IMG/VR virus record: IMGVR_UViG_3300024255_000066
Span: 1-39,276 of that record
Source of the DNA: a virus
DNA: 39,276 nt
Direction: 5' to 3' (one strand)
In this document: in pieces, positions 1-39,276 of the stretch
How positions within the stretch are numbered: position 1 is the first letter of the stretch
How the letters are laid out: each line of letters starts with the position of its first letter
The notes under the pieces: model-generated
The model's input: the letters and a program-made list of their open reading frames with translations, nothing else
What the model was told of the DNA's origin: nothing
Database searches by the model: none
Made by a program: the position numbers and the translations under genes

Positions 1-2070
1 TTCGAAGCATTTAATGCAATCTCGGCAGATATGAGAGAAAACCTGGCTGGCTCTATTGGTGAAGTCCAGGAAAGAATTGACAGCTTAAACATTGAACAGA
101 TAGACAACCTAAGTAATTCCCTGAATTCTATTACGCTTGAAAGCCTTGGCGAGACCTTCGGGAATTTTGGTAAGCAAATGATGTCAGTTAAGCTCATGAT
201 TGAGCAGTTCTTTGCTAACATTGCTACCACAATGCCTGGTGTTCAGAAGCTAGTGCAGGTCGTCATGGCGGTTATCGGTGGCGCAATTCAAGCTACGGTT
301 GTCGGCGCTCTGGGTTTGCTTCGATTCTTACTGCATGGCATTGAGACCGTTGTTAATGGATGGATGTTGCTCGCACAAGCTTTCGTCGAATTCGTTAAGT
401 TGATTCCTGGAGGGCAAGCGCTTATCGATGCCCTGGTCGGAACTTTTAGTGATGTCGTCACGGGATTGCAGAAATTTACTGACAGCTGGCTGGGTGTTGG
501 CAAGGAGTCGCTAAAAGCTGAGCAAGATCTTAGTACTGTTGACGGCCGCATCTTGGAGTTGACGAACAGATTCAATTCTGGCAAGATAACTGCCGAAGAG
601 TACGCTGCAGGCATCGCAGAAATTCGTGCAGAAGCTCAACGTGCAATTGACATGGGAGAGCTTGAAAAACTTACCGAAAAGGTTGAAGAGCTCAAGGAAA
701 AAGTCAAAGAAGCTACGCAAGCCGAGGAAGGTGCACAGTCTGCCTTCGATGCTGAGAAAGAAAAGCTTTCTGCTTTAAAAGAAGGCGTAAAACAGTACTT
801 TGATGAGAAGAAAGCGGCTCTAGATCAGCAAAAAGAGGCCACCACACAGGCTTATGACGCTGAAATCGCTAACATTAAGCGGGCTCAAGAGGCTCAAGCG
901 TCTCGTCACGAAGCGGAAATGAGCAACCTTGAGCAGCGAAATGAGGCTGTTCAGGCGTCTATCCAGTCCGAAATTGACGCTTTAGGTGGTAAAACGCCTG
1001 CAGAAGAGAAGCTTGCGCAGATGCGTAAGGAAGAGATCATGGATAAACTGAGGTCTAATGACCTTAGTGAGAAAGAGAAGCTACAATTACAGGCTCAACT
1101 TGAGCGCATGGAGCGCCAGAAGCAAATCGAGGAAGCTCAGCTACGACTGAAGGCGGCGAAGGAGAACGCAGCCAAGACTGAAGCGGCTTTAGCCGAGAGG
1201 CAGAAGGAAGAGCAGGAAGAGTTAGCTCAAGCAGAGGAAGAAGCTAATGAGGCCAAGAAAGCGGCTTTGGACGAAATCAAAGAGAAGCAGAAGGCTTTGG
1301 TCGAGCAGCAGAAGAGAATCACCGAGTTGATGGATGAAAGCAAAAATATTACTGATCTTACTGGTCAAAGTATTGGTGAGATAACAGCGAAGGTGAAGAG
1401 CCAAGTCGCTTCTTATAACGAAGCCAAGGATGCTCTTAGCGAAGCGAAGGACGAGACTTCAGACATGAAGACCCAGCTCGAAGCCGCGACCCAGAAGGCG
1501 AAAGAATTCGAGAAAGAGCTACAGGCAGTTGCGAAACAAGCAGGTAAAGCGGCTGCTCAGTGGCGAGGGGTTGCAGCAGCCAAGCAATCTGCTGCAGCCG
1601 TGGATGTCGGTAGCCCCGGCGGCGGTAAAGGCCAGAAGCCCACCCTTACCGGTGGCGCTGCCGGGATGATGAGTAACAATGGCGTGCGTGCAGCTGGTGG
1701 TCCTGTTATTGGTGGTGGCAGGTACACGGTTAACGAACTCGGCGCGGAGGGCTTTATGTCAACTTCCGGAAGACTCTCTGCGATCAAGGCGCCGGCATTT
1801 GGTCAGTGGACAGCACCTGGTTCAGGTACCGTTATCCCTGCGCATGTCTGGGCGGGTATGAAAGCTCAAAGCAATGCTGCAAGCGGAGGCGGTATGCCAT
1901 CGGCCGCTGGACAGTCAGGTGGAATGATGGCACGTCTTTCCGCTCTTGGAAGAGCAGGAAGCAGCGACGTCGTTACCAACAACGTTACGATCCAGTCAGA
2001 GAATGTAGACCAGACGTTGCAGCAGTCTCTGGTTAGCTTGCGTCGTATTAAGCGAGCTCGGTATTATTGA
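1..2070 (+). CDS. Tape measure protein, C-terminal part (5' end outside window)
   Basis: The frame is open from base 1, so the first visible Met (base 31) is internal and the true start lies upstream. Counting from that Met, residues about 70-145 are strongly hydrophobic, as in the membrane-active segment of tape measure proteins. Residues about 200-510 form a long Glu/Lys/Ala/Gln-rich coiled coil. The tail from about 530 is Gly/Ala/Ser-rich and contains GGPVIGGGRYTVNELGAEGF followed by a GTVIPAHV element, a C-terminal signature I recognise from many phage tape measure proteins. Known role: it sets tail length and is ejected during DNA delivery. It is followed by small tail-tip genes, the usual context. 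No lysozyme or peptidase domain is visible in this part. The family call is firm; the total length is unknown. Confidence 0.87.
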   Translation, partial: FEAFNAISADMRENLAGSIGEVQERIDSLNIEQIDNLSNSLNSITLESLGETFGNFGKQMMSVKLMIEQFFANIATTMPGVQKLVQVVMAVIGGAIQATVVGALGLLRFLLHGIETVVNGWMLLAQAFVEFVKLIPGGQALIDALVGTFSDVVTGLQKFTDSWLGVGKESLKAEQDLSTVDGRILELTNRFNSGKITAEEYAAGIAEIRAEAQRAIDMGELEKLTEKVEELKEKVKEATQAEEGAQSAFDAEKEKLSALKEGVKQYFDEKKAALDQQKEATTQAYDAEIANIKRAQEAQASRHEAEMSNLEQRNEAVQASIQSEIDALGGKTPAEEKLAQMRKEEIMDKLRSNDLSEKEKLQLQAQLERMERQKQIEEAQLRLKAAKENAAKTEAALAERQKEEQEELAQAEEEANEAKKAALDEIKEKQKALVEQQKRITELMDESKNITDLTGQSIGEITAKVKSQVASYNEAKDALSEAKDETSDMKTQLEAATQKAKEFEKELQAVAKQAGKAAAQWRGVAAAKQSAAAVDVGSPGGGKGQKPTLTGGAAGMMSNNGVRAAGGPVIGGGRYTVNELGAEGFMSTSGRLSAIKAPAFGQWTAPGSGTVIPAHVWAGMKAQSNAASGGGMPSAAGQSGGMMARLSALGRAGSSDVVTNNVTIQSENVDQTLQQSLVSLRRIKRARYY
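2060..2068 (+). promoter_or_regulatory. GGTATCCTA-like motif (GGTATTATT)
   Basis: First G lies 29 bases before the ATG at 2089. It overlaps the end of the tape measure gene. Its core TATTAT resembles a bacterial -10 box. One of the weaker copies of the recurrent motif (last base T). Confidence 0.35.
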
Positions 2071-2088
2071 TATACACGAACCGGCTTG

Positions 2089-2463
2089 ATGTTCTATTTT
2101 GGCGATCCAGCGGCTACAGCTGAGCTGATGATACAAGAAAGTGTACGCTCCGATGGCCCAGGATGGCCCGTAACACCCTTGGAGTATTGGAGTGTAAGAG
2201 ATAGCCAGGCGGCGATGATCTACGCCTCCAGTACCCTCAGAAGAGCCGTCTACGAAACCAACGACCACGAGATCCTTCAGGCGCTCTGCGATACCTACGA
2301 GAAGTACTTGGACGAGTTCTCTCAGGTTGATGACGTGGTTTATAGAGCGATGAAGATCAACGAGCATCAATTCCCTTGGCGTCAGCCGGATGCGATGGTT
2401 CGTCAGAAGGCTATAGTCATGAGAAACTATAAGATGACTAAACTTCCTCCATCGGAAGACTAG
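2089..2463 (+). CDS. Small tail-region protein, unknown function
   Basis: A 124-residue, mostly alpha-helical-looking protein rich in charged and aromatic residues, with no signal peptide or membrane segment. I do not recognise the family. A TTG at 2086 sits just before the ATG at 2089; the ATG is chosen because it is the stronger start and is correctly spaced from the upstream motif at 2060. It lies directly after the tape measure gene and before the tail-tip genes, a position often held by small tail-completion or chaperone-like proteins, but that role is inference from position alone. No Shine-Dalgarno is visible. Confidence 0.75.
   Translation: MFYFGDPAATAELMIQESVRSDGPGWPVTPLEYWSVRDSQAAMIYASSTLRRAVYETNDHEILQALCDTYEKYLDEFSQVDDVVYRAMKINEHQFPWRQPDAMVRQKAIVMRNYKMTKLPPSED
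2454..2462 (+). promoter_or_regulatory. GGTATCCTA-like motif (GGAAGACTA)
   Basis: Fits the G-G-N-A-N-(C/A)-C-T-A pattern 28 bases before the ATG at 2482 and overlaps the stop of the preceding gene. The same 9-mer occurs at 2846-2854, 37 bases before the start at 2883, so it may be partly coincidental. Confidence 0.3.
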
Positions 2464-2481
2464 TCCAGTCTCTTTCCAACC

Positions 2482-2883
2482 ATGGCAGGCCTAGCTATTG
2501 CGTATTCCAGCCAAAATGGCGGTGGGACTTGGAATATCGTCTTTAAGGAGTTCACCTCTAGTGATTTCCCTAGACAATGGGAGAGCGCTGCCGGGTTTGC
2601 TCGAAGCCAAACAGGTGCTCTTGTCCAGGGAGGCCCAAGGTATGGTCAGAAGTACATATGGGTTATTGACTGCATGCTGGACGCGCCTGAAGCATTACTG
2701 CTAAACGCTTTGTATACTTCATGGGATTACGACAGATCTCAGGGTAAATCAGTCGCTGTGGGTGTCACTGACGCCACTTTTGGCAGCCTCGTCACAACAC
2801 AGGCTTCTTTTACGACTCCGCCAACCTTTACTTACGCTAGTCCACGGAAGACTATCGTCAACTTTGGAATGGTGCAGGTCTGA
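2482..2883 (+). CDS. Small tail-tip structural protein, unknown function
   Basis: A 133-residue protein, beta-rich in appearance, with many Thr, Ser and aromatic residues and a C-terminal run of short alternating strands ending in FGMVQV. No signal peptide or membrane segment. Its stop codon shares one base with the start of the next gene (TGATG), so translation of the pair is probably coupled. The size, beta character and position between the tape measure and the hub-like protein would fit a distal tail or adaptor protein. I see no diagnostic motif, so the product stays unassigned. Confidence 0.75.
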   Translation: MAGLAIAYSSQNGGGTWNIVFKEFTSSDFPRQWESAAGFARSQTGALVQGGPRYGQKYIWVIDCMLDAPEALLLNALYTSWDYDRSQGKSVAVGVTDATFGSLVTTQASFTTPPTFTYASPRKTIVNFGMVQV

Positions 2884-4934
2884 TGTCATATCTTATTAAC
2901 CAGACCAGGTTGGCCAGTGTGTACATCAACGGCCAGAATCTGACCGATAGGGTTGTTGATATCACGTTAAGCGACTCGAGCGGCATCAAGAACGGGCTAA
3001 TTGCTACTGATGGCACCATTCAGCTTGGCAGACGCCCAGGATCTCCCGACAGAGCTGACTACAGCCGCTCCGTGTTTGCTAGGGGAGCCCCAATCTCAAT
3101 TGATATCAAGTTCCCCTCGGGTAACACTACTCGCCACCCCAGGGGAAGCCTGTATGTCATCGATACAACCTTTAACCCTGCTGATGAATCCATTACTGTC
3201 AGTGTAGGGTGCAAAATGGCTCTGGCCGCTTTGGACGGAAACTTAAGCAACCTCAGGTTCTTGCCGAAGCTTTTTATCACGCCAACGAGGTTGAATTATG
3301 CTTCGATCTCAGCTGCACTAGCCGCTGAAGGTAAAATTGTTTGGTACGATCGCTATGGCGCCCTCCGGGCAGCTCAGATGTTCGGTGGCGAGGGGTATGG
3401 TTATTCGCCTTACTCGAACTGGGTTTCTGTCTTCGGAGTAACCACGCTGGCCGTTTCCGCACTAGACAGCACTCGGTCTATTAAGACAGCTGGAAACCCT
3501 TATTCCGGTGGTGACCCTGATGACATTGAACTGTCTTACGAGTACACGGAATGCAAGATTGATCCCGCCACGAATCTGCCGAAGTGCGACGACGACGAAG
3601 ACAATAAAATTGATATTTCCGAATCACAAAGTAACTATTATCTTCAGTATCCTGCTATCTACTACGAAAGAGAGAAAGATCCTGATGATGAAGAGGACGA
3701 AGGAGACGAGAGCGATGGCCTCAACGACGCTGGCGAGCCTGAGTCAGACCAAGGTCTGGAAGATGCTCGACCAAGTAATTGCATTGTAGAGCCTATCGAG
3801 GATATGAATCCCGCGTCTGAGTCCGATTCTGGTGGCGATGGCGAAGGAGACACTGATTGCATGGAAGGATATAAGACCGTACGTAAGCCTTTGTACGTTG
3901 GAGTTAGGTCATCGTCACGTAGCGAGACTCATTACGACGGACCTGGGGGTCAAAGAGACCGAACGTTTACGGAGACTTACGGACCGGCCCTGGATGCGAA
4001 TAACCAGTTTTTCGGAGATCTTTATCAGATTTGCCGTCAATCCTGGGCTACGGCATGTAGTCCCAACGGTTTCTGCCCCACCAGCGCAGGAACGGCGTTT
4101 GTGAAGCTTACAGAGACGGAGCAGATAGTCGAGTTCAATCAGGATGGTTCTATCGACAAAGAGATTACTGACAACTACGCGACTTATCTCTCCGCGGCCG
4201 TGGCCTCTAACTGGCGTGCTAACGTTGTAGATGGCAAAATCCAAGGCTTCAATGACCTCAGAGGTCTTCTGAGTATCATGTATCGCCAGAGCCGGGTTGA
4301 GGTTAAATACAAGTACCCAGAAGTTGGCACCTTACGAGAGACAACAACCTACACAAGTATTACATCTAGAGGTAACGGGCTCCCTGGATCCCCCGCCGCC
4401 GCCGATGCTCTTAATGGGATCAAAACCAGCAGGGTCGATCGGTCTTATTCTCTCAATGTTAACGCGGAGCTGCCTCCTACCAAGAGGAAACCCGAGCCAC
4501 CAACCGAAAGTGGTATCTCAATTATCAGATTCCCGCGTTATGACTCCTTCGGCGTATCACTCACGGCCAAGCTGACGTTTAAAGAGTCAATGCCTTATCC
4601 AATTCTCCTCACCACCTCTTCGGGGCTATCTGTTGGAGGTGTACTCAGGAACTACGAAAGGTACATCAGAATGGCGATCAAGGGGCAGTCTCTCGGACTG
4701 AGGGTCGGCGAAGCGCTAAGAGAGGAAATCGCTTCAAGATGGGCTCCGAACGTAAGCTTTAGGTACAGCGACCCTAGGCATAATACATTGATCTCACTAC
4801 GAGGTGACGCACATACTTGGAGTATCACCCCCGAGAAATGTGTGTTCTCATGTGACGGCTTGTTCGTCGGATTCTCTAACGGATCAGTCTCGGTTCCTGA
4901 CAACATCAAAGGCGCTACTACTGCAATCTTATGA
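2883..4934 (+). CDS. Putative tail-tip hub protein with an acidic Cys-containing insertion
   Basis: 683 residues. The first 120 residues are beta-rich with DRVVDITLSDSSGIKNG, then G-T-I-Q-L-G and a HPRGSLYVIDT segment. This arrangement resembles the N-terminal domain of phage tail hub or baseplate proteins that start the tail tip. Residues about 205-327 form a very acidic, low-complexity insertion (runs of Asp/Glu with Cys at 224, 235, 300 and 326). Residues about 380-400 hold a Cys cluster, and the rest is beta-rich again. It overlaps the previous gene by one base and the next by four (ATGA), so it is in a coupled set. The hub call is inference from position and the N-terminal pattern. The acidic loop could bind cations or sit on the outside of the tip. 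Confidence 0.7.
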   Translation: MSYLINQTRLASVYINGQNLTDRVVDITLSDSSGIKNGLIATDGTIQLGRRPGSPDRADYSRSVFARGAPISIDIKFPSGNTTRHPRGSLYVIDTTFNPADESITVSVGCKMALAALDGNLSNLRFLPKLFITPTRLNYASISAALAAEGKIVWYDRYGALRAAQMFGGEGYGYSPYSNWVSVFGVTTLAVSALDSTRSIKTAGNPYSGGDPDDIELSYEYTECKIDPATNLPKCDDDEDNKIDISESQSNYYLQYPAIYYEREKDPDDEEDEGDESDGLNDAGEPESDQGLEDARPSNCIVEPIEDMNPASESDSGGDGEGDTDCMEGYKTVRKPLYVGVRSSSRSETHYDGPGGQRDRTFTETYGPALDANNQFFGDLYQICRQSWATACSPNGFCPTSAGTAFVKLTETEQIVEFNQDGSIDKEITDNYATYLSAAVASNWRANVVDGKIQGFNDLRGLLSIMYRQSRVEVKYKYPEVGTLRETTTYTSITSRGNGLPGSPAAADALNGIKTSRVDRSYSLNVNAELPPTKRKPEPPTESGISIIRFPRYDSFGVSLTAKLTFKESMPYPILLTTSSGLSVGGVLRNYERYIRMAIKGQSLGLRVGEALREEIASRWAPNVSFRYSDPRHNTLISLRGDAHTWSITPEKCVFSCDGLFVGFSNGSVSVPDNIKGATTAIL

Positions 4935-6262
4935 CTTCCTCCTTTTTCGAGATTACGATATCGGATGAGACCCATATCGATAATGGGAACTCCGGTACTG
5001 ACGTCCAGATTAATCAGGCTCAGTCCTGGAAGATGGATTTCGCTACGCCTTCTGGCTACTATCTCGCGGCGCCTGCTGAAGAGAAGATTAGTTGGCGTCA
5101 TTCTTTCGTCTTTTACGTCAGCGGAACGATCTGCGAGGCTGGTGACATCGTCACGCTCACACCAAACGGAGACGTGCCTGCGGAATACAACGGAAACGCA
5201 TTGGCAGCAGACGCGGTAATCGTCACACCTGAAATCTTTTTCAGCAAATACGCTGACTCTGGTGATGGGACAGAGGAGCCAGGACCCATTGCACAGCCAC
5301 CTAGAGCCGCTGATGGCAAGGTTACGACACCAACGAACGTCGTTTTCTTGTACCATGCTGACATGAACGTGCCTGAGTGGAAAGATTCCTCTGGTTTCAC
5401 CAGGCCAGTGGTTGAGACAGGGCTCCCTGAGATGGATCAGATTCGCAAAAGCTTTGGACCAGGTTCCCTGCTTCTTCCTGACAACAACCTCAACAATGGA
5501 TTACTGGCTCCTTTGAGCCAAGCAGAAGGCCGTAACTTTCAAGATTTCTCGTTTACTTGGGAAGCGAGGCTGCGGTTTGATTCCGTAGAGCCAAAAGAGC
5601 ACATTCTCCTCTCTTACGGCTTGGCGGATAACACGTTACTCGAGATCACGGCTAGATTTTACCTCAACGCAGAGGGTGAGCCAAAACAGTCAATCAAAGT
5701 CGACTGGACGACCGCCATTGATGAAGATCCATCCGAGCCGGCAACGGTTGACGGTATAGAGATAGAACTTGCTGATGGCACATGGAAAGCCAAGCCAGAA
5801 CAGCTACAGCAGACTTCCATTGTATACGCAAAGAGCACCGGAGAGTTTGGTATTCATGTTGACGGAATTCAGGCTGGATATATCAACGCGAGTGAAAGAG
5901 TTGAGCCTCTGTGGGAAGCAATCTTCCTTCATGACTGGGAAGAAGAATGTGATGAGGACGGTGTCTGCCCTAGTCCCGATCGAATCATAGCCACTGGATG
6001 TACTTGTCTTAACGGCATCGTAGACCTCAACATTCAGCGTGAGCGAGCCTTCGTTGGCCGCATGGATGAGATCCGCTGGACAGTAGGAGAAGCTCTTTAC
6101 GACCCAGCGTACCCAACAGCTCAGGTCTACACCTTTGCTTGGCCTAATCCGATTGTTGACATCCTGAATACCGTCGACTTCGCACCGCCTCTACCTTCTC
6201 CTGACACCCCTACTGGTCCAGACCTGCCCGGCGAGCCAGGCGAAGAAGAACCGGAGCCCTAG
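4931..6262 (+). CDS. Tail-tip protein with a LamG-like (concanavalin-fold) domain
   Basis: 443 residues. Residues 1-105 are a beta-rich domain of unknown type. Residues about 136-400 look like a LamG-like jelly roll: an opening VVFLYHADMN...KDSSG strand, a FGPGSLLL turn, FSFTWEARLRF, GIHVDGIQAGY, and the closing RAFVGRMDEIRWTVGEALYD signature that ends many Laminin_G_3 domains. An extra Cys-containing loop (residues 340-359) is inserted before the last strands. The C-terminus is Pro/Glu-rich. Such domains in virions usually bind glycans or pack against other fibre domains. It starts inside the stop of the hub gene (ATGA), indicating coupling. Fold assignment is by eye and would need a profile or structure search. 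Confidence 0.75.
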   Translation: MTSSFFEITISDETHIDNGNSGTDVQINQAQSWKMDFATPSGYYLAAPAEEKISWRHSFVFYVSGTICEAGDIVTLTPNGDVPAEYNGNALAADAVIVTPEIFFSKYADSGDGTEEPGPIAQPPRAADGKVTTPTNVVFLYHADMNVPEWKDSSGFTRPVVETGLPEMDQIRKSFGPGSLLLPDNNLNNGLLAPLSQAEGRNFQDFSFTWEARLRFDSVEPKEHILLSYGLADNTLLEITARFYLNAEGEPKQSIKVDWTTAIDEDPSEPATVDGIEIELADGTWKAKPEQLQQTSIVYAKSTGEFGIHVDGIQAGYINASERVEPLWEAIFLHDWEEECDEDGVCPSPDRIIATGCTCLNGIVDLNIQRERAFVGRMDEIRWTVGEALYDPAYPTAQVYTFAWPNPIVDILNTVDFAPPLPSPDTPTGPDLPGEPGEEEPEP

Positions 6263-6270
6263 GTATCCTA
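6262..6270 (+). promoter_or_regulatory. Consensus motif GGTATCCTA
   Basis: Perfect copy, 29 bases before the ATG at 6291, immediately after the stop of the upstream gene. TATCCT resembles a -10 hexamer; a start site about 7 bases downstream would leave a leader of about 15 bases. No -35 box is apparent. Confidence 0.5.
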
Positions 6271-6290
6271 TTCGCAGCAATACCAAACCG

Positions 6291-7025
6291 ATGACCGTTG
6301 CCGCCAAGATAACCCCTACCGAGCTTGGTGATCAGGTTCGCACTAGGTATATTGACAACTATTTCGTGGTCAGACTACTGAACTCGAATGGGCTGGCTTA
6401 CACCCCTGGGCTCCAGGATCCACTCCAGTTCGTTATTGACTACGAGATCCCGCAATCGAACGGCTATCGTCCTCAGATCTTTGGCTACGTCACAGGCGAC
6501 GTCACAGACTATGCTGACCAAGGAGTAGGCTTAAGGCAGAAGCAGGCAATCTTCCAGCATGATGGCGGCACAACCGGCTATACCTTTGATCAGCTCTCTG
6601 TTCAGTGGGCTGGAGGAGTCACCACTAGCGTCCTCGTTGATGACACGAGGACTCCAGGCCCTCTGAATGATGGGGAATACTCCAATGTGCCAGTCTTTTC
6701 TAACACTGGCGACGGGCGAGGCCTTTCGGTTAACATTACAGTCTTTAACGGTGCAGTCGTTACCTGTTTCATCAACGGTAGAGGCTTTGACTATAGCGAA
6801 CTGGACATCGTAGAGATCACCGCTGGCACGTTAGCTTCCATCGGAGCAAGTGATGGCACGGGTTCCGGTCAAGGACTAATCATTGCCGGCGTCTACGGCT
6901 CGACGCGCTCTGGTTCAGTCGTACTGATTGCACCGACGAGTGCACCAATAACACTGGCCAGTGGAAACGAGTCAGCGGTTTACTTCAGCTACAAGAACTT
7001 TGGTTACTACAACACGGTGGAATAA
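6291..7025 (+). CDS. Virion protein with a glycine-turn beta module, unknown function
   Basis: 244 residues. Residues about 127-177 carry the pattern D-G-x-Y-x-N-V, then a G-D-G-x-G turn, V-x-x-F-N-G-A-V-V-T and G-x-x-Y-x-x-x-D. This is a small beta repeat I associate with cyanophage structural proteins, where it often occurs in tandem; here there is one copy. The C-terminus is aromatic (FSYKNFGYYN). No signal peptide or membrane segment. The start has no Shine-Dalgarno but has a perfect upstream motif. The next gene starts right after its stop (TAAATG), so the two are likely cotranslated. Probable baseplate or tail-tip component by context only. Confidence 0.7.
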   Translation: MTVAAKITPTELGDQVRTRYIDNYFVVRLLNSNGLAYTPGLQDPLQFVIDYEIPQSNGYRPQIFGYVTGDVTDYADQGVGLRQKQAIFQHDGGTTGYTFDQLSVQWAGGVTTSVLVDDTRTPGPLNDGEYSNVPVFSNTGDGRGLSVNITVFNGAVVTCFINGRGFDYSELDIVEITAGTLASIGASDGTGSGQGLIIAGVYGSTRSGSVVLIAPTSAPITLASGNESAVYFSYKNFGYYNTVE

Positions 7026-7295
7026 ATGATTGATCCTCAAGTTGGTTACTTAATGCAGCTGGCAGCCGCCAATAGGGAGGTTGCACAAGAGCAGCGGTTA
7101 AATCCAGAAACAGCAATGTCTGATTTCGAAGGAGTGGCCTCCGCTACTTGGCTAAAACTAAATGACGACGGCTCCGGACAGGTCGAGTACAGGGGTAAAG
7201 AGTACACCACGTTGTCGTACGGCACTAGATCTATCCGTAAAGGAACAAAAGTCAACATGGAATTCCGAAAGGGCTTCTATGTGACCTACTGGTAA
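7026..7295 (+). CDS. Small virion protein, unknown function
   Basis: 89 residues. The N-terminal half is helical and Ala/Gln-rich. The C-terminal half looks like a small beta barrel, with W-L-K-L-N-D-D-G-S-G followed by short strands and ending KGFYVTYW. The start codon abuts the stop of the preceding gene, and GGTGG lies 6-10 bases upstream as a weak ribosome site. No known family recognised. Its place in a tight run of tail-tip genes makes a structural role likely but unproven. Confidence 0.65.
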   Translation: MIDPQVGYLMQLAAANREVAQEQRLNPETAMSDFEGVASATWLKLNDDGSGQVEYRGKEYTTLSYGTRSIRKGTKVNMEFRKGFYVTYW

Positions 7296-7301
7296 CTTCC
7301 C

Positions 7302-7523
7302 ATGTCTAACTTTCAGCGGCCAGCGATCGGTGCCAGAAACATGGCAAGGGATCCTGTCCTGACCATTCGTTTGCTGACCAACTTGCCAGACAACATTAAC
7401 CAGCTAACGAATCCGATGATACCCAACCAGCTTGTCGGAGTCTTCAATGGAATCGATGGCACAATGAGACTGTTCGTCACTTCTGGTGATGGAACAGCTT
7501 TGATTCCGGTAATGTCCTCCTAA
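7302..7523 (+). CDS. Small virion protein, unknown function
   Basis: 73 residues with an unstructured N-terminus and a beta-rich C-terminal part: QLVGVFNGIDGTMRLFVTSG then a G-T-A-L-I-P-V-M end. This strand pattern (gVfNG..g.m.LFVts..G..lipv) looks like a single small beta domain of the kind appended to phage fibre proteins. Its stop shares one base with the ATG of the next gene (TAATG). It could be a trimer partner or a detached domain of the following LamG protein; this is speculation from adjacency. Confidence 0.65.
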   Translation: MSNFQRPAIGARNMARDPVLTIRLLTNLPDNINQLTNPMIPNQLVGVFNGIDGTMRLFVTSGDGTALIPVMSS

Positions 7524-8716
7524 TGTCAGAAAACGTCAACCACGTAGGTACATTCTGCCTGCTTCACTGCGATGAGAGAAACGAGGATTTTGAGATCGCT
7601 CTGGTTGACAAGGGTCGCCTGGGTAGGAATGTAGCAACTTCCGGCCTTTTCGTTAACCCGTTCGATAGCCCGTTCGAGGATTTTGATGAAATCTCTTTTG
7701 GCTCTACCGTCTTTCCTGTTGACTCCATTGAGAATCCAGGAAGCGGTGATATCGGAGGAAGCCTGATATCGATTCCAAGCGGTAGTCTTTTGGCTTGGCA
7801 AGACAAGAGCTTTTCTATTGAATTCTGGATGAATCCCAGGGCACTTGCCAACTCCGACAGAAGGATGCCACTCGCTTTCTCCGGAGGAACGAGCGAAGAG
7901 GAAGACTGGGGTGTCGAGATTTTCAAGCCATACGGTGAGACTAACTATGAGTTAAGGTTTAGCTGGACGGATATCAATACATTCCACAAATACGCAAGCT
8001 GGACTGTAGACGTTGACTTGATCAAACTCAATCAATGGCAGCATTTTGTCATTCAGTACGATGCGGGTATAAGCTTCTTTAACTGGTGGCTGGATGGGGT
8101 ATCTCAAGGACCACTTGAGAAGCCTACTACTCCTAACACTGGCCCCTGGAGCGGAGTAAACATAATTCAGACGTTAGACTCTTCTAACAATCTCACCATT
8201 GGCAACTACTGTCCAGGAAAGCGACTCAAGGAGTCTACCACCGAGTTCCCGTCTGTCTACAGGGGGTCCATTGCAGAGTTCAGACTCATCTCTTCTCTTG
8301 CTCCATTTCCTATCGCGGGAGACTTTGTACCACCTACAGAGCCCTACGTCAACGAAGAACGTGAGCCGGACCCAGAGCCTCCGGAAGAGGTTGTCATTAA
8401 TAGAGCGTTTGTCAATGGCCTGGACAAGCTCTATATCGAGAACGCTCGACACCTGCCTTCCTTGTGCACTGTCAAGACTCAAATGCCTCAAAGAGCCCCG
8501 GAGCTAGGCAACGCTGCTGGCGAATTGTACTTTTTCCGACCAGACCCTCAGCAGAACATCATCTTCATGTATGTTTACGTAAACACTAACGGAGAGGGAG
8601 AGGAGCCTGTGATGAGGTGGATGCCTGTAAGTACACCTATAAAAGGAAGGGAGAATCTGATTACAGGTACTCACTGGAGAAACCGTGCAGGGAACAGACT
8701 TGGTGAGCCATTCTAG
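7523..8716 (+). CDS. LamG-like lectin-fold virion protein
   Basis: 397 residues. Residues about 8-265 show a LamG-like jelly roll: CLLHCDERN opening, F-S-I-E-F-W-M-N-P central strand (98-105), QWQHFVIQYD (171-180), a W-W-L-D-G-V-S turn, and the closing YRGSIAEFRLISSLAPF segment. A Pro/Glu linker (270-290) leads to a C-terminal domain of about 110 residues that contains G-E-L-Y-F-F-R-P and ends with T-H-W-R-N-R-A-G-N-R. The N-terminal domain is the second LamG-like unit in this tail-tip set after the gene at 4931. It may present a carbohydrate-binding face. Start overlaps the previous stop by one base. Confidence 0.75.
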   Translation: MSENVNHVGTFCLLHCDERNEDFEIALVDKGRLGRNVATSGLFVNPFDSPFEDFDEISFGSTVFPVDSIENPGSGDIGGSLISIPSGSLLAWQDKSFSIEFWMNPRALANSDRRMPLAFSGGTSEEEDWGVEIFKPYGETNYELRFSWTDINTFHKYASWTVDVDLIKLNQWQHFVIQYDAGISFFNWWLDGVSQGPLEKPTTPNTGPWSGVNIIQTLDSSNNLTIGNYCPGKRLKESTTEFPSVYRGSIAEFRLISSLAPFPIAGDFVPPTEPYVNEEREPDPEPPEEVVINRAFVNGLDKLYIENARHLPSLCTVKTQMPQRAPELGNAAGELYFFRPDPQQNIIFMYVYVNTNGEGEEPVMRWMPVSTPIKGRENLITGTHWRNRAGNRLGEPF

Positions 8717-8724
8717 GTATACTA
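8716..8724 (+). promoter_or_regulatory. GGTATCCTA-like motif (GGTATACTA)
   Basis: 30 bases before the GTG at 8746; the first base overlaps the upstream TAG stop. Contains TATACT, very close to a canonical -10 box. Confidence 0.5.
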
Positions 8725-8745
8725 CACCAGTCGTTTTCACTGCCG

Positions 8746-11700
8746 GTGACTGATTCTGTCAACCCTAATGGTGTAAACAACGGTGGAAATGCTAGTCCAG
8801 TAAACGCCCCTTCCGTCACAGGTAATAGCACTTTAGGATTCATCCCTGGGGCGGAGCCTGGTGCACCCGGCTACGAGGGCAAGAGATGCATCCAGCCGTT
8901 TGATTGCGGCACGATGTTTAAGTGCGTTAACGGTAGATGTATACCTGCTCCAGAATGCCAGGAAGACACTAATGGGTGCGAAGAGCCAGAAGGTGGCTGC
9001 TTAGGACCTGGTCCTGTTCCCACGCCCGACCCCGACGTTCCTAACTGCGGCTACGGCGACCCGAATACGGACCTTTTTCAAGCGACGGACTGTATCTTCA
9101 ACTGCAACCTGTTCTGTGATGAATGGCAAAAGATTAGCGCCAACTTGACATCAGACACTAGCCTCAAGGACTGTAAGACCGACGATGCGTGTAGCGTTTG
9201 TAAATCCTGCCAGCCCGGTCCTGACTCTCCTGACATAAGTGCTGTTAGGGAAGCTTTCGACGCGCAGATTCAGCTCCTGTACGACCAGCTTGAGGAAAGG
9301 AGAGAGGAGCAGAAAGAAGAGCTCGAAGAGCTTCTAGAAGAGAAGGACAAGATCATTGAGGAAAAGAAAGAACAGATTGAGACCATTGAAGAAGAAATCG
9401 TAGATCTAAGAAAGGACATAAAAGAAAGGAGAGAGGAGCTAAGAGAGTGGGAGGAGCTTGAGAACGAGGAAGGTGATGGCACCTACCAGGGTGAGATTGA
9501 TGCTGCAAAGGATGACATTGACGAGTGGAATGAAGAGATCAATGAGCTCTTGGAAGATATCAGGGATATCCGAGATGAGATGCGGGATATTGAAAGCCTT
9601 TATCTGGAAAACGTTACTACGATGAAAGACAACCACAGGAGGGAGATTAACGAGTGGAATCGCCTCATTAGTGAGTTGACCAAGGAAAAAAATAAGCGTT
9701 TGAAGAGAATGAGGAACAGAGGAGTCTGTAAGGCTATTAAAGTGCCAGATAGACCTTGTTACTGCCCTCCCTACATAGATGAGGATACTGGCAAGCTGGT
9801 AGACGACGGCAAGGGCCGGGAATGTTTCTTGTGCAATACAGATAACGGAAACTGGGAAGAGCAGGACGATCTGTGTACCATAAGCTGTGAGCGCTGCGTT
9901 ACTTGCGACAATGGGAGACAGGCTTGTGCGAGCATTACCGAGAATCAGAAAGGTTCTTTTGATATCTGCGTCAGAGCCCGCAAGCAAGCACAAAGGAAGT
10001 GCGGAGATCTGGAAGACCTTGAGAAGCTGTGCCCTTATCCCCAGAACGGCTGCAAGATCGAGGGGCCACTCCCTAACTCTGCCTTTAGTTTCAACCTTGA
10101 CGAGTCCCGAGAACTCTTCATCCTTCAAGGAGGAGATGATTACCTGCCAAGCAACAATGGTATTATTGCAATCGTGTACGTGCAAGCAAGTGCAGGCGCG
10201 GAAGGAGTGTGGCATCTCATACCGAGCCGCGAGTCCTATCTGAACGATAACGTGGGTCTATTCCTCGATACTGGTAAGCTGGCTGTCGGTGATCCAGACG
10301 AACTGTTTGAGGAAGATTTAGAGGGTAGGCCTGTAATTAGCGGCAAGCCAGAGGTCGGCTCTGAAATAATAGTACAAACCGAAGATGAGGTCTTTAGTGG
10401 TAACAGCGATTCAGATGAGTTTGAATACCGCTGGTTCGTTGATAACGTGCCACTGCGATGGAGCGAAGAGATGTTCCCTCCAATCTACTTGCGTGACAGG
10501 GAAGATCCTATCCCTTCGTGGAACCCTGGCAACAGCGACGGAGCATGGGAAGAAGGAGATCTAGTAGATAGCGACATCTTAGTGCTTTCAGCGCCCATGA
10601 CTGGCGCGTATATCACCGTTGGAGTCAGGCTAAAGAGAACTGGCGGGGATTATGATGGAACAAATAACGAACAGAGGTTGCTTGTCTATTCGAGTCCGTT
10701 TGGCATTGTACTAAGAGGTCCTGATGACTGGAATCAGGCTGCAGAAATTAGCATTTTTGGAGCACCTAACACCAATACCTACAGCGCTTTAAAGGTCGAT
10801 ACTTCAGAACTTGAAGTGCTCTATTATGACTACTACGGCCCTCCTCTTATTGACTGGATCTCAGTAGAGACCGGGCAGTCGGTAGGTGCCGGCGATTATC
10901 TGTACATGAGGGAGTGGGCTGAAAATCGAAGCTTCTTTGCTGTCGCTACCTTCATCGATGACCTAGGTGACCCCCATACCTTTATCAGTAACTCAATTGG
11001 CCCTGTCGGTATCGGTGGCCCTCCAGACAGAGATCAAGACTTCGAAAACGATAGCGAAGTCTCAGTAACCTTTTCAGGCGATTACCGAGAAGACTCAGTT
11101 CTCACTTCTAGCGCCAACTGGTCGCTTGCCAACGGAAAGAGTGCGGGTCCTTTCTATACCTGGTATAAGAACACGGAACGAATCTTTGGCAGATACGACA
11201 GGACTTATAAGGTTACAAGCGAAGACGTGGGCAACTACATCTCCGCTGGTGCCGAGGTTTACGATGACTTTGGGAACATCTTTACTGGTATCACCGACCT
11301 CGATGGTGACGCTGTAAGAAACGCTCCGGACCAGCCTACTGGAGCTATCTACATTTCGGGTCCTTCCGACCCTAGGGAAGGTGACACCTTGAAAGTCAAG
11401 CATAACATCGTAGACGAAGATGGCTTTGGCAAGGACGAGAATGGTGTACTGCAGCAGATTAAGTACCTATGGCAATCCAACGGATACAATATTGAGATAG
11501 ACGATACTGAGCCCGAGAAGCTGGATAAGATCGACATCCAGAAATGGATGGATGTTGTCGGTGAGAAAATCCGAGTAATTGCTTACTACACTGATGATTA
11601 CGGAGTAGACAAGGAGATCATCTCCATGGAGACCAAGCCGGTTCAGCCTGGGAGTACAGAATATCGAATCGGTGCATCAAATAGAAACTCTATCCAAGCT

Positions 11701-13518
11701 GGCGAGGTTGTAGGGATTCCCATCAACCTGTCTGGCCCTGCCTCAGATACCGAAGATATCGGTGTGTACATCCGTCGAATTATACATGGGTGGCGGATTG
11801 AGAAACAGAGCGGTTCCGGTGAGATGCAAATCTTTGGAGACCCTGAAGACGGAGGGCAATCTGCCTCTCCTGGTCCCTTGGTTGCGGACGTTTGGAGTCA
11901 AGAAATTCCTGAAGGACCGGAGTGTAAAGAGGGTTGGGATTGCTATCAACAGGCTTACAGTGGCAACCAAGTAGCTCCACTGGGATCTTACTACCAGTAC
12001 CAGTGTCCTTACCCAGGGCACCCCGAGCTTACTTACGAAGAGTCTCTGGAAGAAGAGTGCAAAACACTTTGTATTGACTACTGCTATACCTGGAACTTGG
12101 AGATTGGCGCAAACGATCCGCCTCCGGTACTTGATGATGCTACGATTATCATCAGTATTCACAAGATCGATGGCACCCACAATTATACGCTTCAAACGTG
12201 TGCAGAGCCACCAGATCCGGAGAAGTGCCCTCCAGCTTTTGAGAAGAACTATACGGCGATCTGGCGCGTCAAGACCAAGGAGTTTGAGTACAGCGAGTGC
12301 AGCTGCAAAAACCCTGTCGGAGAAAAAGGAACTATTCCCAGCAAGATCGAATACAGTGTTACCCCGCCAAGCATGGGCCCTTGGACGCTGGATCCAGAGG
12401 AGCGCGAGTTCTACCCTGTCTGCGGCGAGCTTGGATCTGAAGATCTTCCTCCAGCCAATACAGATGACTGGCTTGCGTTACAGCAATTCGTCTGCTTGCC
12501 TTTCAAGGCTTTTGATCTTGGATGTCAATGGGACCAAAACCCTTTATCCTGGAGCTACGAAGTCTGTTCAAGGCGGGGATGGTTCGGCTACTTCACTATT
12601 CGACGGGACTACTTCTGCGACAGTGGCTACAAGTGGAACGGCCAGCGTGGCTTTGTCATTACGGACGGGAGTGGCCTATCCGAAGATGGCAAGACTGAGA
12701 ACAGGAAGTTTGTCCAGTACCATGGCTACTCCATGTGGCCTTATACCTATAGAAACAAGTACATCAACCTGCGTCCTAATACTGACCCGCTTGATGCGTC
12801 AGGTTTCTGGAGACCAAAGATCTTCAATCCAGGGATACCACCAGAGGCGATCCCTCCTAAATGTGTTGATGCCCCAGAGCAAATTGCTTATTACAGCATT
12901 GCTGACAATACCTTGTACTGCACCAAAGAGCACTATATCGAAATGGTTGGTGAGCAGTGGTACAAATGTTTTGTAGATCCAGGTGAGCCTGAGGGCGGGT
13001 GGACACCAGGCAGCTCCCCTTGCGTCGACGGACCAGGATGTGGGCCGCAAGAAGTAGGCTGCGAGCCAGGTTATCCCAACTACACAATCGAACCAAGGAT
13101 TGAGTTCGTCAGGGGAGCCAGGTTCCAAGAGCTGCAGAAAGGCGACCAACTGTATGCTGGTGGCCTGAAGGCAGTCAAACCTCCCGGTATCCCCGAACGC
13201 GAAGCAGACGATGGCCAAAAGACACCTACGATTACCGCTCCTCGTTGGGCTCAGTACGTCAACGGTGACAACAGGTTCATCGCTCAGCTCAAGTTTGCGC
13301 TCAATGGCGATGACGTCAGACAGGTGGAAGCTGTGAGGTTCTCAAGCAGTAAGGGTTCAGTGTCGGACGACGGTAACTTTACCGTTAACTCTTCAGGTCA
13401 GATCTTTGCTCGAACCGGTTCGATAGAGAATGGCACCTACTTCCTTGGGTTCCAGGCAAAGTACAAAAACTTATGGTCAATGCGCTGGAGCGTTGGGGTC
13501 AACGTGTTTGACTACTAA
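8746..13518 (+). CDS. Giant Cys-rich virion protein with coiled coil and Ig-like domains
   Basis: 1590 residues, starting at GTG; no other start lies near the correctly spaced motif. The order is: a Gly/Asn/Pro-rich head; Cys block 1 (residues 48-155, 15 Cys, including C-x5-D-C-x5-C-x-N-G-x-C spacing like small disulfide modules); a highly charged coiled coil with no Cys (about 162-325); Cys block 2 (328-436, 14 Cys); a Cys-free region (about 440-1055) of several Ig-like units with Y-R-W-F-V-D, F-Y-T-W-Y-K-N and Y-L-W-Q-S-N core strands and V-G-N-Y-I-S / V-G-E-K-I-R partners; Cys block 3 (1060-1440, about 21 Cys); and a beta C-terminal domain. Probably an extended external fibre or whisker. 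It lacks the N-terminal anchor and DGG tags of its downstream neighbours. I know of no named family covering the whole protein. Confidence 0.8.
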   Translation: MTDSVNPNGVNNGGNASPVNAPSVTGNSTLGFIPGAEPGAPGYEGKRCIQPFDCGTMFKCVNGRCIPAPECQEDTNGCEEPEGGCLGPGPVPTPDPDVPNCGYGDPNTDLFQATDCIFNCNLFCDEWQKISANLTSDTSLKDCKTDDACSVCKSCQPGPDSPDISAVREAFDAQIQLLYDQLEERREEQKEELEELLEEKDKIIEEKKEQIETIEEEIVDLRKDIKERREELREWEELENEEGDGTYQGEIDAAKDDIDEWNEEINELLEDIRDIRDEMRDIESLYLENVTTMKDNHRREINEWNRLISELTKEKNKRLKRMRNRGVCKAIKVPDRPCYCPPYIDEDTGKLVDDGKGRECFLCNTDNGNWEEQDDLCTISCERCVTCDNGRQACASITENQKGSFDICVRARKQAQRKCGDLEDLEKLCPYPQNGCKIEGPLPNSAFSFNLDESRELFILQGGDDYLPSNNGIIAIVYVQASAGAEGVWHLIPSRESYLNDNVGLFLDTGKLAVGDPDELFEEDLEGRPVISGKPEVGSEIIVQTEDEVFSGNSDSDEFEYRWFVDNVPLRWSEEMFPPIYLRDREDPIPSWNPGNSDGAWEEGDLVDSDILVLSAPMTGAYITVGVRLKRTGGDYDGTNNEQRLLVYSSPFGIVLRGPDDWNQAAEISIFGAPNTNTYSALKVDTSELEVLYYDYYGPPLIDWISVETGQSVGAGDYLYMREWAENRSFFAVATFIDDLGDPHTFISNSIGPVGIGGPPDRDQDFENDSEVSVTFSGDYREDSVLTSSANWSLANGKSAGPFYTWYKNTERIFGRYDRTYKVTSEDVGNYISAGAEVYDDFGNIFTGITDLDGDAVRNAPDQPTGAIYISGPSDPREGDTLKVKHNIVDEDGFGKDENGVLQQIKYLWQSNGYNIEIDDTEPEKLDKIDIQKWMDVVGEKIRVIAYYTDDYGVDKEIISMETKPVQPGSTEYRIGASNRNSIQAGEVVGIPINLSGPASDTEDIGVYIRRIIHGWRIEKQSGSGEMQIFGDPEDGGQSASPGPLVADVWSQEIPEGPECKEGWDCYQQAYSGNQVAPLGSYYQYQCPYPGHPELTYEESLEEECKTLCIDYCYTWNLEIGANDPPPVLDDATIIISIHKIDGTHNYTLQTCAEPPDPEKCPPAFEKNYTAIWRVKTKEFEYSECSCKNPVGEKGTIPSKIEYSVTPPSMGPWTLDPEEREFYPVCGELGSEDLPPANTDDWLALQQFVCLPFKAFDLGCQWDQNPLSWSYEVCSRRGWFGYFTIRRDYFCDSGYKWNGQRGFVITDGSGLSEDGKTENRKFVQYHGYSMWPYTYRNKYINLRPNTDPLDASGFWRPKIFNPGIPPEAIPPKCVDAPEQIAYYSIADNTLYCTKEHYIEMVGEQWYKCFVDPGEPEGGWTPGSSPCVDGPGCGPQEVGCEPGYPNYTIEPRIEFVRGARFQELQKGDQLYAGGLKAVKPPGIPEREADDGQKTPTITAPRWAQYVNGDNRFIAQLKFALNGDDVRQVEAVRFSSSKGSVSDDGNFTVNSSGQIFARTGSIENGTYFLGFQAKYKNLWSMRWSVGVNVFDY

Positions 13519-13529
13519 TAGCATCAACT

Positions 13530-13538
13530 GGAACCCTA
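13530..13538 (+). promoter_or_regulatory. GGTATCCTA-like motif (GGAACCCTA)
   Basis: Lies in the 43-base gap between two giant genes, 32 bases before the GTG at 13562. Fits G-G-N-A-N-C-C-T-A. Confidence 0.4.
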
Positions 13539-13561
13539 TCAGGACTGTAGACTAGCTGGTC

Positions 13562-16552
13562 GTGGCACTATTTTCCAACAACATCACGATCAAGTTCCAG
13601 GCCAATATTGATAAGTGGTTATTTAAGCAGCAGATAGATCCGACCATCGGTGGTGACAATAGCCTGTTCCGCGGTGAGCTGGCTTTGCTTTCTAACGAAG
13701 AAGGCATGACTCTTTACTCCATCGATGCTGTCGGTGAGCTAGCAGAGATTCGTCCCAGGATTGAAGAACTGTCAGGGGTGGATATCGTCGATGCTCAGGC
13801 AGGGCACGTCTTAATCTTCAACAACGACGATAATGGCCTTACTCCGCCTCAGTATCCAGGTCGTCCACAGAACAAATGGATCAACGTGCCGGCCCCCAGG
13901 CCAAACCTGTCAGGCAATAGTATATTCGAACTAGGGGACGTCTCTACTGATACTGTTCAGAATTACGTCCTTCAGGGAGGATCGGCTCTTGTATGGGCCC
14001 CTGCGACGAACACGGTACCGGGAGCTAACTTAGGCGCCTGGGTAATGGGAAAGGGCGTCTACAACAGCGTCCTAAATGACTTTGGCGACGTAAGCCTAGA
14101 TTTTGTGCCCCTGGACGGGCAGACTCTAGTATGGAACGTAGCCTCTTCTAAGTGGCAAAACGCTTTCTACCCAGAGGGTCTCGACGACCTTTTGGACGTT
14201 GACATTTCGACCAATGCACCACTAGACGGTGACGTACTTCTTTATGACGGCGATCAAGAGCTCTGGGTGCCTGGAGCCGTGTCTGGGGGCAATGCAAACG
14301 TAGAGATACTGACTGACGGAGGTCCGTTCCCAGTTAAGCCACTAGGCACTTTAGGCGTCACAGAAGAAGACGTCAATGGAGAGGGTGGAGACTTCTATTG
14401 GATAGAGAAGGACAACACTGACCAGTGGGCTAAGGGGATTCAGACCGGGGAGGTGACCTTTGGTGATTTCAAGGACATAGACACTACTGGCATCCAGCCT
14501 GGGCAGGGACTGAGATGGACTTACACGGACGAGGGATTCAAGTTCCTCCCCACAGATCTAGCCCCTATCCCTTTCTACTTCAAGCCTCCAGATCCCGACG
14601 GACTTCCTAGTGTTGACGGGATAAACGACGGCCTATTTATCGCCACCTATGGCCAAGACGGTGGCAGGTATTTTACTTCTACCAACCGTTTTAGCACGGA
14701 ACACCCTGACAGCCAAATTGCTCTAGGCATGTATGGCTCAACCCCCAACGGCGGAGGCATTACTGTTAGGCATGATTGCCCTGATTCGGAACAGAATTGG
14801 ACCGATTCCGACAGCCTGGAAGATGGTTTCCATATCGGTGCCTTAAGATTTCCAGAGGATCTGGATGTCGACACAGCTGCTGGAGTTCGAGGGATCAGGC
14901 CGCTAACAGCAGCGGGGTCTATCCCTTGGTCAGACAAGTCTCAAAGCCCAAATAATAGGTACAGATGGTCGTTCAGGACCTACCTCATAGCGACAAATGC
15001 AAGTCAACCTCAGGTCCTTTTTGACTACGGCAGTCTCAAGGTTGAGATCCTTTCGCAAAGCAGCTTTAAGACGACTGTCACCGTAGGGGGAGGCACTGTA
15101 CTTGAATCAACCTGGGTAACAACTCAAGCCCTGAGTTCAACAGATTGGGACTTCCTGTCTGTCGGCACAAATAGCTACGACTCTACTACTGACAGTTATC
15201 CGTTTGGAGTCAGACTGAATGGCGCAGCTCTCTTCACATCAGAGGGACTCTCCGAGATAGCTATGCCGACGGGCGCACGTATTGACGTCCCCGACGTAAC
15301 GCAGAGGCCTCTACCGATTATCGCTCCGGAGTTCACTGGTTGGCTCTCCCATACCGCCTTTCGTCTAGGGAGTGGTAACAGCAGCGGGCCCCGAAAGAAC
15401 CTTCCGATGGCAGGTACTTGGCCTGTAACGTATGGTGCTCCTGGTCAGCTAATCATTCTTAGTTGGGGTGAAGGTCAACCTTCGCGGTTTACCACTTATG
15501 GCTACTCTCCCGAAACATGGGGTAAGGAAGAGGTTGGCCCGATGTATACCACCTTTGGCACATCGACCAAGCTGCAACACCTGGCCGACGTTGACGGAAC
15601 CAGCGTCGGAGAAGACTCGGGCTTTCTTTTCTACAACGCCGACACAGCTAAATTCGAAGTCGTCACTGAAGCTCCTGAATTCCAAGGAAGCTACAGGCTT
15701 ACTCAAGCGGAGGACGTACGTACTTTCGATGACAATTACCGTGATCTACAGGATGGAGACTACTTATCTTATAACTATCAACGGAACCAGTTCGAGCCTG
15801 CTCCCACCAGCCACAGCTTTAGGATTAATGACGCGGAAGATGTAGATCTAAGCGGCGGCTTGACTCAAGGGAACGCGCTGGTTTGGAACGCTGCAGAAAA
15901 TAAATGGATTCCGGGGACCGTAGACGGCTCAGAAGTCCCGGCGTTAAACGACCTAACTGACGTCTTTGCAGACCCTAATGCACTTTCTGACAGCTACACT
16001 CTCCTCTACTCAGAAGCCTTTGGCGGCTGGTACGCCGGTCCAGCTCCAAGCACTGGCGCTAACACGGTCGGAGAGCTTTCTGACGTCGACGATACTGGGA
16101 TCGAGGACGGAGATGTCCTAGCCTATGACTCACTAAGTCAAACATACAAGCCTTCGAAGGATAATACTCCACAGTACATCGATGACCTCTTAGACGTAGA
16201 CACAACGTCGAGACCCCCTGTAGATGGCCAAGGTCTCCAGTGGAACGATGGCCAATGGGCTCCAGGCCATTTCATGCTAGGTGGTTCATCCAGTATCTAT
16301 GGTCTTTATGACGTCAAGGTTGAAGGTGACCTAGCGAGCGAAGGTCAGAGCCTTGTTTGGGACGGCCAGTATTTCGCGAATAGAGACGTCCATTCAGGAC
16401 AGGGAGACGGAGGTGACTTTGACACAGGCAGGACATTGGTCAGCTATACGAGCGGTGTATGGGGTGGTGGAGATTTTGACACGGACGTTGAAGACAAGCC
16501 TATAGAATTAATGGGTGGTAGCAGGTTCACTGGCGGCGGAGACTTCTTCTAG
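13562..16552 (+). CDS. Giant fibre-like protein: anchor, LxDLxDVD repeats, LamG-like domain, DGGDF tail
   Basis: 996 residues from a GTG start. Residues 1-60 are an anchor module (MALF...I...L-F-R-G-E-L-A-L...L-Y-S) shared with the next gene. About ten L-x-x-L-x-D-V-D units occur at roughly 123, 173, 207, 302, 671, 758, 796, 837, 873 and 912. Each is followed by D-G-x-x-L-x-W/Y and a W-x-P-G end. Residues about 345-650 form a LamG-like domain inserted between the repeats. The C-terminus carries three D/G-G-G-D-F tags (949, 968, 991), the last being the extreme end. No catalytic motif is seen. Likely a tail-fibre or whisker subunit; the repeat units resemble spacers in cyanophage structural proteins. 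Confidence 0.78.
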   Translation: MALFSNNITIKFQANIDKWLFKQQIDPTIGGDNSLFRGELALLSNEEGMTLYSIDAVGELAEIRPRIEELSGVDIVDAQAGHVLIFNNDDNGLTPPQYPGRPQNKWINVPAPRPNLSGNSIFELGDVSTDTVQNYVLQGGSALVWAPATNTVPGANLGAWVMGKGVYNSVLNDFGDVSLDFVPLDGQTLVWNVASSKWQNAFYPEGLDDLLDVDISTNAPLDGDVLLYDGDQELWVPGAVSGGNANVEILTDGGPFPVKPLGTLGVTEEDVNGEGGDFYWIEKDNTDQWAKGIQTGEVTFGDFKDIDTTGIQPGQGLRWTYTDEGFKFLPTDLAPIPFYFKPPDPDGLPSVDGINDGLFIATYGQDGGRYFTSTNRFSTEHPDSQIALGMYGSTPNGGGITVRHDCPDSEQNWTDSDSLEDGFHIGALRFPEDLDVDTAAGVRGIRPLTAAGSIPWSDKSQSPNNRYRWSFRTYLIATNASQPQVLFDYGSLKVEILSQSSFKTTVTVGGGTVLESTWVTTQALSSTDWDFLSVGTNSYDSTTDSYPFGVRLNGAALFTSEGLSEIAMPTGARIDVPDVTQRPLPIIAPEFTGWLSHTAFRLGSGNSSGPRKNLPMAGTWPVTYGAPGQLIILSWGEGQPSRFTTYGYSPETWGKEEVGPMYTTFGTSTKLQHLADVDGTSVGEDSGFLFYNADTAKFEVVTEAPEFQGSYRLTQAEDVRTFDDNYRDLQDGDYLSYNYQRNQFEPAPTSHSFRINDAEDVDLSGGLTQGNALVWNAAENKWIPGTVDGSEVPALNDLTDVFADPNALSDSYTLLYSEAFGGWYAGPAPSTGANTVGELSDVDDTGIEDGDVLAYDSLSQTYKPSKDNTPQYIDDLLDVDTTSRPPVDGQGLQWNDGQWAPGHFMLGGSSSIYGLYDVKVEGDLASEGQSLVWDGQYFANRDVHSGQGDGGDFDTGRTLVSYTSGVWGGGDFDTDVEDKPIELMGGSRFTGGGDFF

Positions 16553-16557
16553 CCTTT

Positions 16558-16566
16558 GGGATCCTA
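16558..16566 (+). promoter_or_regulatory. GGTATCCTA-like motif (GGGATCCTA)
   Basis: 30 bases before the GTG at 16588, just after the upstream stop. Confidence 0.45.
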
Positions 16567-16587
16567 TAAGGACTCCGAAACGCTGTT

Positions 16588-19500
16588 GTGGCTCTATTTC
16601 CCAAGAATATAGTCTTCAGGAATTCGGGCAACACTCTTGGTGGACTTAGGTCATATTTCGCTGCTTTTACTGACCAGGCTTTAAAGACGGGTGAGCTGTT
16701 TGTCAAGTACGACCCCAATGAGGCCGGGTACGTCTCGCTGCTAACTCAGGACCCGGAATTCAATGAAGCTGTCTCTGTTTTTGGTGGCCTACCCCAATTA
16801 GCGGACGCAACTTATTCCTCAAGGAACCTTCAGCACTTATCTACTCTTGTCTGGAAAGAAGACCGCTTACGTGTCTATGAAAACCCTGAGCAACCTGGCG
16901 ACATCGTTGAAGAGCTAGGTGACGGCTGGGGCATCAGTGCGCCGTTCCCATTCAGACTTTTCGAGAGCTCCATTGACGAATTAGAGGATGTCGACTCTTC
17001 TAGTGGAATTCCCAGAGGAAAGGCTTACGGTGATGCTCTTACCTGGAGGTTTATCGGAGACGGCCCAGAAGGATACTTTGAGACAGGGCCCGGTCTAGGT
17101 GAGCCCATCACCGGAGTGGAAGGTACTGCCAGCCTGAGCGACACCCTTGTTGTCACCTATCCTGATGGTGCGGCAGGCATTGCAGACAATTCTCGACTGG
17201 TCTGGAACCAGCGCAACCTTCAGTGGGAGCCGAAAGAGGTAACCCCCACGCTAGAGAACAGAGGCGATACTGATTTCTCGGAAGGCGATCCTGTAGACGG
17301 CGATGGCCTCGTCTACGACGAACTCAACGAGACATGGTCTCCAGGTGCCGTCCTAGAAGAAGGCGTGATCAAGATTTCCGATGGCCGTCGGGGTGTTGAC
17401 AAAAAGAAAGAGATTGTTGTTCTAACAGGTAAGGCTGATGGCTGGAAGCAAGACGTCCTCTATAGCAGCGGCGAGACAGAATGGATATCTCCTTCTACGG
17501 AATACCATCCGTTCGGTTCTGACTGGATGCTGTCTCTCGGTGTTTCAATCAAAACAAAAGACAACTCACCTGGTGATTACTGGGAAAGATTTCCTGATGG
17601 ATGCTTCTTTCTGCAGCAAGGGCAGCTTAGGCCTAATAACTTTTCTAACCAATATATCTCGAAACTCCGCCTTGATAACAGGCTAAACCTTGAGGACACC
17701 GACTACTATGCCGAAAGAGGTGCGATAGGATACGAGCACAGCATTCCTCCTATTACCAGCTCGGGCACCAGGGCTCGGCAGCCAATGTCCTGGGATGGCG
17801 ACTATACCGTTCAGTTCTGGCTGCGCTTTAACGATGAGATCAACGATGTATACACCGACAACCCAAACCCAACCCGATCAGGTCAAAGGTGGGAGATCAT
17901 CGATATCGACGGCCAACTTGCGTGTTTCTTGCGCTGGGAATCAACCTTTACTTCAGGGAACTTGCCGGTACAAAACCTTAAGCTGATCTATGGTCCATCA
18001 GGTATCGAAGAGACGCTGGTTCTTAACGCGCAAGCAGCTACGGATTACCATGTCTGTTTTGTCTACTCAGCTGCAGACGCTAGATACAAGGTATGGATCA
18101 ACGGTGTTTGCGTTGCTCAGCGAAGCATTCCGATTGTTGGCAGTTCTACGTTTATTGATTTCAGGGAGCTTGAGATTGGACAGACATCCACAAGCAGCTT
18201 TTCGAATGGTGCAGTCACTTGCTACTTCGCTGACCTAATTATATCACTCGTCAAGGAGCATGATACGCTTCCTACTAGCATCCTGGACGGCACTCGAGAG
18301 TTCGCACCTCCGGGACCATGGGCCAGGAGACTCGTAGAAGGTCCCAAGGCGGCTCTACAGACCCTCGGTATAACTAAGACGGGGTTATTTAGCTGGATCG
18401 CCAAAGAGCAGCCCTACAAGTGGAACACAGCCTTTGGAAGCAAGCAGAGCTACTGGGTAGAGCAACCGCTCAACATGGACCAAAGGTCGTTCGTTGGCAA
18501 CGAAGTATTGAGTTGGGATGGATCTAAGTTCGTCACAACTAAGGAAGCTGGAGGAAATGACTTCAGGGCTAAACTCAGTCCTGGGAGCCCAATTGCAGAT
18601 GGTAAGAAATACTTCAGTTCAATTTTCAATGCGAGCAGCGCTTTCCCTACGCAAGATCTTCTATCGGGCTCAATTAATGTAAGCAGGTGGCACACCGATG
18701 GCAAGGGCAACCTGGAGACCTTTGTAGATTCAGGTTTAACCTACGGCGTATCTGAGACATACGGCTACGCCAATACTCGCTTCGGAACCTGGGAGAACAC
18801 GCCTTTCGGGTTTCCACTCCCAGGAATGCACGGGACGCCAGGCATCTACGCTACGCCTATACAGCGATCGGACACCTTGAATGTCAAGGGCTGGATCCCC
18901 CCGAACACTGACATCCCTATATCGCTCGCAGAGGATCTTGTTGACCAAAATGGTGAGGGCTTTCATGGCTGCGCTATTAAGTTCAAGGTAATCAAGTGGC
19001 AGGATCTCGACAATATCATTGGAGGCGCCTTTAGTTCTACACGCGAAGACATACGTATCTCGGTAGATCCCACCGGGAGACTTGAGTTTAGAATTACACA
19101 ATCTGCTGGTATTTATGCGCCGAACAGGACTGATGATTCAGGAACGGAACCTTACAGCCTTTTCCAGTTCTACAACGGCTTTTATAATTATGTTGAATTT
19201 GACACTAGGCCTGACATACTTAACAACGGGGAGATTAACGAAATTGTTATTTGTCAAGACTTTCTCAATGCTGGTCTGTACGTATATGTTAACGGTGTTA
19301 ACGAATTTCTGTACAATGTTAAGAGTGAGGGGTTTCAAGGACTAGTACCTGGAGACGAGCCTGGACTAGTCACAGATGATGCTATCATCGGCAGGTGGCA
19401 TCCGGACCGAGTCGGGCAGTCAGGCAGGTTCTACAAGAACAAGGGCTTACCTAATTACATCGCCATAGACAATGGGAGCGGATGGTATAAGGAATGGGCC

Positions 19501-22500
19501 GAAGAGAACGATCGGTTTGGTGATCGCCTGTACAGGTTTAGTGCATTCGCGCAAGGCGCATTACTGCAAAATTCAAGTGGATCACTCGAAGCCTTTCGGT
19601 CAAGGACTCTTGAGGATCCTCAATGGAATGGCCAAGCTTTTTATGACTTCACTGCAGCTGGCTGGTATGACGCTGAGACAAGTCATCCTGGACAGTCCAC
19701 GTTTACTGGAACTCAGAGACACTTTGTAGGTCATCCTGGCTTTGTCCAGAGTTCCAACGAGCTAACGAATACGGGTGGCGCAAAGACTCGGATCCAAGGC
19801 CAGCTGATTGGGTCAGGCAGGGTTCTGTTCGGCATGTTGGCGAACGATGGCGACCGATTCAACAATGAGTCAAGTTTCCTTCGTGATCGCTTTGGTCAAA
19901 ACAACTGGCAATTCGTTGACTCTTACGAGCTTGGATTAAATGGATCGAATGACTTCTACTCTAGCGGCAGGCAAGTTGATCAAACTCTAAACTACTTCCA
20001 GGATGTGGTCACCATTGGCCCAGCTTGGCGTGAAGGCGAAACCTGGATTCATAATGCTGGCTTGTTCTCCGCAGGCATACCTGATTTTGGCCCTATTACT
20101 GAATTGGCAGCTAATGAGCCGATCACCAACTTGCAAGATGGCGACAGCCTGTACTGGGACGTAAGACTAAAAGGTTATGTCAACCGTCAAGAGGACGAGA
20201 GCGAATATGCTTTGGACGATCTGCGAGACGTCACGATCACAAATCCTAGCAGTAATGATCAAGTATTCTACAATGCAATTACTCAGGAGTTCGTAAACCA
20301 AAGGTATGATTACGTCTCCTCTCTGAGGGGTATGAACGATGTCAGGCTCCCACCCGTAAGCGAAGCAATAGAAGGATCGCTCATTGCTTGGGACGCCGCC
20401 TCTTCTTACTACAAGGAGTACTTGTCTGTGGCGGCCCTCGACATCGGTGACCTGATTGATGTCAACTGGGAGGCTACAAACGCTAGAGGAGGATACAAAG
20501 ACAGCACTTATTATATCTACTGGGATGCCATCGCTAAACAATGGTCTTCCATTGCGGACGAACGCAACGGTACTCAGGTCGTTAGAGAGTGGAGGGGTGA
20601 ATGGGAGTTGACCGAGATGGTCGACATGTACCAGGACAAGCAGGTAGGTCGAGCTCTGACCTCTTCAGCCCCGGCAGACAGTAGATACCAGTGGTACGAT
20701 CCTTACAGGCGAGAGTACAGAACTGAGCCCGCGGCTTTTAATGAGTCAGTCTCGGGAATAGTCAACACAGGTCGTGGTGATGGCGGCGATTTCGAGTATG
20801 GAGACATTGACTTTGGCTCACCACTAGGTGTCTTTGGTGGAGGCAACTTCGAGACAGGAGAAGAAGATCGTCCAAAAGAAATGATAGAAGGCTTGAATGG
20901 TGGCGACTTTGTCTTTGACAACAGGAGGGGAATGGACCTTCGACCTGGCCCTATCCAGGAAACAGATTACACCGACCTTATCCTCTACTTCGACGGCGAA
21001 AATCCTGAGATTGATTCTAGTAATAGAGACTCTAGTAACGACATGACGGTACACGGTTCCGCTCAGATCGTACAGGACAATACGACTGAAGGCAAGCCTG
21101 GTTACCTCGAGTTTCCTGTCTTTGCTTTTACTGAACAATACAATGCCATCAGTGTTCTAGACCTACCAGAGATACCAAAGAACTATGGGCCTGAAGGTTG
21201 GTTTTCTTACCGCATCGCTAACAATTGGGAGATCCAGAACGACTCTTGGTCTATTGAGATGGACATCCGTCTTGATCAGGAAGACACGCATGACTGGCAT
21301 TGGTTTACGCATGGGAATAGACAGATGGATGTTGGCTTTGAGTTCCGCAACCAGGCGACCATGACATCAAGAGAGCTTGGTCTCTATGGCGTAGATGCCG
21401 TAGATACAATGTCCTTTAAATGGAAACCTCGCGACAGGACGGAGATAGATTACACGATACCTCTTGGGGAGCCTGGAGATGCTCGGCCCTGGTCCTTTGG
21501 GGAGTTCAAGCGAATGATCCTTTGCTTTGACGCTGAGACAACTCGACTAAGCCTTTACTATGATGGATTACAGGTTGTAACAGTCCTTCTGAATTCTCTT
21601 CCAGGCTGGCTGCCAGACGACGGTTTTATTATGGATGAATGGGACCGCTTTGACTATTTCCAAAGACTCTTAACCTTAGGATCTAGCCCTTGGTTCAATC
21701 GGGGTGCGAACATGCAGGGCGCGATTGACAACGTTCGTCTATCAAGGCGAGTCATCCCCTACGACGCAAGCTTCCCGACAACTCCTGAGGTCCTTGCTCC
21801 ATACCCACTACATCCAGCCAGGGCGCCCTTCGACGTCGATGGCAGACCTGAGAATGATAAGCCTTATGTCTCTGCCTGTCTTGAATTCAAGCAAGACACC
21901 TTCAGCGGAAGCCGCTATCTCTATCCTCACCGTGTCGGACAGGACAGCACTGGCTTTTTCTGGCTGCCTAACAAGTTTGCTCTCGCGGCCGACGAGGTAA
22001 CTGATCCCTATGACGAATCAGTTGCTTGGCCGTATCAGACAAGGTACAATGTTGGATACAAGATTCAGTCCCAGACAGAATTCTATTCAGCAGTAAGATC
22101 TATTAACTTGACCAATGGTGTAAGTAATTACCCGCAAGGATGGAATGGTCGGCAAGGGCTCAGGAGACCGGTGTCGCCAATCTTTGATCTAGCGGCTACG
22201 ACCTTCACCGTTGAAGCGGTGATAGAAGTTCGTCATAGTCACACCGCTAGTTTCAAGCTGAGTCAATACGATGACCTGATTCCACCAGAATTCTATTACC
22301 ACTCTTCTTATCTTCTCAATTGTGCAGCAGAGGAGGACTTGTCTGACGTTACCTCTGGACGGTCGTGGGCTATTCGAGTTTTTGACTACGCTCCGTACGA
22401 TTCTAAGAAGTTTGGCAGGCCATGGGAGAACGGCGTTAAGTTTGAGTTCTGGACGTTAGATGACGATGACGAGGTCCAGTACAACAGCCTTGACTTCATG

Positions 22501-22878
22501 TTTGGGCCTCAGGTTTGGAGCTCGCCTAGGGGAGAGCGTTACGAGCCACCAGGAAACGAAAGGGTAGCCTGGCCTGCACAACCCGATGGAGAATTCGCCC
22601 ATGTTGTCGTTCAACGTGACATGAGGAAGGGCACCGTGACCGTGATCATCAACGGTCAGAGCATGACCAAGTATCATCCTGAAATCAAGAAGCCTTTCAG
22701 GGATTTGTCGCAATTCACAAATCACTTGGTTGCTTTAGGCATGGATGCCAATATGAACTTTGATACTGGAAATGACATGGATGGACAGGTGAATTACATC
22801 CGAGTAATTAGTGGCAAGCTGTTGTATGGCAAGTCAGCTGAGTTCCCGGTGCTTCCCGCAACGCTTTCGGCAACCTAG
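16588..22878 (+). CDS. Giant fibre-like protein (2096 residues) with four LamG-like domains
   Basis: Starts at GTG with the MALF-type anchor (residues 1-60, with L-K-T-G-E-L-F-V). LamG-like domains fall at about 300-570 (Y-T-V-Q-F-W-L-R-F, Y-K-V-W-I-N-G-V), 660-960 (L-Y-V-Y-V-N-G-V), 1460-1750 (S-W-S-I-E-M-D-I-R-L, L-S-L-Y-Y-D-G, G-A-I-D-N-V-R-L-S-R-R-V-I) and 1810-2090 (F-T-V-E-A-V-I-E-V, V-T-V-I-I-N-G-Q, V-N-Y-I-R-V-I-S-G). LxDLxDV-type spacers lie at about 130 and 1209-1300. A DGGDF / GGGNF / NGGDF cluster sits at 1398-1441, the position that ends the neighbouring 996-residue protein; here about 650 more residues follow. This suggests fusion or domain gain. Largest gene of the window; very likely an external adhesive fibre. 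Confidence 0.78.
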   Translation: MALFPKNIVFRNSGNTLGGLRSYFAAFTDQALKTGELFVKYDPNEAGYVSLLTQDPEFNEAVSVFGGLPQLADATYSSRNLQHLSTLVWKEDRLRVYENPEQPGDIVEELGDGWGISAPFPFRLFESSIDELEDVDSSSGIPRGKAYGDALTWRFIGDGPEGYFETGPGLGEPITGVEGTASLSDTLVVTYPDGAAGIADNSRLVWNQRNLQWEPKEVTPTLENRGDTDFSEGDPVDGDGLVYDELNETWSPGAVLEEGVIKISDGRRGVDKKKEIVVLTGKADGWKQDVLYSSGETEWISPSTEYHPFGSDWMLSLGVSIKTKDNSPGDYWERFPDGCFFLQQGQLRPNNFSNQYISKLRLDNRLNLEDTDYYAERGAIGYEHSIPPITSSGTRARQPMSWDGDYTVQFWLRFNDEINDVYTDNPNPTRSGQRWEIIDIDGQLACFLRWESTFTSGNLPVQNLKLIYGPSGIEETLVLNAQAATDYHVCFVYSAADARYKVWINGVCVAQRSIPIVGSSTFIDFRELEIGQTSTSSFSNGAVTCYFADLIISLVKEHDTLPTSILDGTREFAPPGPWARRLVEGPKAALQTLGITKTGLFSWIAKEQPYKWNTAFGSKQSYWVEQPLNMDQRSFVGNEVLSWDGSKFVTTKEAGGNDFRAKLSPGSPIADGKKYFSSIFNASSAFPTQDLLSGSINVSRWHTDGKGNLETFVDSGLTYGVSETYGYANTRFGTWENTPFGFPLPGMHGTPGIYATPIQRSDTLNVKGWIPPNTDIPISLAEDLVDQNGEGFHGCAIKFKVIKWQDLDNIIGGAFSSTREDIRISVDPTGRLEFRITQSAGIYAPNRTDDSGTEPYSLFQFYNGFYNYVEFDTRPDILNNGEINEIVICQDFLNAGLYVYVNGVNEFLYNVKSEGFQGLVPGDEPGLVTDDAIIGRWHPDRVGQSGRFYKNKGLPNYIAIDNGSGWYKEWAEENDRFGDRLYRFSAFAQGALLQNSSGSLEAFRSRTLEDPQWNGQAFYDFTAAGWYDAETSHPGQSTFTGTQRHFVGHPGFVQSSNELTNTGGAKTRIQGQLIGSGRVLFGMLANDGDRFNNESSFLRDRFGQNNWQFVDSYELGLNGSNDFYSSGRQVDQTLNYFQDVVTIGPAWREGETWIHNAGLFSAGIPDFGPITELAANEPITNLQDGDSLYWDVRLKGYVNRQEDESEYALDDLRDVTITNPSSNDQVFYNAITQEFVNQRYDYVSSLRGMNDVRLPPVSEAIEGSLIAWDAASSYYKEYLSVAALDIGDLIDVNWEATNARGGYKDSTYYIYWDAIAKQWSSIADERNGTQVVREWRGEWELTEMVDMYQDKQVGRALTSSAPADSRYQWYDPYRREYRTEPAAFNESVSGIVNTGRGDGGDFEYGDIDFGSPLGVFGGGNFETGEEDRPKEMIEGLNGGDFVFDNRRGMDLRPGPIQETDYTDLILYFDGENPEIDSSNRDSSNDMTVHGSAQIVQDNTTEGKPGYLEFPVFAFTEQYNAISVLDLPEIPKNYGPEGWFSYRIANNWEIQNDSWSIEMDIRLDQEDTHDWHWFTHGNRQMDVGFEFRNQATMTSRELGLYGVDAVDTMSFKWKPRDRTEIDYTIPLGEPGDARPWSFGEFKRMILCFDAETTRLSLYYDGLQVVTVLLNSLPGWLPDDGFIMDEWDRFDYFQRLLTLGSSPWFNRGANMQGAIDNVRLSRRVIPYDASFPTTPEVLAPYPLHPARAPFDVDGRPENDKPYVSACLEFKQDTFSGSRYLYPHRVGQDSTGFFWLPNKFALAADEVTDPYDESVAWPYQTRYNVGYKIQSQTEFYSAVRSINLTNGVSNYPQGWNGRQGLRRPVSPIFDLAATTFTVEAVIEVRHSHTASFKLSQYDDLIPPEFYYHSSYLLNCAAEEDLSDVTSGRSWAIRVFDYAPYDSKKFGRPWENGVKFEFWTLDDDDEVQYNSLDFMFGPQVWSSPRGERYEPPGNERVAWPAQPDGEFAHVVVQRDMRKGTVTVIINGQSMTKYHPEIKKPFRDLSQFTNHLVALGMDANMNFDTGNDMDGQVNYIRVISGKLLYGKSAEFPVLPATLSAT
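22869..22877 (+). promoter_or_regulatory. GGTATCCTA-like motif (GGCAACCTA)
   Basis: 30 bases before the GTG at 22899, overlapping the upstream TAG stop. An identical 9-mer lies at 37371. Confidence 0.45.
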
Positions 22879-22898
22879 ACGGATTCGCAGGAAGGTAC

Positions 22899-25800
22899 GT
22901 GCCAACGCCTACAAACAGAGTTCCTGTAAGGGTAGCGCGTGGTAACTATGCTACGTTTTCCGCTTCGATGGCGGAACTGTACGAGGGTGAGATTGTTTAC
23001 GCCGTAGACGAGCAAGCTCTTTACGTAGTAGAAAACGAAACACTTATTCCTGTCGCAGGCGATGGTCTGGTCCTTAGTGTTAACGGCCAGACGGGTAACG
23101 TAATACTTGGCGTCGGAGAGCTGGATGACACGGACTTGTCCGGCTTGGCTGACGGCGACATGCTGGTCTACCAGAACAACAAGTGGATAAATATTCCTGC
23201 CACTACGGGTGGTACCGTCTACAGCGTTGATGTCACAGGCTCGAACGGCATCTCGTCAACAGGTGGCCCAATTACCAGCACAGGCTCTATCGATGTAAGC
23301 CTGACAGACACGGGCGTGGTCCCTGGCGAGTACATCCACCCCAAGGTTACAGTTGACGCTCAAGGGCGCATCTCATCTATAGAGGCCGAGGTTCCTGCTG
23401 ACCAAACTCTAAATGACTTAACTGATGTCGAAGCTCCTGTTCCAGGTATTGGCGATGGCCTTGTCTGGGACGGAGTCAATTGGATCAATACGCCTGACGT
23501 CGGCGGCGGTGCTGGGGAGCTTGATGAGCTAACCGATGTTGACGTTTCAACGACACCTCCTTTAAACGGCCAAGCTCTTGTCTATAATCAGGGTAGTGCT
23601 ACATGGGTTCCAGGTACTGTTGATACAGCCGAGCCTCCTCCACCACTACTTGAGATAGATGACCTAATCGATGTAGTTGTCGACACTAGTCTTACTTCCG
23701 ACTACATCTTACGCTATAGCCAACAGGCGAACGTATGGGAAAACGTAGATCTTGTCTTAGATACGATTGAGGACATTGCTGATGTCCAGACCGGCCTCTA
23801 CGATGCTCCTGCAAACGGTGACGTCCTGGTATGGGACGTGTCTTCACAGAAGTGGACCAATAGACCTGCAAACACGGCTGGGCCAGTTGAACTGCAGACT
23901 TATACAACTGATTCTACAGCGTCACCTCTTCTTGGTGGCGACAGTGTACTCGCTGACAACCAAGCCTGGAACGACCTGGGCTTCGTTCTGTTCTCTCCTC
24001 TCTATGACCCTGATCCTGTAGAGAGTTATCCTTTTCCGCGTTCAGAAGGATATAGCCAGGCGATGCTCCTGTCGGATCTTCCTGATAACTATTTTAAGGG
24101 TCAGATACATCTTTGGGGTGGCTACGTTGAGAATATCCCGACTGTTAATACGTCTAATGCGCTTTGTCAGATTCACGTCAACAGGGAGATGGTGGCACTT
24201 AGTAAGCCCGTCCAAGCTCCTAACTATTACACCAGTTACTACGACTGCTACGACTACAGGGAAGACGGCAGCAACGATTCTCAAATTGAGTTTAGTTTAT
24301 TCGCTGAGGACGTAACGCGCCTTAATATGCTGCTAGGCCGAGTGGGTCTTTGTCCTTTATATGTAGACGCGGACGGAGAGAAGTGGTCTATCGTCCGTAG
24401 GGAATACTTTAGTCAGCTGACCTACTCCAGGCATTTTGCCCAGGAGTTTTGGCTCAGTTCGAAGGGAAGCTTCTTTGTCAAGCAAGGCGCCCCTAGTTGG
24501 GGCTTTAACTGGAACAGCGGAAATTGTGGCGAGTATAACCACGGTGTCTATTTTGACGGCAACTCAGAAAACAACGATAGCCCTAATGGCTTAGAAGGTT
24601 ACGGCTATAAGAACTGGGCTGATCGTCCTCGGCGAGGGAGCTACGTCAACTTCTGCGGTCCAAAGGAATCAGGTCCTATCCTTCCTAGTTACAGACTGGA
24701 AGAGCTAGAGAATGTAGAGGCCGACAATGCCGTTGCGCAAGACATTATTCAGTACGATGGTACGAACTGGGTCAACACTCCTCTACCCCCTACTCCCGAG
24801 GTACCTCAGGATATTGGCGACCTAGACGATGTTGATACGACTGGTGCCCAACCTGACGAGATTCTAATCTATGATGGCAGCTCTTGGAAAGCAGAGCCCT
24901 TACCTTCTTCAGATATTGACCTTTCCAATGAAAGCATTGATGCGCTTGGTGATGTTAACACTAGCAACCCTCCACCTGGCATTGGCCAACTTCTTCAGTA
25001 CAACGGATTTGAGTGGGTGCCCGCAGACGCCCCTCAGAGCGGTGCTGGCAGTCTGGATGACCTTACTGATGTAAACGTTGTTACACCCGCCCCTGAGGAC
25101 ACCCAGGTACTCGCATACAACCAGGCTGATGATGAGTGGCAGGCGGCTAACCCTAGAGCCACCTCCGGAGCGCCTACTGCTACCAACTTTCCGGGGCTTC
25201 CTGGAGAGATGCGCTTCGATGCTGAATACTTCTATATCTGCATTGCGCTTAACACTTGGAAGCAGGTTGCCCTTAGCGATATCACATCAACACCTGAGCC
25301 TCCTGTTATTGGAGACATCGCGGACGGCGGCGACTTCCTCAACGGCAATCCTGGAACCATCGACACAATCCTTGATGGAGGCAACTGGACTACAGGCGTA
25401 TCCAACGACCAGCAAGACGTGGTCATGGATGGTGGACTGTTCGGCCCAGACCTACCTGTTATTGGTGACGCTATTGACGGCGGTAACTTCGAAGACGGAA
25501 CAAGTAACGGAACTAACTTCTTTGTTGATGGCGGCAACTTCACTACTGGAGCTCCTGGTACTGATGGCGGCATTGATATTGACGGCGGTGAGATCACTCC
25601 AGATCTTCCTCAGAACGGCGACATCATTGACGGTGGCGATTGGCTCAATGGCACACCAGGCACAAACTACTACACAGATGGCGGTAACTTTACCACCGGA
25701 GCTGCAGGCAGCTCTGACGTCACCCTTGATGGCGGTTACTTCGAGGGTGAGACTCCTGACTCCTTCTCTACGATTGACGGTGGTAACTTTGAATTCGGAT

Positions 25801-26246
25801 TCAGCAATGGATCTGAATACTACATGGACGGAGGTAACTGGACTACTGGACTTGGCGGTTCCCAAGGCACAGCTGATGGAGGACTGTTCGAGCCTGATCC
25901 CGTACTCGCTCCGGGACCCAATGACACAATTAACGGTGGCAACTTCACCTCAGGCGTGGGCGGTAGCAACTTCAATGTTGACGGTGGCAGCTTTATCACA
26001 GGAGACTCTATACCTCCTCAGGGCACGGCAGATGGAGGCGTCTGGACTAGTGACGTTGACCTGTACCCAGTAGAGGGCGGCAACTTTACTACCGGACAGA
26101 GTGGCGCTAGATCCGAGATCGTTGACGGCGGCCAGTTCACTACTGGCGATGCATACGACGAAACTCCTGTTGACGGCGGCGACTTCACCTTAACTTCGGG
26201 CGGTAATGATGAGGGCACTGTCGATGGAGGAGAGTTCATAGTCTGA
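22899..26246 (+). CDS. Large fibre-like protein ending in a DGG-repeat solenoid
   Basis: 1115 residues from GTG, with an AGGAAGG ribosome site a few bases upstream, the best Shine-Dalgarno among the giant genes. Residues 1-55 are the anchor (R-V-P-V-R-V-A-R-G...L-Y-E-G-E-I-V-Y-A-V-D...L-Y-V). LxDLxDV repeats lie at about 74, 171, 208, 253, 290, 640, 680 and 719. Residues about 328-590 form a beta domain with K-W-S-I-V-R-R-E-Y...E-F-W-L-S that is also found in the gene at 32269. A short Y-F-Y-I-C-I-A-L-N-T-W-K element lies at 777-788. From 809 to 1112 come about 19 D-G-G-x-(F/W/I) repeats of about 17 residues each. No enzyme motif. Probably a trimeric or solenoidal tail fibre. Confidence 0.8.
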   Translation: MPTPTNRVPVRVARGNYATFSASMAELYEGEIVYAVDEQALYVVENETLIPVAGDGLVLSVNGQTGNVILGVGELDDTDLSGLADGDMLVYQNNKWINIPATTGGTVYSVDVTGSNGISSTGGPITSTGSIDVSLTDTGVVPGEYIHPKVTVDAQGRISSIEAEVPADQTLNDLTDVEAPVPGIGDGLVWDGVNWINTPDVGGGAGELDELTDVDVSTTPPLNGQALVYNQGSATWVPGTVDTAEPPPPLLEIDDLIDVVVDTSLTSDYILRYSQQANVWENVDLVLDTIEDIADVQTGLYDAPANGDVLVWDVSSQKWTNRPANTAGPVELQTYTTDSTASPLLGGDSVLADNQAWNDLGFVLFSPLYDPDPVESYPFPRSEGYSQAMLLSDLPDNYFKGQIHLWGGYVENIPTVNTSNALCQIHVNREMVALSKPVQAPNYYTSYYDCYDYREDGSNDSQIEFSLFAEDVTRLNMLLGRVGLCPLYVDADGEKWSIVRREYFSQLTYSRHFAQEFWLSSKGSFFVKQGAPSWGFNWNSGNCGEYNHGVYFDGNSENNDSPNGLEGYGYKNWADRPRRGSYVNFCGPKESGPILPSYRLEELENVEADNAVAQDIIQYDGTNWVNTPLPPTPEVPQDIGDLDDVDTTGAQPDEILIYDGSSWKAEPLPSSDIDLSNESIDALGDVNTSNPPPGIGQLLQYNGFEWVPADAPQSGAGSLDDLTDVNVVTPAPEDTQVLAYNQADDEWQAANPRATSGAPTATNFPGLPGEMRFDAEYFYICIALNTWKQVALSDITSTPEPPVIGDIADGGDFLNGNPGTIDTILDGGNWTTGVSNDQQDVVMDGGLFGPDLPVIGDAIDGGNFEDGTSNGTNFFVDGGNFTTGAPGTDGGIDIDGGEITPDLPQNGDIIDGGDWLNGTPGTNYYTDGGNFTTGAAGSSDVTLDGGYFEGETPDSFSTIDGGNFEFGFSNGSEYYMDGGNWTTGLGGSQGTADGGLFEPDPVLAPGPNDTINGGNFTSGVGGSNFNVDGGSFITGDSIPPQGTADGGVWTSDVDLYPVEGGNFTTGQSGARSEIVDGGQFTTGDAYDETPVDGGDFTLTSGGNDEGTVDGGEFIV
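25323..26234 (+). repeat. About 19 tandem D-G-G-x-aromatic repeats (protein level, period about 17 residues)
   Basis: Coding repeat within the 1115-residue protein. DGG/NGG/EGG tripeptides fall at residues 809, 826, 844, 860, 877, 895, 911, 927, 943, 960, 977, 993, 1012, 1028, 1045, 1059, 1076, 1092 and 1109. Most are followed by x-F or x-W and many by T-T-G. The DNA copies differ at many third codon positions, so the array is old and kept at protein level. The regular spacing suggests a beta-solenoid. Confidence 0.85.
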
Positions 26247-26248
26247 TC

Positions 26249-26257
26249 GGCATCCTA
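26249..26257 (+). promoter_or_regulatory. GGTATCCTA-like motif (GGCATCCTA)
   Basis: 30 bases before the ATG at 26279, right after the upstream stop. Confidence 0.48.
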
Positions 26258-26278
26258 GCGGGAGTGTAATCGGTTATC

Positions 26279-27247
26279 ATGGCAGCCCCTAATCCAAGAA
26301 GCAAGCTTCTCCCAGCTAGGGGTAATTTAGCTGACCTAGAGTTTCTTGTCGAAGATCTCCTGGAAGGCGAGATGTGTTACGCCTATGACTTAGATCAGTA
26401 CTACCAGAAAGAAGCTGGTCTCCTGGTTGCCGTGGGCGCATCAAAGATTCAAGGAGCCAAGGCTGATTCTGCCTTGCAGGACTCTCCGGTTGATTCCAAG
26501 CAGTATGGCCGCTCAGGCGGGGCTTGGGTTGAGATTGACACTACTGATACCGGCGCAGTTGGCGAAGGCCTTGAAGGCGAGTTTCCTTACTACAGTGCTG
26601 ACGGTCGCGTCTTGGCATCTGCAGGCACAGGCATTAGATTAGATACTGTCAATAATAAACTTATTGTTGATGACATTGAGGTTGGAACATTTCAGCTCGC
26701 TGGAGAATTCAACGTTGATTTTCTAAACATGAATGGGACTGGGCCTGCCCTCATTGAATCCGGCAGTGATATCCTGCTTCGGCCTGCAGCAGACATCAGC
26801 GCTGAGAACAGCGTTATCAAGAACCTGGCAACTCCTACTGCTGACAGCCATGCTGCTACCAAGGCTTACGTCGATCAGCAGATTGCACTCTATGTTAATT
26901 CCTTCCCTCGAAACGGGTACATAGTTGACGGCTCGGTCAACGCCATCGCCTATAGTGTTTCAGGTCCTGGATTGGTTGCTATTGAGACAAATCCAGACAT
27001 AATACTCTATAGAGGTTTCACCTATACTTTTGATAATACTCTATCCAACTCACTTAACTCATTCCTGATCAAGACCTCTGTATCTTCGGGCACTTCCAAT
27101 CAGTTCGACAATTCCGGAACATATGTAACAGGAGACCCTGACGGCGTAGTAGTCTTTGAGGTACCACACACCAGTACTACTCAACTGTACGGAGTAAGCC
27201 AAAGCGACAGTCGAAAGAACATAACGTTTATCATCGTAGGAGAGTAA
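26279..27247 (+). CDS. Fibre-like protein with anchor, tail-fibre motif and degenerate cupredoxin-like domain
   Basis: 322 residues. Residues 1-53 are the anchor (L-L-P-A-R-G-N...L-L-E-G-E-M-C-Y-A...Y-Y-Q-K-E), nearly identical in design to the gene at 28898. Residues 179-202 hold V-I-K-N-L-A-T-P...S-H-A-A-T-K-A-Y-V-D, a classic phage tail-fibre element. Residues about 213-322 match the cupredoxin-like domain of the 28898 and 32269 products: Y-S-V-S-G-P-G-L, N-P-D-I-I-L-Y-R-G-F-T-Y-T-F, V-V-F-E-V-P, Q-L-Y-G-V. The His, Cys and Met positions that would bind copper are not conserved. Its stop is one base from the start of the protease gene, so the two are probably cotranslated. Confidence 0.78.
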   Translation: MAAPNPRSKLLPARGNLADLEFLVEDLLEGEMCYAYDLDQYYQKEAGLLVAVGASKIQGAKADSALQDSPVDSKQYGRSGGAWVEIDTTDTGAVGEGLEGEFPYYSADGRVLASAGTGIRLDTVNNKLIVDDIEVGTFQLAGEFNVDFLNMNGTGPALIESGSDILLRPAADISAENSVIKNLATPTADSHAATKAYVDQQIALYVNSFPRNGYIVDGSVNAIAYSVSGPGLVAIETNPDIILYRGFTYTFDNTLSNSLNSFLIKTSVSSGTSNQFDNSGTYVTGDPDGVVVFEVPHTSTTQLYGVSQSDSRKNITFIIVGE

Positions 27248-27248
27248 G

Positions 27249-28853
27249 ATGACTGAAGCACGCAAGACCGTAGTTACGCTATGGAAAGGAGTAGACGGCG
27301 TTCGTTTCCTGGAAGAGATGGCGGCCACAAGTGGGGCGGACTTCATTCCCAATCATGCCGTTGAGGTTTACAACGAGAAGCCTCATTCCATTTCCAACTT
27401 TGACTTCGTCATGACATTGGAGGAGGCTAAGCTTGTACGGAGAGACCCTCGAGTCAGGGATGTGCGCTGGGGTTCCAAGAAAGAGCTGGGCATCTTTGCA
27501 AAGCCAGACACCATAGATGATATAAGGAATTACGACCGCACGTCATATGTCAGCAACCCTTTGTACACCAACTGGGGGCTAATAGCCTGCAGTAAAGATC
27601 AGCCATACTCCAAGACCAATGCATTCGAAGCCCGCCTTGATGACCGCTTCAATTACACGTTGACAGGTAGAGACGTTGATGTGGTTATTAGTGACGACGG
27701 CATCCAAGTTGCTCATCCGGAATTCTCGTATGCCGATCAGCCTGGGGTTAGCCGAGTGGAACAAATTGACTGGATCGCTGCCTCCGGGATGACCGAGTAT
27801 GGACCGCAAGATCCATCCTATTACATTTCAAATACAGAAGGGCATGGCACTCATGTTGCTAGCATCGTAGCGGGCAATCTTTACGGCTGGGCCAAGGAAG
27901 CAAGTCTCTACTCCATGGCTGTTATCAGTCTCAATGGCAATGCTCCGGCAAGTTGGATGTATGGCCCAACTGATTCCTTTAACCTGATACGTGGTTTCCA
28001 TCAGAACAAAACAAATGGCCGGCCTACGATCGTCAATGCTTCTTGGACTTTTTTCTCTAGATGGGACTGGGATACTGGATGGTTCAGGGGAGAATATCTG
28101 GACAACTATTCGAATCAATACCCTGCAGTCGACCCATCTCCTGAGCGGGCTATGCGCGATTTTGGACATCCTATCAGGGTGACTTCTGCTGACTCTGATA
28201 TCGAAGATCTTATCGCGGCTGGGGTAATCGTAGTGTCTTCTGCTGGGAATAACTACACTTACATTGACGAGGTAGGAGGTCAGGACTGGATGAACCGCCG
28301 AGACGAGAGATCCGGCTTTAACACTCGTTACTATTGCCGAGGCGGAACTCCTGGAAACACTGTAGGGGTAATTACTGTCGGCAACATTGATAGCGATTTG
28401 CTGACACTCTCTGGCGGAAGCGAGGTTGACAAGATGCAGTTCGCTAGCTCTCGAGGCCCTGGTGTTGATATATGGGCACCCGGCACTAATATCCAGGGAG
28501 CTATATCAAAGCCCAACGGGTTTAACCCACAACAGGTAAACCCTCAACCTTATCCAGGGTACCCAGCGTTCGAATCATGCAAGCTCACAGGAACTAGCTT
28601 CGCTGCACCTCAGGTAGCAGGAGTTTTAGCACAGCACTGTCAGCTAAATCCTGACATCAATTCCTTCGAGGCAAAACAGTGGATTATTGATAACGCTGAA
28701 GTCGACAGGATCTACGACGACACCAGCGGCCCAAGTGAGGATAATTTTGCGAACGATTATGCGTTAAACGGATCTCCGAATCGTTTTCTAAGAAATCCAT
28801 ACGTAAGTCCAAATGTGGTTTCTTTTAGCGGAGATGTCTCGTTTCAAAAATAA
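27249..28853 (+). CDS. Subtilisin-family (S8) serine protease, virion-associated
   Basis: 534 residues. The S8 signatures are complete: Asp149 in VVISDDGIQVAHPEF, His199 in EGHGTHVASIVAG, oxyanion-hole Asn334 in VVSSAGNNY, and Ser450 in TGTSFAAPQVAG. Residues 1-75 resemble an I9-type propeptide (start K-T-V-V-T-L-W-K, then N-F-D-F-V-M-T-L-E-E-A, D-P-R-V-R-D-V-R-W), which would fold the enzyme and be removed by self-cleavage. There is no secretion signal, so it acts in the infected cell or in the virion. AGGAGA lies 6-11 bases upstream of ATG, one of the few strong ribosome sites here, and sits inside the 3' end of the preceding fibre gene; no upstream motif is present. That coupling points to a role with the fibres: maturation cleavage or attack on host surface proteins. 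The enzyme family is firm; the target is inference. Confidence 0.93.
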   Translation: MTEARKTVVTLWKGVDGVRFLEEMAATSGADFIPNHAVEVYNEKPHSISNFDFVMTLEEAKLVRRDPRVRDVRWGSKKELGIFAKPDTIDDIRNYDRTSYVSNPLYTNWGLIACSKDQPYSKTNAFEARLDDRFNYTLTGRDVDVVISDDGIQVAHPEFSYADQPGVSRVEQIDWIAASGMTEYGPQDPSYYISNTEGHGTHVASIVAGNLYGWAKEASLYSMAVISLNGNAPASWMYGPTDSFNLIRGFHQNKTNGRPTIVNASWTFFSRWDWDTGWFRGEYLDNYSNQYPAVDPSPERAMRDFGHPIRVTSADSDIEDLIAAGVIVVSSAGNNYTYIDEVGGQDWMNRRDERSGFNTRYYCRGGTPGNTVGVITVGNIDSDLLTLSGGSEVDKMQFASSRGPGVDIWAPGTNIQGAISKPNGFNPQQVNPQPYPGYPAFESCKLTGTSFAAPQVAGVLAQHCQLNPDINSFEAKQWIIDNAEVDRIYDDTSGPSEDNFANDYALNGSPNRFLRNPYVSPNVVSFSGDVSFQK

Positions 28854-28863
28854 GAGGGACTTG

Positions 28864-28872
28864 GGTATCCTA
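28864..28872 (+). promoter_or_regulatory. Consensus motif GGTATCCTA
   Basis: Perfect copy in the 44-base gap after the protease gene, 34 bases before the ATG at 28898. Confidence 0.5.
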
Positions 28873-28897
28873 GCTGGAACTTAACGCTTCTAGTCTC

Positions 28898-31800
28898 ATG
28901 CCAGTTCCAAGCCCAAGGAGCAAGTTGCTGCCAGCCCGTGGTAATTACTCGGACTTGGCTGCCAACGTATCCGAGCTCCTCGATGGTGAAATTTGTTACG
29001 CCATTGATCAAGATCAGTATTACCAGAAAGAAGGTACGAACCTTGTTTCAGTTGGTGCCACCAAAGCTCAAGGCATCTTAGCCGAAACCGCCGTTCAGGA
29101 AGCTCCTTCGAACGGTAACGAGTACGTGCGTAAAAACGGCGCATGGGCGGTAGCAACGACCGGAGACGGTGGCGGCGGCGTCGCTGGTGTTTCCAGTATC
29201 ATTGCAGGCACCGGTATTAGCGTTGACCAGTCCACTGGCGATGTAACGATTACAGCCGACGGCAATCAGGTAGACGTCGCTCTTGACGATCTTACCGACG
29301 TTGACTTGACTGTTGCCGCTACAGATGGACAAGTCCTTACTTACGACAACGCAACCTCAAAGTTTACAGCTCAGACACCTCAGGCCGGTAGCAGCACAGA
29401 AAGTCTTGATGACTTGACTGATGTCGACCTGACAACTCCAGCTGCGATTGGCGATGTGCTTATGCACGACGGTAGCCAGTTCGTTGCTTTTGCAGCGGAT
29501 CAGATCGCAAGCTCAGTTGGCGCCCAGCCTCGCACAACGTTTGCCCTCACCGCAAACGGCACGCAGTCCTACTTGTTCGCAGGTCCTGGTTTTGTAGCTC
29601 CTACACCTAACCCGACGATTACTCTGCAGCGCGGTCAGACTTACGTCTTCTCCAACTCAACAGGTTCTCATCCCTTCGAGATCCAAGACAACGAGCTTGG
29701 CGCTCCTTACGACTCCGGTGTCACCAACAACAACACTGTTGGCGATGTGATCTTTGTCGTCCCCATGGACGCACCAGACACCCTCAAGTATGCGTGCACG
29801 GTGCACTCCGGCATGACTGGACTTATCAATGTCCTTTCAGCCGCTGGGGAAGCAGGTCCTACTCCAGACGTGACATTGGACGACTTGTCCGACGTTGATC
29901 TGACTGTCGCCGCTACTGAGGGTCAGGCGCTGATCTGGTCAGATTTAAGCGGTAGCTGGATTGCCGGCGATGTAGAGGCAGGCGACGGTGGCGGTGGTGC
30001 TACGGTCTACGGTCCTTTCACTCCTCTCTCTTTCCATACTTTTGACAGCAGCTCCGATCCTGCTGCAGCCTCGACCGATCTTCAGGATTGGCCCGGTCCT
30101 GTAGCCACTGATCTTAATAAAGTTGGCCTTGGCGCTTGTGACGGTCGTCCAACAAGCGATGGCTGCGAAGTTCGTGGTGACTTCGGAACCGATATCCTGA
30201 CTGGCAATGCATTCTCGGTTGCCTTCTGGTATATGCATACTGGCGCCACTACTGGCGGTGTCGGACACTACATTGTCGGTTGCACCAAGGCAGGCGTTAA
30301 CACTCCTAGCGGCCTAGTCATTAAGGTCCTGACTAACACCTTCAACTTGCCTCAGGAGCTTGAAGATGCAGGCATCGGCGAGTACAGCTTGTGCATGTGC
30401 AGCGGAACAGGTCAAACCGGCGCTCTTACCGGTGCTCCTAACCTTAGTGCCTTTGACGGCAACTGGCACCATTACATCTTCTCCCATGATGGCAGCGGTG
30501 TCTACAAGACTCACGTAGATGGCGTAGAAGTACACAGCAACGACAAGACTCTTCCAGAAGACTTTACTGACGCTGGCGTCTACGGCAGCCACGACGGTGA
30601 GTTCACTCTTATGGGTTGCCGCGATGATTCCTGTCGCAACTTTGGCATCCTCGACAACTTCGCTGTTTACGATGCTGACATCACAGACGGCAAGGCCACG
30701 CTTCCTGCCGCCGCCTTACTCGTACCAGTAAGTACTGACTTCCAGTTCGAGGCAACACCTCCCCTGGGATCGACTACTGATCTGACTGACTTCAGCGCTA
30801 CTGCTGCAACAGCTGGCCAGGTACCTGTCTCCGACGGAACTCTCTACGTTCCTACAACTTTAGGCCTTAATGCCCTTAGCGATGTTGACCTGACTGTCGC
30901 AGCCGCCGACGGAGAAGTTCTTTCTTTCGATGCCGCTAGCGGTTCCTGGAAAGCAGGTGCAGTTGCTTCTGGTGGTGGTGGTGCTACTCCAGACAGCGAG
31001 ATCACTACGACGCCGGCCGACATCCTGGTCGCTCATGACTTCCAAGAGCAAGGCGCTGGTGCTAACCACATCAACATGCCAAACTTCGCAGGACCCGGAA
31101 GCCCGGACTACCCTTACTACTCTGGTAACAACTACCTTGCCTTCAGTGAAAGTTCTACCGTTAGCACTATTGACGGTACATGGGCTGCAACCGTGGATCA
31201 AGGTCTTAGCATTACGTTTGACTTTAACTGGGCATCTGGTAACGGTCCAGACGAGGCCATCATCTTTGCTATCGGTTCTGCCGCTGGTGGAGACGGTTCA
31301 ACCACAGGTTTCTCGGTCCGCTTCCAAGCTGATCCTGCTTACTCGTCTGTTGCAGGTGACAACTTCTCCACTGGTCCTGATCAGAAAGGTATTATCTATC
31401 TTGCTGATAACGAGCAGACAGAAAAGTACCTTGTCGGAACCAAGGTCGGAATGGCAGATCCATCTATTGGCGACAACGTATGGAGACAGATCACCTTTAT
31501 CATCCACGAAGACGGAAACGGCGCACAGACTGGTCAGTTCTCCTGCTACGTAGACGGAGTCCTGGTTGATACGTTTGACCGGTCAGTGGCTGATAGCCAA
31601 GGCGCTATTGGCGGTGTGGTTACTGGTGGTGCTTCTAATGACACTTACTACTTCGGTGGTCTTAGAGGAGCTACTAACAACTTCGCTCACAGCCTCGACA
31701 ACCTGCTCGTTGTCAGCAAGGCAGTCTATCCATACCTGACTCCTGCTATTGACATCATCGACACTGGTCATCGCAATGCAACCTACGACAACCAATACAA

Positions 31801-32188
31801 CTACGTCATTAATGGTGAGGACATCACCGCAGGCCGGACCTATACTGCTTGGAGTGGCACTGCTCCTCTGCAGTCTCTGTCTAACGTCAGAACCGGTGAT
31901 AACGCTCTTCCTGGTTATGGCCTCAGGTATAACGCAACTAACCGAGAGTACACCAACCAGTCTTTGGTTAGTATCCGGACGACCAGTAGCAGCGAGTACG
32001 CTCAGACTCCGTTCTCAGCCGAAGACTCAGTCTTTGACGTGGATAACAAAGGCGACATCATCGCTGACACTTTCAACAACATCCTGTACCTCTATGTTGG
32101 CACGTACAACACAGACAATGGTAGCGGTGGTTGGGTCGCGATAAACTTTGATCCAGCTGACGGCTACGGCGGTGGCCCTCCTGCCTAA
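28898..32188 (+). CDS. Fibre-like protein with a cupredoxin-like domain retaining copper ligands and two LamG-like domains
   Basis: 1096 residues. Anchor at 1-53 (L-L-P-A-R-G-N...L-D-G-E-I-C-Y-A-I-D...Y-Y-Q-K-E). Four close LDDLTDVDLTVAATDGQVL-type repeats at about 129, 170, 327 and 657. Residues about 214-315 are a cupredoxin-like domain with P-T-I-T-L-Q-R-G-Q-T-Y-V-F, His258 (SHPFEI), Cys300, His303 and Met306 (YACTVHSGM), the ligand set of a type I copper site with amicyanin-like C-x2-H-x2-M spacing. LamG-like domains lie at about 375-605 (F-S-V-A-F-W-Y-M, N-W-H-H-Y-I-F-S-H-D-G) and 705-945. The C-terminal part has L-Y-L-Y-V-G. Codons strongly favour C-ending forms, as in the capsid gene, and a strong terminator follows, both suggesting high expression. 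Metal binding is inferred, not shown. Confidence 0.8.
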   Translation: MPVPSPRSKLLPARGNYSDLAANVSELLDGEICYAIDQDQYYQKEGTNLVSVGATKAQGILAETAVQEAPSNGNEYVRKNGAWAVATTGDGGGGVAGVSSIIAGTGISVDQSTGDVTITADGNQVDVALDDLTDVDLTVAATDGQVLTYDNATSKFTAQTPQAGSSTESLDDLTDVDLTTPAAIGDVLMHDGSQFVAFAADQIASSVGAQPRTTFALTANGTQSYLFAGPGFVAPTPNPTITLQRGQTYVFSNSTGSHPFEIQDNELGAPYDSGVTNNNTVGDVIFVVPMDAPDTLKYACTVHSGMTGLINVLSAAGEAGPTPDVTLDDLSDVDLTVAATEGQALIWSDLSGSWIAGDVEAGDGGGGATVYGPFTPLSFHTFDSSSDPAAASTDLQDWPGPVATDLNKVGLGACDGRPTSDGCEVRGDFGTDILTGNAFSVAFWYMHTGATTGGVGHYIVGCTKAGVNTPSGLVIKVLTNTFNLPQELEDAGIGEYSLCMCSGTGQTGALTGAPNLSAFDGNWHHYIFSHDGSGVYKTHVDGVEVHSNDKTLPEDFTDAGVYGSHDGEFTLMGCRDDSCRNFGILDNFAVYDADITDGKATLPAAALLVPVSTDFQFEATPPLGSTTDLTDFSATAATAGQVPVSDGTLYVPTTLGLNALSDVDLTVAAADGEVLSFDAASGSWKAGAVASGGGGATPDSEITTTPADILVAHDFQEQGAGANHINMPNFAGPGSPDYPYYSGNNYLAFSESSTVSTIDGTWAATVDQGLSITFDFNWASGNGPDEAIIFAIGSAAGGDGSTTGFSVRFQADPAYSSVAGDNFSTGPDQKGIIYLADNEQTEKYLVGTKVGMADPSIGDNVWRQITFIIHEDGNGAQTGQFSCYVDGVLVDTFDRSVADSQGAIGGVVTGGASNDTYYFGGLRGATNNFAHSLDNLLVVSKAVYPYLTPAIDIIDTGHRNATYDNQYNYVINGEDITAGRTYTAWSGTAPLQSLSNVRTGDNALPGYGLRYNATNREYTNQSLVSIRTTSSSEYAQTPFSAEDSVFDVDNKGDIIADTFNNILYLYVGTYNTDNGSGGWVAINFDPADGYGGGPPA

Positions 32189-32205
32189 TCTGCAGGCAAA
32201 TAGCG

Positions 32206-32229
32206 GCCCCTCTTCTGAGGGGCTTTTTT
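32206..32229 (+). terminator. Rho-independent terminator
   Basis: Perfect 7-base stem GCCCCTC/GAGGGGC with loop TTCT, followed by six T. It ends the transcript of the cupredoxin fibre gene; a GGTACCCTA motif for the next gene starts 11 bases later. Confidence 0.92.
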
Positions 32230-32239
32230 AATGGCAGTG

Positions 32240-32248
32240 GGTACCCTA
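32240..32248 (+). promoter_or_regulatory. GGTATCCTA-like motif (GGTACCCTA)
   Basis: 29 bases before the ATG at 32269. It overlaps an upstream in-frame ATG at 32248, which argues that 32248 is not the start used. Confidence 0.5.
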
Positions 32249-32268
32249 TGCCAGATTCAAGCGCCTTC

Positions 32269-33924
32269 ATGTCTGCACCGTCGAACCGCATACCTGTTAG
32301 ACCGGCAAGAGGCACGCGGCAGATCCTGGGTATTGATATTGATAAATTGCAGGAAGGCGAAATTGTCTTTGCACGCGACGAAGATTCTCTGTACGTTAAA
32401 GACAATGGCGTCCTTGTGAACGTCGGGTCAGGCTCAGGCATTAGTGATCAGATTGTTAGTGCGAAGCTTACTTGGAGCGTTTTGTTGTCCAACAACAACC
32501 TGTACACATTCTCGGGTCCCGGTCTGGACGATACCTTTGAACTCCCTACGATCTACCTAATTCGTGGACAGAAGTATAAGTTTGTGCACGCTCTGTCGAC
32601 TGATACATTTCAGATCACGACAACCAATGGCACACCCTACAATGTTGGAGTGCTTGGCAACCCGGCCTTCGAGAGCTCGATTGAATGGGAGGTTTCGATG
32701 CAGGCGCCTCAGAACCTTCGCTACAGCTCAACAACAAACAGCACAGTCAACCAGGGCAAGTTCATTGTCATCTCTGACACGTTTACCTTGGCCATCGAGG
32801 ACTTGGATAACGTCAACTCAACCGATGCTGTAGATGGCGATGTTCTTGTTTGGTCAGAAAGCCAGCAGGAATGGAAGCCCGCTCAGGTGACCACTGGTGG
32901 CACCACGAACCTTTCTGGATTGACCGACGTAGATACGACTGGCGTTATCCAGGATGACGTGCTGAAGTACAACGGTACGTTCTGGGTTGCATCGCCGGAA
33001 GCAACTGATCCAGGTACGGCTGGACGCAAGTCAACTGTTGCAGTTGATGATACCCGTTCGGGCCAGATGCTAGGAACAGAGTTCATCTTAAACGGAACTG
33101 TTAACTGGACAGACCTTGGCTTTGATATCATCGGTGGAGCTTCCGGGGCAGGTGTCAATGAATGGATATCTTCGGACCGGATTACATGGCTGGATAACTG
33201 GTCACCTCTTGGTCGATCTGATTCGGCGCCAGACAACGAGTACTTTAACTTTGACGGTTCAGGACGACTGATTTCTTTCACAAACTCGCCACGGAACCAT
33301 GTTCCTGTTTCGTCGACCAAGAAGCTCTCGGTGCCTCAGAATAATGCATTGTGCTATGTTGCTTTCCTGAATGCATCTCAGACCTTCATACATCAAGCCG
33401 GCCAACAGAGCATAACCATTGATGGCATTCCATGGGTGGTCATTCGGATCGAGTACCGAAAGTTTGACACCTACCTGGCGATGGAGTACTGGATGAGTCC
33501 TGATGGCCATCTTAAGATGCTCTACGGCCGCCCTCAGAATGGCTTCACCATTGACGCTGGTCCTAACGGGAACGGTCTGGTCTTTGCTTCTAGGTCCGAT
33601 GACGCGACCCTTGGCGACGCAAACTTTGTGCTACCTGGCTTGACGTCAGCTGGAGACTATAGCATTGAGTTCTGGTATAACGGCAGTGGCTATAATCTTG
33701 ACGACCTGGCGAACGTAGCTGACTCTAGTACCGATCCGCCAAGGCAGAACTTTCCCCTTGTATGGGACAACGGATCATGGAGGCCAGGCAGTATCGTTAG
33801 GGACGGAGCTCAGGCCTCAACTTCAGGTGGTGACCTTGGAATCTTTGCTGTCGATGCAACGTACCTTTACGTCTGTGTTGCCAACAATCAGTGGAAAAGA
33901 ATCCCTTTGGAATCCTTCGTTTGA
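32269..33924 (+). CDS. Fibre-like protein with anchor, ligand-less cupredoxin-like domain and LxDLxDVD repeats
   Basis: 551 residues from ATG 32269; an in-frame ATG at 32248 is rejected because it overlaps the motif and because alignment with paralogues begins at MSAPSNR (compare MPTPTNR in the gene at 22899). Anchor 1-53 (R-I-P-V-R-P-A-R-G...L-Q-E-G-E-I-V-F-A-R-D...L-Y-V-K). Residues about 70-170 are cupredoxin-like (Y-T-F-S-G-P-G, I-Y-L-I-R-G-Q-K-Y-K-F, L-R-Y-S-S) but lack His, Cys and Met ligands. LxDLxDV repeats at 177, 218 and 478. Residues about 255-440 match the beta domain of the 22899 product (I-E-Y-R-K-F...M-E-Y-W-M-S-P-D-G). The end has Y-L-Y-V-C-V-A-N-N-Q-W-K-R, a common phage fibre terminus. 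Confidence 0.78.
   Translation: MSAPSNRIPVRPARGTRQILGIDIDKLQEGEIVFARDEDSLYVKDNGVLVNVGSGSGISDQIVSAKLTWSVLLSNNNLYTFSGPGLDDTFELPTIYLIRGQKYKFVHALSTDTFQITTTNGTPYNVGVLGNPAFESSIEWEVSMQAPQNLRYSSTTNSTVNQGKFIVISDTFTLAIEDLDNVNSTDAVDGDVLVWSESQQEWKPAQVTTGGTTNLSGLTDVDTTGVIQDDVLKYNGTFWVASPEATDPGTAGRKSTVAVDDTRSGQMLGTEFILNGTVNWTDLGFDIIGGASGAGVNEWISSDRITWLDNWSPLGRSDSAPDNEYFNFDGSGRLISFTNSPRNHVPVSSTKKLSVPQNNALCYVAFLNASQTFIHQAGQQSITIDGIPWVVIRIEYRKFDTYLAMEYWMSPDGHLKMLYGRPQNGFTIDAGPNGNGLVFASRSDDATLGDANFVLPGLTSAGDYSIEFWYNGSGYNLDDLANVADSSTDPPRQNFPLVWDNGSWRPGSIVRDGAQASTSGGDLGIFAVDATYLYVCVANNQWKRIPLESFV
33909..33917 (+). promoter_or_regulatory. GGTATCCTA-like motif (GGAATCCTT)
   Basis: Within the last codons of the upstream fibre gene, 30 bases before the ATG at 33939. 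Last base is T instead of A. Confidence 0.35.
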
Positions 33925-33938
33925 TTGCATCTTAAGAA

Positions 33939-34322
33939 ATGGCTGACACCAAAGATCTGTACATGGAACAGTTCCGTTCTGCCGGCAAGCTTCCGACGGG
34001 TCCTATCTCCCCTTGGCCTCAGGGAAGGGACATCAGAACGATCGATCAGTTCGAAGGCAAAGGAGGCAAGCAGAATGCCAACAAGGTCAAGGCCAGCGCC
34101 TTTGAACAACTGAAGGGCTTAGGGAGAACTGCAGCTCAAGCAGCTCGAGAAGGTAAGACGACTCCAGAGATTCGAGCAGAGAGACTAGAGACATGCTGGT
34201 CGTGCCAGCACTTTATCAAAGACTCTAGTCGCTGTGGGTTATGTGGATGTTTCATGAAAGCCAAGACATGGGTTGCAGGAAATCCCAACAAGCTATGTCC
34301 CGCTCAAAAGTGGAATAGGTAA
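33939..34322 (+). CDS. Small Cys-rich, probably zinc-binding protein
   Basis: 127 residues. The basic, probably flexible N-terminal two thirds precede a C-terminal Cys module at about 84-124: E-T-C-W-S-C-Q-H-F, then S-R-C-G-L-C-G-C-F-M-K-A-K-T-W, then L-C-P-A-Q-K-W. The C-x2-C...C-x2-C-x-C...C spacing fits a zinc ribbon. I have seen similar short modules ending in CP-x2-KW in marine phages, but I cannot name a characterised function. It sits between the fibre cluster and the scaffold gene and shares the motif-driven start style. No strong Shine-Dalgarno. It might be a head-related or regulatory factor; that is open. Confidence 0.75.
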   Translation: MADTKDLYMEQFRSAGKLPTGPISPWPQGRDIRTIDQFEGKGGKQNANKVKASAFEQLKGLGRTAAQAAREGKTTPEIRAERLETCWSCQHFIKDSSRCGLCGCFMKAKTWVAGNPNKLCPAQKWNR

Positions 34323-34326
34323 TATA
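34318..34326 (+). promoter_or_regulatory. GGTATCCTA-like motif (GGTAATATA)
   Basis: Spans the upstream TAA stop and lies 32 bases before the ATG at 34350. The same 9-mer occurs at 36278-36286 in the leader of the gene at 36352. Confidence 0.4.
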
Positions 34327-34349
34327 CGTCGTAACTTTCGTCCGGCGAG

Positions 34350-35114
34350 ATGCCGGTCTTACATATGTCCGAAGAAAACCTCAATGTGCCTGCAGAGAAT
34401 GTAGTGCCTGAGACTTCTGCTCCTGTGCCAACTCCCGCTGCCAGTGGTGGTGAGATGATGCCACGTTCGGAGGCCGAGAACCTTCTCAAAGCCCTAAAGG
34501 CTGAGCGTGAAGCACGCAAGCAATATGAGCGCGACCTGAAGGAAACCAAGGGTCAGCTTGAGAAGTTTGCAGAGATCAATCCAGACGAGTATCGCTCGCT
34601 TCAAGAGGAAGCTGCAGAGGCCGCTCGTCTTCAGTCCCAGTGGGGCGAAGTCCGTGATGCCATGGAGAGTAAGTACTCTACTCAGGCTCAAGATGCTATC
34701 GCTCGTGCCGAGGTTGCAGACAAGGCGCTCAAGGCCTATAAGAAGCGGTACGCCTTGGAGAAGGTGTTTAATTCAGCTGGTGGTCGCATTGACGCTACCG
34801 GTGGTACATCCTTCTTCGATATGCTGGCCGATCGAGTAGGTTCGTCTTTCCGTCAAGAGCCTGATGGTTCCTTGACTGTTATCGACCAAGCAGGCGATCC
34901 TGTTATGGACAAGGAGACTGGTCTTCGCATTACCCCAGACGAGCACATGGCAAGCTTTAAGCGTGACCCCGTGTTTGGAACTTTCTTCCAGGGAGTCAAG
35001 GGTGGTGGTGCCGGTATCGGCTTTGGAGGAACCGATGCCAACGGTGCTACTGTTGAGGATCTGACTAGTCTATCTCGCGAAGAGATGTTCCAACGTGCCT
35101 TTGGCGCAGGTTGA
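34350..35114 (+). CDS. Capsid scaffolding protein
   Basis: 254 residues. An acidic, Pro/Ala-rich N-terminus is followed by a charged helical coiled coil (about 40-135: E-N-L-L-K-A-L-K-A-E-R-E-A-R-K-Q-Y-E and onward, rich in Glu, Lys, Gln). Then comes a mixed region with D-G-S-L-T-V-I-D and a Gly-rich stretch (G-G-G-A-G-I-G-F-G-G), ending in a short helix. This layout and the position immediately upstream of the major capsid gene are typical of phage scaffolds, which guide procapsid assembly and then leave. No protease motif is seen. An alternative ATG at 34365 (MSEENLNVP) looks natural, but the motif spacing favours 34350. A terminator follows 25 bases after the stop. Confidence 0.75.
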   Translation: MPVLHMSEENLNVPAENVVPETSAPVPTPAASGGEMMPRSEAENLLKALKAEREARKQYERDLKETKGQLEKFAEINPDEYRSLQEEAAEAARLQSQWGEVRDAMESKYSTQAQDAIARAEVADKALKAYKKRYALEKVFNSAGGRIDATGGTSFFDMLADRVGSSFRQEPDGSLTVIDQAGDPVMDKETGLRITPDEHMASFKRDPVFGTFFQGVKGGGAGIGFGGTDANGATVEDLTSLSREEMFQRAFGAG

Positions 35115-35139
35115 CAATAGTGTAAGACCGAATCACCCT

Positions 35140-35159
35140 GGGGCTGCGGCCCCTTTTTT
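35140..35159 (+). terminator. Rho-independent terminator after the scaffold gene
   Basis: Stem GGGGC/GCCCC with loop TGCG, then six T. It separates scaffold from capsid transcription, or sets their ratio by partial read-through. Confidence 0.88.
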
Positions 35160-35172
35160 AATGTTTAGAAAT

Positions 35173-35325
35173 GGCATCCTTTAAGATAGGTATCATATCT
35201 ATAGATCACCCAAACGGGATACTTCGTGATGAAGTTGAACTGACGGGTGTCGAGCTGAAGGAAGCGCGATGCTTTTCTAGGCAACATACCCAATCTAGTC
35301 CAACTTCACTAAGGATTTATTAATC
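35173..35325 (+). promoter_or_regulatory. Capsid gene leader with two motif copies
   Basis: The 166 bases between the terminator and the capsid ATG hold GGCATCCTT at 35173-35181 and GGTATCATA at 35189-35197. Both lie more than 120 bases from the start, so the capsid transcript probably has a long leader, unlike the other genes. AAGGA at 35311-35315, ten bases before the ATG, is a usable ribosome site. A 50-codon frame (35171-35323) also crosses it; see the rejected list. Confidence 0.4.
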
Positions 35326-36222
35326 ATGGCTTTAACTCTGCTCGAAGCCCAGAAGCACGCCAAGACCCCAGCCGAGTTGGCTGTGGTAACTGAGCTGGCT
35401 GCTGGCCAACTGCTCTCCGCGCTACCTTTCCGCAATATCGAAGGCAACGGCCTTTTCTGGAAGCGTGAAGAGAGCCTTCCTGATGTGGGATTCCGTAACT
35501 ACAACGGAGCTCTCCAGGAAAGCTACGCTGAAGTATCACAGCAATCAGAAAGTTTGAAACTGTTTGGTGGAGACATCAAAGTTGATTCAGCTATCGTAAA
35601 CTTGGAGGGAGCCGAGGCTAAGGCCTATCAGGTTCAGTCCCGCGTTCGCGCAATGCGCATGGCTTGGGAATCACTCTTCATCAACGGCGACTCCAACCAG
35701 TCTCCTTCTGAGTTCGACGGCCTCGCTGCTCGTATTCAAGACGGTTCTTCACAGTACTTCCAGAACGGCGCCGCTCCTGGCGAAGCTCTTAACCTTGGAA
35801 CTCTTGACGAAGTAATCGACAACGTTGACGCACAAGGCGGCAAGAAGTACATTGTGTGCTCCAAGTCTGCTCGTCGTGCATTGACCCGCCAGGCTCGTGA
35901 GTCCGGCCAAATCGAAATCGCTCGTTCTGAGTTCGGCTATCAGCAGACTTCCTACATGGGCCTGCCTTTGCTTGAGCTTGACCGCGACCACAAAAACGTT
36001 GCTATCCTTGACAGCGACCCTGCTGCACAAGACCTTTACGTCGTTTCCTTCGGCCAGGACCTTCTGACCGGAATCCAGAACGGTGGCGTAGGCGTCCGCG
36101 AACTGGGTGAGTCATTCGATCGTCCTCAGCTCATCACTCGAGTTGAATGGTATTGTGGCCTTGCTCTGATAAATGGACGTGCAGCTGCTCGTCTTAACGG
36201 CTTCGACGCAACCAAAGGTTGA
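35326..36222 (+). CDS. Major capsid protein (HK97-fold type)
   Basis: 298 residues. The pattern follows a common phage capsid family: MALTLLEAQK start, a helical N-terminus, L-P-F-R-N-I-E-G-N-G-L-F-W-K-R-E (33-48), L-P-D-V-G-F-R (51-57), F-G-G-D-I-K-V-D (80-87), the F-I-N-G-D motif (118-122) followed by E-F-D-G-L (129-133), and a C-terminal P-domain-like part with G-L-A-L-I-N-G-R-A-A-A-R-L. It forms the icosahedral shell. The length is typical for a protein without a long delta domain. Codon use is strongly biased to C-ending codons, as expected for the most abundant virion protein. It has its own AAGGA ribosome site and is bounded by terminators on both sides. Confidence 0.87.
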   Translation: MALTLLEAQKHAKTPAELAVVTELAAGQLLSALPFRNIEGNGLFWKREESLPDVGFRNYNGALQESYAEVSQQSESLKLFGGDIKVDSAIVNLEGAEAKAYQVQSRVRAMRMAWESLFINGDSNQSPSEFDGLAARIQDGSSQYFQNGAAPGEALNLGTLDEVIDNVDAQGGKKYIVCSKSARRALTRQARESGQIEIARSEFGYQQTSYMGLPLLELDRDHKNVAILDSDPAAQDLYVVSFGQDLLTGIQNGGVGVRELGESFDRPQLITRVEWYCGLALINGRAAARLNGFDATKG

Positions 36223-36248
36223 TCCTAGTCACAACTGAATAGAGACGA

Positions 36249-36267
36249 GGGGCCATGAGCCCCTTTT
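36249..36267 (+). terminator. Rho-independent terminator after the capsid gene
   Basis: Stem GGGGC/GCCCC, loop CATGA, followed by TTTTCTC. Same stem sequence as the terminator after the scaffold. Confidence 0.82.
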
Positions 36268-36277
36268 CTCATGCTTA

Positions 36278-36328
36278 GGTAATATAGTTATGTAAGCCAA
36301 ATCTCGCTCCGGTAAGTTTGGTACCATT
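36278..36328 (+). promoter_or_regulatory. Two GGTATCCTA-like motifs before the decoration-like gene
   Basis: GGTAATATA at 36278-36286 and GGTACCATT at 36320-36328. The second is 32 bases before the ATG at 36352, the usual spacing; the first may be an extra start point just after the terminator. Confidence 0.4.
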
Positions 36329-36351
36329 TGCTCTTCATTCTGTAACTAACT

Positions 36352-36690
36352 ATGGCAGCACGTTCATCCGGCATTTTCGTCCGCGAAGGTTTTAACCTTG
36401 ACGAAGAGATGCTTGTTCCAGCTTCTGGAACTGTTCCCGCTAACCTGTATCATGCTAAGACCGTCCGTGTAATCGGCATCAACGTAGTCGGCGAAGACCT
36501 CGTTGCAACTCTTGGTGGCGTTGAAGTTGCTCTTCCTGCAGCCGACGCTGACCGCAACGGTGTTGTGATCGCCCACATCCGTGGCGCCCTTTGTGCCGAC
36601 GAGCCCGCTGGTTCTACTGCCGCTATCGCAGGCGCAGCCACCAACGACGGTGTGTATCTTGAGTTGGTCGACGGCCCTAGCCGCGGTTGA
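36352..36690 (+). CDS. Probable head decoration protein
   Basis: 112 residues, small, beta-rich and Ala/Val/Gly-rich, with no membrane segment. It sits directly after the major capsid gene, has its own motif-type promoter and terminator, and uses the same C-ending codon bias, all of which fit an abundant head-surface protein such as a decoration or cement protein. No sequence motif proves this; it could also be a head-completion protein. The start ATGGCAGCA has no Shine-Dalgarno; the motif at 36320 supports it. Confidence 0.65.
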   Translation: MAARSSGIFVREGFNLDEEMLVPASGTVPANLYHAKTVRVIGINVVGEDLVATLGGVEVALPAADADRNGVVIAHIRGALCADEPAGSTAAIAGAATNDGVYLELVDGPSRG

Positions 36691-36713
36691 TCTACTTAGA
36701 CAACTAAATAAAG

Positions 36714-36735
36714 GGGGGCCGTTGAGCCCCCTTTT
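36714..36735 (+). terminator. Rho-independent terminator after the decoration-like gene
   Basis: Stem GGGGGC/GCCCCC, loop CGTTGA, then TTTTC. An ATG at 36739 lies only four bases past it, which argues against that ATG being a true start. Confidence 0.85.
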
Positions 36736-36740
36736 CTAAT

Positions 36741-36749
36741 GGCAGCCTA
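36741..36749 (+). promoter_or_regulatory. GGTATCCTA-like motif (GGCAGCCTA)
   Basis: 31 bases before the ATG at 36772. It begins two bases after the first base of the competing ATG at 36739, so the motif supports the shorter protein. Confidence 0.42.
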
Positions 36750-36771
36750 TATTGACATAACGGTTCCAACC

Positions 36772-37368
36772 ATGGCAGACCCCATTTACGGCCTTGCACA
36801 GGCTCAACCTAGAGACGTCTTCAACTTCATGAAGGCCAACCACCAGCCTTTAGCAATCGTTGGGCGGTTTGAATATCTGCCTATTCTTGCTAACAAGGTT
36901 AATGCTGGAGATAGTATCGGGCTGCTGAACGGAGTGGAGATGATCATTAGCGACGAGGTTCTTTACTATGAGGAGCCTATGCTTAATGGCCAGTTACGTA
37001 GATACGCAAAGATCAAAACCTTCTTAGGATCCTTTGGTACCTTCGGTCGTTCTGCCGGGGTCAAGGTGGTTGACGCTATTGAGAATCTTGGCTATGTGGA
37101 TGGAGAGATCCTGGCAGAGTGGGAAGCAGTTGAAAGCGTAGAATTCTCAAGGGCCCTTGGACTAAAGGACGATGCCTTTGACCCAACTGATTTCAACTAT
37201 GGTCTTTTGTTTGAGTTCAGAGCAGGAGCTCCTCGTTACATGCATGACGGTGCTTCTCTGATGGATGCTCCTCATGATGGCCGCCAGTATGTAAGGGCCG
37301 ACGGAGTATGGGAACTGTCGGACCATTTCTCTCACCCAGACATCGATGGCGGCAACGCTTTCATCTAA
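36772..37368 (+). CDS. Structural protein with a phage tail W-motif and a DGGN tail
   Basis: 198 residues from ATG 36772 (MADPIYG); a longer frame opens at 36739 but abuts the terminator and contains the promoter-like motif. The first 150 residues are a mixed alpha/beta domain I do not recognise. The C-terminal part has D-A-P-H-D-G-R-Q-Y-V-R-A-D-G-V-W-E-L, a short element common at the junctions and ends of phage fibres, and the protein ends D-I-D-G-G-N-A-F-I, related to the DGG tags of the giant proteins. It is therefore probably part of the fibre/whisker apparatus although it lies among head genes; a neck or collar fibre is a possibility. Confidence 0.65.
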   Translation: MADPIYGLAQAQPRDVFNFMKANHQPLAIVGRFEYLPILANKVNAGDSIGLLNGVEMIISDEVLYYEEPMLNGQLRRYAKIKTFLGSFGTFGRSAGVKVVDAIENLGYVDGEILAEWEAVESVEFSRALGLKDDAFDPTDFNYGLLFEFRAGAPRYMHDGASLMDAPHDGRQYVRADGVWELSDHFSHPDIDGGNAFI

Positions 37369-37370
37369 TC

Positions 37371-37379
37371 GGCAACCTA
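37371..37379 (+). promoter_or_regulatory. GGTATCCTA-like motif (GGCAACCTA)
   Basis: 33 bases before the ATG at 37404; identical to the copy at 22869. Confidence 0.45.
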
Positions 37380-37403
37380 CTCTTGTAACTCTAGGACTTA
37401 CCA

Positions 37404-37700
37404 ATGGCTATTATCCAGCCTGATGACAGATCTGCCCTAAAGCCTCTGCGTGGTACGTTCGAGGCCTTAAACGCTAATGTTGTAGACATTAAAGAAAACG
37501 AAATCTGTTATGCAACAGACACCAAGCAACTCTACATCAAAGCTGGTGGGTCATTGGTTGCAGTAGGGGCCAACCTAGGCCTTTCTACTCTCTCAGCTCT
37601 TTCGGATGTGCGTGTTACTGTTCCTCAGGACGGAGATGCGTTGCTTTATTCTTCAGGAGAATGGAGAAATGGTGGAATGCAAGACGGTGGCAACTTCTAA
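37404..37700 (+). CDS. Miniature fibre protein: anchor, one repeat, DGGNF end
   Basis: 98 residues containing a minimal set of the parts used by the giant fibre proteins. Residues 1-53 are the anchor (L-K-P-L-R-G-T...I-K-E-N-E-I-C-Y-A-T-D...L-Y-I-K-A-G-G-S-L-V-A-V-G-A). Residues about 60-88 are one L-S-A-L-S-D-V repeat with D-G-D-A-L-L-Y and E-W-R. The last five residues are D-G-G-N-F. AGGA lies seven bases before the ATG. It is too short to be a receptor-binding fibre by itself; it could cap or occupy the attachment site of the larger paralogues. That function is inference. Confidence 0.72.
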   Translation: MAIIQPDDRSALKPLRGTFEALNANVVDIKENEICYATDTKQLYIKAGGSLVAVGANLGLSTLSALSDVRVTVPQDGDALLYSSGEWRNGGMQDGGNF

Positions 37701-37706
37701 GTCGTA

Positions 37707-37715
37707 GGCAGTCTA
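37707..37715 (+). promoter_or_regulatory. GGTATCCTA-like motif (GGCAGTCTA)
   Basis: 36 bases before the ATG at 37743, the longest spacing in the set; one mismatch to the C-T-A core context. Confidence 0.3.
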
Positions 37716-37742
37716 TGAGGTACGGTTTGCAAACCTCTCACA

Positions 37743-39276
37743 ATGGCCAATCAAATTCGCATTAAGCGTAGAGCCGCCACAGGCTCAGCTGGTGCTCCTT
37801 CCTCACTCAAGAATGCTGAATTAGCATTCAACGAAGCCGATAACGTACTTTACTATGGGTACGGCGACGACGGCAACGGCAACGCAACATCCATCATCGG
37901 TATCGGTGGCGACGGAAACGTCGTTTCTTTGGGCGGCACCCAAGAGATCACCGGCAACAAGACTTACAGTGGAAGCTCCGACTTCACCGGACCACTTAAG
38001 ATCGACGGCGTCACTGTATCAGCTACTGCAGCTGAGCTGAACAAGCTTGACGGCGCAACGATTACAACTGCTGAGCTTAACTTCCTTGCAGGTGTCAGCT
38101 CCAACATCCAGACTCAACTGAACAACATTCAGTCTGATGTGGATCAGAACGAGAGCGACGCTGACGCTGGCATCAATGCTAACGAAGCTCACATCGACAA
38201 CCTGGTGAGCCTTTCTGGCGCCGCTAAGGATGCTACCGATCTTGGCTCCTTCACTGGCTCCACGATCACCGACTCTTCCACAATTAAGGCTGGCCTGCAG
38301 GAACTGGAAACTGCTGTTGAAGCAGCTCAGTCCAACGCTAACAGCGCTTCTGAAGTCAAGACTCAGTCAAGTTCTACTAACGCTAACCACTACCTGACTT
38401 TCGTTGCTGATAACAACAGCACTCCGACTGCAGAGCCTATCAGGACTGCCTCTGGTGTCAAGTACAACCCTAGCCTGAACATGCTGGATATTTCCAGCGG
38501 CATTGTTCATGCTCAGTACCTTACGCTTGATAACGTCAATCTTGACGCTACTGCGACTGAACTGAACATCCTTGACGGCGCTATCCTTAGCACCACTGAG
38601 CTGAACTACGTTGATGGCGTAACTAGCTCCATCCAGCCTCAGATCGATGCAGCTACCTCTGACATCACTGACCTGCGCGACCTTAGCGGCACCTCCGATG
38701 GCGAGACCAGCCTGGGTGACTTCAGCGGCGTAACCATCTCCGCCAACCGCAACATCAAGGAAGCTCTGCAAGAGCTCGAGACCAGCGTAGAAACCAAGGC
38801 TTCTGCCGCTAGCTTGACTACACTAAGCGCCGCTGTAGGCGACCTCAACACTCTCTCTGGCGTTTCCCAGAACGAGACTGACCTTGGTGAGTTCACTGGC
38901 TCCACCATCGCTGACGACCGCACAATCAAAGAGGCCCTTCAGGACCTTGAGACTGAGCTGGAAGATGGCGCTGGCTCACTGACCGCAGACAGCGGCACCG
39001 CTGATTATGCCAACGGCACCGTCACCATTGCTGGTGGCACTGGACTGACTACTTCGGCCTCTTCCGAGACCCTGACTGTCAACCTTGACGACACATCCGT
39101 CACCGCAGCCGCTTATGGCGCAGCTGACAAGAGCCTGTCTGTCACCTTTGATGCACAAGGCCGCGCTACTGCCGCCTCTGCTCAGAGCATCAACATTGTA
39201 CACACGCAAGTCTCTGACTTCGATTCTGGTGTACAGACCAACACCCTCGATAGCCTGGCTCAGCCTGTAGCTAACG
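37743..39276 (+). CDS. Fibre-like structural protein, N-terminal part (3' end outside window)
   Basis: The frame stays open for 511 codons to the window edge. Residues 1-45 are an anchor of the I-R-I-K-R-R...P-S-S-L-K-N-A-E-L-A-F-N-E-A-D...L-Y-Y-G type, close to the MALF-type anchors. Then come T-A-A-E-L-N-K-L-D-G-A and T-T-A-E-L-N-F-L-A-G-V repeats (again near residue 270), and three or more related units of L-G-x-F-x-G-x-T-I-x-x-x-x-T-I-K-x-A-L-Q-E-L-E-T separated by helical heptads. These repeats are typical of cyanophage structural proteins. No Shine-Dalgarno is present. Codons favour AAC, GAC and other C-ending forms, as in the capsid gene, suggesting high expression. Confidence 0.8.
   Translation, partial: MANQIRIKRRAATGSAGAPSSLKNAELAFNEADNVLYYGYGDDGNGNATSIIGIGGDGNVVSLGGTQEITGNKTYSGSSDFTGPLKIDGVTVSATAAELNKLDGATITTAELNFLAGVSSNIQTQLNNIQSDVDQNESDADAGINANEAHIDNLVSLSGAAKDATDLGSFTGSTITDSSTIKAGLQELETAVEAAQSNANSASEVKTQSSSTNANHYLTFVADNNSTPTAEPIRTASGVKYNPSLNMLDISSGIVHAQYLTLDNVNLDATATELNILDGAILSTTELNYVDGVTSSIQPQIDAATSDITDLRDLSGTSDGETSLGDFSGVTISANRNIKEALQELETSVETKASAASLTTLSAAVGDLNTLSGVSQNETDLGEFTGSTIADDRTIKEALQDLETELEDGAGSLTADSGTADYANGTVTIAGGTGLTTSASSETLTVNLDDTSVTAAAYGAADKSLSVTFDAQGRATAASAQSINIVHTQVSDFDSGVQTNTLDSLAQPVAN

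Follow-up and report, generated by a model that had tools for sequence, protein, structure and literature searches.

Late transcription in phage T4 (gp55, gp33 and gp45) uses -10-only late promoters dispersed among the virion genes, together with a small phage sigma factor that has no -35-reading domain, and a C-terminal sliding-clamp-binding epitope that follows a variable linker (PMC2988020, PMC7892883). The T4 late consensus is TATAAATA, and a T4 review reportedly states that a one-protein version of gp55 plus gp33 has not been found. Among cyanophages, P-SS2 ORF003 has been described as a group 3 sigma predicted for a particular regulon; the same study used BPROM for sigma-70 promoters, and the motif described here is not reported in its passages bearing on the matter (PMC2784084). 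Late promoters of Ma-LMM01 have been studied 5′ of transcript starts, where a SigA-like TATTMT -10 was attributed to the host sigma (PMC5780444). The promoters of cyanosiphoviruses apparently remain unmapped in the open-access literature that was searched, which also contains no report of the motif described here. This motif differs from both precedents, reading GGnATMCTA rather than the T4 late consensus or the TATTMT attributed to the host sigma.

The window, i.e. the whole 39,276-nucleotide stretch of IMG/VR virus record IMGVR_UViG_3300024255_000066, had been claimed in a sequence-only reading to carry 16 copies of a 9-base motif ahead of genes, with G1, G2, A4 and T8 invariant. All 16 coordinates and distances held, as did the four invariant positions. 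Using a matrix built from these sites and a threshold of at least 9 bits, we found 18 genes with the motif at -41 to -26 in each of the held-out phages S-CBS2, S-CRES1 and S-CRES3, against 0.57–0.68 genes expected by chance per phage (p = 2e-20, 8e-22 and 6e-21, respectively), and 7 such genes in P-SS2 (0.2 expected, p = 3e-9). The remaining upstream bins of the held-out scan gave 0–5 matches. On the plus strand of the window 13 of 16 matrix matches are intergenic, and the minus strand has a single match. Two sequence checks of the kind that the reading had proposed came out in its favour: the density is 15.2/kb in intergenic against 0.08/kb in coding DNA, and de novo motif discovery recovers the motif at about -31. 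In 79 further contigs we collected 334 distinct sites, discarding contexts more than 70% identical, and their distance to the start codon peaks at 28–30 bases. The recurrent motif is a real signal: chance or composition as its source is ruled out by the held-out genomes and the strand asymmetry, and shared descent of entire intergenic regions by the survival of 334 distinct sites once contexts above that identity limit are removed.

As a list of promoters, the reading held only in part. In the reverse test, with a matrix derived solely from relatives, a score of at least 10 bits is reached by 13 of the 16 sites, while those at 2060, 34318 and 36320 reach 4.6–6.2 bits and are doubtful. A further match that it had noted 37 bases before gene 2883 held, at 10 bits or more, but it had missed three sites with longer leaders, all ahead of the major capsid gene (35173, 35189 and 35280).

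The 334 sites give the consensus TnGGnATMCTA, with information at G-14, G-13, A-11, C-8, T-7 and A-6, T favoured at -16, and purines at the predicted -1/+1. No -35 signal was found across these sites, and the sigma-70 criterion of a -35 hexamer at 16–18 bases is not met. Instead, an intrinsic terminator lies directly 5′ of 70 of the 334 sites, where it fills the -35 space (1–5 in shuffles), which argues for fresh initiation at the motif. The virion module is enriched for sites in three phages (Fisher p 1e-4 to 5e-4); outside it, sites precede terS in three phages and RNR in two. The motif, its position, the absent -35 and the terminator coupling are thus shown by sequence statistics. What follows is inferred from sequence alone, without transcript data: the motif has the form of an extended -10 element (G-14 G-13 n A-11 n M C T-7 A-6), and its copies before virion genes are very probably late-gene promoters consisting of a "-10" box only. 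In the predicted register (T-16 n G-14 G-13 n A-11 n M-9 C-8 T-7 A-6), +1 would lie about 7 bases past T-7, with leaders of 14–16 bases for most genes. The claim that the phage has its own class of late promoters, with no -35 box and leaders about 15 bases long, is supported, as an inference, by the strand and position specificity, the terminator placement, the +1 purine, the concentration in the virion module and the absence of the motif where the sigma described below is missing. In this view, the motif would be the late-promoter -10 element of one Synechococcus/Prochlorococcus siphovirus lineage (S-CBS2, S-CRES1-3, P-SS2 and many uncultured relatives), and the weight matrix permits operon annotation in many of the latter.

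Table. Predicted promoters and associated features in the window; promoter assignments are inferred, and bit scores are from the matrix built from relatives.
Feature	Position	Strand	Context	Bits
Weak candidate late promoter -10 GGTATTATT	2060..2068	+	29 b before ATG 2089; doubtful	4.7
Predicted late promoter -10 GGAAGACTA	2454..2462	+	before gene 2482	10.9
Probable late promoter -10	2846..2854	+	inside end of gene 2482-2883, before gene 2883	>=10
Predicted late promoter -10 GGTATCCTA	6262..6270	+	before gene 6291	13.7
Predicted late promoter -10 GGTATACTA	8716..8724	+	before gene 8746	13.2
Predicted late promoter -10 GGAACCCTA	13530..13538	+	before gene 13562	12.4
Predicted late promoter -10 GGGATCCTA	16558..16566	+	before gene 16588	10.1
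Predicted late promoter -10 GGCAACCTA	22869..22877	+	before gene 22899	12.8
Predicted late promoter -10 GGCATCCTA	26249..26257	+	before gene 26279	14.5
Predicted late promoter -10 GGTATCCTA	28864..28872	+	before gene 28898	13.7
Intrinsic terminator	32205..32229	+	immediately 5′ of late promoter 32240	
Predicted late promoter -10 GGTACCCTA	32240..32248	+	before gene with ATG 32269	12.0
Predicted late promoter -10 GGAATCCTT	33909..33917	+	before gene 33939	10.9
Weak candidate -10 GGTAATATA	34318..34326	+	before scaffold gene 34350; doubtful	6.2
Intrinsic terminator	35140..35159	+	3′ of scaffold gene, 5′ of capsid promoters	
Predicted late promoter -10 GGCATCCTT	35173..35181	+	first of two before major capsid gene (35326)	11.3
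Predicted late promoter -10 GGTATCATA	35189..35197	+	conserved across relatives, aligned in 32 loci; predicted +1 A35203	9.4
Structured capsid mRNA leader	35203..35325	+	begins at predicted +1; covariation	
Possible third site GGCAACATA	35280..35288	+	46 b before capsid gene; may be chance	8.5
Weak candidate -10 GGTACCATT	36320..36328	+	before gene 36352; doubtful	4.6
Predicted late promoter -10 GGCAGCCTA	36741..36749	+	just 3′ of T-run hairpin; before ATG 36772	11.8
Predicted late promoter -10 GGCAACCTA	37371..37379	+	before gene 37404	12.8
Predicted late promoter -10 GGCAGTCTA	37707..37715	+	before gene 37743	10.3

A SigF-type sigma gene lies near terL in S-CBS2, S-CRES1-3 and P-SS2, cultured phages carrying the motif; neither this gene nor the motif was found in the cyanosiphoviruses S-CBS3, KBS-S-2A and S-CBS4. 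Since the motif-bearing phages form one lineage, this co-occurrence partly reflects shared descent. Both the co-occurrence and the sigma architecture are shown by sequence statistics. The best matches of the phage sigma are PHROG 36098 and the SigF families, its best NCBIfam match being SigF over regions 2-3 only, and, as expected of a group 3 SigF-type sigma, its regions 2 and 3 are homologous to those of SigF/FliA. It differs from the cyanobacterial SigF and SigB-SigF-SigG group 3 families (NCBIfam PRK07408.1, TIGR02980) in that all matches fall far below the family cut-offs, region 4 is undetected and, in one clade, a QxxLF tail is added. Pfam recognises Sigma70_r2 in 43/43 homologues and region 4 in only 1/43 (E 0.16), and hhalign covers residues 16-136 without detecting region 4. 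Structural alignments do reach sigma region 4 across residues 164-217, and it is possible that a degenerate region 4 persists. P-SS2 ORF003 is homologous to this sigma, and P-SS2 carries a related motif, GGAAnnCTA, at the corresponding position. Two distant carriers of the sigma (51–55% identical) have a variant, CGGAAnCCT, near -32, with a likelihood barely above the interior control in G001 (73 vs 68) and clearly above it in G002 (80 vs 59); in a third, G003, no motif exceeded the control. The sigma gene's own promoter is a host-like extended -10, TGGTARAMTG, unlike the late motif. We rejected this element as a phage-only middle class, as it occurs in KBS-S-2A and P-SS2 too and is more likely of host type.

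Of the 43 aligned homologues of the SigF-type sigma, 37 terminate in Q-x-x-(L/V)-F, a sequence resembling bacterial beta-clamp ligands. The Q and F are invariant in these 37 although the tail before them is variable, and S-CBS2 retains them even in an offset frame. Relative to the beta-clamp-binding motif Q-phi-x-[L/M]-[F/L] (PMC11139829), Q, L/V and F are fixed, and at position 2 the large aliphatic residue is mostly replaced by Gly or Pro. Such peptides, with Gly, Pro or Ala instead of Leu at position 2, would be weaker clamp ligands, for which we have no binding data. Searches of S-CBS2, S-CRES1, S-CRES3 and P-SS2 revealed no bacterial-type beta clamp domain, no annotated clamp and no family A, B or C polymerase domain; with no beta-clamp gene in the phages checked, the host clamp would be used. 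We also looked for a separate gp33-like protein, but in the form searched for, QxxLF terminates no other protein of S-CBS2, S-CRES1 or S-CRES3. The sigma tail probably docks on the host beta clamp in the S-CBS2/S-CRES clade, an inference in which binding is untested. The step cannot be universal, because P-SS2-type sigmas lack QxxLF although the promoter motif is present; the distant sigmas of S-CBWM1 and Cr-LKS4 have no QxxLF either.

We propose that the phage's second sigma (SigF-type, near terL, with regions 2 and 3 and no recognisable region 4) most likely directs host core RNA polymerase to the motif. Host-type promoters would probably act first, followed by the phage sigma and finally the late genes. 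Docking of QxxLF on the host beta sliding clamp would, within the S-CBS2/S-CRES clade, couple late transcription to replication. We consider the whole model likely: late promoters, a -10-only phage sigma and plausible host-clamp coupling to replication, forming a convergent analogue of T4 gp55. That the SigF-type sigma reads the motif and that it binds the clamp are inferred, in the absence of data on transcript starts or protein binding. The earlier suggestion of a phage sigma factor is thereby narrowed, by inference, to one gene, and the alternative that it offered, a modified host polymerase, becomes unnecessary. The cyanophage sigma differs from its T4 counterpart, a diverged region 2, in being SigF-type with regions 2 and 3; its putative clamp motif is of the bacterial beta-clamp type, and no separate gp33 was found by C-terminal motif. 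A bolder reading, towards which we lean slightly less than away, is that one sigma combines regions 2 and 3, a degenerate region-4 remnant that has lost -35 recognition, and a beta-clamp tag at its C-terminus, and recruits the host beta clamp so that late genes are switched on only from replicating DNA. This would be a natural one-protein gp55 plus gp33 that arose independently of T4. Either way, a late-gene regulatory system of cyanosiphoviruses becomes testable, with the sigma that probably reads its promoters named.

Against the model, motif phages also carry a second, RpoD/RpoS-like sigma with a degenerate region 4. With two sigmas per motif phage, the assignment of the SigF-type one rests on architecture and on motif-free controls with an RpoD-type sigma. 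The best surviving rival, which we judge unlikely, is that the RpoD/RpoS-like sigma beside ssb reads the late promoter and the SigF-type sigma serves another class. In its favour, S-CBS2, S-CRES1, S-CRES3 and P-SS2 each hold both. Against it, KBS-S-2A and S-CBS3 have only an RpoD-type sigma and no motif (although theirs keeps a normal region 4), and the RpoD-like gene belongs to the early module, where a host-type TTGACA-TATACT promoter precedes it. Moreover, in its GG at -14/-13 the motif resembles the -10 elements recognised by SigB/SigF-type sigmas.

A second rival, which we judge very unlikely, is that the motif is an RNA-level leader element (an mRNA processing site or translation enhancer) and no promoter. 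The highly regular spacing to the start codon and the leaders without a Shine-Dalgarno signal speak for it. However, about one fifth of sites come immediately after an intrinsic terminator and require fresh initiation, the invariant A and T are spaced like -11/-7 of a -10 hexamer with purines at the predicted +1, and the capsid-gene site lies ~130-140 bases from its start codon. That the motif is simply a normal cyanobacterial sigma-A promoter of the host is also very unlikely. In favour of this are its TAnnnT-like hexamer, preceded by a G, and the presence of host-type extended -10 sites, TGGTAGACTG for example, at other places in motif phages. Against it, three cyanosiphoviruses with related hosts lack the motif, which has -12 free and C-8/A-6 fixed, unlike TATAAT, and is largely restricted to late genes; in the window's right half, sigma-70-type sites are no more frequent than chance. 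As for a T7-type polymerase, seven phages gave no PF00940 match, but control genomes gave none either.

The late-promoter reading is also supported at the major capsid gene, where a conserved, structured leader RNA begins at the predicted +1. The predicted leader RNA shows compensatory changes in 12 of 19 predicted pairs across 32 sequences.

The window, a viral contig of 39,276 bases, holds 23-24 long genes, all on the plus strand. They comprise the last part of a tape-measure gene, genes for tail and fibres, a scaffold gene, the major capsid protein gene and further fibre-like genes. It is a piece of the virion module. Its capsid protein is 83-85% identical to those of the Synechococcus siphoviruses S-CBS2 and S-CRES1-3, and 51% identical to that of Prochlorococcus phage P-SS2. 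No sigma gene was seen within the window. One very long gene of the module has no PHROG match, and the final gene, which reaches the contig end without a stop, has a repetitive look and probably encodes a long fibre.

Coordinates of window features
Feature	Start	End	Strand
2096-aa gene	16588	22878	+
Scaffold gene	34350		+
Conserved capsid leader	35203	35325	
Major capsid protein gene	35326		+
Final gene	37743	39276	+

The sequence-only reading had listed 16 copies of a 9-base motif 28-36 bases before genes, and all are present where it placed them. Since a weight matrix built from these sites is circular on the window, we tested it on unseen genomes, counting matches of 9 bits or more. S-CBS2, S-CRES1 and S-CRES3 each had 18 genes with a match at -41 to -26 versus 0.57-0.68 expected, and P-SS2 had 7 versus 0.21, while the other upstream bins were close to background. 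Plus-strand match density in the three Synechococcus phages was 3.6-3.9/kb in intergenic and 0.16-0.28/kb in coding sequence. A de novo search of the window, S-CBS2 and S-CRES1, made without the matrix, recovered GGnAtcCTA in each. Across 79 IMG/VR capsid loci (818 kb), there were 674 plus-strand versus 129 minus-strand matches, with spacing to the next start codon peaking at 28 (103 cases), 29 and 30. Rescored with a matrix built from relatives only, 13 of the 16 sites were strong (at least 10 bits); those at 2060, 34318 and 36320 were weak (4.6-6.2 bits) and may not be promoters. The same reading overlooked the major capsid gene, which has sites at 35173 and 35189 plus a doubtful third at 35280.

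Numbered as a -10 element, 334 distinct sites carry signal at T-16, G-14, G-13, A-11, T-10 (partial), A/C-9, C-8, T-7 and A-6, with purines at -1/+1. They contain no -35 information; the sole upstream feature is T enrichment 8-13 bases ahead of GG, which we attribute to terminator tails. A hairpin and T-run lie directly upstream of 70 of the sites, where shuffled sequence gives 1-5 and a downstream control 17; their commonest end point is 8 bases ahead of GG. At these sites the terminator occupies the would-be -35 space, and transcription must begin anew. Within the sequence evidence, on which the whole case rests, this placement argues most strongly for a promoter rather than an RNA element.

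The transcript start predicted by the promoter model is independently supported by a conserved leader, some 120 bases long, between site 35189 and the capsid gene, since the leader begins at that start. In 32 aligned loci (alignment A4: the window, L042, L004, L005, L016 and about 27 others), it opens with TAG at predicted -1/+1/+2; its fold comprises two hairpins plus a long-range stem, with compensatory changes in 12 of 19 pairs. GNGAY is the loop sequence of both hairpins. A GGGTG is able to base-pair with one or the other of two CACCC stretches, of which one is close to the start codon. Rfam gave no match in the window for this leader, which is possibly a translational switch.

In S-CBS2, S-CRES1 and S-CRES3, 14-16 sites lie inside the virion module and 2-4 outside it (Fisher p 1e-4 to 5e-4). 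The latter include terS in all three phages and the ribonucleotide reductase gene in S-CBS2 and S-CRES3; its S-CRES1 counterpart has a weaker match (8.8 bits).

A SigF-type sigma gene lies close to terL in S-CBS2, S-CRES1-3 and P-SS2. The motif is absent from S-CBS3 and KBS-S-2A, whose sole encoded sigma is RpoD-type, and from the first 50 kb of S-CBS4, the only part scanned for it; no sigma was found in S-CBS4. The phage protein matches SigF across regions 2-3, and region 4 was undetected by Pfam (a hit in just 1 of 43 homologues, at E 0.16) or hhalign. Its AlphaFold model (mean pLDDT 78) adds three helices, spanning 164-212, plus a tail of low confidence. Because structural alignments reach residue 217, a degenerate region 4 remnant is possible. 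A sigma lacking a functional region 4 would suit a promoter that has no -35 element; that this one, of the two phage sigmas, reads the motif is inferred from sequence and predicted structure. Distant sigma carriers gave mixed motif results. The larger phages G001 and G002 (contigs of about 100 kb containing loci L144 and L146) have a related sigma and, near -32, the variant motif CGGAAnCCT, which points to joint change of sigma and promoter.

An exact C-terminal Q-x-x-(L/V)-F ends 37 of 43 aligned SigF-type homologues; in these 37, Q and F are invariant and the preceding 25 residues variable. The annotated S-CBS2 protein (gp077, L003:6832-7452) ends early relative to its homologues, the conserved tail including QGSLF carrying on in an offset frame past 7452 (frameshift or sequencing error). 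The pattern of bacterial beta-clamp ligands is Q-phi-x-[L/M]-[F/L]; its position 2 is tolerant, although Leu is best there (PMC11139829). Position 2 of the phage tail is mostly Gly or Pro, so clamp affinity may be low, although there are no binding data. S-CBS2, S-CRES1, S-CRES3 and P-SS2 have no detected beta clamp domain and no family A, B or C polymerase domain, and should therefore use the host replisome for replication. The arrangement resembles T4 gp55, in which a conserved C-terminal clamp epitope follows a variable linker (PMC2988020), but clamp binding by the phage tail is only inferred. The authors of that study raise the question of why a fused late sigma has not come to light. The tail is missing from P-SS2-type sigmas though P-SS2 has the motif; it is thus not required for promoter recognition, and was either gained by one clade or lost by the other.

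Upstream of the RpoD-like phage sigma gene is a promoter of TTGACA/TATACT type. In most of 48 loci from among L091-L152, TGGTARAMTG or a close variant precedes the SigF-type gene, usually at about -30. This form occurs also in KBS-S-2A and P-SS2, which makes host sigma A or the first phage sigma its probable reader. In the order of expression that we propose, host-type promoters would be active first, the SigF-type sigma would be made next, and the late genes would follow it. TGGTARAMTG, a second conserved -10 type, is found before some other phage genes too.
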